From NCBI GenBank assembly GCA_964036045.1, contig OZ038380.1, forward strand, positions 65,022,591-65,086,590: DNA of 64,000 nucleotides. Reading direction: 5' to 3'. This document shows positions 1-64,000 of this stretch, one piece after another. Every line of letters starts with the position of its first letter. Position 1 is the first letter of the stretch. Both the position numbers and the translations under genes were made by a program. This stretch comes from Eutreptiella sp. 'Long Island Sound 2002' (Eukaryota; Euglenozoa; Euglenophyceae; Eutreptiales; Eutreptiaceae). Under the pieces are notes generated by a model. That model made no database searches, was not told the DNA's origin, and saw only the letters and a program-made list of their open reading frames with translations.

Positions 1-1185
1 CTTGTTGGCGACGCCACTGAATAGCCGCGGATAGGCATTTATCAGCCTCTCCTTCACCTCGGCAACCTTCGGGTTCTCCTGGGCCTCTTCAGCCGCTTGC
101 TTCGGTATCGATACAACCGACCGCACTGCGGTATAGGCCTCTTCTGAGTCCGAGTCCGACTTCTCCTCGTCCGCTATGCCATCTTCATCGTCGTGGGGCG
201 CGCTTCCCACCGGTAATCTTCGGAAATTTGCGGCATCGGGCTGGTTCTTGTCGCTACCGGCCCCCATTCTTGGAAAATCTCACGTCGGCGGGTCCGACCC
301 AACCGGACCATCATATTGATCCTCGATGTGATCAATGACCCTCGCCACGAAGTCATCCTCCTCGTACTTGCCGGTGACCAACATCTTGTAATCCCACCAA
401 TGCGGAGATCTGACCATGGCCCGCCTCTTCTTGGCTGCCACACGGTCGTGCATCCCCATCCGCATGTAGTTGACGACGTGGTCGATCTCGGCGTTGGACA
501 GGACGTCAATGCCATCCATTGGCTGATCCGTCCCCTCCTTGGGCTCAAACATGACCCGCATGGGCACCGCCTCAACCCTACGGATGAATGCTTCATCACC
601 CGTGGGCTGGGCTTGCGCCCCATCCACCAGGAAAGCATTGGTACCCCACGCTTGACCCGGGGAGGGCATTGATAAACCCTTGTCGTCGATGAACAACCCC
701 TCCTCTGGCCCGAATGACATCTCGTTCAGGATGATGGAATCCAGCGTCGACTTGAGACCTTCCAGCGGACATGGGGTGGATCCTATGCCGGTTATGACCA
801 GGATCCCCTTCGCCCTATCCGCGACGATCTTCTCCACCGTACGTCTGGTGTTTTCCAGGGAGCCATGCCAATACATGAGCCCCCACTCCTTCAAACCCCA
901 ATGCCTGTGCCAGGCTGAGTCTCCTCGATGCCAATGCCTCCTACACTTCCTCAAAAGTGGGGCATCCCGGGAAGCGAAGACGTCTGTCTCGGGCGCCTCG
1001 GCTCCCAGCGTCTGGATCATCCTGGCATACACCTGCGGCGCCATCCCATACTCCGTGAGCTGAACTCCACGGTCTCCCCTGGACTTGTCACCCACAGCTT
1101 GCACCGCTTGGACGATCGGATCCTCCTCCTCCGCATTCCATTGGGATGATCCGCAGGCATAGTCCGTGGACAGCCATGTAAGGCA
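1..1185 (-). pseudogene. Element B Pol fragment: Dam-like domain followed by the start of reverse transcriptase
   Basis: This is the downstream part of the Pol polyprotein of the decayed minus-strand Ty3/gypsy element B, cut off by the window edge. The open stretch 280-1104 aligns with the plus-strand Pol at 36204-36944 and 55721 onward: EYG near its start, a D(V/A)F(A/S)S motif, a conserved tryptophan/glycine block and a final DPPT that matches NPPT. The first half resembles the phage-type DNA N6-adenine methyltransferase (Dam) fold, but the catalytic NPPY-like position reads YWHGS. An in-frame TGA lies at 280-282. To its left the same frame continues through an acidic linker into a segment ending in RLFSGVANK, equivalent to the residues just before RT in the other copies. 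Most of RT lies outside the window. It shares its frame with the protease fragment at 1186-1612. Call as a retroelement is firm; the Dam assignment is by motif only. Confidence 0.8.
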
Positions 1186-1612
1186 TTAATCATCCTCCCG
1201 GACCAGCGTAGCACGATGGGGAAGGGCTCCAATGGCGTTTCCCACCATGAAGTGATACCCCATGATCATATCCCAATCTGTAATGTCGGCCACATAGAAG
1301 TTCCCGGATAGAGTGCTTCTCTTCGCCAAATCAGGGCGGTTCAAGCGCTCATGCTCCCAGAATTCCATACTGATAGTGGCCTCATGGGTGCCCCCACCCA
1401 TAATATCTCCATTAACCACCTTCAGGCGTACTGGTCTACGGCTGGGCTGCAGGAGTTCCTCCTTGAAGAACCCTCTCCGGACCAGGCTCACCTGGGCACC
1501 CGTATCCACCAAAACATCCACCACCAACTCCTCTTGTCCGCACCGTACACGCACCTTCAAGTGCAACTGCCGCTCGTCACCATGCGGTGTACGGACGACT
1601 CTCACGGCATGC
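1186..1612 (-). pseudogene. Element B retropepsin (aspartic protease) fragment
   Basis: Retroviral-type aspartic protease domain of the minus-strand Ty3/gypsy element B. The frame shows RQLHLKVRV, then the active-site motif VLVDTGAQVSLV, then a beta-strand pattern ending in WDMIMGYHFM, all matching the protease of the plus-strand copies at 35361-36191 and 54878-55708. It ends at an in-frame TAA (1186-1188). Its 5' part is missing here because the giant LINE (1613-25460) inserted at this point; the missing upstream codons are found at 25461-25772. Removing the LINE and one copy of the 16-bp duplication puts both halves in the same frame, which shows that the break is insertional. Confidence 0.88.
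1597..1612. repeat. 16-bp target-site duplication, left copy
   Basis: The sequence gactctcacggcatgc occurs here and again, without mismatch, at 25461-25476. It encodes residues of element B's Pol (HAVRV) and flanks the LINE on both sides. A duplication of this length fits target-primed reverse transcription by a LINE rather than an LTR or cut-and-paste element. Confidence 0.95.
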
Positions 1613-1633
1613 GGTTTGAGGTTTGAGGTTTGA
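1613..1633 (-). repeat. LINE 3' terminal simple repeat, three GGTTTGA units (plus strand)
   Basis: Three exact GGTTTGA units, then TTTT, directly follow the left target-site duplication. On the LINE's own strand this is a terminal TCAAACC repeat instead of poly(A). Several LINE clades end in short tandem repeats made during reverse-transcription initiation. The unit resembles no telomere repeat that I know to be standard. Confidence 0.85.
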
Positions 1634-3184
1634 TTTTGCGGGTACTAGACGCTTTTCGGCCCCGGGGGGCCACCTGGTCGGGCCAGGTGATATCCTCCCC
1701 ACCGGGTCCTAGTGGGGGGCCCTCCAAGACGCACCTCCTGCCTGGTGGCGGAGTCCCCCGGGTTCACAGAGCTCGGAGCCCCGTCCTTCCCCGGCGTCCC
1801 CGTTTCGCCACTCCCCGGTCAGTGCATCAATTCGCAGCCGTGGCCGCGGGCGCTTACCCACTGCGTCGCCCCCCTAATGCGTGGTCGCCCGGGGCACCGG
1901 CGCCGCCGGGCCCGTGCTACTGGCTTGTCGCCAGTGGGACCCCCTTGGGCTGGCGCGGTGGCTGCCTAGCCTAGGGGTTGGGGCGTGGCGCTGTGCGCGA
2001 CTACTGCCTTGGCGGGTGCAGTGTCCCGTCTGTGTGTGCGCGGCGCTCGCGGCCGGTTCGGGGGGGTTCAGGCCGGTACCTGGTGTTGTGTCTCCCCTTC
2101 TTCCCCCTTCCCGCCCCGCGTTTCCCGCGTTGCGTGTGGCGGGCCGTCTCGTCCGGGTGTCCCTTATCCTCGCTCGCTGGTACGCCATTCCATGTGGTCT
2201 GTGCGTTCCGCGCGCTCGGTCCGGTTGCCCTTCTGGTGGTCCCCGCGTGTCCTTTTCGTGTGTGTGCGCTCGCGCTCTCGCGGTGTCCGCTCCCCGCTGG
2301 GTGGTGTGGCGCGCGCATCTCGCGTGGTCCCGGCACTGGGCGCTGGTAGGGCCGTTCCATGTGGTCCGTGCCCCTCCGCGTGTCCTGCCCCGGTCCCGTG
2401 CTCCGTCTGGCGTGCTTGGGGGGGGGCGGTCCGGTCCCGGTTCCCCCCTACTTGGCTTGGGGTTGCGGGGGCGGCGGCTGGGCGTCCCCGGGGGGGTGCC
2501 TTCGTCCGTTGCGTGGGGCGTGGGGCGTTCCTCTTCCCTCATCTGCCCGTCCACTAGGTGGGCTGTCGGGGTCTGCGTTGCGGGCGTGCGGTTGTGGGGG
2601 CCCCGCTCTGTTCTTGCTGGGGGGGAGAGAGGTGTCGTCTTGGTGTCCAGGCGCCGGCCCGCCGGATTCTCATGACGAGCCTGATGCGCACGGAGCTTCG
2701 CCCTGCGGGATGCGTGGGGGGGTTGGGGTGACCGTGGCTGGAGTGGTGCTCCAATTTCCCGGTTCATGGCCCAGCAGAGCAGCCCTACCGCGGGCTTACT
2801 CTTAGCACAGGGGGAGGGGGTTGCGGGCGCGTTTGTTCTGTGACCCGGGTGCCAGTGTATCTCAGAAGGCAGCCGCCCCGGAGGTAGCGCACCAGGCGCG
2901 CGCCGCGAAGGAGCTGGTTCGAACCCCGGGATCGGTGGTCTCCCACCGATCCCTTCGAATACCGGGCGCGGCCTCCCATCGACCTGTTTGAGTACAGGTG
3001 ACGGTGCGCACTGCTGCAGGGGTGGGTGGTTCCCATGTCTTTTGTTTTTCTTGGGTGGGGGGTAAAACGAACGAGACCTCCACCCGATCCACCGGTATCG
3101 GTGGTGGCGCGAGTTGCTGGAGGGGGGGGTGGTTCCCACGTCGCCAACTAGAGAGCTCTACGTGCAGGGATCCCAGGAGCACCA

Positions 3185-3250
3185 ACGCCCGGGATCGAAC
3201 CCCCGCACTGGACGATTGAAGACAGACGCTCTCACTACTGGGCCGCGGGA
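3185..3250 (-). other. tRNA-like (pol III A/B-box-like) segment in the LINE 3' region
   Basis: On the minus strand this stretch shows a D-arm-like block (GGCCCAGTAGTGAGAGC) followed about 30 bases later by a T-arm-like block (GGGGGTTCGATCCC, 3191-3204 on the plus strand), the spacing seen in tRNA genes. The anticodon stem does not pair convincingly, so it is not called as a tRNA gene. A second B-box-like motif, GGTTCGAACC, lies at 2916-2925. Possible explanations are a tRNA-derived relic, a SINE-like 3' module, or chance in GC-rich sequence. Confidence 0.25.
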
Positions 3251-3513
3251 GTCTCTTACGCCACTGAGGGGTGTCGTCGGCTATGAATCCAGTCCTGAGG
3301 GCGGGTCTGTGCGCCGTGAAGCGTGTTGCGCGTGCCGGGAGGCCTCAGTCCACGCGCACGGGGTCGGGACAGGGGGGGGGGCTGGCTGGGGTGCGTTGGA
3401 TCGCCGACTGACGTGCACAGGGGTAAGAGGCGGGCAGTAGCACCACCGGGTCGCCGACTGACTGTAGGGCGGGGGGTCGCTCTGCCTCTTTCCGTCCCTC
3501 TGCCTTCCCTGGG

Positions 3514-5540
3514 CAGGCAACAAAGCGGGCGTCACTGGCGTTGCGCTGTCCATGGGGGGCGCGGCCCCCCATACCACTCCGGTTCGTGTTCACCCAGCCT
3601 CTCCGGGTACGATCTGTGCGGCGTCCCGGTGCGCAGGCGTGGGCCCGCTTGTTCTTCGCGGCCCCCTTGTGGGCCGGCGGCCGGAGCGGGGGGGCGGGTC
3701 ACACTCCGGCCCCCCTCTCGCGTGGGGGGGGGCCATCCCCCTTGCCTCGGGGGGGGTGTCGCGCTGCGGCCTCCCCGCTCTCGTTCCGGGCGGCGGCCTG
3801 CGGTACCCCTTTCTGGCCCTCCCCTCCGGCGCGCGCGTGCGGTCGGGGCTGAAGTGCCGCCCCGGGGCGGGGGGGGGTGAGGGGCGGCCCGTGGACCGCT
3901 CCCCTGGGGGCCCCGGCTGACCTGCAAACCCCCCCTCTGTCCCCTCGGAGTGGGCTGTGGTCACGGGAGGGTCATGTGGGGCGCGGCCTCCTTCGTGTTC
4001 CGTTGTGCGCGTTGCTCCGGCACGCCGGTGTGGGCTCGTGGGGGCAGGTCCAGCCGCCGTTGCCCTTACCGTGTCGCCGTTCCTCCTGTGGGTGGGGGCG
4101 CCCCCCCGGCCCTGGGGGGGCGGAGGGCCGCGCCTGTGGCTCCCCAGCTGGGGTGGGTGCGGGGGGGGGGGGGGGGGCGCCACCCCGCTCGCCCTGGGGC
4201 CTGTGTGGGAGGGGGGGGGGGGGGGAGTGGGGGGGGTCCTTCGGTTCCCTGGCGATGCCCCCTGTCGGCCTAAAGGGGGGGGGGGGAGGGCGGCTTGGCG
4301 GTCCCGGCCCCGGGGGCCAGCCATCGGCCAGGGGGGTCGCGCCCTTCCCCCGCCCCCCTCTACCGAGTGCCGGATCCTCACGCAGTCCCTCCCTGGGGCC
4401 CCTCATCCCCCGGCCGTTGCCGCGCGGCGCTAGCCGGCCGGGGGTGGCCGTGAGGGTCAGCGGTCAGTGGTTAGCGGGTTGCGGGGCCGCTTTCCCCGGG
4501 TAGGCAACAAAGCGGGCGTCCCTTGGTGTCGTGCTGTCCATGGGGGGCGTGGCCACCCATACCATTCCGGTTCGCGCCCACCCAGCTTCTCTGGGTACGA
4601 TCTGCGCGGCGTCCCAGTGCGCAGGCGTGGGCCCACTTGCTCTTCGCGGCCCCCATTGGAGCCGGCGGCTGGGGCGTCGGGGCGGGTCACACTCCGGCTC
4701 CCCTCTCGGGCGGGGGGGTCCGTCCCTTCAGCCTCGGGGGGTGGGGGCCGGGGCCCCTGCGGCTGGCGGGTCGGTGGGGGGGCGGGGGGGGGGGGGTGTC
4801 GCGCCGCGGCCTCCCTGCTCTCGTTCCAGGCGGCGGCCTGTGGTACTCCTTCCTGGCTCTCTCCGCGTCGCCGGTGCGCTCCCTTCCGGCGCGCGCTTGC
4901 GGTCGGGGCTGAAGTGCCGCCCCGGGGTGGGGGGGGTGAGGGGCGGCCCGTGGACCGCCCCCCTGGGGGCCCCATCTGACTTGACACCCTCCCTTCGTCA
5001 CCTCGGAGCGGGCTGTGGTTACGGGAGGGTCATGTGGGGCGCGGCCTCCTTCCTGCTCCGTCATGCGCGTTGCCCCAGCACGCCGGTGTGGGTTCGCGGG
5101 AGCAGGCCCAGCCGCCGTTGCCCGCATTGCGCCGCCGTTCCCCCTGAGGGGGGGGCGCCCCCCCGGCCCTGGGGGGGCGGAGGGCCGCGCCTGTGGCTCC
5201 CCTGCTGCGGTGGGTGCGGGGGGGGGGGGGGGGCGCCCCCTCGCCCGCCCCCGGGTCTGTGCGGGGGGGGGGGTGGGTTGGGGGGGGCCCTTTGGCCCCC
5301 TGGCGATGCCTCTCGTCGGCCGTGGGGGGGGGGGGCGGGGGCGGCATGGCGGCCCCGGTCCCGGGGGCCAGCCATCGGCCAGGGGGTCGCGCCCTTCACC
5401 CGCCCCCCCTATCGAGAGCTGGATGCCCGCGCAGGCCCTCGCCGGGGCCCTCACCTCCCCGGCCGTTGCCGCGCGGCGCCGGCCGGCCGGGGGTGGCCGT
5501 GGGGGTTAGCGGTCAGTGGTTAGCAGGTTGCGGGGCAGCC
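3514..5540. repeat. Direct duplication of a ~1-kb unit in the LINE 3' region
   Basis: Copy one starts at about 3514 (aggcaacaaagcgggcgtc) and copy two at about 4501 with the same words. The order is the same in both: ATGGGGGGCG box, TACGATCTG box, GCAGGCGTGGGCCC box, G-runs, CCATCGGCCAGGGGG box, and finally GGTCAGTGGTTAGC at 4462 and 5511. The offset grows from 987 to 1049 bp because of indels in G-runs. The copies are clearly diverged, so the duplication is not recent. Confidence 0.85.
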
Positions 5541-5682
5541 GGTTCCTCCCCGCGCTTGTCGCCCCCGCACTCCCTCCCGCGGGAGGCGGCGCGTCCCCGC
5601 ACGTCGTGCCATACCGTGGGGGGGGCGTGGGTCAGGGGGCCCATCCCCCCCCCCAACCCTCCCGTACCCGCCGTCTGGGCCT

Positions 5683-7768
5683 TCACTTGCGCCGCCGCTT
5701 GCGTGGGGGCTGGGGCTGCGGCGGCGGCGGGTTGTGCCGGCGGTAGCGCCAGTGGGCGAGGGCGCTACGCAAAGCCCGGGGGAGCCAGTTGTTGGCGTCC
5801 GCATCCGTGATGCGGAGCACCGCTCCCCCCTCCAGGAAGGCCGGCCACGTCGGCTCCCTGTCGGGCCACGCCGCCCGGATCACTGACCTGAGGACCCTCT
5901 CGTGGTCCTCTGGGGCCGCCCAGGCCCCCCGGGGGTGCCTCTCGGTTTCCTCCATCCCTCCGGAGGAGCACGGCATCGAAGGGCCGGTTCCGCGACCTCC
6001 TGGAGGTCCCCTGGTTGGCCCAGCACAACCACCCGTACACTTCCCCCGCCAGGGGGAGGGTCTCCCCCCCCAGCGGGTCCGGGACTGCGCCCCAGTCCAC
6101 GTTCCACGGCCGGCTCTCCTCCGCCCCCCGTGCCGGCCCCCCTCGCTGCTCCTGCACCTGCGGCGCCGATGCCACGCCCCGTCCCCCCTCCGCCGAGGCC
6201 ATCCGCGCCGGCTCCGCCCTCGGCGCGGGGGGGGCTTGCTGGTGCTGGTGTCGTGGGGGTTGGGGGGGGACGAGCTCGCCGGCGTCAGGGTCGATGTTGT
6301 AGAGGTGGTGGTGGTGGTGGTGGTGGTGGTGGTAGGTGTGGTGTGCCGGCATCTGTTGGATGCCGGGGGGGATGCACCTCACCGGCTGCACGTCCGGCTG
6401 CGGGGGTGCTCCGCCCTCTGCCCCCCTCCCCCCGCCCCGCCCTCCCCCCTGGGCTCCCATGCCCCGTCCCTCCTGCCCCTTGGGGCCCTTGCCCTTGCCC
6501 TTGCCCTTGCCCTTGGGCCCCTTTCCGGTCCCGTGCCCGTGTCGCGGGTCCCGCCTCTCGTCCCCCACGCCCTGGCCCGCTCGCTCTCCCATCCCCCCTT
6601 GTCCTGCCCCCTGCGCCTGGGTACCCTTCCCGCGCCCCTGTACACCCTTCCCGTGCCCTGGCCCCTCCCCGACCCCCTGCCCGGGTCGCGGGTCCCGCCT
6701 CTCGCCCACCACGCCCCGGCCCGCTCGCTCTCCCACCTCCCCTCGCTCCGCCCCCTGTACCTGGGCCCCCTGCCCGCGCTCCTGCGCGCCCTTCCCGTGC
6801 CCCGACCCCTCCCCTGCCCCCTGCCTGTCACGCCGTCCGCCGCTCCCCTCCCCCTCGCCCCTGCGCCCTTCCTGGACCACTCGCCGGGCGTCCCGCTGCC
6901 TTTGCCGTTGCGGCAGCGTGACGCCCGGCGGCGAGCGCTCGCGCGCCGGGGGGCGGACGTGCCGCTCCCGCCCCGGGGGGAAGGGCTTGGGGGGGTACGG
7001 CTTGGGGGGGCTGGTGTGGGTGTGGGCGGGGTTGGCGTGGGCGCGGTACTTCGCGCTCTCCCTGCCCACTGCTGCTGCTGCGGCGGCCGCCGGCGAGGCG
7101 TCCGCGGCCCGTGCGGGGTTCTTCCCCCGCTTGCGCGGCGTGCCAGGGGCCGCAGCCCCTCTCGCGCCCTCCGCACTCTCCTTCGCTGCCGCGGCGGCCG
7201 CCGACGAGGCGCCCGTGGCCGCGGTCGCAGACCCTCGCACATCCTCCTCGGTCTTCTCTGCTGCCGCGGCGGCCGCCGGCGTGGCGCCCACGGCCCGTGC
7301 GGGGTCCGTCGCAACCCCTCTTGCGCCCTGCTTGCACTCCTGCGCGGCTGCGGCAGCCCTCGGCGACGCGTCCTGCTCCTGCGCCGGGGCTGCCCCCCTT
7401 GCCGGCGGAGTGCCGGGGGCCGCGGCCGGGGCCGCGGCGTGGCTCGCCGCGGTCTCCGCCTCCTGCGCGTCAGGGCGGGGCGGGGCGGCGGGGCTGGCCG
7501 CTTGGGCGGCGGGGGCGGCCGTCTCGGCTGGCCCAGGTTCCCGGGCCGGCGGCGGCGGCCCGACCACCGCCGCCTCCGCCAGCCTCCGCTCCTCGCGCTC
7601 CGCGAGGGTCTCCCCCGTCCACTCTGGGGAGGAGACGGGGGAGCGGGAGCGGGACCGGCGGTGGTGGCGGTCGTCCCGCCCGAGGGACCCATCGGAGTCT
7701 GCCATCACTGTTACTCTGGTAGGCATGCGTGGTGGCAGGCGCGCCCTTCCCACTACCTCCTGGTGCAT
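5683..7768 (-). CDS. LINE ORF6: low-complexity basic protein, probably with one frameshift near its end
   Basis: The ATG at 7766-7768 overlaps the ORF5 stop as TGATG, a typical termination-reinitiation arrangement; a second ATG (MADSDGSL) follows at about 7704. The 667-codon frame shows, in order: an Arg/Ser-rich start (RRSRSRSP), three or more imperfect Ala-rich repeats of about 30 residues, a Gly/Arg/Glu-rich repeat of about 50 residues present twice, GKGKGKGKG, a run of ten histidines coded by a GGT tract (plus strand near 6305-6335), and a more complex segment with PWNVDWGAVPDPLGGE. Downstream of about 5970 the convincing frame changes: 5683-5976 in another frame reads as ordinary protein (VLRSVIRAAWPDREPTW, NNWLPRALRSALAHW) and ends with a lysine/arginine tail. 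I infer one indel or a programmed shift near 5960-5976. Function unknown; an RNA- or chromatin-binding role is only a guess from composition. Confidence 0.6.
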
Positions 7769-9000
7769 CAGTGCCGTGCCGTGGGCAGTGCCGTCTGGTG
7801 CTCTGCGGGGGGGGGGGGGGGAGGGGGTGGGGGGCCGGTTGTGGCGTCAGCCCCGCACGGCCGGGGGTCCGCGGCCATCCACCGGCATTGGGAGGGGAGG
7901 CGGGGGAGCCACGCGGCCCACGCGTCGCGCCACAGCTCCCAGTCTGGGGCGGGGCTCAGGGCCCTGGGCCCCCGGGGGTCGTCGAGCGGTGCCGGGGGCA
8001 GCCGCACCAGATGGACCCCCGTAACGGCGGTGACCTCCTGTGCGCGCAGGAAGGTGTGTACTCCGTCCCGCGCCGCGGGCGCCGGGAGGGGGGGGCGGGG
8101 TACGGGTGTGGCCCCATAGAGGTGGGTGGGGGTGATCCCCATGATCCGCCCCGGGCTCCCGCGGGACGCGACGACGAGGAGGAGGAGGGGGGTGCCAGGG
8201 CACTCTTGCCAGAGGACCTGCCCCCTGTGGTGGGCACCCCTGGTCCTGGAGAGGGGGGGGGACAGGTCTGGGTTAGCCCAGCCGCGGGGCGCGTGCGTTG
8301 CCGGTGGGAGGGCGGGGCACCAAGTGGGCTCCCTGGGGAACGCCTCGTAGACGACGGCGTACGGGGGGGTAGGCCCGGTGCCGTCATACACCGGGTTGGT
8401 CGGCCGGGGGCGGGCGGACGCCTCGTCCGCGCCTTCCACGAACACCGTGACCTCGCCCACCTCCAGGTCCTCGTCCGGCGGGTGTAGAAGGTGGAGCGCC
8501 GCATCCAGCTCGGACACTCCCCCCGGGTACGTGGCCCGCGCCTGGTTCAGGTACGGGGCCGCGTCCCCGGGGTAGCGCGTCCTGAGGGCGTGCAGCAGGG
8601 CTGGGGCGCTACTGCGGAGGGACATGGCAGACCCCGCTCCCGTCAGCCGGAGGGCGTCCCCCATGGACAGGGGCCGGCCCGACCGATTGGACTCGCGCCA
8701 CTCCATCCAGTGCCCGCAGAGGGCCGCTTCCGGGCTGATGAGCCCCGGCCAGACGGCGTTCACAATCCGGTGCATTGCCGGGAGCAGCGTAGGGGCCCCC
8801 GCTCCGTTCAGGGCGCGGACGGCCGGGAGGGCGGTCTCGTTGAGGAAGGCCCTCGCACTGCCCTCCAGGTCGCACCGTGCGGCAGCGTGCGCTCCTTTTG
8901 CCTCCGCCACCGCGTCCGCCACCAGGCCCCGGACGGCCGCCTCCTGCGCTCTGCGGCGGGCCCTGGTGTGCCCCGGCCCATCCCCCCGTCGGCGTGGCAT
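7768..9000 (-). CDS. LINE ORF5: unknown protein, 410 residues
   Basis: An ATG-started ORF in the same frame as ORF1 to ORF4, 39 bases after the ORF4 stop. It begins with a basic stretch (MPRRRGDG, RARRR), followed by an alpha-helical Ala-rich segment, then a folded-looking middle (VTVFVEGADE, YAVVYEAFPREPTW, GTPLLLLVVASRG, GITPTHLYG) and a proline-run C-terminus (about nine P) before the TGA at 7768-7770. I see no catalytic motif or zinc site and do not recognise a family. The absence of internal stops over 1.2 kb is not by itself strong evidence in DNA this GC-rich, but the ordinary amino-acid composition, shared frame and TGATG link to ORF6 support a real protein. Confidence 0.65.
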   Translation of the reverse strand: MPRRRGDGPGHTRARRRAQEAAVRGLVADAVAEAKGAHAAARCDLEGSARAFLNETALPAVRALNGAGAPTLLPAMHRIVNAVWPGLISPEAALCGHWMEWRESNRSGRPLSMGDALRLTGAGSAMSLRSSAPALLHALRTRYPGDAAPYLNQARATYPGGVSELDAALHLLHPPDEDLEVGEVTVFVEGADEASARPRPTNPVYDGTGPTPPYAVVYEAFPREPTWCPALPPATHAPRGWANPDLSPPLSRTRGAHHRGQVLWQECPGTPLLLLVVASRGSPGRIMGITPTHLYGATPVPRPPLPAPAARDGVHTFLRAQEVTAVTGVHLVRLPPAPLDDPRGPRALSPAPDWELWRDAWAAWLPRLPSQCRWMAADPRPCGADATTGPPPPPPPPPAEHQTALPTARH

Positions 9001-9039
9001 GGTGCTGCAGGCTCTGCAAAGGGCGGCCGCGGGTGGGGG

Positions 9040-10218
9040 TTAGGGGGCGAACACGTGCGACAGGTGCGCAATGGATGTGGGGTCCCGCAGGTGCACGTGG
9101 ATCCACAGAAGGGCAGCGCCCGCGGGGCCCGCCTGTTCGTGTGAGGGGGTGTGTGCCCCCTCGATGCGCCGGTGCAAGGCCTCCTCCTCTGTGCGCCTGC
9201 GCGGACCTGCGGGAGGTTCGGGCCAGGGGCACGCGGCTACCTGGGTGCACCGCTCGCACCTGTTGGCGCCTGTCGCTGCTGCGGAGGACACCGTGTCACA
9301 CTCTCCGCAGAGTCGGCAGGTGTGTGGGAGGTGGGAGGGCGGCGACCAAGGGTCGAGATGGCGGAGCCAGAGGTCGTCCCACCTCTGTCGGAGGGGGTCC
9401 CGGATCTCCAGCAAGCGGGCGCGGACGCGGCGCCGGTAGTCCTTGCCAAGCGTCTTCCGCTGGACCTCCTGCCACGTGTCGCCGGGGAGGATCCCGTGGT
9501 CGTGGAAGGCGGCGATGAGGTCGTCCCACGCCGGGCGGGGGTGCCCCTGGGGGGGGCTCGCCATGTACACGTGGCGCCCGGTGAGGTGGGGCGTCAGCGC
9601 GTCCCATTGGCACCCGTTCGCGGTGTCCCTGTGGAGGAGGGCCAGTAGGGTGCCGTCCGCGACTGCCTCCCACCCCGTTCGCAGCCCTTCGCAGCCGTCC
9701 AGCTCCTGGCGCAGCGCGGCTGCGATACCGGTGGGGAGCATGAGGAGTAAGGGCCCCTGGGTGTCGCCCAGCCGGGACAGGGCGTCGTCGTATACCGGCC
9801 CCCCCGCTTTGAAGTGCGCCACGGTCAGTTGGGTGGCCCCGTCCTCTGGGGGTTGCCACCGGACGGTGGCCGCAGCGTGTCCCCACGTGCGTATCTCCGT
9901 GGCCCGGAGCACGTTGGCGGTGTGAAGGACGATGCGGGGCGGGACGGGCGTCCTGACGAGTGAGGATACGTCCCCAGTCCATCCCGTTTGCGGCCCCGGG
10001 GCCGCCTGCAGCCATTCCCCCGTCGCCGCGTCCCACGGGTGGTCAGGTCCCGCCCCGCGGACCACGGTGGGTCTCGGCCGGGTGTCCGGCCCCCACCCCC
10101 GGAGCGGGATGGCGGCGTATCGTTGCGCAGGGGTCTCCGGGGCGCGCGTGGCAGCGCACCACCGGCCCCACTCCCGCGCCCACTCCTCCCCCACGATGCG
10201 CGCCTCCCATGCGGTCAT
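9040..10218 (-). CDS. LINE ORF4: unknown protein with a zinc-ribbon-like cluster, 392 residues
   Basis: It starts with ATG 39 bases after the ORF3 TAA (10258-10260) and stays in the frame of ORF1 to ORF3; the spacer itself translates as plausible protein (FPPWIIGRGS). The sequence has normal composition with several hydrophobic strands (PLLLMLPTGIAAAL, GTLLALLHRDT) and near residues 299-322 a CRLCGECD...CERC cluster, four cysteines in two CxxC pairs like a zinc ribbon. It ends in TAA at 9040-9042. No family recognised. It could be the downstream end of a readthrough polyprotein or a separate accessory protein translated by reinitiation. Confidence 0.65.
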   Translation of the reverse strand: MTAWEARIVGEEWAREWGRWCAATRAPETPAQRYAAIPLRGWGPDTRPRPTVVRGAGPDHPWDAATGEWLQAAPGPQTGWTGDVSSLVRTPVPPRIVLHTANVLRATEIRTWGHAAATVRWQPPEDGATQLTVAHFKAGGPVYDDALSRLGDTQGPLLLMLPTGIAAALRQELDGCEGLRTGWEAVADGTLLALLHRDTANGCQWDALTPHLTGRHVYMASPPQGHPRPAWDDLIAAFHDHGILPGDTWQEVQRKTLGKDYRRRVRARLLEIRDPLRQRWDDLWLRHLDPWSPPSHLPHTCRLCGECDTVSSAAATGANRCERCTQVAACPWPEPPAGPRRRTEEEALHRRIEGAHTPSHEQAGPAGAALLWIHVHLRDPTSIAHLSHVFAP

Positions 10219-10257
10219 GGAGCCGCGCCCGATGATCCACGGTGGGAAAAGGGCGTC

Positions 10258-12246
10258 TTACAGGTGCCTCCAGAACCCCCCCGGCAGGTCCTGATACGGG
10301 TGGGGGCCCTCTTGGAGTGGGCACTCCAGAGAGCCATTCACAACACGGAGGGAGGCTACGAAGTCCTTGTCAGGGCGCGGGGGAGGGGGAGGGTGGTCGC
10401 CCTCCGCCGCAGTGAGCCACCGGTGCGCCCGGGCCGCCGCGCTTAGGGGGTCGTGGAGGAGTTGCTCCAGCCGGTGGTTGCGAAGCTCCCACGCGAAGTC
10501 CCCCAGTCGGAGCATGTGGTGGAGGAAGTCGTCCACCGAGGTCCCTCCCGGCGGGTCGTATCGGGTTATGGCGCGGAGCTGCGCCTCCGCGTCCTCGGGC
10601 ACCAGTCTGGAGCAGAACACCTCCGTCCACGTGGCGCCTGCGGAGCGCCACGAGGCCACCCACAGGGCCTTGTCCCCAGGTGGGAGGTGGCGGGCCGCCT
10701 CGTGCACCGCCTGTCGGTAGTGGGGCCAGAGGAGCGGCGAGTGGGTGCAGCCCACGTGCATGTGCACCGGGGTCTCTTCCGGGCCGCCGCAGAAAAGGCA
10801 CGGTTGCGGGACGATGGCGACGCCGGAGAGCCGCTCCTTCCGGACGCGGAGCCTGCGCTGCACCGGCGTGTGGCCGTCTCGGGCCCGCAGCGCCCGGCGG
10901 TTGGTGGCCGCCGCGGTGAGGTCCCGGGCGGGGACGTAGGCCGTGGCGTGGGCCGCGCCCAGAGGTGTGTGTTCCCGGTGCGTCAGCGCATGGTCCGTCT
11001 GCGCCCGTTGCGCGACCTCGCCGAGCACCCGCATCGTGGGGGGCCGTAGATCGAGATGGCCGTCACGGCCGGCGACGATGAGTTGGGCGTGGCCAGGGTC
11101 CGGGGGCGTGTTCTGCAAGACGGTGTCCTGGGACGCCGCCCAGTCCGCCTTGTGCAGTAGGGCGTCACTGTGGTGCGAGGTGGCTCGGACGTACCAGAAC
11201 GGGTGCCCGGCGTGTTGCCCCCGCGCGCACAGGCCGTCCCGGAGCCACCTCAGGGGCATCTGGTTGACCACCTTCGCTGCGCCCGCGGGGACCCCCGTGG
11301 TTCGCTCGCGATCTGCGTGCCGCAGGAGGTGGAGGATGACTTCGGCGTCCACCGTGTGGACCCATGGTCTGTGTGCACCGTAATGTAGGGGGAGGGAGGC
11401 GGCCACCCCCTCTCCGTCAGGCACCGTGCCCGAGATGGCCACCGCCCACGTGCGGGTGAGGTCGGCGGCGAGAGCGACGCTGGTGGCGTGTTTGCAGGGT
11501 CCGCCCCCGGACGCGTCAGAGGAGGTGTGTCCCCAGGCCTCCGGGATCCAGTAGTATCCGGTGGGGCTGAGCCAACCCGCGTTGAGGTCGGTGGAGTGCC
11601 ACCGGACGTCGGGGTGGCTGTGGGTCAGTTGGTCCACGCTCAGCGCCCTGGTGTCGCCTGGGCTGATCGCCGGGTGGTCGTGCAGCCGGATCTCCGCTCC
11701 GGCAACCGTGCTTGCCCAGGACCGTAGCGCCGTCACATGTTCCTTGAGCCACGCCGGGCCCCCGCGCTGGTGTACCACCAAGTGTCCTGTGTCCTCCGGA
11801 CGGTCCTCCAGCGCGTGCACCGCCATGTGTGGGTCGTGCGGCACCCCCGTAGCCACCAGTAGGGCGGTGCCACAGGGGAGCCCACGGGGTTCGGGCTGGC
11901 CTGCCCCCACTTGCACTATCACCCACTCGGCCCGGAGCTGCGCTTGTCCCGCCGCTTGGGTGCATTGGTCGTCTGTGGTCACCAGCCACAACGGCATCGG
12001 CGCGTGGGGCCGGGGGCGTAAGGGCTCTGGCCACGCCACGTCCGCGTTAGGCTCTTGGTGCTCGCTTTCCGCGAGTACGTCGCGGAGGATGTACATGAGG
12101 GCCGCTGGCGGGTGGTACGCCGCCCCCCGCGTGGGGGGGGACAGGCCGTCCCGGCGGCGGTAGCCCCCGACGTGGAGGTGCAGGCCGTCCGGGGTCACCC
12201 GTGGGCCGGTATGGGCGTCCTGCTTAGCCCTCGTGGGGTGGACGAG
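10258..12246 (-). CDS. LINE ORF3: RNase H-like domain plus C-terminal CCHC motif
   Basis: Continues in the ORF2 frame after a single TGA (12247-12249); the codons just after the stop are CTC GTC CAC. There is no ATG before about 12096, so expression by readthrough is plausible, though an internal start remains possible. A DASGGG motif (near 11511-11525), a following DAE (VDAEVILHLL) and a late HSDALLHKADWAA segment fit the four-acidic RNase H core of LINEs. Toward the C-terminus is CLFCGGPEETPVHMHVGC, spacing CX2CX8HX4C, followed by LLWPHY, the usual C-terminal CCHC of LINE polymerases. The frame ends in TAA at 10258-10260. In many LINEs RT, RNase H and this CCHC are one protein; here they are divided by a stop. 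Total about 662 codons. Confidence 0.78.
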   Translation of the reverse strand, partial: LVHPTRAKQDAHTGPRVTPDGLHLHVGGYRRRDGLSPPTRGAAYHPPAALMYILRDVLAESEHQEPNADVAWPEPLRPRPHAPMPLWLVTTDDQCTQAAGQAQLRAEWVIVQVGAGQPEPRGLPCGTALLVATGVPHDPHMAVHALEDRPEDTGHLVVHQRGGPAWLKEHVTALRSWASTVAGAEIRLHDHPAISPGDTRALSVDQLTHSHPDVRWHSTDLNAGWLSPTGYYWIPEAWGHTSSDASGGGPCKHATSVALAADLTRTWAVAISGTVPDGEGVAASLPLHYGAHRPWVHTVDAEVILHLLRHADRERTTGVPAGAAKVVNQMPLRWLRDGLCARGQHAGHPFWYVRATSHHSDALLHKADWAASQDTVLQNTPPDPGHAQLIVAGRDGHLDLRPPTMRVLGEVAQRAQTDHALTHREHTPLGAAHATAYVPARDLTAAATNRRALRARDGHTPVQRRLRVRKERLSGVAIVPQPCLFCGGPEETPVHMHVGCTHSPLLWPHYRQAVHEAARHLPPGDKALWVASWRSAGATWTEVFCSRLVPEDAEAQLRAITRYDPPGGTSVDDFLHHMLRLGDFAWELRNHRLEQLLHDPLSAAARAHRWLTAAEGDHPPPPPRPDKDFVASLRVVNGSLECPLQEGPHPYQDLPGGFWRHL

Positions 12247-15200
12247 TCACAGGCGGGGGTCCCGCGTGCCGGTGGTGTGGAAGAGGTGGGCCAGGGCATC
12301 GCGCCACCCGGGGTGGTTGGTGGGCCCTTGCTCATGGCGGCAATAATGGAGGTGTTCATCGGCGCATTGGTCGAGGCACTCCCGCACCGCCGTCGGCCAC
12401 GGGTCGTCGTTGTCGGGGAAGGGGTGGCGTGGCCCGTGGTGCCCATGCCACGGCGTTGCGTGTGGCACCGTCAGGCGGCACGTGTCGCGGTGTCGCAGCT
12501 TGGCGGTGCGCAGCGTGACGATTTTGCCCGGCCGGGACTGTAGTTGGACATGAGCCGCCCTGGGGCACGCGATGGGGTTGTACATCCCCACTCCCAGGGC
12601 GGCCAGGGCCCGGGGTATGCGCTGGACCCAGTCGCCTCCCGCCAGAGTTGCGAACTCCGGGACGGGGTAGTGCACCTCAGGGCATATTCCGTGCGCGCCG
12701 GCTATCTCCCAGAACATCTTGGTGACCTCCGCGCGCACGGAGGTTGCGCGGTGGTGGACGAGTGTACCCACGAGGGCCACCGCTGCCTGCTGGCACCGCG
12801 TGGGCACCCGTGTGAGCCCCAGGGTTCGGTCATCCTGCAGGCTGTCCCGCGAGGCGTCGAAGGCGTATCGTGCCCTGTCCTTCGCGACCTGGACCGTGAT
12901 GTGGTCCAGGTGGCGTGCAGTGTCGGAGTCGTCGGCGATGAAAGGGGCGACGTACTGCGTCACCCCTCCGAGGATCGCCAGGATGACGTCCTGCACCACT
13001 TTCGGTGGCGCGAGGGTGTTAAGGCACCAGTGGTGCACTGCCGCCAGGCGTAGCCGGTGCTTGCGCTGCAGGGAGAACTTCCCGTCCGGCTGCAGCTGGA
13101 GTCCCAGGTAGGGGACGGAGTCCGCCGCTGGTACCCAGTACCACGGGTTTTCCAGGTGGGGGCAGAGGCGCAGCTGCAGGCCCGGGACCCCCTCCGTGGT
13201 GGCCATGGCGCACTTGCGGGGGTTGAGCTCCATGCCCATCATCCCCAGGTACGTGGCCACCGCCTCCACGCCCTCGACGAAGTGCTGCAGCGTGTGGGCC
13301 ACCACCAGCAGGTCGTCGATATAGGCCTGGATGAGGCCGTGCTCGGCCCCTCCCGGCGGGCGCAGGCGGTGCCCCTGTGCCCTGAGCAGAGGCTCCAGGA
13401 GGAGCGCGTACAGCAGGGGGCTCTCGGGGTTGCCCTGCCGGACGCCGCGTAGCATGTAGACGGGCTGCGTTAGCCCGTGTGCTGTGACGATGCGCAGCCT
13501 GGCGCACGTGTGGAGGAAGAGCAGGAGGTCAATGACGTCCGGCGGCACGGAGAGGTGGCGCAGGATGAGGTGGAGGGCGCCGTGTGGGGCGGTGTCGAAG
13601 GCCTTGCGGGCGTCGAAGGAGAAGACGTAGTTGGGCCTTCCCCGCTGGAGCTGCCGCTGCGCCATGAACAGCGGGGGGCCTGTGTTGGAGCCAGGGAGGG
13701 CCCCCTGCTGCCAGTCGCTGACCACCCCGTGCCGTGTGAGCACCTCCGTGATGCGCTGGGTGAGGGGGCCCGTGAGCAGCTTCATGTCCAGCTGGCCCAG
13801 GGCTATGGGCCTGTAGTCGTCCAGTCTGGCAGAGCCCGGTACCTTGGGGCTGAGCCAGATGTGCGCGTCCCTCCAGTGCATCGGTGGCGGGGCGCCGCGG
13901 AGGATGGCCCGGTAGGAGTGGACCAGGAGCCACTGGACGGGTGCCGGGAGGGCCTTGATGAAGCGGGCCTCCACGTGGTTAGGACCCGGGGCCTTGCCAT
14001 CGGCCTTGTCCAGGGCGGACTTCAGGTCCTGCATGGAGTACTGCTGGACCTGTGTCCAGGCTCCCTCAGGGACCCGGGGGACGTGGCGGCCGAGGACCGC
14101 CTGGAAACCCGGGAGGTCCACCGGGCGTTTGTCATACAGTTCTCGCCAGAAGGCGCGAACTGCGAACATCACGTCGTGGGCCTCCGTGAGGAGCGTTTGG
14201 GTGTTGGGAACCCGCACGTTCCAGAGGCCTGACGGGCCTGGGGCCTCTACCTCTATGGCTCCCCGCACGGCTTTCCATCGCTGGGCGATGTCGGGGGCGT
14301 GGCGGCGCCAGAAGTCCTTGATGGCGCGCTTGCGGTCTGCCGCCAGGAGGGCGCGGAGCTGGCGAATGTCCTCCTCGAGGGCGGCTGCTTGCCTCTCCAG
14401 CTCCTCCTGCAGCTGGCCCTGCGTGGCCGGGCGGAACCCGGGCGACACACTCTGCAGTTCCTCTGTGAGCCGGAGCGCCGCCTCGGACCGGATGCCATGC
14501 CTGGCCGCGTCCGCCTGGTACGCTGCCGGGGCGCGCGCTGCCAGGGTGTCGTAGCGGAGGACCGCTGCCTGGAGCTGCTTTCCGCTCTCCGGGAGGTCCC
14601 CCTCCGCCGGGTCCGTTCCCGCCGGAGACGGCTGCCGGCGTCCCACCACGCGCGCCAGGGCGTCATGCGTCGCGTGGAGGTGTTCGAACACCTTGTCCAC
14701 CGCAGCCGCGGGCATGGACCCGTAGTCGTGCTGCTCTGCGGGACCCAGCCAGGGCGCAAGGGAGGGTTCATCCTGCGCGGCGGTGACCGCCGCCCACAGG
14801 CAGTGTTGGACGGGCGCGGCCTCGGCGTCGTACGGGAGGAGGCGGCCTTCCGTGTGGCTGTAGGGGGTGGGCATCGCCGCGCGTCCCGCTGCGCTGAGGA
14901 GGCCCGGCAGGGCCAGGCGGACCGGGAGGTGGTCCGAGCCGACCACCTGGGGGTGTGCCGTGCCGCGAGCCCAGACGCTCTCCCGCAGGGACCACGGCAG
15001 GAGGGGCTCGTTGACCAGGAAAGTGTCCACCCTGTGCTGGGACGGGTGGAGCGTGGGGGTCATGTCCTCCTCTCCGCCCGCCGCGGCTCTTCGGAAGCCG
15101 CAGGCTTCCCAGCCCGCTCGGAAATGCTCCGTGGCCGGGTTGGCGGGGACATCCATGTAGATGTTGGTGTCACCGGCGATGACCACCGGGTGCCTCCCGC

Positions 15201-15735
15201 CGAGGCTGCGTGCCGTGGCATACATTTGTATGTCGGCCCAGAACGCCGCCCGTCCCGCCCACGGGGAGCAACCTGCTTGCGGCCCGTGGACGTTGATGAG
15301 GGTGAGGCCTCCCCCGTCCGTGCGGATCTCCAGGGCCGCGGCTTTCCCGGGGACAATTTCCGTGAAGCTGAGCACCTCGTGCTCCGCCACGTACTTGCTG
15401 CTGACCGCGGTGAGGAGGCCCCCCCCTCTCGAGGTGGAGGTGGCCCCCGTCTCCGCCAGCCGGCTGCTGAAGTAGGCGGTGTACCCCTTGTCCCGGAGCG
15501 CCGCGGCCACGTGCATCTCCTGCGCCCTGGTGGCGATCCCCGTTTCCTGGAGCATGATGGCAAAGCCCCCCTCCTGGGGCAGCATGCCGGTGATGAGGTG
15601 CTCCTTGTCGGTGCAGGCCGCCGGCCCCCTGCGCCGCCGGAGTGTGTCCCGGAGGGACCGGTCTGGCGGCACGAGGCCGTTGCGCAGGTTCCACGAGAGG
15701 AGCCACAGGGCGTCGCCCGTCGTGTCCTCCTGGAG
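12247..15735 (-). CDS. LINE ORF2: apurinic-type endonuclease and reverse transcriptase
   Basis: The enzyme that nicks the target and copies the element RNA. The endonuclease starts right after the ORF1 stop with LLSWNLRNGL (near 15679-15705), then LQET, NVHGP, GDTN (15163-15174), a RVDTFLVN block and GSDHLPV (near 14925-14940). A long linker with helical segments follows. RT motifs: DYRPIALG, FSFDARKAFD (near 13600), GVRQGNPESPLLY, the catalytic YIDD (13312-13323) and YLGLQL. The first in-frame ATG (ITGM) comes after the first endonuclease motif, so translation must enter from ORF1 by readthrough of the TGA at 15736-15738, or from a non-ATG codon. It ends at TGA 12247-12249. Both TGA stops are followed by CTC. 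All catalytic motifs look intact, so this copy may be recent. Confidence 0.92.
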   Translation of the reverse strand, partial: LQEDTTGDALWLLSWNLRNGLVPPDRSLRDTLRRRRGPAACTDKEHLITGMLPQEGGFAIMLQETGIATRAQEMHVAAALRDKGYTAYFSSRLAETGATSTSRGGGLLTAVSSKYVAEHEVLSFTEIVPGKAAALEIRTDGGGLTLINVHGPQAGCSPWAGRAAFWADIQMYATARSLGGRHPVVIAGDTNIYMDVPANPATEHFRAGWEACGFRRAAAGGEEDMTPTLHPSQHRVDTFLVNEPLLPWSLRESVWARGTAHPQVVGSDHLPVRLALPGLLSAAGRAAMPTPYSHTEGRLLPYDAEAAPVQHCLWAAVTAAQDEPSLAPWLGPAEQHDYGSMPAAAVDKVFEHLHATHDALARVVGRRQPSPAGTDPAEGDLPESGKQLQAAVLRYDTLAARAPAAYQADAARHGIRSEAALRLTEELQSVSPGFRPATQGQLQEELERQAAALEEDIRQLRALLAADRKRAIKDFWRRHAPDIAQRWKAVRGAIEVEAPGPSGLWNVRVPNTQTLLTEAHDVMFAVRAFWRELYDKRPVDLPGFQAVLGRHVPRVPEGAWTQVQQYSMQDLKSALDKADGKAPGPNHVEARFIKALPAPVQWLLVHSYRAILRGAPPPMHWRDAHIWLSPKVPGSARLDDYRPIALGQLDMKLLTGPLTQRITEVLTRHGVVSDWQQGALPGSNTGPPLFMAQRQLQRGRPNYVFSFDARKAFDTAPHGALHLILRHLSVPPDVIDLLLFLHTCARLRIVTAHGLTQPVYMLRGVRQGNPESPLLYALLLEPLLRAQGHRLRPPGGAEHGLIQAYIDDLLVVAHTLQHFVEGVEAVATYLGMMGMELNPRKCAMATTEGVPGLQLRLCPHLENPWYWVPAADSVPYLGLQLQPDGKFSLQRKHRLRLAAVHHWCLNTLAPPKVVQDVILAILGGVTQYVAPFIADDSDTARHLDHITVQVAKDRARYAFDASRDSLQDDRTLGLTRVPTRCQQAAVALVGTLVHHRATSVRAEVTKMFWEIAGAHGICPEVHYPVPEFATLAGGDWVQRIPRALAALGVGMYNPIACPRAAHVQLQSRPGKIVTLRTAKLRHRDTCRLTVPHATPWHGHHGPRHPFPDNDDPWPTAVRECLDQCADEHLHYCRHEQGPTNHPGWRDALAHLFHTTGTRDPRL

Positions 15736-18700
15736 TCAGCTATCCCGCGTCGGCATCGCCGCCGGGTTCGCTGGTGCCGCCAGGGCATCTGGGTGCGCCG
15801 CATCCGCTGAGCCCGTTCCCAGCGGGGCCCACAAGGGGGCCCGGGGGACCGGGGGAGTCAGGGGGGCCAGGGGGGCCAGCCCCGCGGGGATGGACATGGA
15901 CCCTGGTGGGGCCGCACCGCCGGCCCCCGGGGCCGCTCCGGGTGCCTCCTCACCTCCATCTGCGTGGTCGGCTGCCTGGGGCGGGGGGCGCCGGGTGTAC
16001 GGGGCGTGCCACGGGGACCTCCGTGCTCTCCCCTGCAGGATGTTGGCGGCCGCCTCCTTGTCGTCCGCCGGGGCCGCAGCGTGCACCGCATGCCACGCCA
16101 GGTGTTCGAGCATCGCCCCGCTGGTGTAGTACTTGTCCGCACACAGGGGGCATTTCGTCGGCTCCGTGGCCCCTCGCGCCGGGGGGAGCTGCACTGACTT
16201 CCGAATGGCGCCCTCCGCCGCTGGTTCGAAGGGCAGGTTGGCTAGCGGCACCGTGTGTGGTGCCAGCGTGCGGCCCGGGGCCGCCGCATCGAGTGCTCGC
16301 GTCGCGGGCGCGGGCCCGAGGCCTCGGGCGGCATCGCGCTGCGCGTCTGCTTGCAGCCACGTTTGCCAGTGCGTGGAGCCGATTTGGCGGTCGGGTTTGC
16401 TCCTCCACCGCAGGTCGTGGAAGGCCTGTAGCCAGTGGTACACCGTGGTCGGGACCGCCAGCTGGAGCTTCAGGTCGGCGGAGTGCGCCGCTGCCGGCCA
16501 CACTCCCGGCCTCGCCGCCCGAGCGTTGTCCTTCAGCCTGACCTGGAGCAGGAGGGCGTGGTGTTCGCCCTCCCGCAGCGCCTTGATGATCATGCGTGTG
16601 CAGTCTGCCACGCGGATCACGGCTTCGGGCCCCGGCAGGCGTTCAGGGTCGCAGACGACGACGTGCGCGTCCGCCGGGCTGAACATGCAGACCACCCACT
16701 GTGGGTTCTGCTGCCCCCGTTGGGCCACCGCCAGGGTAGCCGCTGGGCGGGCGTGCGTGATGGGCCCCGCGTGGAGGTCCGGGACGTCCGTGGCCCTGAT
16801 GGCGTCTCCCTGCCACGCGGCCCGTAGATGCTCCTCCTGGTCGGGGCTCCACACCAGTGTGGGGGGGTTGACCCACCCCGGTTCCTGCCTCTTGTTGGGG
16901 GCGCTGACAGTGTGCAGCAGGACCGCCAGCGGCCAGGGGTCCGCCGACATGTAGTAGGCCTGGGTGGGGCCCTGTCGCCAGTCGACGTGGGACAGGGGCG
17001 GGAATGCCCCTTGCCTGGCGGTGCTGTGCCAGACCGCCCATCGGCCTCCGGCCAGGATGTGCGACCGGTACCCTCCGGCGTGGCCGTGTACGATGGCTTG
17101 GTAGCCTGCCGTCTGCAGTACCAGCGCCTCCCCCTGCTTAGGCCCGGGCGGGGGTGCGCCATCGCCCGCACCCCAGACGCGGGTGCGCCCGCGGAGTGTG
17201 GTATGCCACGGGTCTGGTGCATCGCGCTGGGGCCCTTGTATGCATCCCGCAATTTGCGCCCGGCCGTGGTGGTGGACGAAGCTCTCCCCGCCGTCTGCTA
17301 GCAAAGCCGCCGCGACGACGTATAGTTGCTCCGCCGTGAGGGGCGCCGTCGGCTCGTGCGTCACGGCCGGCCGTCGGGGCCGCGTGTCGCGGCAGGGGAC
17401 GTGGGGCAGCAGCTGCGCCGGCCACGCCGCCACTGGACCCATGGTGACGGCCGCGACCGCGGACGCCAGCGCCGTGCGGTCCGTGGGTCTGTACTGCCGG
17501 AGTCCCGTGGTATCTCGGGTGAGGTGCCTGCAGGCTGCCATCCAGGCTACCGCTCCGCAGTTCGTGCAGTCCGGCTCGGCACCGCTCGCATCGTCGCCTC
17601 CCCACTGCTGTACCGTGGTGGCGGTGTCGAGCGGGGGGCCCCGCTGTAGCGCCTCCGGGCCCTGCCCCGGCGGGAGGGCGGGCGGGATTGGCTGCGGGTA
17701 GTTTTGCGCGCCCCGGCGCTCCGGGTGCGTGTGGTACGGGTTCTGCCGGCGGTGTTCCGGGGCTGCCCGTGGCTGGAAGAGGAGCTGGTGCAGGTACCAG
17801 TGGCCCTCCGCGGCGGACGGATTGCGGAGCGTTAGCCACTGTTCCACCACGCCTCCTGGGTGCGCGGCCTCGACGCGGCGCTGCAACCCCAGGCGGCCCA
17901 GGCGGTTGGACGTGCCCGCGGGTGGGATGTGTGCCTGCGGGTAGAGCACCCGCAGCGGCTCCAGCGCCAGGTCCAGCACTTCGTCCTTGAGCTGCTTCGT
18001 GAGGGCCGACGCCCTGTGTAGGGCGTGGAGGACCCCGGGTGTGGGGGCCGTGAGCTGTTCGAGCACCGGTCCCGGCGGGTACCGCGTACCCGGGTTCGTC
18101 AGCCACTCCCTGGTGTGGCTCAGTACGGCTTTCCACACGTCCCTTGTAAAGGCGTGCCGGGGGGCCAATGAGGGGACCATCCGTAGGAGGCGGTGGCACG
18201 CCGGCGGCGACCGCATGGGCTGTGGGGCGGCCGCCGTGATCCACCTGCACGCCGTGCCGGGCACGATCGCCCCCCATTCCACGGTCCCCATGCCCTCGGC
18301 ATGAATCAGCGCCTGGCCTTGGACCATGGGGAAATAGGGGCTCGAGCGCCCCTTCCCTTCCCTCCACCGTACCCAGGCGGCCCCCGCCTGCAGGCTGCGG
18401 AGCAGGGCCACGCCGGGGAGGGGCGGCTGCGGGAAAGCCCCCTTGACGGCCTGGGTGGCGTGGGCCAAGGTGCCCATTGGTAAGTACCACAACGGGAGGG
18501 TCCAGGGGCCCGGCAGTGGTTGCGCCACCCCTGCGTCCCATCGCCACTCGGAGTCTGGCGGGGCGGCCGGGACCGTGCCCGTCTGCAGGAAGTGGCGTGC
18601 ATACTTGTCGGGGTGCCGTTGGAGGGTTGCCGCGAGGCTGAGCCCCTCTGCCGCTGGTGCCACCGGGAGGCCGCCCCGGGGCCTGCGCCAGGGGTATTCC

Positions 18701-19431
18701 TGGTCGGCCGGCCAGGTGTGGAGGTCCCGGGCGATGTCCTCCGCGGTCCCTGTGGGGGCGTCCTCTGGTGCCAGGTGCCACATGACGGCGAGCACCGCCC
18801 ATGTGGAAAAGGGCCACGCCCGCGGGGGGGTGTACACCTGGATGGTCCACTGTGGGCACGCCCGCCGCACGCGGGACACGTGGAGCACCCCTCGGACCAT
18901 GTCCGCCGCCAGGACCAGCACCATTCCCGAGGGATCCACAATGATCCCCTCTGCGGGTCCACCGTGGCGGCCCCGGGTTTGCAGGGCCACCGCCGCCTGT
19001 CCCGCGTGGGTGACGCGGTCAACGGCCTCCTGGATGTTCACGCTGCCGCTCGCGGTCTCATCCAGGATCCATCCCTGCGTCACCCCGTAGCGTAGGGCGG
19101 CGCGTGCGGCCGCGGGTTTCACCTCGGGCAACGCTCCGTCGTCTGCATCGGGCTGGGGGTGCTGTTTGGGGCACCAGCCTTCGCCGGTGCAATGGCCCCG
19201 TTTCCACGCGGGGCAGATCGCGGATACGCTGCCCGCCGGCGGCGCCGGTTCCGCGGGCGCGCCCCCCGTGGGGGGCTCCGGCACTGCCTCCAGGTCGGAG
19301 TCTGTGCCCGTGTCCTCTTGTGGGGGGTCTCCTTCGCCGTCTCTGAGTCCCAGCGCCCTGATGACCTCGTGTGCTTCGTCCAGCGTCGGAGATCGGGGGC
19401 GTGTCTTGCGTGGTGCCGCGGGTTTCTCCAT
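15736..19431 (-). CDS. LINE ORF1: Gag-like protein with CCCH and C2H2 zinc fingers and a C19-peptidase-like region
   Basis: The chosen start is the ATG at 19429-19431 (MEKPAAPRK), because an upstream in-frame ATG at 19536 lies in the last, degenerate array unit. Numbering from 19536: a CCCH finger C-X7-C-X5-C-X3-H at residues 108-126, then a long folded region. Around 659-673 there is an NCGAVAWMAACRHL segment, resembling the NxGNTCYMN box of ubiquitin-specific (C19) peptidases but with Ala at the nucleophile position. Around 811-860 come YQAIVHGHAGGYRSH, GGRWAVW and AYYMSAD, like the C19 histidine box. A C2H2 finger CX2CX12HX3H lies near 1128-1148. It ends in TGA (15736-15738), directly followed in frame by the endonuclease. 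LINE ORF1 proteins bind the element RNA, which suits the fingers; the peptidase-like call is tentative. Confidence 0.8.
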   Translation of the reverse strand: MEKPAAPRKTRPRSPTLDEAHEVIRALGLRDGEGDPPQEDTGTDSDLEAVPEPPTGGAPAEPAPPAGSVSAICPAWKRGHCTGEGWCPKQHPQPDADDGALPEVKPAAARAALRYGVTQGWILDETASGSVNIQEAVDRVTHAGQAAVALQTRGRHGGPAEGIIVDPSGMVLVLAADMVRGVLHVSRVRRACPQWTIQVYTPPRAWPFSTWAVLAVMWHLAPEDAPTGTAEDIARDLHTWPADQEYPWRRPRGGLPVAPAAEGLSLAATLQRHPDKYARHFLQTGTVPAAPPDSEWRWDAGVAQPLPGPWTLPLWYLPMGTLAHATQAVKGAFPQPPLPGVALLRSLQAGAAWVRWREGKGRSSPYFPMVQGQALIHAEGMGTVEWGAIVPGTACRWITAAAPQPMRSPPACHRLLRMVPSLAPRHAFTRDVWKAVLSHTREWLTNPGTRYPPGPVLEQLTAPTPGVLHALHRASALTKQLKDEVLDLALEPLRVLYPQAHIPPAGTSNRLGRLGLQRRVEAAHPGGVVEQWLTLRNPSAAEGHWYLHQLLFQPRAAPEHRRQNPYHTHPERRGAQNYPQPIPPALPPGQGPEALQRGPPLDTATTVQQWGGDDASGAEPDCTNCGAVAWMAACRHLTRDTTGLRQYRPTDRTALASAVAAVTMGPVAAWPAQLLPHVPCRDTRPRRPAVTHEPTAPLTAEQLYVVAAALLADGGESFVHHHGRAQIAGCIQGPQRDAPDPWHTTLRGRTRVWGAGDGAPPPGPKQGEALVLQTAGYQAIVHGHAGGYRSHILAGGRWAVWHSTARQGAFPPLSHVDWRQGPTQAYYMSADPWPLAVLLHTVSAPNKRQEPGWVNPPTLVWSPDQEEHLRAAWQGDAIRATDVPDLHAGPITHARPAATLAVAQRGQQNPQWVVCMFSPADAHVVVCDPERLPGPEAVIRVADCTRMIIKALREGEHHALLLQVRLKDNARAARPGVWPAAAHSADLKLQLAVPTTVYHWLQAFHDLRWRSKPDRQIGSTHWQTWLQADAQRDAARGLGPAPATRALDAAAPGRTLAPHTVPLANLPFEPAAEGAIRKSVQLPPARGATEPTKCPLCADKYYTSGAMLEHLAWHAVHAAAPADDKEAAANILQGRARRSPWHAPYTRRPPPQAADHADGGEEAPGAAPGAGGAAPPGSMSIPAGLAPLAPLTPPVPRAPLWAPLGTGSADAAHPDALAAPANPAAMPTRDS

Positions 19432-19499
19432 TGCTATGTCGCTGTGTCTAAGAGCAGGGGGCGGGGTGCGGATGTCCCGTGGCTGGTGCGTTGGTGCGT

Positions 19500-22400
19500 T
19501 GGTGCGTTGCTCGGTGTGGGGGCGGTGGATGGGCATCCCCGGGGGGGCGCCTTCCAGTGTTGCGAGGGGCGTCCGGTGTTAGGCGCTGTCCCTCCCCCGG
19601 CCGCTCGTCCTCCGGAGCGTGCAGCCAGGGTGCCGCGACCCGCGTGTCCCGGGCGCGGTCGATGCGGGCAGTGGACCCTGCACCGGCCCCACAGCGTGTG
19701 CCCTTGCGGGCCGGCGTTGCTCGCTGTGGGGGTGGCGGGAGGGCGTCCCCGGGGGGGGGTGCCTTCCACCGTTGTGAGGGGCGCCTGGTGTCAGGCGCTG
19801 TCCCTTCCCCGGCCGCTCGTCCTCCGGAGCGTGCAGCCAGGGTGCCGCGACCCGCGTGTCCCGGGCGCGGTCGATGCGGGCAGTGGACCCTGCACCGGCC
19901 CCACAGCGTGTGCCCTTGCGGGCCGGCGTTGCTCGCTGTGGGGGTGGCGGGAGGGCGTCCCCGGGGGGGGGTGCCTTCCACCGTTGTGAGGGGCGCCTGG
20001 TGTCAGGCGCTGTCCCTTCCCCGGCCGCTCGTCCTCCGGAGCGTGCAGCCAGGGTTCCGCGACCCGTGTGTCCCGGGTGCGGTCGATGCGGGCATGTGGA
20101 CCCAGCACCGGCCCCACAGCGTGCGCCCTTGCGGGCCGGCGTTGCTCGCTGTGGGGGTGGCGGAAGGGCGTCCCCGGGGGGGTGCCTTCCACCGTTGTGA
20201 GGGGCGCCTGGTGTCAGGCGCTGTCCCTCCCCCGGCCGCGCTCGCCCTTCGTAGCGTGCAGCCAGGGTTCCGCGACCCGTGTGTCCCGGGCGCGGTCGAT
20301 GCGGGCGTGTGGACCCAGCACCGGTCCCACAGCGTGCGCCCTTGCGGGCCGACGCTGCTCGCTGTGGGGCTGGCGGAATGGCGTCCCCGGGGGGGGTGCT
20401 TTCCACCGTTGTGAGGGGCGCCCGGTGTCAGGCGCTGTCCCTTCCCTGGCGGCTCGTCCTCCGGAGCGCGCAGCCAGGGTTCCGCGACCCGTGTGTCCCG
20501 GGTGCGGTCGATGTGGGCGTGTGGACCCAGTACCGGCCCCACGGCGTGCGCCCTTGCGGGCCGGCGTTGTTCGCTGTGGGGGTGGCGGAAGGGCGTCCCC
20601 GGGGGGGGCCGCCTTCCACCGTTGTGAGGGGCGCCTGGTGTCAGGCACTGTCCCTCCCTCGGCCGCTCGGCCTCCGGAGCGTGCAGCCAGGTTCCGCGAC
20701 CCGCGTGTCCCGGGCGCGGTCGATGCGGGCAGTGGACCCAGCACCGGCCCCACAGCGTGCGCCCTTGCGGGCCGACGCTGCTCGCTGTGGGGGTGGCGGA
20801 AGGGCGTCCCCGGGGGGGGTGCCTTCCACCGTCGTGAGGGGCGCCTGGTGTCAGGCGCTGCCCCTCCCCCGGCCGCTCGTCCTTCGGAGCGTGCAGCCAG
20901 GGTTCCGCGACCCGTGTGTCCCGGGTGCGGTCGATGCGGGCGTGTGGACCCAGCACCGGCCCCGCAGCGTGCGCCCTTGCGGGCCGGCGTTGCTCGCTGT
21001 GGGGGTGGCGGAAGGGCGTCCCCGGGGGGGGTGCCTTCCACCGTTGTGAGGGGCGCCTGGTGTCAGGCGCTGTCCCTTCCCCGGCCGCTCGTCCTCCGGA
21101 GCGTGCAGCCAGGGTTCCGCGACCCGTGTGTCCCGGGTGCGGTCGGTGCTGGCGTGTGGACCCAGCACCGGCCCCACAGCGTGCGCCCTTGCGGGCCGGC
21201 GTTGCTCGCCCTGGGGGTGGCGGAGGGGCGCCCCCGGGGGGGTTGCCTACCACCGTTGTGAGGGGCGCCTGGTGTCAGGCGCTGCCCCTCCCCCGGCCGC
21301 TCGTCCTTTGGAGCGTGCAGCCGGGGTTCTGCGACCCGTGTGTCCCGGATGCGGTCGATGCGGGCGTGTGGACCCAGCACCGGCCCCGCAGCGTGCGCCC
21401 TTGCGGGCCGGCGTTGCTCGCTGTGGGGTCGGCGGAAGGGCGTCCCCGGGGGGGGTGCCTTCCACCGTTGTGAGGGGCGCCTGGTGTCAGGCGCTGTCCC
21501 TTCCCCGGCCGCTCGTCCTCCGGAGCGTGCAGCCAGGGTTCCGCGACCCGTGTGTCCCGGGTGCGGTCGGTGCGGGCGTGTGGACCCAGCACCGGCCCCA
21601 CAGCGTGCGCCCTTGCGGGCCGGCATTGCTCGCTGTGGGGGTGGTGGAAGGGCGTCCCCGGGGGGGGGTGCCTTCTACCGTTGTGAGGGGCGCCTGGTGT
21701 CAGGCGCTGTCCCTCCCCCGGCCGCCAGTCCTCCGGAGCGTGCAGCCAGGGTTCCGCGACCCGTGTGTCCCGGGTGCGGTCGATGCGGGCGTGTGGACCC
21801 AGCATCGGCCCCACAGCGTGCGCCCTTGCGGGCTGGCGTTGCTCGCTGTGGGGGTGGCGGAAGGGCGTCCCCGGGGGGGGTGCCTTCCACCGTTGTGAGG
21901 GGCGCCTGGTGTCAGGCGCTGTCCCTCCCCCGGCCGCTCGTCCTCTGGAGCGTGCAGCCAGGGCTCCGCGACCCGCGTGTCCCGGGCGCAGCTGATGTGG
22001 GCGTGTGGACCCAGCACCAGCCCCACAGCGTGCGCCCTTGCGGGCCGGCGTTGCTCGCTGTGGGGGTGGCAGAAGGGCGTCCCCCGGGGGGCTGCCTTCC
22101 GCCATTGTGAGGGGCGCCTGGTGTCAGGCGCTGTCCCTCCCCCAGCCGCTCGTCCTCCGGAGCGTGCAGCTAGGGTTCCGCGACCCGCGTGTCCCGGGTG
22201 CGGTCGATGCGGGCGTGTGGACCCAGCACCGGCCCCACAGCGTGCGCCCTTGCGGGCTGACGTTGCCCGCTATGGGGGTGGCGGAAGGGCGTCCCCGGGG
22301 GGGGTGCCTTCCACCGTTGTGAGGGGCGCCTGGTGTCAGGCGCTGTCCCTCCCCCGGCTGCCCGTCCTCCGGAGCGTGCAGCCAGGGTTCCGCGACCCGT

Positions 22401-23440
22401 GTGTCCCGGGTGCGGTCGATGCGGGCGTGTGGACCCAGCACCGCCGGCCCCACAGCGTGCGCCCTTGCGGGTTGGCGTTGCTCGCTGTGGGGGCGGCAGA
22501 AGGGCGTCCCCGGGGGGGATGCCTTCCGCCGTTGTGAGGGGCGCCTGGTGTCAGGCGCTGTCCCTCCCCCGGCTGCTCGTCCTCCGGAGCGCGCAGCCAG
22601 GGTTCCGCGACCCGTGTGTCCCGGGTGCGGTCGATGCGGGCGTGTGGACCCAGCACCAGCCCCACAGCGTGCGCCCTTGCGGGCCGGCGTTGCTCGCTGT
22701 GGGGGTGGCGGAAGGGCGTCCCCGGGGGGGGTGCCTTCCACCGTTGTGAGGGGCGCCTGGTGTCAGGCGCTGCCCCTCCCCCGGCCGCTCGTCCTTCGGA
22801 GCGTGCAGCCAGGGTTCCGCGACCCGTGTGTCCCGGGTGCGGTCGATGCGGGCGTGTGGACCCAGCACCGGCCCCACAGCGTGCGCCCTTGCGGGCCGGC
22901 GTTGCTCGCTGTGGGGGTGGCGGAAGGGCGTCCCCGGGGGGGGCTGCCTTCCACCGTTGTGAGGGGCGCTTGGTGCCAGGCGCTGTCCCTCTCCCGGCCG
23001 CTCGTCCTCCGGAGCGTGCAGCCAGGGTTCCGCGACCCGTGTGTCCCGGGTGCGGTCGATGCGGGCGTGTGGACCCAGCACCGGCCCCACAGCGTGCGCC
23101 CTTGCGGGCCGGCGTTGCTCGCTTTGGGGGTGGCGGAAGGGCGTCCCCGGGGGGGGCTGCCTTCCTCCGTTGTGAGGGGCGCTTGGTGCCAGGCGCTGTC
23201 CCTCCCCCGGCTGCCCGTCCTCCGGAGCGTGCACCCAGGGTTCCGCGACCCGCGTGTCCCGGGTGCGGTCGGTGTGGGCGTGGGGGCCCGGCACCGGCCC
23301 CACAGCGTGCGCCCTTGCGGGCCGGCGTTGCTCGCTGTGGGGGTGGCGGAAGGGCGTCCCCGGGGGGGGTGCCTTCCACCATGGTGAGGGGCGCTTGGGG
23401 TCAGGCGCTGTCCCTCTCCCGTCTGCCCGCCGACTGCCGG
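19500..23440 (-). repeat. Tandem array of about 18 units of 212 bp, upstream of LINE ORF1
   Basis: The marker word cttccaccgt (with variants) recurs at 19551, 19763, 19975, 20186, 20400, 20613, 20823, 21035, 21247, 21459, 21672, 21884, 22096, 22308, 22523, 22735, 22948, 23161 and 23373: 18 intervals of 210-215 bp, mean about 212. Each unit holds a C-run/G-run box, CAGGCGCTGTCCCT, CGTCCTCCGGAGCGTGCAGC, GGTCGATGCGGGCGTG and GTTGCTCGCTGTGGGG. Both ends are degenerate. The array lies just 5' of ORF1 in the transcript direction, where mouse L1 carries promoter monomers of about the same length, so I infer a promoter/5' UTR array. Units are usually 212 bp, not a multiple of three, so the long frames seen inside are not a repeat protein. 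Confidence 0.92.
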
Positions 23441-24494
23441 GTGGGTTGCCGGGGTTCGTTGGGTGTGTGCGGTGTGTGTGGTATCTGTGCCGTGCGTGTC
23501 GTGGTGCGTGGTGCTGCTCTTTCCTTGGTCCTCCGGTGCTCCCCTCTCCGGTGTCTCGGTGCGGTGTTGTGCTCGCCGTGTGCCCGCCGTGTCCCCTCCT
23601 CTGTGTGCGCCCCTTGCTCGTTCGCTGGCTACCCCTTGTTCCTTTCGCGGCTTCGTTGCTCTTTACCCTTTCCTCTACTCCTCTCCCTGGCATGCACTTT
23701 TTCCGTGCCTCCGCTTTGTTGCGTGTCTCTGTCTTTTTCCTTGTCGGCCCGGGCTTCCTCTTTTGAACCTGCGTAGGGAGAGAAAGGTGCGTAAACAAGC
23801 GTGGGGCGGCGGCGGTTTTGTCGCGACACGGCACCTCGAGCTGGCTGGTACGTCATGCGACATTCGTGTGCGACCGGCTTGCGTGTAGGTTTATCGCCCC
23901 ACTTGTTCCCGGCTTGTCTCCACCCCCCTTTGGTCGCTACCTTTTCTCGTCGCCCGTTCCGCGCGCGCGGCGTGACATGCAACATACCTGCCTCTTTCCC
24001 CACTACCTTAACGTGTCCTAGTCCTCCCGCCTTGTCGGGCGTTCGCTTATGTGTGACGACAATACTTGCCTAAGCGTCTAAGACAACCCTACTTTAACGC
24101 CCGGACGACGCAGACACGAGCATACGCTTCTCTTCGGGACCTGTGAGGATAGAACATGGGTGCGTGCACGTGTGTTTGTTGGGACCCGGCACTCGCCGGC
24201 GCTATGCTATTTGTGTGTTTGCTCCCCATGTCCCCCTCCCTGGCTATTTGTGTGTTCTAACCCACGCAACTCCGCGGTTGGCGACGTGGCACGACATGGT
24301 AACATACTTGCGTTCTTGGTGGCGGTGTGTGGCTTGTCTACTATTCGTTTGCATGCGGCGGCATACCTTTTGTTCCCTTTCGCTCCCTTTCGCCTCCTAC
24401 ATAAGCGGGCGTGCGGGTGGGCGGTGGGCACGTCTCGGTTACGTAGCGTAGCGTGGCAACATACTTGGACCCCACTAGTCACGTGTGTATGCTT

Positions 24495-24527
<33 letters not shown>

Positions 24528-25460
24528 TTTTTTTTTTGTGTTGTGCTTTACCTCGCTTGTCTTTTTGTTCCTCCCCGTTTGTCCCTTCATACCATGTTGC
24601 TCGTCCGTGGCGGTGATGGCCTTGCGGCGTTCCGGGCATGCGCGTGCGGGCATACCTTTCTTTCCCTATGTGAGCGGGGGTGAGCATAGGCGTTCTTTCG
24701 GTGCCACCTCTTGTTGGTTTTCCTTGCCGGTGCGGTTTTCGTTGCGCTTTTCGTGGCGGCGCACTTTGGCGTTGTTTGACACGTTACTTGTTTTGCGCTT
24801 GTTACGGCGTTATGCACACAACATATGGCACATAACATACTTGCTTTCCGGCGGCCGGTGGCGTTGTTGTTGCTTGTGCCTATTTTTCATGCACGACATT
24901 CAACATACTTGGGTACATGTGCGGCCTCTTGTTCTTTTTGTTGTGATCCCCTTCGCGCGTATTTCCTACATGAGCGGGCTTGCATTGCTTGGTCGTGTAC
25001 TTGTGGTATATCTCCACCGTGGTGCGGTTCGTTACCTATTTATTCTCCTTGTCTACCTCTTTCCGCGTTGTGCTTGTTTCGTTGGCTTCTAGCGGTGCGC
25101 GGCACATAACATACTTGCTTGTCGGCGGCCGGTGGCGTTGTTGTTGTCTATGTGTGGGTTGTTTTGGGGCGCGCACAAGTCCCTAGCGCCTAGGGCACGC
25201 ACGTTGCTAGGTGGTTTGGGGCAAGCAACGCTCAGTTTCTTCTCCGTCGCGACTCTATTGTTCGTCTTTTTCGGTGAGTGTCCTATATTTTGCGACCTCG
25301 CCAAACAGCGGCATAAAATTGTTGGGGGGGTTTCTGACGTCGGAAAAGACGATTTTTCGCTTTATTTCTGCTGGCGGTGCGTCTTTTTCTCGTACTTTTA
25401 TTTTTCTTCTGCTTCGATCGCGCGACTGTCCGTGTTATGCCAGCACCCCAAACCCGGTGT
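23441..25460 (-). other. LINE 5' terminal leader, AT-richer and without a clear gene
   Basis: Between the array and the right target-site duplication. It is less GC-rich than the rest of the element. The word AACATACTTG occurs at 24301, 24458, 24834, 24902 and 25108, and longer similar blocks (ATAACATACTTGCTT..CGGCGGCCGGTGGCGTTGTTGTTG) occur at 24832 and 25106, so it looks like a decayed repeat. A T30 tract starts at 24497. I see no convincing protein. It probably contains the transcription start or upstream promoter part of the LINE. Confidence 0.55.
24497..24537. repeat. Long T tract (T30, G, T10)
   Basis: An uninterrupted run of 30 T (24497-24526), one G, then 10 T. On the LINE strand it is poly(A). 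It may be a slipped mononucleotide run or the remnant A-tail of something captured in the leader; the sequence alone does not decide. Confidence 0.9.
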
Positions 25461-25476
25461 GACTCTCACGGCATGC
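25461..25476. repeat. 16-bp target-site duplication, right copy
   Basis: Exact second copy of gactctcacggcatgc (first copy 1597-1612). Here it is the end of the upstream half of element B's protease region (ELHAVRV). Confidence 0.95.
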
Positions 25477-25772
25477 AACTCTAGCACATCCGGGTGCATC
25501 AGGACTTCGAGGGTATGGTCACGGATGGTGTAGATGCTGGGCTGGTCCTGCCCGTCCGCGTGGCTCTCCGTGGTCGCTCCTTCTTTCTTGCCACGTCCCT
25601 TGCCCACATACACTTCCCTTCGCAGGGCGCTCCAGGGGTTGGGAGTGGCGAAACTCAGTGGTTTTGGCTCTTCTGGAGCCTTCTTCGGCATCCGATGTGC
25701 CTTCGCTTTCTCTAGGATTCCACTGATTTTCAGAGGAGAGGCCTCCGGGGTCCCACTCCCGTGGGGGCTCCT
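25461..25772 (-). pseudogene. Element B Pol N-terminus, upstream half of the protease region
   Basis: In-frame sequence between B's Gag stop (TAG, 25773-25775) and the LINE insertion. It ends with a segment (HTLEVLMHPDVLELHAV) that aligns with QSLVELLERPEILSLHAV just before the protease of the plus-strand elements. The continuation of the same frame is at 1186-1612 on the far side of the LINE: 23,864 bp separate equivalent positions, and after allowing for that the two frames agree. Confidence 0.82.
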
Positions 25773-25775
25773 CTA
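25764..25775 (-). promoter_or_regulatory. Element B Gag UAG stop with readthrough-like context
   Basis: On the minus strand the Gag frame ends in TAG AGG AGC CCC and Pol follows in the same frame without another stop before the LINE. The plus-strand elements have TAG CGG AGC CCC at the same place (35307 and 54824). Conservation of the codons after the stop between diverged families suggests a readthrough signal; this is inference. Confidence 0.55.
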
Positions 25776-27557
25776 GAGGTGGCCTGCCGCAGCTCCCTCC
25801 TGCTGCGATCCGCTCAGACTTTGTCCACCATGTTCCTGGGCTTTGAGTTCCTCCAACGTCCTCAACATGTCCTCAGCAACCTCCTCGATCGACCTCACGC
25901 GTCGGTCTGGGCCGGGTCCTCCACCATAGCCTTTTCCTCCGCCTTTCCCTTGGCCCTTTCCTTGGCCTTTTCCACCGTCTCCGCCCTTTGCCTTCCAATC
26001 GGCAATTCGTTGCTCCTTGGGCTTCTTGTCGGGATGGGCGGCGAAGTAGGTCTTCTTGTCTTCCTCATATACCTTGCAATGTCGGTGGTCATGTGCATGG
26101 TTGTTCCCCTTGCCGTAGCAGACCCAGCAACCGTCGTGCTGTGATCTGTACTCGCGGAACGAGAGCGGCGGGTTCCCGATCCTCCGCGGTTCCTTGCGGT
26201 TCTTGGTCCTTGGGTCTAGGCGGTTCCAGCTGGACCTTTCTAGCCCATGCTCCTTCATATTGTGCGCTACGAACGCGAAGAAGTGGGCTTCTTCCTGATC
26301 CTCTCGGATGGTCGCGGTCCAGAGATTTTGGCCGCTTCCACTCCCTTCCTCTGCGGTGCCGACCGTGTCCTCCTTGACCTCTCGGTGTTGGCGATCTTCC
26401 CGATGACCTCGATGTCCATGGCCCTGTCGATCCTGCACGTGGGCCTCGTTCTTGGCGTTGAGCTTCAGCTCCACCGTGATGTACTTCACGATCTCGTCCA
26501 GGCTCAGGCGGGTGAAGATGACCTGCATCCTCAGCGGCTCCCCGCGCCTCCACTCCGCGTTGTTGAGGCCCATCAGCCTTTGCTCCATGGTGTCGCTGAA
26601 TACCTCCACGTAGACGGCGTTCTTCAACCCCAACATTCGGCTGGGCTTGCCGAGGTTTCGCCGGAAAAACTCCATTATTCCGGCGTGGGTGTCCTCTGAT
26701 GCCATGATCCGTACGGCCACGCGCTTCTTTGCTCTCTTCTTCTCCTCGTCCTCCACCCTTCTCTTCCAGTGGCCGGGGAGGACGTCCTTCAGCAGGTATC
26801 AGATCTCGCTGGACTCGTTCCAGTCCTCCACCAGCTTGAGGCTTCTTCGGTACTTGCGGATGTACCGATTCCATTCCCGGACCCTCAACTCCCCGCGCTC
26901 CAGCGGCAGCGGAATGGACCACAAATCCTCCAACTTCTGGTTGGGGGCATCCACTCGCTCCTCGTCCTCCAGCCACTGGAGGCAGGCCTGCTCCGTCTAG
27001 ATCAATCCCTCGCGGATCTGATCCCTGAGCTCCTCCTTCAGGTCCTGCGCCAGCCTGTGTGGGAATGTCCGACATACCCACTTGTCCCTTGGCGCTCCCT
27101 TCATCTCGCCGACGACCTCCTCGGCGAAGTCCTCCCAATCCAGGATGCAGTCATCCAGGATGGAGGGGTTGCCATCGTAGTAGGGGATTTTGATTCCCCT
27201 GAGGTCGTCAATCCTGATGGCGTCTCCGACGTCAGCAGCCACCACTCCACCGAGACGGATACCACCTGTGGCCGGGGGGTGTGAGTACACTCCCCGTACA
27301 TCCCTGTCCTCCATGGAGTGCGGTCCAGTTGGGCCTGAACCCATGGGGTTTGGGATGCGGGAAGGACTTGCTCCACCGGCTGTCCATATCCCCGTAGTGG
27401 GGTCCTTCACCTACAGGTTTCCGCCTGGATGGCCTCGACCATGTCAGACGGCCCTTCCCATGGTTCGCCCCTGCATGGTCTGGTTCTCCTCTTCCGCATA
27501 AACTGCATGGGCAGTCGTAGCGATCGGTGGATCCTGGGCGGCATGGGACATCTGTAC
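25776..27557 (-). pseudogene. Element B Gag, capsid and zinc-knuckle part (decayed)
   Basis: Gag of the minus-strand Ty3/gypsy element. In one frame it shows a capsid-like start (IKIPYYDGNP, cf. IKPPMYDGNP in A), an ERVDAP helix also found in A, a long helical region, NPPLSFREY and a CWVCYGKGNNHAHDHRHC knuckle (CX2CX8HX4C), then a Gly/Lys-rich tail. In-frame stops at 26997-26999 (TAG) and near 26799 (TGA), plus stops around 27415-27450, show decay. The upstream part is separated by element A1 and continues at 44784; subtracting A1 and its 4-bp duplication restores the same frame. Confidence 0.82.
27554..27557. repeat. Target-site duplication of element A1, left (GTAC)
   Basis: GTAC directly before the TG of the 5' LTR; repeated at 44784-44787 directly after the CA of the 3' LTR. 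The flanks on both sides are element B gag, in one frame when A1 is removed. Confidence 0.8.
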
Positions 27558-30500
27558 TGAAGCGGTACCCAGAACCTATGGCCCATGGCCCGGAGGCCTG
27601 TGAGCCGTCACACCCGTTATGGCCCACAACCCGGAGGCCTGTGAGCCGTCACACCTGTGCGGGAGCCGTTGACACCGGCTGTCAGCGGGATATCCCTGTT
27701 CTCTAACCCGCGAAATCTGGAATCCGATTTCTAACCATTAAGTCGATGTGGAATTACCATAACTTTACTGTCTTGGTCGATTTGCGGTTAGAAATCGGTG
27801 AAATACCCGATTTCTACCGCAATTTCCAATTGTCGTGAAATCGCCGCAGTCGCGCCGCCTGTCGTCGCCTGTTCCGTGGACTGCATTAGATAATTCTGTA
27901 GAACGATCTTTCTTGAAGTTAAGACTGAAACAGTCTTCGAGTGATCCGCAATTTTTTCCTGGATATAACGGATCGCGTCCGAGATTTTTCCCAGAAAATC
28001 TGGGCAGCCGAAGGCGCTTTGAACCCCCAAGTGGAATAACAAGGGCTACGAGCGTTCAAGCGCCCAAGGACGAATCAACGTGCCTCATAGGCACTGTGTA
28101 TGAGGTTTTGCCCCCCATAGTCATAGGATGAGGCCAAAGGATCCCAACTCCATAGGCCCAAAGGGTTATTTATTTTGAGTGTTCTCCAAGAAGTGCGCTT
28201 TTTCACGTACTTGGCGTCCAAGTACGTGTAGAAGTATGTTGAGTTGGCATTTGCCCCACCCTTGCTTGCCTCTATATCCGGGGCATATCACTTGTCTTCC
28301 CCGGATAGTGCATATATGATCTCCATACATATATAGGTAATATATTTCGCGTGCATGCTAAAATTCGGCTTTCCGAAAGGAGGTCGATTTTCGACCAAAG
28401 CACTTGCATGCGTGTTAAGGGACCAGGGTTACATTAGAATATAGGCATACTTTGATTCTAGGCCACCAGGTTTGGTGTAGAAGGCGTGGGTAGGGTTGTA
28501 TGCCATATTTGGTGTCATATCGCGGGCCCATTTGGCGGGTGCACCATTCCGAGGCTAACCCGCAAATGGACCCCATATCGCACGAGGCCCTTCATTGTAC
28601 TCCTAACCAACACTCGCAAGCCTAACCTTCGTGAAGGAACGCTTGTGGAGCGCTCCCGAAGCGATGCGTTGCGAGCAAGGTGTGTTTCTTGCAATATTCC
28701 ATTTTTGCATGTGCCCACTTGGGAGGCAGCGCGCGCCACCTTCCAAAGCGCCCCAAATGGAGCACATATGTGGAATCGAAGGTCATTGGTGTCAAGTCAT
28801 TGTGTTTAAAACGATTGGTCGATAACTCAATCCAAGCCGAAGATATTATAATATATTTGTGTAGCTTTCAAGGCACTTTTGCGTGTCTTTTCGCCAATTT
28901 TGCTGTTTTTTGCCCGTCATGATGTCAAGTGGCGACCGTGTATCTCAAGGTTGCGCCCAATTGACATCATGACCCAATTATGTTATGAGGGTACATACTT
29001 CGTTGCCCAACATATCCCGGCGAACAACTCCTCTTGGGCTTGGCATACCGTGGCCGTCATGTTGGCGATTTGGGACCATCCTAAATCATGGGCTCACTTG
29101 GCGACCCTGCCATTCCCAAAACCGGAGGGGTTTGGGCAACGCCCAAAAGATATGTTGGACGCATATGACTTGATACGAATCCTATGGCACACTCCGGTCC
29201 AAGTCGGGCATGTGCTTCATTTGCCCCAACCATGAGTGTGCGCATTTTCGGCCATTTTGAGCAATTTTCCACATTTTCTGCCCGCCGTGCACCATGTTCA
29301 GCCCCCTCGTGCACGACAGACGCATGGACCAATGAACCATATATGACATGGGTGATATGTCTATTGGTCCCCATGGTTCGCACACCACGTGGGCGAAGCG
29401 GAGCAACCTTCGTCAAGGTGCTAGCCCAAGGTGAGTGTGGACGATTTTGCCATTTTGGCAGTTGTGGACCCAATTTGGATTGTCACCACGCCGAGTGGCA
29501 TGGAGATCCATGTGAACCAAGGGCATGGGAGTCTTTGTTGGACTCCCGGTGGATCGCATATGGAATGGCGGATCTGATCTTCAAGCCGGCGTGGAGATAT
29601 ATCATTGGGGATACCCCGAATTTTGGCCTATTTTGAGTAGCCAAAATGACCCCCTTTTGGGACCCCAATTTCACCCCCCCGGTGTGGTCAATTGGCGGCC
29701 CCATATCTCTATGCCCACGAGGAGCCCGGACCCAATTCCAAGTTGTACACGCAGATATGAGTCCTAGGTCCTGCCTCCTATCCTGTGAGCCATTGGCCTT
29801 GCCCTGGCCGGTCGAGCCACGCGTGGGAGGGACGCCAACTTTGGTGATTTTGGCATCATGACCCCACTTGATGAGCCTGTGGTGCCCTGATGCCGGGACC
29901 TCAGAGGGAACCAGGTTGGGTGAGGGCTCCAGAACGTTCGTACGCGAAGGGCATAGGGTCAGTTGCCTCGTCCCTACCTCTGGCGGGTCCAGACTAGGGG
30001 TCAATTTTGGAGATTTTTGAGCTGATATCAGTTTGGGCTGAAACAGCCCATTTTCAGCTACCAACTCCTAAGGGATAATGGCGGGGCCATATCTCTGGCT
30101 CAGAGAGGAGTTGGCACCTGCCGTTAAGGCAGCATGAGGGGGCCACTGTCGGTTAGCCTTGGAGCACCTTGGTTCCCAGGAACTTGCCTGTGGCTGGGCG
30201 AGACACCTCCCCTGTTGGCAGGGTTTCAGGGTCCGGACTGAGTAGGGCATGGGTTGTGTTTGAGCCCCCGCCCCTGCCAGCCACTGAGAGGGATGGACCT
30301 GGGATTGGGATACGAGTTGGGACTGAGTGTTTATTGTCCTGTGATGCCCTTGGCCAGTCCAGTCTTAACCCCATGTGTACATATCCTGATGTGTTGCTGT
30401 ACATACTTTTGTTCCCTTGTTTCAGAGTGGCAAGGGTCCTGAAACGCTTTGTCACATGACACGAGCGTGATGATGCCCCTGTGAGCGCAGTGCTTTGCCT

Positions 30501-30564
30501 GCCTGCTTGCTTGCGCGTGTCCACCGCAGCGTCCCGTGGCCAGGCCCCCCACGGGAACGCGTCA
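27558..30564 (+). repeat. A1 5' LTR
   Basis: 3,007 bp, TG...CA, matching 41770-44783 throughout with scattered substitutions. The first ~290 bp (GGCCCGGAGGCCTGTGAGCC repeated twice, then CCCTGTTCTCTAACCCG) and the last ~690 bp are shared with the A2 LTR; the 2-kb middle (about 27850-29870) is not. The middle is AT-rich with TATA-like stretches near 28310-28350. No credible gene inside. Confidence 0.92.
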
Positions 30565-30945
30565 AAAGCATTTCACCGCCGCGGGGTTACCCATCCCCCG
30601 CGTGCCACTCGGGACCACCCGAACCCCGAGCAGCGCAGCGCAGCAGCTCGCAGCTTGCAGCTCGCAGCGCAGCGCAGCGGCTCGCAGCGCCGCCCGGCAA
30701 CAGCGCCGAGTCCGTGAAGGAAGTGCAGGGAACGGAACTCCGACATCAACAAGTTCCTTCCGCCGACCAGCAAGGCCGCACTCCCAGCTACAGCAACCAC
30801 CTCCACAACCACCGGCCGACCAGCACCGGCCGCACTCCCAGTCCAGTGCTACGTCAACCGCTTCAACAACCACCACCAGGACCAGTCCGTTGAGCGGAAC
30901 GAGAGCCCACCAAGGACCTCAAGACCAAGTACGCCCCCCGCTGCC
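30565..30945 (+). other. A1 5' leader between LTR and gag
   Basis: Follows the LTR end with AAAGCATTTCACCGCCGCGG. No TGG-type tRNA primer-binding site is evident right after the LTR. A short CAG/GCAGC-rich low-complexity stretch lies at about 30635-30700. The equivalent region of A2 is 50116-50521. Confidence 0.6.
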
Positions 30946-33900
30946 ATGGTAAACTGGCAAGAAGCGGGCAAGACGTGGCCGCGGCCCCACCCCCATGCAG
31001 TGCGCCTACTGCGTGGGTTGCTGTGGGACCAGCACTACCGCCACAGCCACCCCCAGTGCGAAGGCGGCATGCCCGGGAGCTTCGAGCTCCGCGAGGACAT
31101 GGGCCCCGACCGCCTGCAGGCAGTGGAAGACTGGCTGCGGGTGGATGGATTCGCCCTCCGCTTCCGCCAGAGGCGCTGGAGGGTCTGGACCCGGCCGGAC
31201 AGGCCCGGCGAAGGGCTGCTCCCCGACGGGATTGAGGGGGACGAGAAGCCCAACGAGTACCCGTCGGGCGCCACGATCAATGTCTCTATGTGGGACATGA
31301 TCGAAAGGAAGTTTGCGGAGCTGGGGACCGAGCGCACGCTGCAGGGCAGCAGCAGCAGCACGTCTCCTGGGAAGGAGAAGCGGTCCGCCGGGGACAGGAA
31401 GCGGGACAGGAAGTGGCGGGAGTACCAGGAGTCCCTGGCCGCCGAAGCCGCCCAAGGCGCCAAGGGCGGAACCCCAGCCCCCAGTCCACAATGGGCCAGT
31501 GGCGGTCACCATCCCGGCCACACCACCCTTGGCGACTTCCTCCACATCGCCAAGCATGCCAAGGCCAAGCCCCGTCAGCTGCACCTGAGGGAGTCAGGCC
31601 CCAGCAGCGACGTGGAGTCGGCCCACCGCGGGAGGATGCCAGCCGACCAGGCCAGCTCCAGCAGCAGCGTCGCTCCCGACCAAAGGGACGTGGCGCGCGC
31701 CTGTGAGCGCGCCTGTGGGGTGCCCTGCAACCTTCGGGTTGCCCGGCAACAGGCCACGCAGCAGAACGCTGCCATGGAGGGCGCCGTCGGCATCGCCCAG
31801 CAGGAGGCTGCGGAGTGGGAGCATGGCATGGCCATCCACGCCTCGACCGTCGCGGCCATCGCGGCCGGTCTCACGGCTGCAGCCGCCCATGAGGCAGCGA
31901 CTGCCCAGGTCAACGGTGAGATGGCGGCAGCCGCCGAGGAAGCCCGCCTGACGCAGGAGGCCATTGCCTGCAAGGAGGCCGAGGTGAAGGCGCTGGAAGA
32001 GGCGCTGGCCCAAGAGAGGGCAAAGAAGGAGGCGGAGGAAAGGGCCCACGCCGAGGCAACGGCCAAGGCCCAGGCGGACGCCGCCAAGAAGGACGCCATC
32101 GAGGCCGCGCGACGGAAGGTCGCTGAGGAGAGGGCCAAGACGGAGGCGGAGCTGGCGGCGTTGGAAGCGGACAAGGCTCGGCTGCAGCAGGCCCGGGCAG
32201 CCGAGGCTGCTCGGGCCCGGGAGGAGGCCGAAGGGCGAGCTGCTGCAGCCACGGCCGCCGCAATGGCGGAGGCGGAGGCCAAGCTCTGCCGTGAGACTCC
32301 CCCGGGAGGATCCCGAGTGGAGACCCTTCGAAAGCTTTTCGAAGGGGACGCCTCCTCCAGGATGGCGCTGGATCCGGAGGAGGTGGACACGGGCAGCAGT
32401 GGGAGCAGTGGCCCCACTGCCTACCGACGCAGGAAGGGTAAGGGGAAGACCCCCGAGAGGTCACGGAGGCCAGCAGGCGGACACCGCCACGACAGTGACC
32501 CCTTCTTCACCGCCAGCGATGGGGATGAACGAGGCCGCCGACATCGCCGAGGAGTGGCTGGCGAAGGAGGCGGAGATGTCCCCATGGAGCCGGAAGGTGA
32601 GGATGAGTATCTCCCTCCTCCCTACCGGAGCTCGGAGTCTTCCGAGACAGAGACGCCTAGGTGGGGCGACATGGACGAGGATGACAACATGGACTTCGAC
32701 TAGACGAAGAAGCCCCCATCCTCGGACCCACCGAGGCGACCTGGCGGAGACCCACCGGGACCCCCTGGCGGAGGACCATCAGGACCCCCTGGAGGACGCC
32801 CACCAAGTGGACCCCCTGAAGGCGGACCTCCGGGCAGGGGAGGACCCCCTGGACCGGGCGGACGCGGCGGAGGCCCTCCTGGAGGACCCCCTGGGGACCC
32901 GGACGACCCACCAGGGAACGGCGACCCGGATGCCACCTGGCGGTGGATTGTCCACCTCCGCAGGAGGGTCCAGTCCCTCGAGCGCGAGGTAGACACGGGC
33001 AAGGGCGAGATGACTCGCAACGCCAGGGTTGCCGCAGGCGCACAGAGGGAGCTGGACATCGCCAAGATCGAGATGGTCAAGAGGGCCAGGGTCGCCACCG
33101 CCACCCAGAGGGAGCTGGACATCGCCAGGGGCGAGATCAGGCAGGTGAACAAGGTCATCAGCGGCCTGCAGCAGAGGTTGGACGTGCTGGAAGGGCGTGG
33201 GAGCGTCGGCAGCGACCACCCACCCCTGGAGTCTGGCTCGTCGGACGACGGCTGGGGACCCGGACCAGGTCCAGGCAGACCCCACGCCCCCAGCGGAGCC
33301 CCCACTAGTCGCCCCAGCGCCAGTGCCCCCTCTCTCAGCGCCCCCTCTCACCACAGCGCGGGCCGCCGCAACGAGCGCGTGCCGCCCGGCAGTGGCAGTG
33401 AGGAGTGGCGTGATGAGTGGCTCAGGGCGGATCACCACAACCGCCGTGCTCCACCGCGGACACCGGTACGCCCCCGACGCCCCGCACCAGCCCCAGAGCC
33501 AATCCCAATGGCTGGCGGACGTTATGGTGGACTCAGGGATGAGGTCCCCGGAGGAGACCTGGAGTGGGATATCGACGGAGGCGAGGAATACCTGGAGGAG
33601 TTCGGCATTAGCCCGCCGCGTGGTGTACGACGGGAGGCCGCTGAACGCAGCCGCCGGCGCCGTGATGAGGAGGCATACATGGAAGGAATACGGCCTGAAC
33701 ATCTGGGTTCAGCGTACATGGAGGAACCACGGCGTAGCCACACGGATAGCGGGGAGGAGATGGAAGTGGCGTCCTGGGAGTCCGTGGGAGAGGCCGATGG
33801 GAACCTCGGTCGACCTCGCGGCCGGCGTTCATGGTCTCTAAGGCCGCGGATGCTGCCGTGTGGGAAGACCTGAAGGACATCAAGCCCCCCATGTACGATG

Positions 33901-35309
33901 GCAACCTCCTCAACCTCGACCGCTTCTTGGAGAAGCTGGACGATTGGGGGGTGACCGTCACTGAGGACATGCATCCCGCTGATGCGGAGAAATATGTCTT
34001 CAGACGGTTCAGGTACCGCCTGCCGGAAGTGCTCCAAGAGCTATCCTTCGTGGCGACCAAGGAGGGGAAAATCAAGACCCTCAAGGAAGCCAAGAAGTGG
34101 CTCAACGAGCAGGAGCGGGTGGACGCTCCGCAGGTGGCTGCCAAGCGGTGGAAGTCCATCAAGCTTCAGCATGATGGACGGGAGATCCGCCTACGGGATT
34201 GGCGAGACTTCCGAGGGTAATACACCCTCTTCCGCCGCAACGTGGAGGACTGGAACCAGGGTGACGAGCAGGCTCGCCTGCTATCCATGCTGCCGGAAGC
34301 ATGGATCAGGAGGGTCACCAAGGGGGAAGCCAAGAGGGCCAGGTCCAACCACACGGTCAAGATGATGCTCCCCAAAGAGTATCATACGAACGTGGTGGCT
34401 TGGACGAGGAAGAACGTGGCCCGGGATGTCAAACGGCACTCCCTGCGGAACGCTCTCCTCATCACCGTCTCGGGCGATCGCGAGAAGACCGCGATGTGGC
34501 GCCTTGACGAGTGTGACGTGAGCGTCCAGACCATCCGTCTGCAGACCATCCCGGCGCGGCTGAGTTGGGACGAGATTCTGGAGTGGGTTGGAGAGGAGGT
34601 ACTCAAGGAGTACCGGAACCTCCACCACACCCGCGGGTTGAGGCCCGGCGACCGTGACGTCTACTACGTTGGCGAGGGACCTGGCGGGGAAGCTGCCATG
34701 TACCCAGCGGGAGCCGATGGCGATGAAGCTCTCGTCGACCATGAGGACGACGATGAGCCCGCCGAGATGGCCGTTTGTGCCTTCGTGGCTCACAACCTGA
34801 ACGCGGGGAGCAACCAGGGAAGCTGGAAGCCCCTGCAGCAGGGTTGGAAGAAGAAGGAGAAGAGGGACCCCCGCCGTATTGGCGACCCTCCGCTGTCCTT
34901 TGGGGAGTTCATAGAAGCTCACCCTCAGGGCTGTTTCGTGTGTTATGGGAGGAAGAAAGGCTTCAACCATGACCACCGAACATGCCCCATCCACCAGGCC
35001 GACACGGAGGCCTACAAGAAGGCGCACGGGTCGAAGAAGCGTGCGCCTGCGGGTATCCGGGAGGCCAAAGTGGAGGTGGACAAGGACGAGCTCTCCAAGC
35101 TGATGTCCTTGGGGACCGAGTTGGCCAAGGAGATCCAGGAGATCAAGAGGAACTGGGTCCCCAGGTCGGACAACAAGAACAAGGAGAACAAAGAGAACGA
35201 CCAGAACAAGGACAAGGACAAGAAGAGTAGGAATAGGGGAAAGAAGAAGGGTGTCAACGAGGTTGATGCGCAGGAAAATACCCCTACTTCCACAACCGAC
35301 GCCCCCTAG
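30946..35309 (+). pseudogene. A1 Gag, very long, broken by stops and one deletion
   Basis: Starts at ATG in gctgccATGG. Domain order: Trp/Arg-rich N-terminus (MVNWQEAGKTW), basic linker, Ala/Glu/Lys-rich coiled coil (roughly residues 250-450), acidic segment, Pro/Gly repeats (DPPGPPGG type), another heptad-like region (LEREVDTGKGEMT..LDIA repeated), an Arg-rich linker, a retrotransposon capsid domain (IKPPMYDGNLLNLDRFLEKL onward), a CFVCYGRKKGFNHDHRTC knuckle (near 34930-34985) and a Lys/Asn tail. Breaks compared with A2: TAG 32701-32703, a one-base deletion near 33771-33775, and TAA 34218-34220. The natural end is TAG at 35307-35309. Gag coats the RNA and forms the particle; the length (about 1,430 codons) is exceptional for Ty3/gypsy. 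Confidence 0.85.
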
Positions 35310-35318
35310 CGGAGCCCC
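35307..35318 (+). promoter_or_regulatory. A1 Gag-Pol UAG junction
   Basis: TAG CGG AGC CCC, with Pol continuing in the same frame without further stop. Same as A2 (54824-54835) and nearly the same as B (25764-25775). Probably the readthrough site that sets the Gag to Pol ratio. Confidence 0.6.
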
Positions 35319-36191
35319 TGCAGCCAAGGGCCCCAGCTAGGGCGGTCGCAGGATGGTGTCGTGGGAAGCGCCACACCATTTCAGTCGGGAGTCGATAAGC
35401 ACAAAGGGAATGCCGCGGGCGGAAGGCCCGGTCCGGCACCCAGTCGCGGTGGCGGGATGAGGGCAAGTGAAGGCACAAACCCTTGCACCCGTCCATCCTT
35501 CGCGACCAAGAATGTATTCGATGTGCTTCAAGATCTATCCGAGAGTATCAGAGGATCATCCAGACCGCAGCTGGATGCTGCAGATGGGCAGCCTGAGCCC
35601 ATTGTCCACGACCTGCACCAGTCGCTTGTTGAGCTTCTGGAACGGCCGGAGATCCTGAGTTTGCACGCCGTACGCCGAGTCGGGCGCGAGCGGCAGTTGC
35701 ACCTCAAGGTCCGTGCCTTATGCGGGGAAGTGCAGAAGGTCTTCGACGTGTTGGTCGACACTGGAGCTCAGGTCAGCTTGGTCAAGGCTGGCCTACTTCC
35801 GCCAGAGTGTTTGACCGACAGTCGGAAACCTGTCAGGCTGAAGGTGGCGAACGGCCAGTACATGGTGGGAGGCACGAAGGAAGCGGCCATTCAGCTGCAG
35901 TTCGTGAACCACCGTGAGCTGAGCCGCCCAGACCTTGGCAAGGAAATCGTCCTGCAAGGTCGCTTCTAAGAGGCCGAGATGGACTGGGACATGATCGTTG
36001 GGTACGACTTCATGATGGAGACGGACTCCGGCGTTCTCCCGGCCCAGGCCTCCATGACCCTGTACCAGGACGACCAGTTCTCGTGGCCTTTGTCACCTGA
36101 GCACCATGTGGAATGCCAATGGATCCACCTGGAACGTAATCAGCTCGAAGTAGCCGCGCTGGGCACTGAGCCAACTGGGCCAGCAAACTAG
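35310..36191 (+). pseudogene. A1 retropepsin region
   Basis: Aspartic protease that would cleave the polyproteins: DVLVDTGAQVSLV with the active-site DTGA codons at 35757-35768, a flap-like region and WDMIVGYDFM near the end. An upstream segment (QSLVELLERPEILSLHAV) precedes it. An in-frame TAA at 35967-35969 replaces a TAC of A2, so this copy is broken. The frame ends at TAG 36189-36191, which A2 shares (55706-55708). Confidence 0.87.
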
Positions 36192-37040
36192 GAGTACGGC
36201 GTAATGCCGGAAGTGGCGAGCCGAGTGGTTGCGGACCTGGGAGCTTCGGATCTGGCCCTGGATGCGTTCTCTTCAGGAACCTCCGCCCATCTTCGGGTTT
36301 GTGAGAAGTACTGGAGCGCCCAGGACTCCGCGGGGAAGAAGCACTGGGGTCCGCATCAGGGTTTGATGTGGATCCATTGCCCCCGAAGGGACATTCCAAG
36401 GGCGGTAGCGAAGATTCGCAAGGACCGCTCCAAGGCAGTGCTGGTTGTTCCTATGGGATGCACCGAGGAGGAAAGGACCCGACATTGGGTTGTCTCATTG
36501 ACCAACATGACCTTAAACAAGGTCGTCCTACCGGCTGGAGAGAGTGTCTATCAGGACGCTAAGGGACAGCCCATGCCACCCCAGAGATGGCCAACAGAAT
36601 TCCACTATGTGGATGGGGGCCTTGATCAGGCCGACACCACGGACTTCGTGTGTGTCAACCGCATCGTAGCGGAGCCCTGGCGGCAATGCTTTGCGGTTTC
36701 CCCTATTGACATCGGAGAATCGGAAGACCCCCTCACTGAAGAGGAGTTGGATCTGGTTCAGGGGTATATGGATCAGCCCTTTCACGACTGGGGAAGCCAG
36801 CGTGAGGGCAAGGGCCAGGACAAAGCCTGGTGGGAAGTGGACTCGATCGTCTCTGGTTCCTATGATGGGAACACTTTTGTAAAGAGGGTGCTGGACCACA
36901 TGTCCAGCCAGGACGAGCCAATCGGAGGCAACCCACCCACCTAAGGCGACCTATTCCGAGGCAAGACCAGGGATGGCCCTTTGGGCCACCTGGGAAGACC
37001 ACCTGAGCCGAAACCGAGTGGGGTCGCTACCCCTCAAGTA
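36192..37040 (+). pseudogene. A1 Dam-methyltransferase-like domain of Pol
   Basis: After the shared TAG the frame reads EYGVMPEVASRVV, then LALDAFSSGTSAHLRVCEKYW, a conserved WG, GLMWIHCPRRDIPRAVAKI and AVLVVPMG. This order matches phage-type N6-adenine methyltransferases, where an AS..N..C..YW block is followed by W-x-NPPY-xx-I and a LVP strand; here HCPR (36375-36386) replaces NPPY. A C-terminal part ends NPPT and meets a TAA at 36942-36944 (TAC in A2). Domains of this family are known in DIRS-type elements, located after RT; a position between protease and RT in a gypsy element is unusual. If the alignment is right the enzyme is catalytically dead and may serve in DNA binding. Confidence 0.6.
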
Positions 37041-38326
37041 AGCTCAGTGGTCCAGGTGCCCGGAAAAGCCAAGGCGGAGTCCGATGATTGCCCCAAGATC
37101 CAGGCATTGAGGGCCAGGCTGAAGCAGAAGTATGGTGATACCTTCTTCAGCGGAAAACCTGTGTTACCCCCACCGGTGCGCGGACCGTATGGCGAGGCCA
37201 AGATACGACTGAAGCAGGACCCCCGTGTGTATCGACACCGGGAGGTTGCCCTGAGGGGCGAGAGGAAAGAGGCCATCGAGAAGATCCTCCGTGACTTCAT
37301 CGAGAGAGGCTGGCTTGAGCCGTGCCACTCCGAATGGGCCTCTCCGTGCTTCGTCGTCCCCAAGAAGGTGGCCGGTGAGTGGCGGCTCGTGGTCGACTAC
37401 CGCGACCTAAACGCCCAAACGCAGCATGACAGCTATACGCTGCCCCTCATTGAGGACATGCTGCAAAAACAACACCGGCGGAGGATCTTCACGGTGATTG
37501 ACCTGAAACATGGTCATCATCAGATGCCTCTCGCCGAGGAGTCCCGTGCCTGCACAGCCATGAGCACTCCACTTGGACCTCTCCAGTGGAAGGTGATGCC
37601 CATGGGCGTTACCAACGGCAATGCGGCTTTTCAGCGGATGCTGGAGAACCTGCTTGAGCCGGTGCGTGACTGTGTGGACCCCTTCGTGGACGACGTGATC
37701 ATCGCGTCCGGGGACCCCAGTATGAGCTACGAGGAGCTCCTGGAGGCACATGAGAGGGACGTCACTCGAGTGCTGGACCTTCTGGTTCGGCACAAACTCA
37801 CGGGCAGCAGTGACAAGGCCACCATTGGGGTAAGCGAGGTGGTCTTCGCTGGCCACGTATTCGGGAACGGGCAGCAAAAGCCCATACCTGGCAAGGTGGC
37901 TGCGATCGAGCACTGAGAAAAGCCCAAAACGGTCTCTGAGCTACGGGCGTAATTGGGGTTCTGCAACTACTACTCGGGGTATATCAAGATGTATGCCGAG
38001 TATGCAGCCCCCATGACGACCATGCTCAAGGGCAACTGAGAGGAGACCAAGAAGGGGTCCAAGAAGGCTTTGCTCTGGAATGATGAGTCCGACCGTGCCT
38101 TTGAGGGGATGAAGCAGGCGCTGCTATCCGCAGTGGGTCTGCACCTCGTGGATCCTGACCGAGGGTTCGTCCTGCGCACTGATGCTTCTGACTACGCCGT
38201 TGGCGCTGTCTTGGAGCAGGTGCCTGACGATGGGAGGCACGTGCCGGTGGCCTTCTGGAGCCGAGTCCTGGCGGAGGCCAGAGACGGACGTGGACGCCCC
38301 TAGAAAAGGAAGCGTATGCCATCGTC
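37041..38326 (+). pseudogene. A1 reverse transcriptase and first part of RNase H
   Basis: Ty3/gypsy RT: an IERGWLEPCHSEWASP start, LVVDYRDLNAQT, FTVIDLKHGHHQMPL (the usual GYHQ reads GHHQ), TPLGPLQWKVMPMGVTNG and the catalytic FVDD at 37683-37694, then FAGHVFG and the connection. RNase H begins with LRTDASDYAVGAVLEQ. In-frame stops at 37914-37916 (TGA), 37950-37952 (TAA) and 38037-38039 (TGA), and a one-base deletion near 38273, all absent from A2, show loss of function. Confidence 0.9.
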
Positions 38327-40285
38327 ATGGCTCTCAGGAAATGGGCTGGGTACATAGCCCTCCATCCTGTTACCGTCTGCACCGACCATCAGAGTCTGCA
38401 GTCGTGGCACAAAGAGCACGTGGACACCCCCTCAGGTCCCGCCTCCCGACGGGCAAGATGGCATGAGACCTTGGCCAAGTTCGACCTCACGGTTGTGTAT
38501 GTTCCTGGCAAGGACAACACCGTGGCGGACTGTCTTAGTAGGTGGGCCTATCCCGCCAGCAAGGGCATGACGGATGTTTCTGCCCATGGCGATGAGGCTG
38601 AGACCGCTGAGGCCAAGAGGATCATTGAAATGGAGCGCCTGATGGAGGAGGAGGGTGTTAAATGCTTCGTCGTCATGGCTGCGGATGCCCCCCTCGGAAC
38701 GTGGATGGGCAGAGCGGTCAGAGTACTCGCCCCTGATGGAGCTGAGTCCGACAAGCACCTCTTCCCTGAATCTTGCCTCCAGGACGATTGGACCGACGAC
38801 TACGCCAAGTCTGAGGCCTTTGCGGCCGAGTATAGGGCTGTCACCGACCCTGATGACGGGCGGAAGTGGCCAAAGGGGCTGACCGAAGAGGATGGCAAGC
38901 TTTACCGGAACGGTAAGCTGCTGGTCCCGGAGTCCCGGGTGCTCGAGCTGTGTGAAGCTTGGCACCACCACATGATGCACCCAGGGGTCAAGAAGCATAC
39001 CCTGGACATGCAGCGCCGGTTCGAGATCGACCAGATCGGTCTCTACACCGCCATCAAGAAGGTCAGGAAGGGTTGCTCGGTCTGTCAGGCCTGCAATCCC
39101 GATAACCGGAACGTCAAGGGGGAAGCCCAATGGACTCCGGTTCCTGACCAGCCCATGGAGAGCGTGGCCATGGACGTCTTCTCCATGCCCGAAGTTCACA
39201 TTGGCAAGGAGACCTTTGACTGTGTGGTTCTTTGTGTGGATTGCCACAGTGGCTACGTAGTAGCCGTTCCGGCACGCAAAAAGGGGTTGCTTGCCAAGGA
39301 AGTGGCAGTCATGATGATTCGTCATTGGCGGACCGTCTTTGACATCCCCCGCACCATTTGCAGTGACGGAGGGCCCCAGTTTACTGGTGGCTGGTTCAAG
39401 GCCATGTGTTCCCTCATGGGAATACGTCATGCCAAAAGCGTCGCCTATCTCAGCCGGTCCAATGGCCGGGCTGAAGTGGCTGGACGGCAGCTGTTCGAGA
39501 AGCTGCGCAAGATTCACATCACCAATCCACGTCGGAACTGGTTTGAGGAGATGTGGCCTGCTTTGAAGGCCCATCATGACACCCCCACTCCGGGTGATTT
39601 GTCCCCTAACCAGATTCTGTTCGGCAAGGACCCCCTTGGTCGGGGACTTCCCTTGTCTGGTGATTGCATGGCCATGGATGCCAAGGAATTCTTCGCGTGG
39701 CAAGAGGCAACGGCGCGGGACATCCGCCAGCAGCTCGAGAAGGAGCATGCTGAGCGTCAGAAGTCCGCCCCGAGCTCAACAGCGCAAACGTTCAGGGTGG
39801 GAGACCCGGTGTGGGTGATCAGACCCCGCCCTATGGGCACCCACCGCACCAAAACCTGTTTCACACCCGGAGAGGTGGTCCGCAGGATTGGTGAGGACAC
39901 CTACCGCATCAAGGTGGGTCACGGACAGTTCCGGGAGCGCCACGAGAGTCAACTCCGTGTGCGGGAACCCGATCTCCGTGGCCAACATGTGTCCCTGGAC
40001 TACGCCGCACATGAGGCTGACTCAGACGACGATTATGCTGAGCAGGACGACTATACTGTCGAGAAGATCCTGGCCCAGCGTCCGAACGCCTCGGCACCCG
40101 GAGGCCTGGAGTTCGAGGTTCGTTGGCAAGGCTATGGGCCGTCCCACGACACCTGGGAACCCGTCTCCTCGTTCGTGCCGCGGATCAATACCCCCTTCAT
40201 GGACTACATCCGCAAGCACAAGACCAAGATCCATGTCTCGGACTTGGCAGCACTCACCCGGGCGATTGCAGCCAGGGGCGCCTGA
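38327..40285 (+). pseudogene. A1 RNase H end, integrase and chromodomain
   Basis: Uninterrupted 652-codon frame. It has the RNase H end (TDHQSLQSWHKEH), GKDNTVADCLSRW, the integrase HHCC zinc site (HHHMMHPG...CSVCQAC), a DDE core (AMDVFSMPEV; CSDGGPQFTG; NGRAEVAGRQL), a GPF/Y-like region (FRVGDPVWVIRPRPMG..RHESQLRV) and a chromodomain at about 40048-40170 (YTVEKIL, FEVRWQGYG, HDTWEPVSSF) with the aromatic/Trp positions kept. Chromodomains steer integration to marked chromatin. It is preceded by a frameshift, so this is the best preserved piece of a dead polyprotein. Confidence 0.92.
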
Positions 40286-41758
40286 TCAACACCCTGGGCT
40301 CTCCCCTGATGCAGTTTGAGCGCTTGTGTGGTCGACGGATCGTCCCTCACTTGCTTGCTCTCTTCCATCTTCCGGTGACCTGCCATCTGAGTGGCCATAT
40401 ACCCCCCCCTGCTGAATCCAGAGGAGGATGGCCCCTCTCTTTCACTTCTATTCGTCACTCCCCGCCTGCTGAATCCTTGGGAAACCAGGCAGGGCGACTG
40501 ACTTTCACATTTTCTGAGCTCTTAGGGCCTTGAAGCCCATACGACGTTGCGCAACGGATGCCGCTGTCATCGGCATTGCGATTTTTGGGTGTGTGGTCTG
40601 GTCCCATCGCACTTGCGGGAGCCAGACCAGTCTACGTGTGTCTGCAGACTATATATGGCCTGAACTCAGGCGTTTTCCTGTCCACCCTCCTGCATATGCC
40701 TTATCCTAACCGGGGCGTGGTTTGGTGCTCTATCCGGAGTGTGTTTACACGCCTTTTACCCCGTTTATTGCTTATTTTTCTCTTCCCCAGAATATGTGCA
40801 TCTGTATGTTAAGTGTTGTCAGCCCATCACCGAGATGTGGACTGTTTTTCCCCCAAAGGGATGCGAATCGGAATACGAGAGCGCCCTGAGTCGCCGTGTA
40901 CATGCTCTTACATAGGGTCCAGCCTGGACCACTACCTAAGTACAGATTCTTCTGTTTGAGTGCCCGTGATACCGTGTGCCCTAGTGGCTGTGATGTGCTG
41001 AGATCCTGATGGCGCCAGGCGGGAAGCCCAGTTGCCTGACTGCACTCCCAGCGGTCCGCCACTGACAGTCCCAGTGTGAGCCTACCGACTCGCAGACGCA
41101 CTTGCAGTCGGGTGCCGACCTCCGGTGTCCTGACCTCGGTCAGTCTGCCTGGGAAACTGGTGGTTTGAGGAGTCGACGCCTCCGCCCATACTGCATGGGG
41201 ACTCCCCCATGCATGGCCTTCTTGGTAATGGGGCGAGGGAAAAGACGGCCTTGATGCCCGATCCCTTAAGGAGGAGCTCGTTCGGCTGTACCACTCTGGA
41301 CTCGCGTCGTGGATATGGACATGGTGCGCCAAAGGAAGGACCCGTGGGGACTCTCCCCCAGCCTGCGTCCTTGAGAAGCCTGGGGTAGCCTGAAGGATCT
41401 TTGTGGTCGCTTTTCGACCTGTGGGACCACCTCGGTTGTCGTGTGACACCTATGTTGGCCGTGTATGCCACTGCCACTGTGGTAGTGACCGTCGCAGCCG
41501 GCACCTGGTGCGCCTGGTATGGGTTAACGGGTCCTTTGGATGCCGAACAATCGCCGCCAGGACCCGGGACTTGATACTTGATACTATACTTGCGGTTACT
41601 AACAGCAACAGCACCGTACCTGTCTTACTGTGGGATTTGGGCAGCCTAACCTGCGAATCAGCCTGAAGTGTGATGTGACACCCCCCCCCTTCAGGGGATG
41701 GTCCTGGGTACCCGCTGCCATCCTTGGGTGTTATCGAGCCCCCCCAGGGATTTGCTCT
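40286..41758 (+). other. A1 3' non-coding region
   Basis: About 1.5 kb between Pol and the polypurine tract, collinear with 62251-63712 of A2. It contains TATATATGGCC near 40650 and short C- and G-runs. I see no gene; short frames differ between the copies. Confidence 0.7.
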
Positions 41759-41769
41759 AAGGAGGGGGG
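41759..41769 (+). promoter_or_regulatory. A1 polypurine tract
   Basis: AAGGAGGGGGG directly abuts the TG of the 3' LTR. It is the plus-strand primer site of LTR elements; the identical tract is in A2 at 63713-63723. Confidence 0.88.
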
Positions 41770-44700
41770 TGAAGCGGTGCCCAGAACCTATGGCCCATAG
41801 CCCGGAGGCCTGTGAGCCGTCACACCCGTTATGGCCCACGACCCGGAGGCCTGTGAGCCGTCACACCCGTGCGGATGCCGTTGACACCGGCTGTCAGCAG
41901 GATATCCCTGTTCTCTAACCCGCGAAATCTGGAATCCGATTTCTAACCATTAAGTCGATGTGGAATTACCATAATTTTACTGTCTTAGTCGATTTGCGGT
42001 TAGAAATCGGTGAAATACCCGATTTCAACCGCGATTTCCAATTGTCGTGAAATCGCCGCAGTCGCGCCGCCTGTCGTCGCCTGTTCCGTGGACTGCATTA
42101 GATGATTCTGTGGAACGATCTTTCTTGAAGTTAAGACTGAAACAGTCTTCGAGTGATCCGCAATTTTTTCCTGGATATAACGGATCGCGTCCCAGATTTT
42201 TTCCAGAAAATCTGGGCAGCCGAAGGCGCTTTGAACCCCCAAGTGGAATAACAAGGGCTACCAGCGTTCAAGCGCCCAAGGACGAATTAACGTGCCTCAT
42301 AGGCACTGTGTATGAGGTTTTGCCCCCCATAGTCATAGGATGAGGCCAAAGGATCCCAACTCCATAGGCCCAAAGGGTTATTTATTTGGAGTGTTCTCCA
42401 AGAAGTGCGCTTTTTCACGTACTTGGCGTCCAAGTACGTGTAGAAGTATGTTGAGTTGGCATTTGCCCCAGCCTTGCTTGCCTCTACATCCGGGGCATAT
42501 CACTTGTCTTCCCCGGATAGTGCATATATGATCTCAATATATATATTGGCAATATATTTTTCGTGCATGCTAAAATTCGGCTTTCCGAAAGGAGGTCGAT
42601 TTTCGACCAAAGCACTTGCATGCGTGTTAAGGGACCAAAGTTACATTAGAATATAGGCATACTTTGATTCTAGGCCACTAGGTTGGGTGTAGAAGGCGTG
42701 GGTAGCGTTGTATGCCATATTTGGTGTCATATCGCATGCACATTTGGCGGGTGCACCATTCCGAGGCTAACTCGCCAATGGACCCCATATCGCACGAGGC
42801 CCTTCATTGTACTCCCAACCAACACTCGCAAGCCTAACCTTCGTGAAGGAACGCTTGTGGAGCGCTCCCGAAGCGATGCGTTGCGAGCAAGGTGTGTTTC
42901 TTGCAATATTCCATTTTTGCATGTGCCCACTTGGGAGGCAGCGCACGCCACCTTCCAAAGCGCCCCAAGTGGAGCACATATGTGGAATCGAAGGTCATTG
43001 GTGTGAAGTCATTGTGTTTAAAAGGATTGGTCGATAACTCAATCCAATCGGAAGATATTATAATATATTTGTGTAGCTTTCAAGGCACTTTTGCGTGTCT
43101 TTTCGCCAATTTTGCTGTTTTTTGCCCGTCATGATGTCAAGTGGCGACCGTGTATCTCAAGGTTGCCCCCAATTGACATCATGACCCAAGTATGTTATGG
43201 GGGTACATACTTCGGTGCCCAACCTGTCTTGGACCCGGTGAATAACTCCTCTTGGGCTTGGCATACCGTGGCCGTCATGTTGGCGATTTGGGACCATCCT
43301 AAATCATGGGCTCACTTGGCGACCCTGCCATTCCCAAAACCGGAGGGGTTTGGGCAACGCCCAAAAGATATGTTGGACGCATAAGACTTGATACAAATCC
43401 TATGGCACACTCCGGTCCAAGTCGGGCATGTCCCTCATTTGCCCCAACGATGAGTGTGCGCATTTTCGGCCATTTTGAGCAATTTTCCATATTTTCTGTC
43501 CGCCGTGCACCATGTTCAGCCCCCTCGTGCACGACGGACGCATGGACCAATGAACCATATATGACATGGGTGATATGTATATTGGTCCCCTTGGTTCGCA
43601 CACCACGTGGGCGAAGCGGAGCAACCTTCGTCAAGGTGCTAGCCCAAGTTGAGTGTGGACGATTTTGCCATTTTGGCAATTGTGGACCCAATTTGGATTT
43701 TCACCACGCCGAGTCGCATGGAGATTGATGAGAACCAAGAGCATGGGAGTCTTTGTTGGACTCCCGGTGGATGGCATATGGAATGGCGGATCTGATCTCC
43801 AAGCCGGCGTGGAGATATACCATTGGGGATACCCCGAGTTTTGGCTCATTTTGAGTAGCCAAAATGACCCCCTTTTGGGACCCCAATTTCACCCCCCCGG
43901 TGTGGTCAATTGGCGGCCCCATATCTCTTTGCCCACGAGGAGCCCGGACCCAATTTCAGGTTGTACACTCAGATATAGGTCCTAGGTCCTGCCTCCTATC
44001 CTGTGAGCCATTGGCCTTGCCCTGGCCGGGCGAGCCACGCGTGGGAAGGACGCCAATTTTGGTGACTTTGGCATCATGACCCCACTTGATGAGCCCGTGG
44101 TGCCCTGATGCCGGGACCTCAGAGGGAACCAGGTTGGGTGAGGGCACCAGGGAGTTCGTACGCGAAGGGCATAGGGTCAGTTGCCTCGTCCCTACCTCTG
44201 GCAGGTCCGGACGAGGGGTCAATTTTGGAGATTTTTGAGCTAATATCAGTTTGGGCTGAAACAGCCCATTTTCAGCTACCAACTCCTAAGGGATAATGGC
44301 GGGGCCATATCTCTGGCTCAGAGAGGAGTTCGGACCTGCAGTTAAGGCAGCATGAGGGGGCCACTGTCGGTTGGCCTTGAAGCACCTTGGTTCCCAGGAA
44401 CTCGCCTGTGGCTGGGCAGGACACCCCCCCTATTGGCAGGGTTTCAGGGTCCGGACTGAGTAGGGCATGGGTTGTGTTTGAGCCCCCGCCCCTGCCAGCC
44501 ACTGAGAGGGATGGACCTGGGATTGGGATACCAGTTGGGACTGAGTGTCTATTGTCCTGTGATGCCCTTACCCCAGTCCAGTCTTAACCCCATGTGTACA
44601 TATCCTGATGTGTTGCTGTACATACTTTTGTTCCCTTGTTTCAGAGTGGCAAGGATCCCGAAACGCTTTGTCACATGACACGAGCGTGATGTTGCCCCTG

Positions 44701-44783
44701 TGAGCGCAGTCGTTTGCCTGCCTGCTTGCTTGCGCGTGTCCACCGCAGCGTCCCGTGGCCAGGCCCCCCACGGGAACGCGTCA
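41770..44783 (+). repeat. A1 3' LTR
   Basis: 3,014 bp, TGAAGCGGT...GCGTCA, partner of 27558-30564. Scattered substitutions (for example several in the first 140 bp) and small indels separate the two LTRs, so A1 is not a very recent insertion. Confidence 0.93.
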
Positions 44784-44787
44784 GTAC
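44784..44787. repeat. Target-site duplication of element A1, right (GTAC)
   Basis: GTAC right after the 3' LTR, matching 27554-27557. Confidence 0.8.
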
Positions 44788-46035
44788 CGTCGGGCTCCTA
44801 AGGTCCGTAGTTGCGTGCTCTTCCCACATGGACCCAGCCGGTGCCGTATGCTTCCCGAGCATCATGGATTCGCTGAACATGGGAACAAACAGCAGCGCAC
44901 CCGGGTCAACACGCGGAAGCGCGTAAGGTGCCTCTGCAGGGCCGCCCATGGGTATCTCCATGTCGCTCCTGAGGGTCTTAACCCGCTCCACCAGCTCTGC
45001 CGTTGCTGGCCTCCTCTAGCCTTTTGAGGCGTCCCGACATGTCCTCCACCAGGTGGAAGAGGCTGTCCACCACTCGCTGCTGCTTCTGCAGGGCCATCTC
45101 CAGCTTCTCCCGGTACCGGTCCTGCTCCGCTTGCAGCTCCGCCATGTCTCTCTCCGCTTCCGACTGGTCATCCAGGATCCCCGCGATGTCCTCCTCTAGG
45201 CCGTCCTTCTGGTTGTCCAGGCGGTCGAGGTGCTGCACGATGGCGTCCATCCCCATCTTTGGGTACTTGCCGATGAGGAAGGATACATGCTCGCAGTGGC
45301 ACTCAACGTGCTTTCCACCTGATCCGGCGCGGCCCACGGTTCCCGGCGCCTCGGACTCCTCCGCCATGGGTGTGTCGCCCATGTTATCCCGCGTTGGCTC
45401 CGTGTGCCGGGCCACCGGCGCCGTTCTGGCTCTGGTAGGCCTCTCCAACGCCTCGGCGTCATGCTCCAGGCTGGGTTCAGGGGCCCTGTGCGCCCTTGTG
45501 GAAGTATGGCCATCTCCTCCGACTCCGAAGGGAAAGCGGTCCGATAGCCATCGGAATGCCCCTCTGAATCTGCAGCTGACCACAGCCTGACCGGGCTCGG
45601 ATCTGTCTCCATCGCCCTGGCTTCCGCCGCGGGTTTTGTGGACCCGCACTTCCGGTAACGCCGGGCTCTGCCGTTGCTGCCAGTCCCCTCCAACTCCTCC
45701 GCAGCGGGGCGGAGATTGCAAGCCTTGCGGCATTGCCTTTCACACTTGGAGGCCAGGTCCTCCATGTCTAGCCCATGTGCTACAAGGGCTCTCCGTCCTG
45801 AGCATCTTTGCTCTTCTCGGGCTTCCAAGTCCGGCGTCGATTCCACAGACTCCACGATCTGCACCCGGGGCGTCCTTGGGCAGTGTTCATGAGGGCCCAA
45901 GTCCGCGGTGCGGTGGTAGGGGGCAGGTACTCCTCTGCTACCATAAAGAAGGTCCCTACCAGGACCGGCCCCTGCTGTACCCCTTCCACCATTTCTTGTC
46001 ACTCCTATGGTCTTGCTTCTCACCAGGTTCTGCAT
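44788..46035 (-). pseudogene. Element B Gag N-terminal part (decayed, frameshifted)
   Basis: Minus-strand Gag start of element B. One frame from 46035 gives ESVESTPDLEAREE and LASKCERQCRKACNLRP, which matches ARACERACGVPCNLRV in A. Near 45470 the convincing frame changes to one with a coiled coil (QHLDRLDNQKDGLEED, AELQAEQDRYREKLEMALQ, DSLFHLVEDMSGRLKRLEE). Near 44990 it changes again to a frame running into the A1 insertion point and on to 27557. Two indels are therefore likely. The exact start codon is uncertain. Confidence 0.68.
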
Positions 46036-47268
46036 GATCTTGCCCTATCCTGCACAATTTCCCACAGAAAATAGTAAAATATGGCTCCTTCACACAAATC
46101 CTGATCCCTTGCAGTAACCAACTCCCAAGTACAATAGCTCCAATCCAAATAATCCACAATGTGGGCTTCGAAGGGCGTTTGAGGTCCCGCGTTGACACTC
46201 AACAACTCCTTTCAACACGCCGGTCGTCTCACGGTGCACACGGAGACATGGGCGCTGGGCATGTACATATAATTGCACCAATCGAATAATGGAAAAAGCC
46301 CTGAAATTGGCATATGAACACAAATCAAGCAAAATTGGGGAAAGATGGAAACACATACAATCACAGCCATAGACCCCTCATTCCCTGGACTCAAGACCTT
46401 CCCTTGACTCGCCAACATGATGCCCTGAACCAAGTCAAATGAGATGGCTAAATGCTATGTGTCAAAAGTCACTACACAAACCCCAAAAATGTGTTCACTC
46501 CCAAGCCTCTAAATCCTAGCCCAATAGGGGAGGTGGCGTGCCATGGCTCAGAATTGCACTCAGGACCATGCCCTACCCTGAAATAACTTTGGTTGGACTT
46601 GGAATCGATTGGGCTTGGAGAATTGCCCCATGAAAATGACCTCACAACATGGCAAAATTAGGCAGATCACACCATAGTGCCCAAAATTCAATTATATACT
46701 CAAAAATGCATACGGCAAATATTCAAGTGCTCCATGCATGTGTCAAGTATAAAGTAATATACAAGGGTGATATGGACCAAAGGTCCATGCCCAAGAATAT
46801 CCCAACATTGGCTCCCAAACCCCTCCGGATATGCACATGCCATGCTTCACAAGTCAACTCACAAATTTGAGACCTAATTTTGTGAGGCCTCGTGTGCCAC
46901 GCCGAAGTGACCACGTGATCCGGCATATGGTGAGGTGCAACACCGAAGCATATGCCAACATACAAGCAACATACCATAGTTCACGAATCTCTAGGCACTT
47001 TACTGTTGGCCGACCAGTTGAGGACATAAAATACAAAAATGAGCATAAAATGAGGTCAAAAACATGCAAATGTTGCTAAATTCAAGATAATCACAATGGT
47101 ATAGAACTTCGCTCACCCATGGTATCAACATATGGTTCAACACACTACTGCTTGGAACCATTTGTGAACAATCCCCCTACTTGGATCCCCCAATGGACGC
47201 ATGAAGACACCTTCGAACCTCCTCTCGACATGCACCATGAAAATGGTAAAATTGGCAATGGCGCTTAT
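46036..47268 (-). other. Probable element B leader and part of its 5' LTR
   Basis: AT-rich sequence without a credible gene, upstream of B's Gag and cut at 47268 by element A2. Near 46815-46832 it contains CCCAAACCCCTCCGG, the reverse complement of a word in the A1 LTR middle (near 29122), as expected if it is an LTR in minus orientation. I could not fix LTR ends. Confidence 0.45.
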
Positions 47269-50115
47269 TGAAGCGGTACCCAGAACCTATGGCCCATGGC
47301 CCGGAGGCCTGTGAGCCGCCACACCGGTTATGGCCCATGGCCCGGAGGCCTGCGAGCCGTCACACCCGTGCGGAAGCCGTTGACACCGGCTATCCCTGTT
47401 CTCTAACCCGTGAAATCTGGAATCCGGTTTCTAACCAATAAATCGATGTAGAATTACCGTGATTTTATTGTCTTGATCGATTTTCCGTCAGAAATCGGTG
47501 AAATACCCGATTTCTACCGCGATTTCTAATTGTCGTGAAATCGCCGCCTGATGTCGCCTGTTCGCGCGCCTTCGTCGCTTCTCCGTGGCGAGTTTTGTGA
47601 TTGAATTTTCTCGAGTACCTGTGAGGTTCTAAGAGAACTTAAGGGCTGAATCTAGAGGGTATTTAATGTACTTTCATCTGGTGTGTTCACCAGAATTTTT
47701 CGCCGTTACGTTTTCGAGAAAATCAGCGCGCAAGGCTTTCCGTCGATCGTGCGAACTCATGCTTCTCAAGGACCATGAGTTCGGACGGAACCCTACACCC
47801 CCCCCCTATGTCTTTCATCCATGCCCCTTTCACGCGGGCATATCATCTTGTATAGGGAAGCGGGCAATGGCGGTGTTTTAGGCAGCCTATGGGTCTCGCA
47901 AACCCAAGTCGTTTGCGTGCGCAAACGCTAGCTTTGTGGCCTTGTGAGCATAAACGTTAATGACCGAACACAATGCTCACAAGACCAAAAACCCGAGGCC
48001 ATTTTCGTTTTTCGAGCCAACTCAACGATGGCTCCACGCAATTCAATGCGTACCAAAACTCTATTTTCAAAAGAGGGCAAGTTTTGGTCGAAAATTAGGC
48101 CAAAATGGCCAAACCCCCGATGCTCGTACTCAAAGCCTATGGGGAGTTGAGCCTCGAACCAAGGCAATATGTAAAGTAGAGACCACGAAGGACATCGTGG
48201 ATGGCTTGGTTGATTTCTACAACCTTGTCTTCTATTTTATATAATTTCGCCTTGTGAGCACGCGTGCCATATTGCCTCTTTGCACACGCGCTCATATGCA
48301 AGCACTAATGACACGAGTGGGCGGAGACAATCTAACCATAGTGTGCATGTTTGAAAGCACCTACTATGGGCCTACTCCAAAAGTGTTTACTCATATTTTT
48401 GCTCCTCAAGGTCCCAAAGATATGTTCATGCCAATATCGCCGATATATGCACTTTTTCCCATAAATAGTGTGCTTCAAGGATTGAGGTGTTAAAAATGCT
48501 TTCATTATGCTTTGAACCTCAACCCTTGTTGCCAAAGGGAAGCAAAACTTCGGTTTGCATCCATGCAAAAGCCCGAGGCTCCTTTCTCTTGCGATACGGA
48601 GATACGATATTGGGAGGGACCACTTTTGGGTGAATTTTGGCCGTTTTGCCCAAAATGGCCACAAACTCCTTCTCCCCCTGATTTCACCCCCGAGGTTGCG
48701 TGCGCCACTTGACCAAGGGTAAGGGCAATTCGGAGAGGGCACATAAACCCGCATCGAATGGGGTGTTTCCCCATGTGGCCTCTCCTCTCGATGGGAGAGT
48801 TGTGAGTCACCCAATTTGGGATATGTTGCCATTCTGCCCCATATGTGTGTCATTTTCCCTCCAAGGGGGAAAATAGCTAGAGGCGACCATGAGGGATGGC
48901 AAGTGGCATATATTGGGACCTAAGTCCCATGTGTCTATAGCAATCTTGGTTGAAAGGATCCTCGCCGTGGCCATGGAGATATGGAATCATGAGTGCGGGC
49001 CATTTGGGCCAAATTTCGCTGTTTTTGCCATTGTGTGCCATATTGGAATTACCATATCTCCATGGGGCACAGGATCTAGCCAGGAAGGAAGAGGCGATTA
49101 TTGTAGCATATGACCAAGGGTTGAACGCCACTGAGTTTCGTATTTGCTCCTCAGGCTCATCCGGAGTTATTCAACTTTTGGTGCGATCCATGATCCCCCC
49201 CTACGCACCGCATGTTGCTTTCTGCCCCGTCCGTGTGGTTATCCCCTCGGTGAACAGTAAGTAGCCAGCGTGACAGCAAGCGATAACCCAGGGCATGGGA
49301 CCAAAGGGGATATCAAGGGTTGTGAATCAAGGCTTGGCGCGTCAATGTCGCCAAGGTTTCCTACCCTGGACGGTCGCCCGAGACGGCCGATTTTGCCATT
49401 TTGGGCATCCTGACGCCACTTGGCGAACCCGTGGCGCCCTGATGCCGGAACCTCAGAGGGAACCAGGTTGGGTGAGGGCTCCAGGGAGTTCGTACTCGAA
49501 GGGCATAGGGTCAGTTGCCTCGTCCCTACCTCTGGCGGGTCCCGACGAGGGGTCAATTTTGGAGTTTTCGGAGCTAATATCAGTTTGGGCTGAAACAGCC
49601 CATTTTCAGCTACCAACTCTTAGGGGATAATGGCGGGGCCATATCTCTGGCTCAGAGGGGAGTTGGGACCTGCAGTTAAGGGAGCATAGGGAGCCATCGT
49701 CGGATGGCCTTGGAGCCCCTTGGTTTCCAGGAACTCGCCTGTGGCTGGGCGGGACACCCCCCCTATTGGCAGGGTTTCAGGGTCCGGACTGAGCAGGGCA
49801 TGGGTTGTGTTTGAGCCCCCGCCCCCACCAGCCACTGAGAGGGTCGGACCTGGGATTGGGATACAAGTTAGGATAGAGTGTCTATTGTCCTGTGATGCCC
49901 TTACCCCAGTCCAGTCTTAACCCCATGTGTACATATCCTGATGTGTTGCTGTACATACTTTCGTTCCCTTGCTGCAGAGTGGCAAGGATCCTGAAACGCT
50001 TTGTCACATGACACGAGCGTAATGATGCCCTTGTGAGCGTAGTGCTTTGCCTGCCTGCTCACCTGTGCGTGTCACCCGCAGCGTCCCGTGGCCGGCCCCC
50101 CACGGGAACGCGTCA
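47269..50115 (+). repeat. A2 5' LTR with a core unlike that of A1
   Basis: 2,847 bp, TG...CA. The first ~285 bp and the last ~690 bp (from about 49425, TGCCCTGATGCCGGAACC) match the A1 LTR, but the middle (about 47555-49420) does not align with it by eye. No gene seen in the middle. Confidence 0.9.
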
Positions 50116-50521
50116 AAAGCGTTTCACCGCCGCGGGGTTACCCATCCCTCGCGTGCCACTCGGGGCCACCAACCCCGAGCAGCGCGGCGCAGCAGCTCGC
50201 AGCTCGCAGCTCGCAGCGCAGCGCAGCAGCTCGCAGCGCAGCGCAGCGGCTCGCAGCGCCGCCCAGCGACAGCGCCGAGTTCGTCACGGAGCCCGCAGCG
50301 CCGTCCAGAGCATCGCCCTGACCGCGCCGCGACCGTGAAGGAGGTGGACAGACCAGGACTCCCTCATCAGCGAGTCCTATCGGCCGATCAGCAAGGCCGC
50401 ACACCCAGTCGCGTCAACCACCTCCACAACCACCGGCTGACCAGCACCAGCCGCACTCCCAGTCCAGTGCTGCAACACCCACCTCAACAACCACCCCAGG
50501 ACCACCCCATCGAGAGCACCG
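50116..50521 (+). other. A2 5' leader
   Basis: Starts AAAGCGTTTCACCGCCGCGG after the LTR, like A1, again with no TGG-type primer site. It has a GCAGC/CTCGCAGCGCAGC low-complexity stretch at about 50180-50260, longer than in A1. Confidence 0.6.
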
Positions 50522-53500
50522 ATGGTGAACTGGGACGGGGCTGGTAAGACCTGGCCGCAGCCCCACCCCCATGCGGCGCGCCTACTGCGTGGGTTGCTGT
50601 GGGGGCAGCAGTACCGCCACAGCAATCCCCAGTGCGAAGGCGGCATGCGCGGGAGCTTCGAGCTCCGCGATGACATGGGCGAGGACCGCCTGCGGGCAGT
50701 GGAGGAGTGGCTGCGGGCGGAAGGGTATGAGTACCGCTTCCGCCGCAAGCGCTGGAGGACCTGGACCCGCCCGGACAGGCCCGGCGAAGGGCTGCGCCCC
50801 GACGGGATCGAGGAGGACGAGACCCCCAACGAGTACCCGTCGGGCGCCTCGATCAACGTCTCCATGTGGGACATGATCGAGAAGGAGTACCCGGAGCTGG
50901 GGAACGAGCGCAGGCTGCAGGGCAGCAGCGCGTCTCCTGAGAAGGAAAAGCGTTCTGCCGGGGACAGGAGGCGGGACGAGAAGTGGCGAGAGTACCAGGA
51001 ATCCCTGGCCGCCGAAGCCGCTAAAGGCGCCAGGGGCGGAACCCCAGCCCACGGCCCCCAGCGGGCCAATGGTGGTCACCACCCCGGCCACGCCACCCTT
51101 GGCGACTTCATCCAAGTCGCCCAGCAGATCACGGCCAAGCCCCGTCCGCTGCTCCTGAGGAAGTCAGGCCCCAGCAGCGGCGTGGAGTCGGTCCACCGCG
51201 GGAGGATGCCGGCCGACCAGGCCAGCTCCAGCAGCAGCGCCGCTCCCGAGCAAAGGGACGTGGCGCGCGCCTGTGAGCGCGCCTTTGGGGTGCCCTGCAA
51301 CCTTCGGGTCGCCCGGCAACGGGCCAAGCAGCACAGCGCTACCGTGGAGGGCGCCGTCGGCATCGCCCAGGAGGAGGCTGCGGAGTGGGCGCATGGCATG
51401 GCCATCCACGCCCAGACCGTGGCGGCCATTGCGGCCGGACTCACGGCCGTAGCCGCCCATGGGGCAGCGACTGCCCGGGTCAACGGTGAGTTGGCGGCAG
51501 CCGACGAGGAAGCCCGCCTGACGCAGGAGGCCATTGCCTGCAAGGAGGCCGAGGTGAGGGCGCTGGAAGAGGCGCTTGCCCAAGAGAGGGCAAAGAAGGA
51601 GGCGGAGGAAAGGGCCCACGCCGAAGCGACGGCCAAGGCCCAGGCGGACGCCGCCGAGAAGGACGCCATGGAGGCCGCGCGACGGAAGGTCGCTGAGGGG
51701 AGGGCCAAGACGGAGGCGGAGCTGGCGGCGTTGGAAGCGGACAAGGCTTGGCTGCAGCAGGCCCGGGGAGCCGAGGCGGCTGGTGCCCGGGAGGAAGCCG
51801 AAGCGCGAGCTGCTGCAGCCACAGCCGCCGCAATGGAGGAGGCAGAGGCCAAACTCCGCCGCGAGACTCCCCCGGGAGGATCACGAGTGGAGACCCTTCG
51901 AAAGCTTTTTGAAGGGGACGCCTCCTCCAGGATGACGCTGGACGAGGCCGACACGGGCAGCAGTGGGAGCAGTGGCCCCACCGCCCACCGACGGAGGAAG
52001 GGTAAGGGGAAGACCCCCGAGAGGCCAGGGAGGCCAGCGGGCGGACACCCCCATGACAGTGACCCCTTCTTCACCGCCAGCGACGGGGATGAACGAGGCC
52101 GCCGACATCGCCAAGTGGTGGCTTGGACGGGCGGAGGAGGCGGAGACGTCCCCATGGAACCGGAAGGTGAGGGTGACGATCTCCCTCCTCCCTACCGGAG
52201 CTCGGAGTCTTCCTAGACCGAGACGCCCAGTTGGGGCGACATGGACGAGGATGACGACATGGACTTCGGCATCACGAAGAAGCGCCCATCCTCGGACCCA
52301 CCGAGGCGACCCGGCGGAGACCCACCGGGACCCCCTGGCGGAGGACCATCAGGACCCCCTGGAGGACGCCCACCAAGTGGACCCCCTGGAGGCGGACCAC
52401 CGGGCGGGGGAGGACCCCCTGGACCGGGCGGACCCGGCGAAGGCCCTCCTGGAGGACCCCCTGGGGACCCCGACGACCCACCAGGGAACGGTGACCCGGA
52501 TACCACCTGGCGGTGGACCGTCTACCTCCGCAGGAGGGTCCAGTTCCTCGAGCGCGAGGTAGACACGGGCAAGGGCGAGACGACTCGCATAGCCAGGGTC
52601 GCCGCGCGCGTGCAGAGAGAGCTGGACATCGCCAGGGGCGAGACCAAGTCGCTGAACAAGGTCATCAGCGGCCTGCAGCAGAGGCTGGACGCGCTGGAAG
52701 CCCGTGGGAGCGTCGGCAGCGACCACCCACCCCTGGAGTCTGGCTCGTCGGACGACGGCTGGGGACCCGGACCAGGTCCAGGCAGACCCCACGCCCCCGG
52801 CGGAGCCCCCAGGAGTCGCCCCAGCGCCAGTGCCCCCTCTCTCACCGCCCCCTCTCACCACAGCGCGGGCCGCCGCAACGAGCGCGTGCCGCCCGGCAGT
52901 GGCAGTGAAGATTGGCGTGATGAGTGGCTCAGTTCGGACTACCACAACCGCCGTGCTCCACCGCGGACGCCTGTACGCCCCCGACGCCCGGCACCAGCCC
53001 CGGAGCCAATCCCAATGGCTGGAGGACGTTATGGTGGACTCAGGGATGAGGTCCCCGGAGGAGACGTGGAGTGGGACGTCGGCGGAGGTGAGGACCTGGA
53101 TCTGGACCTGGAGGAGTTCATCATCAGCCCGCCGCGTGGTGTACGACGGGAGGCCGCTGAACGCAGCCGCCGGCGCCGTGATGAGGAGGCATACATGGAA
53201 GGAGTACGGCGTGATCATCTGGGTTCAGCGTACATGGAGGAACCGCGGCGTAGCCACAGGGATTCCATGGAGGAGATGGACGTGGCGGCCGTGGGAGTCC
53301 GTGGGAGAGGCCGATGGGAACCTCGGTCGACCTCGCGGCCGGCGTTCATGGTCTCTAAGGCCGCGGATGCCGCCGTGTGGGAAGACTTGAAGGACATCAA
53401 GCCCCCCATGTACGACGGCAACCCCCTCAACCTCGACCGCTTCTTGGAGAAGCTGGACGATTGGGGGGTGACCGTCACTGAGGACATGCATCCCGCTGAT

Positions 53501-54826
53501 GCGGAGAAGTATGTCTTCAGACGGTTCAGGTACCGCCTGCCGGAAGTGCTCGGAGAGCTATACTTCGTGGCGACAAAGAAGGGGAAAATCAAGACCCTCA
53601 AGGAAGCCAAGAAGTGGCTCAACGAGCAGGAGCGGGTGGACGCTCCGCAGGTGGCTGCCAAGCGGTGGAAGTCCATCAAGCTTCAGCATGATGGACGGGA
53701 GATTCGCCTACGGGACTGGCGAGACTTCCGAGGGCATTACACCCTCTTTCGCCGCAACTTGGAGGATTGGAACGAGGGTGACGAGCAGGCTCGCCTGCTC
53801 TCCATGCTGCCGGAAGCATGGATCAAGAGGGTCACCAAGGAGGAAGCCAAGCGGGCCAAGTCCAACCACACGGTCAAGATGATGCTCCCCAAAGAGTATC
53901 ATACGAACGTGGTGGCTTGGACGAGGAAGAACGTGGCCCGGGATGTCAAACAGCACTCCCTGCGGAACGCTCTCCTCATCACCGTCTCGGGCGATCGCGA
54001 GAAGACCGCGATGTGGCGCCTTGACGAGTGTGAGTTGAGCGGCCAGACCATCCGTCTGCAGGCCATCCCGGCGCGGATGAGCTGCGACGAGATCCTGGAG
54101 TGGGTTGGAGAGGAGGTGCTCAAGGACTACCGGAACCTCCACCACACCCGCGGGTTGAGGCCCGGCGACCGTGACGTCAACTACGTTGGCGAGGGACCTG
54201 GCGGGGAAGCTGCCATGGACCCAGCGGGAGCGGACGGCGATGAGACTATCGTCGACGATGACGACGACGATGAGCCCGCCGAGGTGGCCGTTTGCGCCTT
54301 CGTGGCCAACAACCTGAGCGCGGGGAACGACCGGGGAAGCTGGAAGCCCCTGCAGCCGGGTTGGAAGAAGAAGGAAAAGAGGGACCCTCGCCGCATTGGC
54401 GACCCTCCGCTGTCCTTTGGGGAGTTCATACGAGCTCACCCGCAGGGCTGTTTCGTGTGTTATGGGAGGAAGAAAGGCTTCAACCATGACCACCGAACAT
54501 GCCCCACCCACAAGGCCGACACGGAGGCCTACAAGAAGGCGCACGGGTCGAAGAAGCGTGCGCCCGCGGGTATCCGGGAAGCCAAGGTGGAGGTGGACAG
54601 GGACGAGCTCTCCAAGCTGGTGTCGCAGGGGACCGAGTTGGCCAAGGAGATCCAGGAGATCAAGAGGAACTGGGTCCCCAGGTCGGACAACAAGAACAAG
54701 GAGAACAACCAGAACGACCAGAACAAGGACAAGGACAAGAAGCCTACTCGTAAGGGAACGAAGAAGGGCGTCAACGAGGTTGATGCGGAGGAGAACACCC
54801 CTTCTTCCACAACCGACGCCCCCTAG
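50522..54826 (+). pseudogene. A2 Gag, one frame of 1,434 codons with a single internal TAG
   Basis: Same domains as A1 Gag: MVNWDGAGKTW start, basic linker, long Ala/Glu/Lys coiled coil, Pro/Gly repeats at about 52310-52500, heptad segment, Arg-rich linker, capsid domain from about 53380, CFVCYGRKKGFNHDHRTC knuckle (CX2CX8HX4C, near 54448-54502), Lys/Asn tail, end at TAG 54824-54826. The only break is a TAG at 52214-52216, where A1 has a sense codon (GAG); conversely A1's TAG at 32701 is a sense codon here. The ancestral Gag was thus probably uninterrupted. An ATG at 52241 could start a shorter product. Confidence 0.88.
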
Positions 54827-54835
54827 CGGAGCCCC
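54824..54835 (+). promoter_or_regulatory. A2 Gag-Pol UAG junction
   Basis: TAG CGG AGC CCC, same frame on both sides, no further stop until 55706. Conserved with A1 and nearly so with B. Confidence 0.6.
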
Positions 54836-55708
54836 TGCAGCCAAGGGCCCCAGCTAGGGCGGTCGCAGGATGGTGACGTGGGAAGCGCCGAACCATCCCA
54901 GTCGGGAGTCGATAAGCACAAGGGGACTGCCGCGGGCGGAAGGCCCGGTCCGGCACCCAGTCGCGGATGCGGGGTGAGGGCAAGTGAAGGCACGAACCCT
55001 TGCACCCGTCCGTCCTTCCCGACCAAGAATGTGTTTGATGTACTACAAGATCTATCCGAGAGTATCGGAGGATCACCCGGACCGCAGCTGGATGCTGCAG
55101 ATGGGCAGCCTGAGCCCATTGTCCACGACCTGCACCAGTCGCTTGTTGAGCTTCTGGAACGGCCGGAGATCCTGAGTTTGCACGCCGTGCGCCGAGTTGG
55201 GCGCGAGCGGCAGTTGCACCTTAAGGTCCGTGCCTTATGCGGGGAAGTGGAAAACGTCTTCGACGTGTTGGTCGACACGGGAGCTCAGGTCAGCTTGGTC
55301 AAGGCTTGCCTACTTCCGCCAGAGTGTCTGACCGACAGTCGGAAACCTGTCAGGCTAAAGGTGGCGAACGGCCAGTACATGGTGGGAGGCACGAAGGAAG
55401 CGGCCATCGGGCTGCAGTTCGTGAACCATCGTGAGCTGAGTCGCCTGGACCTCGGCAAGGAAATCCTCCTGCACGGTCGCTTCTACGAGGCCGAGATGGA
55501 ATGGGACATGATCGTTGGGTACGACTTCATGATGGAGACGGACTCCGGCGTTCTCCCGGCCCAGGCCTCCATGACCCTGTACCAGAACGACCAGCTCTCG
55601 TGGCTTTCGTCACCTGAGCACCATGTGGAATGCCAATGGATCCACCCGGAACGCAATCAGCTCGAAGTGGCCGCGCTGGACACTGAGCCAACTGGGCCAG
55701 CAAACTAG
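54827..55708 (+). CDS. A2 protease (retropepsin)
   Basis: Open frame continuing from Gag after the TAG. Conserved segment QSLVELLERPEILSLHAV, then the aspartic protease with DTGA codons at 55274-55285, PVRLKVANGQYMVGG and a WDMIVGYDFM strand. It would mature Gag and Pol in the particle. Unlike A1 it has no premature stop. It ends at TAG 55706-55708, a stop shared with A1 but replaced by ACG in element B, so it may be a family-specific second readthrough site or a boundary between two proteins. Confidence 0.87.
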   Translation, partial: RSPCSQGPQLGRSQDGDVGSAEPSQSGVDKHKGTAAGGRPGPAPSRGCGVRASEGTNPCTRPSFPTKNVFDVLQDLSESIGGSPGPQLDAADGQPEPIVHDLHQSLVELLERPEILSLHAVRRVGRERQLHLKVRALCGEVENVFDVLVDTGAQVSLVKACLLPPECLTDSRKPVRLKVANGQYMVGGTKEAAIGLQFVNHRELSRLDLGKEILLHGRFYEAEMEWDMIVGYDFMMETDSGVLPAQASMTLYQNDQLSWLSSPEHHVECQWIHPERNQLEVAALDTEPTGPAN

Positions 55709-57895
55709 GAGTACGGCGTAATGCCGGAAGTGGCGAGCCGAGTTGTCGCGGACCTGGGAGCTTCGGATCTGGCCCTGGATGCGTTCTCTTCAGGAACCTC
55801 CGCCCATCTTCGGGTGTGTGAGAAGTACTGGAGCGCCCAGGACTCCGCGTGGAAGAAGCACTGGGGTCCGCATCAGGGCTTGATGTGGATCCATTGCCCC
55901 CGTTGGGACATTCCAAGAGCAATAGCGAAGATTTGCAAGGACCGCTCCAAGGCAGTGCTGGTTGTTCCTATGGGATGCACCGAGGAGGAAAGTACCCGAC
56001 ATTGGGTAGCCTCATTGACCAACATGACCTTACACAAGGTCGTCCTACCGGCTGGAGAGAGTGTCTATCAGGACGCTAAGGGACAGCCCATGCCACCCCA
56101 GAGATGGCCAACAGAATTCCACTATGTGGATGGGGGCCTTGATCAGGCCGACGCCACGGACTTCGTGTGTGTCATTCGCATCATAGCAGAGCCCTGGCGG
56201 CAATGCTTTGCGGTTCCCCCTGTTGACATCGGAGAATCGGAGGACCCCCTCACTGAAGAGGAGCTGGATCTGGTTCAGGGGTATATGGATCAGCCCTTTC
56301 ACGACTGGGGAAACCAGCGTGAGGGCAAAGGCCAGGACAAAGCCTGGTGGGAAGTGGACTCAATCGTCTCCGGTTCCTATGATGGGAATACCTTCGTACA
56401 GAGGGTGCTGGATCACATGTCCAGCCAGGACGAGCCGCCTGGCGGTAACCCACCCACCTACGGCGATCTATTCCGAGGCAAGACCAGAGATGGCCCTTTG
56501 GGCCACCTGGGAAGACCGCCTGAGCCGAAGACGAGCGGGGTCGCTACCCCTCAAGTAAGCTCTGTGGTCCAGGTGCCCGGTAACGCCAAGGCGGAGTCCG
56601 ATGATTGCCCCAAGATCCAGGCATTGAGGGCCAGGCTGAAGCAGAAGTATGGTGACACCTTCTTCAGCGGAAAGCCTGTGTTTCCCCCACCGGTGCGTGG
56701 ACCGTATGGCGAGGCCAAGATACGACTGAAGCAGGACCCCCGTGTGTATCGTCACCGGGAGTTTGCCCTGAGGGGCGAGAGGAAAGAGGCCATGGAGAAG
56801 ATCCTCCGTGACTTCATCGAGAGAGGCTGGCTTGAGCCGTGCCACTCCGGGTGGGCTTCCCCGTGCTTCGTCGTCCCCAAGAAGGTGGCCGGTGAGTGGC
56901 GGCTCGTGGTCGACTACCGCGGCCTAAACGCCCAAACGCAGAACGACAGCTATACGCTGCCCCTCATTGAGGATATGCTGCAAAAACAACACCGGCGGAG
57001 GATCTTCACGGTGATTGACCTGAAACATGGTTATCATCAGATGCCTCTCGCCGAGGAGTCCCGTGCCTGCACAGCCATGAGCACCCCACTTGGACCTCTC
57101 CAGTCGAAGGTGATGCCCATGGGCGTTACCAACGGCAATGCGGCCTTTCAGCGGATGCTGGAGAACCTGCTTGAGCCGGTGCGTGACTGTGCGGACCCCT
57201 TCGTGGACGACGTGATCATCGCGTCCGGGGACCCCAGTATGAGCTACGAGGAGCTCCTGGAGGCACACGAGAGGGACGTCACTCGAGTGCTGGACCTTCT
57301 GGTTCGGCACAAACTCACGGGCAGCAGTGACAAGGCCACCATTGGGGTAAGCGAGGTGGTCTTCGCTGGCCACGTAGTCGGGAACCGGCAGCGAAAGCCC
57401 ATACCTGGCAAGATGGCTGCGATCGAGCACTGGGAAAAGCCCAAAACGGTCTCTGAGCTACGGGCGTACTTGGGGTTCTGCAACTACTACTCGGGGTATA
57501 TCAAGATGTATGCCGAGTATGCAGCCCCCATGACGACCATGCTCAAGGGCAACCGTGAGGAGACCAAGAAGGGGTCCAAGAAGGCGCTGGTCTGGACTGC
57601 TGAGTCCAACCGTGCCTTTGAGGGGATGAAGCAGGCGCTGCTATCCGCAGTGGGTCTGCACCTCGTGGATTCCGACCGAGGGTTCGTCCTGCGCACCGAC
57701 GCTTCCGACTACGCCGTTGGCGCTGTCTTGGAGCAAGTGCTTGACGATGGGAGGCACGTGCCCGTGGCCTTCTGGAGACGAGTCCTGACGGAAGGCCAGA
57801 GACTGACGTGGACGCCCCGAGAAAAGGAGGCGTATGCCATCGTCATGGCTCTCAGGAAATGGGCTGGGTACATAGCCCTCCATCCCGTCACCGTC
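55709..57895 (+). pseudogene. A2 Dam-like domain, reverse transcriptase and RNase H, cut by an insertion
   Basis: Open from the shared TAG to the insertion. The Dam-like domain comes first (LALDAFSSGTSAHLRVCEKYW; GLMWIHCPRWDIPRAIAKI, HCPR at 55892-55903; AVLVVPMG). RT follows: IERGWLEPCHSGWASP, LVVDYRGLNAQT (usual D is G here), FTVIDLKHGYHQMPL, FVDD at 57200-57211. RNase H then has LRTDASDYAVGAVLEQ and TWTPREKEAYAIVMAL. After TVC the sequence switches to the small LTR element at 57896, and the frame runs on to a stop at 58004-58006 in foreign sequence. The rest of RNase H resumes at 60338. An ATG eleven bases after the shared TAG (55721) could start this protein on its own. Confidence 0.9.
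57891..57895. repeat. Target-site duplication of the small LTR element, left (CCGTC)
   Basis: CCGTC before TGTAAGG, repeated at 60338-60342 after CATTACA. Removing the element and one copy rejoins the RNase H reading frame as seen in A1. Confidence 0.92.
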
Positions 57896-58522
57896 TGTAA
57901 GGCATTTGGCGGAGGTAACCCAAAACTTATGCGATTTCTCCAAAACCCGTTCTCCTTGTTTTCTCAAACTCTTGTAACCTCTTTTTCAAACTCTCAAAAC
58001 CTTTGACGTTTCTTCCCCTTAGTGGTTGCTGCTTTTCCTTGCTTGTTCTGCACTCCTCGGATCCTGCTTGTTTTGCATTCCTTGGATCCTGCTTGTTCTA
58101 CACTCCTTGGATCCTGCTTGTTCTGCACTCATTGTATTTTGCGCTGTGCATGCACTGATCTACAAATCCCGCACGCAAACCTTGCACCTTCATGAGCACC
58201 AAGCAGTTTTGATCTCCATTGTCGTTGTTCAGCACGGAGTCCCTTGCTTGCCTGAGCGGTCACTGCCGGCGCCACGAGCGTGGGCAGTTTGGGGACTTTG
58301 GCACCCCTCCATGCAACATATCTACAACAACCAAAAGAATGCCAAGCACAGAATTAATAATAAATAAACAACCACAAAATAACGTAACGCAGAGCTTCTC
58401 TCTTTATTTCTCTGTTCTGATTCCACGCTGGCATTTGCGCGATGCGCGATACGCGATGCGCAACGCGCGATCGCGGTAGGGCTTCCGCAGCCCTGTCCTA
58501 GTTGCCCCTGCTGCCCATTACA
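57896..58522. repeat. Small element, left LTR
   Basis: 627 bp. It contains a four-fold imperfect 25-bp repeat (GGATCCTGCTTGTTCT type, about 58050-58135), AATAATAAATAAA near 58352-58367 that could serve in polyadenylation on the plus strand, and a GCGCGATGCGCGATACGCGA cluster near 58437-58470. Confidence 0.92.
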
Positions 58523-59710
58523 CTCCCCTCCTAAGACCTGACAGGACAATGAGGGTCTGATACAAAGGCAAATACCAATATATGGGCAGCAGGGGCAACA
58601 GAACGTATTGCCATACTGCATCTCCGGGGAGGGGGCCTGCAGCGGTGGGGGACCCAGTACAACAGGATCCCCCCTCATACAGATCCTTGACAGAAAATGG
58701 CCCCCTTCCCTGACGGGAGCATAACTGGGGGGTGAGGGATCCGTCAACGCTGCACGGCTGCCCAACAGTCGCAGCCCATGACAAGCATGGTGGCCCCTCC
58801 TGTGCAAAAGGGGAGGCGCGGCACTCCTGCGGGCTGTCCTTAGCCCTTGCCTTACCCCCAAGGATAGATATACAGGCATCCTGCCTGAACTTGCAGAGGC
58901 ATGCCACACCCCAACTACACCCGACGCTGACCAACAGTGCCTGCCATGGACACATGCAACGTCAGTGGATAGCTGCTCTCAGCTGCCGAACAGCGACACA
59001 CAACCCCAACAGACACCCACCCAGCTCGTACAATACCCGCCCCCGCCAGACCTTGTGCCATACACGATGAACCACCCACAATGTGACCCACCACACACTT
59101 TCACAGAAACAAATATAAAATAATAAGATCCGAAACTTAAAATTTACTCGGCGGCTGGGATCGCCTTAGTCGCCGTTCGTCACCGCCGACTTCCAGATCG
59201 CCAACGGGCAGCAGCTCTTAGGACCCCAGAGTTCACTTCTCCTCCTCCCATGCTGGATGAGGCTCCTTCGTTCCTTCGAACTTCACTTCTCCACTCAACC
59301 TTGGTCGTGGCTCCATCCTCGGCTGCCCGCGAAGAACTGCTCCTTGGCTGAGCGCTCCTTCGTTGAACGCTCCTTCGCTCTGCGCTGAGCGCTCCTTCGC
59401 TCCCGCGCTGAGCGCTCCTTCGCTCCTGCGCTGAGCGCTCCTTCGCTCCTGCGCTGAGCGCTCCTTCGCTGCTGAGCTGAGCGCTCCTTCGTTGCACTGC
59501 TTCGCTGCTGCGCTGAGCGCTCCTTCGTTGCGCTGCTTCGCTGCTGCGCTGCGCGCTTCTTCGTTGCGCCGCTTCGCTGCTGCGCTGAGCGCTCCTTCGT
59601 TGCGCCGCTTCGCTGCTGCGCTGAGCGCTCCTTCGTTGCGCCGCTTCGCTGCTGCGCTGAGCGCTCCTTCGTTACGCTGCTTCGGGGCTCTCGTGCTTAG
59701 ATGAGAGTTT
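58523..59710. other. Small element, internal region
   Basis: No recognisable retroviral domain on either strand. From about 59340 to 59690 lies a tandem repeat of GCTGAGCGCTCCTTCG units (about 20 bp first, then about 36 bp with CTGCTTCGCTGCTGC). No clear tRNA primer site after the left LTR and only a weak purine stretch before the right LTR. Confidence 0.7.
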
Positions 59711-60337
59711 TGTAAGGCATTCGGCGGAGGTAACCCAAAACTCTTGCGATTTCTCCAAAACCCGTTCTCCTTGTTTTCTCAAACCTCTGTAAGCTCTTTT
59801 TCAAACTCTCAAAACCTTTGACGTTTCTTCCCCTTAGTGGTTGCTGCTTTTCCTTGCTTGTTCTGCACTCCTCGGATCCTGCTTGTTTTGCATTCCTTGG
59901 ATCCTGCTTGTTCTACACTCCTTGGATCCTGCTTGTTCTGCACTCCTTGTATTTTGCGCTGTGCATGCACTGATCTACAAATCCCGCACGCAAACCTTGC
60001 ACCTTCATAAGCACCAAGCAGTTTTGATCTCCATTGTCGTTGTTCAGCACGGAGTCCCTTGCTTGCCTGAGCGGTCACTGCCGGCGCCACGAGCGTGGGC
60101 AGTTTGGGGACTTTGGCACCCCTCCATGCAACATATCTACAACAACCAAAAGAATGCCAAGCACAGAATTAATAATAAATAAACAACCACAAAATAACGT
60201 AACACAGAGCTTCTCTCTTTATTTCTCTGTTCTGATTCCACGCTGGCATTTGCGCGATGCGCGATACGCGATGCGCAACGCGCGATCGCGGTAGGGCTTC
60301 CGCAGCCCTGTCCTAGTTGCCCCTGCTGCCCATTACA
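59711..60337. repeat. Small element, right LTR
   Basis: 627 bp partner of 57896-58522, TGTAAGGCATTCGG...CCCATTACA. Confidence 0.92.
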
Positions 60338-60342
60338 CCGTC
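60338..60342. repeat. Target-site duplication of the small LTR element, right (CCGTC)
   Basis: Second copy of CCGTC; the RNase H coding sequence of A2 resumes here. Confidence 0.92.
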
Positions 60343-62250
60343 TGCACCGACCATCAGAGTCTGCAGTCGTGGCACAAGGAGCACGTGGACACCCCCTCTG
60401 GTCCCGCCTCCCGACGGGCAAGATGGCATGAGACCTTGGCCAAGTTCGACCTCACGGTTGTGTATATTCCTGGAAAGGATAACACCGTGGCGGACTTCCT
60501 CACTAGGTGGGCCTATCCCGCCAGCAAGGGCATGACGGAGGTTTCTGCCCATGGCGATGAGGCTGAGACCGCTGAGGCCAAGAAGATCATTGAGATGGAG
60601 TGCCTGATGGAGGAGGAGGGTGTTAAATGCTTCGTCGTCATGGCTGCGGATGCCCCGCTCGGAAAGAGGGTGAGCAGAGCGGTCAGAGTACTCGCCCCTG
60701 AGGGAGCTGAGTCCGACAAGCACCTCTTCCCGGAGTCTTGCCTCCAGGACGACTGGACCGACGACTACGCCAAGTCTGAGGCCTTTGCGGCCGAGCATAG
60801 GGCTGTGACCGACCCTGATGATGGGCAGAAGTGGCCAAAGGGGCTGACTGAGGAAGATGGCAAGCTCTACCGCAATAGTAAGCTGCTAGTACCGGAGTCC
60901 CGGGTGCTCGAGCTATGTGAAGCTTGGCACCACCACATGCTGCACCCCGGGGTCTAGAAGCAAGCCCTTGACATGCAGCGTCGGTTCGAGATCGACCATA
61001 TCGTTCTCTACACCGCCATCAAGAAGGTCAGGAAGGGTTGCTCGGTCTGTCAGGCCTGCAATCCCGATAACCGGAACGTCAAGGGGGAAGCCCAATGGAC
61101 CCCGGTTCCTGACCAGCCCATGGAGAGCGTGGCCATGGACGTCTTCTCCATGCCCGAAGTGCACATTGGCAAGGAGACCTTTGACTGTGTGGTTCTCTGT
61201 GTGGACCGCCACAGCGGCTACGTTGTAGCCGTTCCGGCACGCAAAAAGGGGTTGCTTGCCAAGGGAGTGGCAGTCATGATGATTCGTCATTGGCTGACCG
61301 TCTTTGACATCCCCCGCACCATTTGCAGTGACCGAGGGCCCCAGTTTACTGGTGGCTGGTTCAAGGCTATGTGTTCCCTCATGGGAATACGTCATGCCAA
61401 GAGCGTCGCCTACCTCAGCCGGTCTAACGGCCGTGCTGAAGTGGCTGGACGGCAGCTGTTTGAGAAGCTGCGCAAGATTCACATCACCAATCCACGTCGG
61501 AACTGGTTTGAGGAGATGTGGCCTGCTCTGAAGGCCCATCATGACACCCCCACGCCGGGTGGTTTGTCCCCTCACCAGATTCTGTTCGGCAGGGACCCCC
61601 TTGGTCGGGGACTTCCCTTGTCTGGTGATGGCATGGCTATGGACGCCAAAGAATTCTTCGCGCGGCAAGAGCAAACGGCGCGGGACATCCGCCAGCAGCT
61701 CGAGAAGGAGCATGCTGAGCGTCAGAAGTCCGCCCCGAGCTCGACAGCGCAGAAGTTCAGGGTAAGAGACCCGGTGTGGGTGATCAGACCCCGCCCTATG
61801 GGCACCCACCGCACCAAAACCTGGTTCACACCCGGCGAGGTGGTCCGCAGGATTGGTGAGGACACCTACCGCATCAAGGTGGGTCACGGACAGTTCCGGG
61901 AGCGCCACGAGAGTCAACTCCGTGTGCGGGAACCCGACCTCCGTGGCCAACATGTGTCCCTGAGCTATGCCGCACATGAGGCCGATTCGGACGACGACTA
62001 TGCTGAGCAGGACGACTATACCGTGGAGAAGATCCTGGCTCAGCGTCCGAAAGCCTCGGCACCCGGAGGTCTGGAGTTCAAGGTTCGTTGGCGAGGCTAT
62101 GGGCCGTCCCACAACACCCGGGAACCCGTCTCCTCGTTCGTGCCGCGGGTCAATACTCCCTTCATGGAGTACATCCGCAAGCACAAGACCAAGATCCACG
62201 TTTCGCACTTGGCAGCACTCACCCGGGCGATTGCAGCCAGGGGCGCCTGA
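60343..62250 (+). pseudogene. A2 RNase H end, integrase and chromodomain
   Basis: Resumes with TDHQSLQSWHKEH, then GKDNTVADFLTRW and the integrase HHCC site. A TAG at 60955-60957 (AAG in A1) breaks it inside that zinc site. From 60973 it is open for 425 codons: CSVCQAC, DDE core (AMDVFSMPEV; CSDRGPQFTG; NGRAEVAGRQL), GPF/Y-like region, chromodomain at about 62013-62135. In the chromodomain HDTWEP of A1 reads HNTREP, losing the conserved Trp, so chromatin binding is probably impaired even apart from the stop. Confidence 0.9.
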
Positions 62251-63712
62251 TCAGTGCCCTGAGCTCTCCCCTGATGTGTTATGAGCGCTTGTGAGGTCGA
62301 CGGATCGTCCCTTACTTGCTTGCTCTCTTCCATCTTCCGGTGACCTGCCATCAGAGTGGCCATATACCCCCCCCTGCTGAATCCAGAGGAGGATGGCCCC
62401 TCTCTTCAACTTCTGTTCGTCACTCCCCCCCCTGCTGAATCCTTGGGAAACCAGGTAGGGCAACTGACCTTCATATTTATGAGCTCTTGGGGCCTTGAAG
62501 CCCATACGACGTTGCGCAACGGATGCCGCTGTCATCGGCATTGCGATTTTTGGTGTGTGGTCTGGTTCCATGGCACTTGCCGAATCCAGACCAGTCGACG
62601 TGTGTCAGCTGACTATATATGGCCTGAACTCAGGCGTTTTCCTGTCCACCCTCCTGCACATGCCTTATCCTAACCAGGGCGTGGTTTGGCGCTCTGTCCA
62701 GAGCGTGTTTACACGCCTATTACCCCGCTTATTGCTTGTCTTTCTGCTCCCCACGATATGTGCATCTGTATGTCAGCCCGTCACTGAAGTGTGGACTGTT
62801 TTTTCCCCCCGACGGGATGCGAATCGACTACGAAGGCGCCCTGAATCGCCGTTTACGTGTTCTTACATAGGGTCCAGCTTGGACCAGTACCTAAGTACAG
62901 ATTCTTCTGTTTGAGTGCCCGTGATACCGTGTGCCCTATTCGCTGTGATGTGGAGATCCTGATGGCGCCAGGCGGGAAGCCCAGTTGCCTGACTACACTC
63001 CCAGCGGTCCGCCACTGTCAGTCCCAGTGTGAGCCTACCGACTCGCAGACGCACTTGCAGTCGGATGGCGGCCTCCGGTGTCCTGACCTCGGTCAGTCTG
63101 CCTGGGAAACTGGTGGTTTGAGGAGTCGACGCCTCCGCCCACACTGCATGAGGACTCCCTCATGTATCGCCTTCGTGGTAATAGGGCGAGGGAAAAGACG
63201 GCCTTGATGCCCGATCCCTTAAGGAGGAGCTCGTTCGGCTGTACCACTCTGGACTCGCGTCGTATGGATATGGACATGGTGCGCCCGAGGAAGGACCCGT
63301 GGGGACTCTCCCCCAGCCGGCGGGCCTTGGGAAGCTTGGGGTAGCCTGATGGATCTTTCTGGTCGCTCTCGACCTGTGGGACCACCTCGGTCGTCGTGTG
63401 ACGCCTATGTTGGCCGTGTATGCCACTGCCACTGTGGTAGAGACCGTCGCAGCCGGCACCCGGTGCGCCTGGTATGGGTTAACGGGTCCTTTGGATGCCG
63501 AACAATCGCCGCCAGGACCCGGGACTTGATACTTGATACTATACCTGCAGTTACTAATGTCTACAGCACCGTACCTGTCTTACTGTGGGACTTGGGCAGC
63601 CCAACCTGCGAATCAGCCTGAAGGAGGATGTGACACCCCCCCCTTCAGGGGATGGTCCTGGGTACCCGCTGCCATGCATGGGTGTTATCGAGCCCCCCCC
63701 AGGGCTTGCTCT
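62251..63712 (+). other. A2 3' non-coding region
   Basis: Collinear with 40286-41758 of A1 with scattered differences. No gene seen. Confidence 0.7.
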
Positions 63713-63723
63713 AAGGAGGGGGG
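63713..63723 (+). promoter_or_regulatory. A2 polypurine tract
   Basis: AAGGAGGGGGG immediately before the 3' LTR, identical to A1. Confidence 0.88.
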
Positions 63724-64000
63724 TGAAGCGGTAGCCAGAACCTATGGCCCATGGCCCGGAGGCCTGTGAGCCGTCACACCCGTTATGGCCCATGGCCCGG
63801 AGGCCTGCAAGCCGTCACACCCGTGCGGAAGCCGTTGACACCGGCTATCCCTGTTCTCTAACCCGTGAAATCTGGAATCCGATTTCTAACCAATAAATCG
63901 ATGTAGAATTACCGTGATTTTATTGTCTTGATCGATTTTCGGTCAGAAATCGGTGAAATACCCGATTTCTACCGCGATTTCTAATTGTCGTGAAATCGCC
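63724..64000 (+). repeat. A2 3' LTR, first 277 bp
   Basis: Begins TGAAGCGGTAGCC. Downstream differences (AATAAATCGATGTAGAATTACCGTG) match the A2 5' LTR at 47436 rather than the A1 form (TTAAGTCGATGTGGAATTACC). Runs off the window. Confidence 0.9.

Follow-up and report, generated by a model that had tools for sequence, protein, structure and literature searches.

A genuine and unusually large LINE carrying a third, orphan ORF occupies the minus strand of the window analysed here, a stretch of 64,000 nucleotides from Eutreptiella sp. 'Long Island Sound 2002' (contig OZ038380.1, positions 65,022,591 to 65,086,590). It is very probably a giant APE-type LINE, which entered a Ty3-like element, at its protease region, as one full-length insertion via target-primed reverse transcription. 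Several features which define APE-type LINEs are present, namely a LINE-type reverse transcriptase (RT), an AP-like endonuclease N-terminal to it, the lack of LTRs, and a target-site duplication together with a simple-repeat tail. The insertion is delimited by the following features:

1597..1612, no strand assigned: target-site duplication, low-coordinate copy, adjoining the 3' end of the element; exact 16-bp match to 25461-25476
1613..25460, minus strand: inserted element, 23,848 bp, with an in-frame empty site aligned across the junction
25461..25476, no strand assigned: target-site duplication, high-coordinate copy, adjoining the 5' end of the element

The initial annotation proposed a single 23.8-kb LINE insertion on the minus strand, surrounded by an exact 16-bp duplication, the removal of which restores the frame of the invaded element, and each of these proposals was borne out. 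Besides the two copies, the 16-bp target site has no other match in the window at ≤3 mismatches. As recurrent 16-mers are common in this repeat-rich window (7,810 different ones occur more than once), and two or more matches at ≤3 mismatches were observed in 13/100 shuffles, while the longest exact run shared by random zone pairs of like size (n=200) was 11 bases, the duplication is proven by its position and not by its length alone. When the flanks are joined without the insert, a minus-strand frame of 240 aa remains open through the junction (at aa 98). The encoded peptide is of the Ty3 type and aligns, gap-free at the join, with 35496-36071 (47%, E 1.4e-49) and 55013-55573 (47%, E 2e-47), which form part of two other Ty3 elements in the same window. 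The region 1613-25460 is one insertion. A search within the insert for additional target-site copies found none, and self-comparison revealed no repeat of ≥100 bp linking the ends of 1613-25460, as long terminal repeats would. The 2-kb 5' segment, the tandem array and the 4-kb 3' UTR are tied to the element by this single duplication alone.

Relatives of the element were identified as predicted proteins (n=189, from contigs of 158 distinct lengths), the form in which sister copies are known here. Six ORFs, numbered here as segments 1 to 6, had been read initially, and all are present as read in the window copy. The neighbouring segments 1/2, 2/3, 3/4, 4/5 and 5/6 are joined in 8/189, 19/189, 56/189, 25/189 and 25/189 proteins, respectively, and because these derive from many contigs the coding block (13.9 kb) can be considered one unit. 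In 600-nt windows between 19400 and 8001, one frame gives a positive codon signal in 19/19, the training set having included part of this region. An interpretation as six genes was ruled out, with three of the five breaks (the stops between segments 2 and 3 and segments 3 and 4, and the frame break between segments 5 and 6) being absent from the relatives. Since segments 3 and 4 belong to the endonuclease-RT protein, forming one frame with segment 2, and segments 5 and 6 are a single ORF in the relatives, the family has three ORFs rather than six. An added 3' gene block comprising segments 4 to 6 had also been suggested, which is wrong as stated, as segments 3 and 4 are the C-terminal part of the endonuclease-RT protein. 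Support for the proposed giant LINE lineage is confined to the coding block. Judged against these proteins, a three-ORF element is present in the window in damaged form, with both ORF2 and ORF3 interrupted. The stop between segments 4 and 5 is real, with fourteen proteins ending there (13 by the exact ending HVFAP), two reading through and one aligning partly. Three proteins could be aligned across the stop between ORF1 and ORF2, of which two read on with another residue and one (P0029) is without the stretch. A 3400-residue query found no ORF1+ORF2 fusion (two proteins matched, both ORF2), and this stop may thus be normal in young copies; if it proved abnormal, the family would have two ORFs, not three. 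A changed genetic code was rejected as the cause of the stops, as there are only three such codons in one frame of ~3,500, and by inspection the relatives carry other residues there. The typical LINE, as outlined in part of one source (PMC2881922), has one or two ORFs, and the three ORFs of the relatives depart from this layout.

The second ORF encodes the enzymatic domains:

9040..15735, minus strand: ORF2 frame (segments 2, 3 and 4); the relative P0188 has 2181 aa, counted from the ATG at 15585
14923..15702, minus strand: AP-endonuclease domain with motifs SWN, QET, GDTN and SDH (Pfam PF03372 Exo_endo_phos, E 4.8e-07)
13093..13824, minus strand: reverse transcriptase domain, YIDD within 13306-13326 (Pfam PF00078 RVT_1, E 4.8e-23)
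11134..11529, minus strand: RNase H-like motif set D-E-D-H-D, conserved in 17/18, 21/23, 26/26, 30/30 and 30/30
10747..10800, minus strand: CCHC zinc knuckle, weakly zf-RVT-like (Pfam PF13966, E 0.057, below cut-off), conserved in 45/45, 45/45, 44/46 and 44/47
9247..9318, minus strand: four-cysteine zinc-ribbon-like motif near the C-terminus, conserved in 23/25, 23/24, 20/21 and 19/19

P0188 (2181 aa) represents a 90% cluster of 438, and the C-terminal half of ORF2 a cluster of 1049 compared with 438 for the whole, sizes which would fit truncation. Two in-frame stops interrupt the window ORF2, at 12247-12249, where 18/18 relatives carry R, and at 10258-10260, where 59/60 relatives continue (with Q in 56 and H, R and E in one each), the sequence of the remaining one having diverged upstream of the stop. 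Both RVT_1 and Exo_endo_phos fall in the 12247-15585 ORF, and the catalytic residues of both domains are conserved in almost every relative that spans them. Of the endonuclease, RT and RNase H claimed initially, the first two are thus upheld by Pfam, while for the RNase H the conserved D-E-D-H-D-like motif set is the only sign, Pfam giving nothing even at E ≤10. NCBIfam comparison of P0188 yielded two below-cut-off matches only (group II intron RT and exonuclease III), and no restriction-like endonuclease was found in the C-terminal part of ORF2 by Pfam or PDB profile search. Three matches of PDB profile A1 (best PDCD5, E 0.023) were judged to be chance. The AlphaFold2 model of segment 4 has a pLDDT of 34, too low to be of use. 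Ten PDB matches to the RT fall below E 0.01, seven being named R2 or LINE-1 and three, with general RT names, presumably representing R2 and LINE-1 too. Among the PDB RTs, to which this comparison was confined, R2 and LINE-1 are the closest, and no telomerase occurs among the matches at E up to 0.5.

The remaining two ORFs match no family in Pfam, PDB and NCBIfam searches:

15736..19536, minus strand: ORF1, 1266 aa from the first ATG, which lies at the inner edge of the array
19159-19215, minus strand: CCCH-type zinc-finger pattern in ORF1
16090-16152, minus strand: C2H2-type zinc-finger pattern in ORF1
17533-17577 and 16636-16674, minus strand: Cys and His stretches in ORF1
5683..9000, minus strand: ORF3 (segments 5 and 6), ~1104 aa in relatives (P0079, cluster of 171)

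A cysteine protease was considered for ORF1 on the basis of a C...H...D pattern but not adopted, the Cys being found in 2/2 copies only and the D varying (3/6). Two breaks interrupt the ORF3 frame in the window, the first in a run of 15 C and the second in a G run near the end of the ORF. After this G run, P0077 shares the alternative frame in which the window ORF3 ends; the second break is therefore not unique to the window, and the G run either varies between copies or is often misread. The C-terminus HKRRR[KR] is the common end of 6/189 proteins, and the AlphaFold2 model of segment 5 has a pLDDT of 36. PDB profile A2 gave 41 matches (best E 0.00086), all judged to be chance; 37 of them start at profile positions 967-978, with many tagged proteins among them, and are probably due to the His run. 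The ORF3 block is bordered on either side by a 13-base C-rich repeat, most likely by chance.

The following features of the element lie outside the coding block:

23422..25460, minus strand: 5' region of lower G+C (0.55); degenerate repeats recur in it at ~270-bp spacing, and 24497-24537 is an A tract (95% A) on the sense strand
19504..23421, minus strand: array of 18.5 tandem monomers of 212 bp each
1613..5682, minus strand: 3' untranslated region, ~4.1 kb, G-run rich, without coding signal
3502..5539, minus strand: ~1-kb tandem duplication within the 3' UTR
2464..2599, minus strand: 3' UTR stretch resembling the array at its upstream edge and first monomer (74% identity in 144 columns)
1613..1633, minus strand: 3' tail of three 7-bp units (TCAAACC in sense)

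The monomer array and simple-repeat tail noted initially were confirmed, as a 212-bp unit in 18.5 copies and as (TCAAACC)3, respectively. Eighteen monomers of 210-215 bp are 94-99% identical to their own consensus; the monomer unit of mouse L1 is about 200 bp. The 2,039 bp of non-monomer sequence 5' of the array contain six copies of the motif RACATACYTG (the whole window has seven, where 0.19 would be expected). Their G+C (0.549) and CpG ratio (1.15) differ from those of the rest of the element (0.71-0.77 and 0.79-0.87, respectively), and with the A tract inside them this suggests that the 5' 2 kb may not be native. Rfam and tRNA scans were empty.

The deviating composition of 23422-25460 and its sense A tract would be explained if it were source-copy flank carried along by an upstream-started transcript, with an element of ~21.8 kb beginning at the array. 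Such a 5' transduction is rather unlikely, considering that the target-site copy is absent at the inner edge of the segment, and that the segment has its own repeated motif, resembling a worn regulatory array. Still less probable is a composite origin, in which an ordinary LINE core grew in place after landing through later insertions of the array, the ORF3 block and the 3' UTR: tandem blocks are present (the 212-bp array and 1-kb duplication) and the 13-base repeat flanks ORF3, but segments 4 and 5, and likewise 5 and 6, adjoin in the proteins of relatives (25/189 each), and the first ATG of ORF1 is situated inside the edge of the array. Assembly is difficult where DNA is highly repetitive and full of G runs, and unrelated repeats could have been joined between two Ty3 pieces. 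Against this stand the exact duplication, the gap-free empty-site alignment at the join and an ORF order that recurs in proteins of many contigs, and misassembly is thus extremely improbable. A different question is whether the element falls within one of the named LINE clades (Dualen/RandI, I-group/Tad1 or L1-like), its length being its one remarkable trait. The endonuclease, the RT, the RNase H-like motifs and the zinc knuckle are all standard components, while ORF1 and ORF3 are without family matches, and we consider this possibility evenly balanced.

For a giant LINE inserted by target-primed reverse transcription, the RNA would start in the 5' region, with the array serving as a possible promoter reserve. 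The zinc-finger ORF1 protein and the ORF3 protein, with its basic, low-complexity C-terminal part, may coat this long RNA. The ORF2 AP-endonuclease would nick the target and the RNA, presumably at full length, would be copied from its repeat tail, after which the RNase H-like domain could remove the template and repair of the staggered nicks would give rise to the 16-bp duplication. Counted against the giant-LINE reading were the recognition of RNase H by motifs, sister evidence in the form of proteins, and a 24-kb cDNA far above ~10 kb.

According to passages of a 2019 review (PMC6431247), three factors, namely the length of the transcript, the processivity of the RT and packaging, are considered to limit how long a retrotransposon can be, the traditional limit lying near 10 kb. 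The same passages reserve 'giant' for an internal coding length over 20 kb only, compared with the 13.9-kb coding block of this element, and the giants they cover are LTR elements, Penelope-like elements and DNA elements; non-LTR elements are mentioned there in connection with short transductions by L1. No description of a LINE of ≥20 kb was recognised among the papers listed by searches of open-licence literature, several of which were poorly aimed. A 23.8-kb LINE insertion with one clean duplication, and hundreds of related ORFs in its family, at least doubles the ~10-kb limit, and opens both RT processivity and the function of ORF3 to direct testing. We give slightly less than even credence to a broader proposal, namely that this is a LINE lineage with a normal full-length insertion of >20 kb, the largest LINE known, in which the orphan basic ORF3 and enlarged ORF1 enable a single RT to copy a transcript of double the supposed limit, and the internal array and related 3' UTR stretch constitute a new way of keeping a promoter through truncation-prone copying.

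With APE-type LINEs containing RNase H (I group, plant L1 and Dualen/RandI), as far as they are described in parts of PMC4640811, the element has in common the AP-endonuclease, LINE-type RT, RNase H-like motifs and zinc knuckle, as well as the lack of LTRs, the target-site duplication and the repeat tail. It differs in its length of 23.8 kb, the sizes of ORF1 (~1.27k aa) and ORF2 (~2.2k aa) and the third ORF downstream of the RT. Dualen/RandI has both AP-like and restriction-like endonucleases (PMC4640811, same parts), the second of which was not recognised in the element by Pfam and PDB profiles of the ORF2 C-terminal part. Tandem monomers upstream of ORF1 are shared with mouse L1 (excerpts of PMC6454616 and PMC9022269), but the array of the element is not at the very 5' end, with 2 kb of other sequence outside it; monomer repeats away from the 5' end are also mentioned for other genomes (excerpt of PMC6454616). 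The Drosophila telomere LINEs HeT-A, TART and TAHRE, in the sections of PMC5537684 concerned, similarly have a long 3' UTR and sequence common to the 5' and 3' non-coding parts. The non-terminal repeats of TART are called perfect in these sections, in contrast to the shared stretch of ~144 columns at 74%, and unlike all three the element is inserted within another element and has a third ORF. Terminons of bdelloid rotifers are likewise giant retroelements with extra ORFs, reaching 40 kb (extracts of PMC6431247, PMC5537684 and PMC5718144). They are Penelope-like (Athena) and telomeric, some with a GIY-YIG-like endonuclease, whereas the element has an AP-endonuclease and an internal 16-bp duplication, both of its ends lying inside the Ty3-like element. 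No relatives were found among viral contigs for ORF2, the ORF3 protein or a Ty3 ORF, among phages for ORF2, or in the genome-contig search for P0188. Ogre (25 kb) and Burro, in the passages of PMC6431247 on giant LTR elements, are very large like the element, but as LTR elements they differ from it in their integration route.

The minus-strand LINE-like element at positions 1613–25460 spans 23,848 bp (19,930 bp without its monomer array) within a Ty3-like element, and is flanked by an exact 16-bp direct repeat (1597–1612 and 25461–25476). No other match to this repeat occurs in the window with up to three mismatches allowed. By itself the repeat is little proof of insertion, because as many matches at this threshold were obtained in 13/100 shuffles and the repeat-rich window contains 7,810 different 16-mers present more than once. 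The proof lies in its position, as the longest exact run shared within any of 200 randomly drawn pairs of similarly sized zones was 11. When the empty site was rebuilt by script, with the flanks joined and a single repeat copy retained, a 240-aa minus-strand frame was open across the junction. The junction peptide aligned, ungapped at the join, with two Ty3-like elements of the same window, at 35496–36071 (47 % identity, E 1.4e-49) and 55013–55573 (47 %, E 2e-47). The initial annotation had proposed both the duplication and the restoration of the host frame, and both are borne out. It had also raised misassembly between the junctions; since the aligned junction peptide shows the empty site independently, an origin of the insert by misassembly or by chance is unlikely.

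Ty3/chromovirus-like elements of the window:
27558–44783, ~17 kb, with LTRs of ~3 kb at 27558–30564 and 41770–44783 (96 % alike)
47269–64000 (window end), ~17 kb

Matches to RT, RNase H, integrase and chromodomain are distributed over the ORFs of both elements. The Ty3 ORF with RT at 55721–58006 also has a weak match, below the cut-off, to a Dam-type N6-adenine methyltransferase (E 0.0018). A 629-bp direct duplication (57896–58523 and 59711–60338; 98.6 %) lies around minisatellites with 15–36-bp units at 59334–59684. Each of four related LTR-like stretches contains about two tandem copies of a 41-bp unit (27577–27655, 41789–41870, 47288–47366 and 63743–63824).

Domains of the LINE-like element:
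Within ORF 12247–15585, minus strand, Exo_endo_phos endonuclease (Pfam E 4.8e-07)
Within ORF 12247–15585, minus strand, RVT_1 reverse transcriptase (Pfam E 4.8e-23)
11134–11529, minus strand, D-E-D-H-D-like set (conserved in 17/18, 21/23, 26/26, 30/30 and 30/30)
After this set, minus strand, CCHC knuckle (zf-RVT E 0.057, below the Pfam cut-off)

The endonuclease and RT are as initially annotated. Ten solved proteins were matched at E < 0.01, seven named R2 or LINE-1 and three with general RT names. Among the relatives covering each position, the endonuclease catalytic residues are kept in 7/7 (N), 27/28 (E), 39/39 (D), 37/39 (N), 38/41 (D) and 39/41 (H), and the RT catalytic D residues in 44/45, 35/39 and 36/39. 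An RNase H had likewise been proposed; the element has no Pfam match to this domain at E up to 10, and the conserved D-E-D-H-D-like set points to a likely, putative RNase H.

Relatives were drawn from ENA contigs by three protein searches with 67, 135 and 2 matches, and the 189 among the matches listed (67, 120 and 2) were all aligned by script. Their contigs have 158 distinct lengths (249 Mb together), and counts of copies may be inflated, because five pairs of contigs nearly equal in length suggest that an assembly may be present in two versions. The initial annotation read an endonuclease-RT core with three further ORFs, six in all, of which ORF1–ORF5 share a single frame separated by lone stop codons and ORF6 occupies a different frame. 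The relatives merge several of these pieces. The ORF2|ORF3 stop is replaced by arginine in 18/18 proteins, and at the ORF3|ORF4 stop 59/60 aligned proteins continue (Q 56, H 1, R 1, E 1) and the remaining one diverges upstream. At the ORF4|ORF5 stop fourteen proteins terminate, two continue and one is aligned in part only. The related protein P0188 (2181 aa, 99 % identity, representing a 90 % cluster of 438) runs from the ATG at 15585 to this stop, and P0079 (1104 aa, cluster of 171) fuses the initial ORF5 and ORF6. Since relatives read through and these two proteins join the pieces, the family is predicted to have three ORFs, ORF1 (~1.27k aa), ORF2 (~2.2k aa; 9040–15735) and ORF3 (~1.1k aa; 5683–9000). 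Three proteins align across the ORF1|ORF2 stop, two of which continue and one of which is without the stretch, and a protein search with a 3400-residue query found no ORF1+ORF2 fusion.

The window copy is defective, with damage in ORF2 and ORF3. Its endonuclease motif SWN, in the stretch 15676–15735, lies upstream of the first ATG of ORF2; four relatives (P0031, P0048, P0066 and P0189) have an N-terminal Met just ahead of this motif, and the window copy may use a different ORF2 start, or none. P0066 starts with the endonuclease of the element but continues as a different, endonuclease-like sequence, which looks like the insertion of a second LINE into that copy. Both frame breaks in ORF3 fall at homopolymer runs, one also being found in the relative P0077, and may be sequencing errors. 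A codon test, trained on part of the same frame, favours the main frame, and the frame of the initial ORF6 scored best of six in 4/4 windows, weakly (-0.06 to 0.13). A 13-base C-rich direct repeat (8975–8987 and 5638–5650) flanks ORF3, which is probably chance and could be a trace of ORF3 gain.

Separate insertion of the parts is disfavoured for the coding block, where neighbouring initial ORFs are joined in single predicted proteins among the 189 (ORF1/2 in 8, 2/3 in 19, 3/4 in 56, 4/5 in 25 and 5/6 in 25; 20/189 were unassigned, with no piece over the alignment cut-offs). These joins do not address the 5' region, array and 3' UTR, whose sole basis for inclusion in the same unit is the single duplication and the fact that no target-site copy was found inside the insert. 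The largest cluster, represented by P0071 (1049 sequences), spans the C-terminal half of ORF2 only, an extent consistent with 5' truncation.

Given the endonuclease, RT, tail and duplication, and with no LTRs found on the insert, target-primed reverse transcription would be the route of insertion, as in known LINEs. ORF1 had no database match and carries what we take to be zinc-finger patterns of the CCCH and C2H2 types. P0079, the ORF3 protein, is basic (pI 10.3); its second part is rich in G, A, P and R, and its C-terminus (HKRRR[KR]) is common to 6/189 proteins. It has no family match in Pfam or NCBIfam, and might conceivably coat the RNA.

LINEs are described as having one or two ORFs (PMC2881922). 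Passages of PMC6431247 place the traditional size limit of retrotransposons near 10 kb and name LTR or Penelope-like elements as giant retroelements. Size is measured there by internal coding length only, and the 13.9 kb of the present coding block weaken the comparison. A literature search found no LINE of this size, which is weak evidence. We regard the element as a variant LINE and do not claim a new lineage.

The previously noted monomer array and simple-repeat tail were both recovered, the former as 18 full monomers (210–215 bp each, 94–99 % like the consensus) with the first ATG of ORF1 at its inner edge, and the latter as three 7-bp units. The 2,039 bp 5' of the array have a G+C of 0.549, against 0.71–0.77 elsewhere in the element, and include repeats spaced ~270 bp and a sense A tract (41 bases, 95 % A). 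The 3' UTR contains a tandem duplication of 1 kb, and its segment 2464–2599 is 74 % similar to the outer array edge over 144 columns. Many plus-strand runs of at least 10 G occur at 4160–5350 of the 3' UTR, and are possible quadruplex formers.
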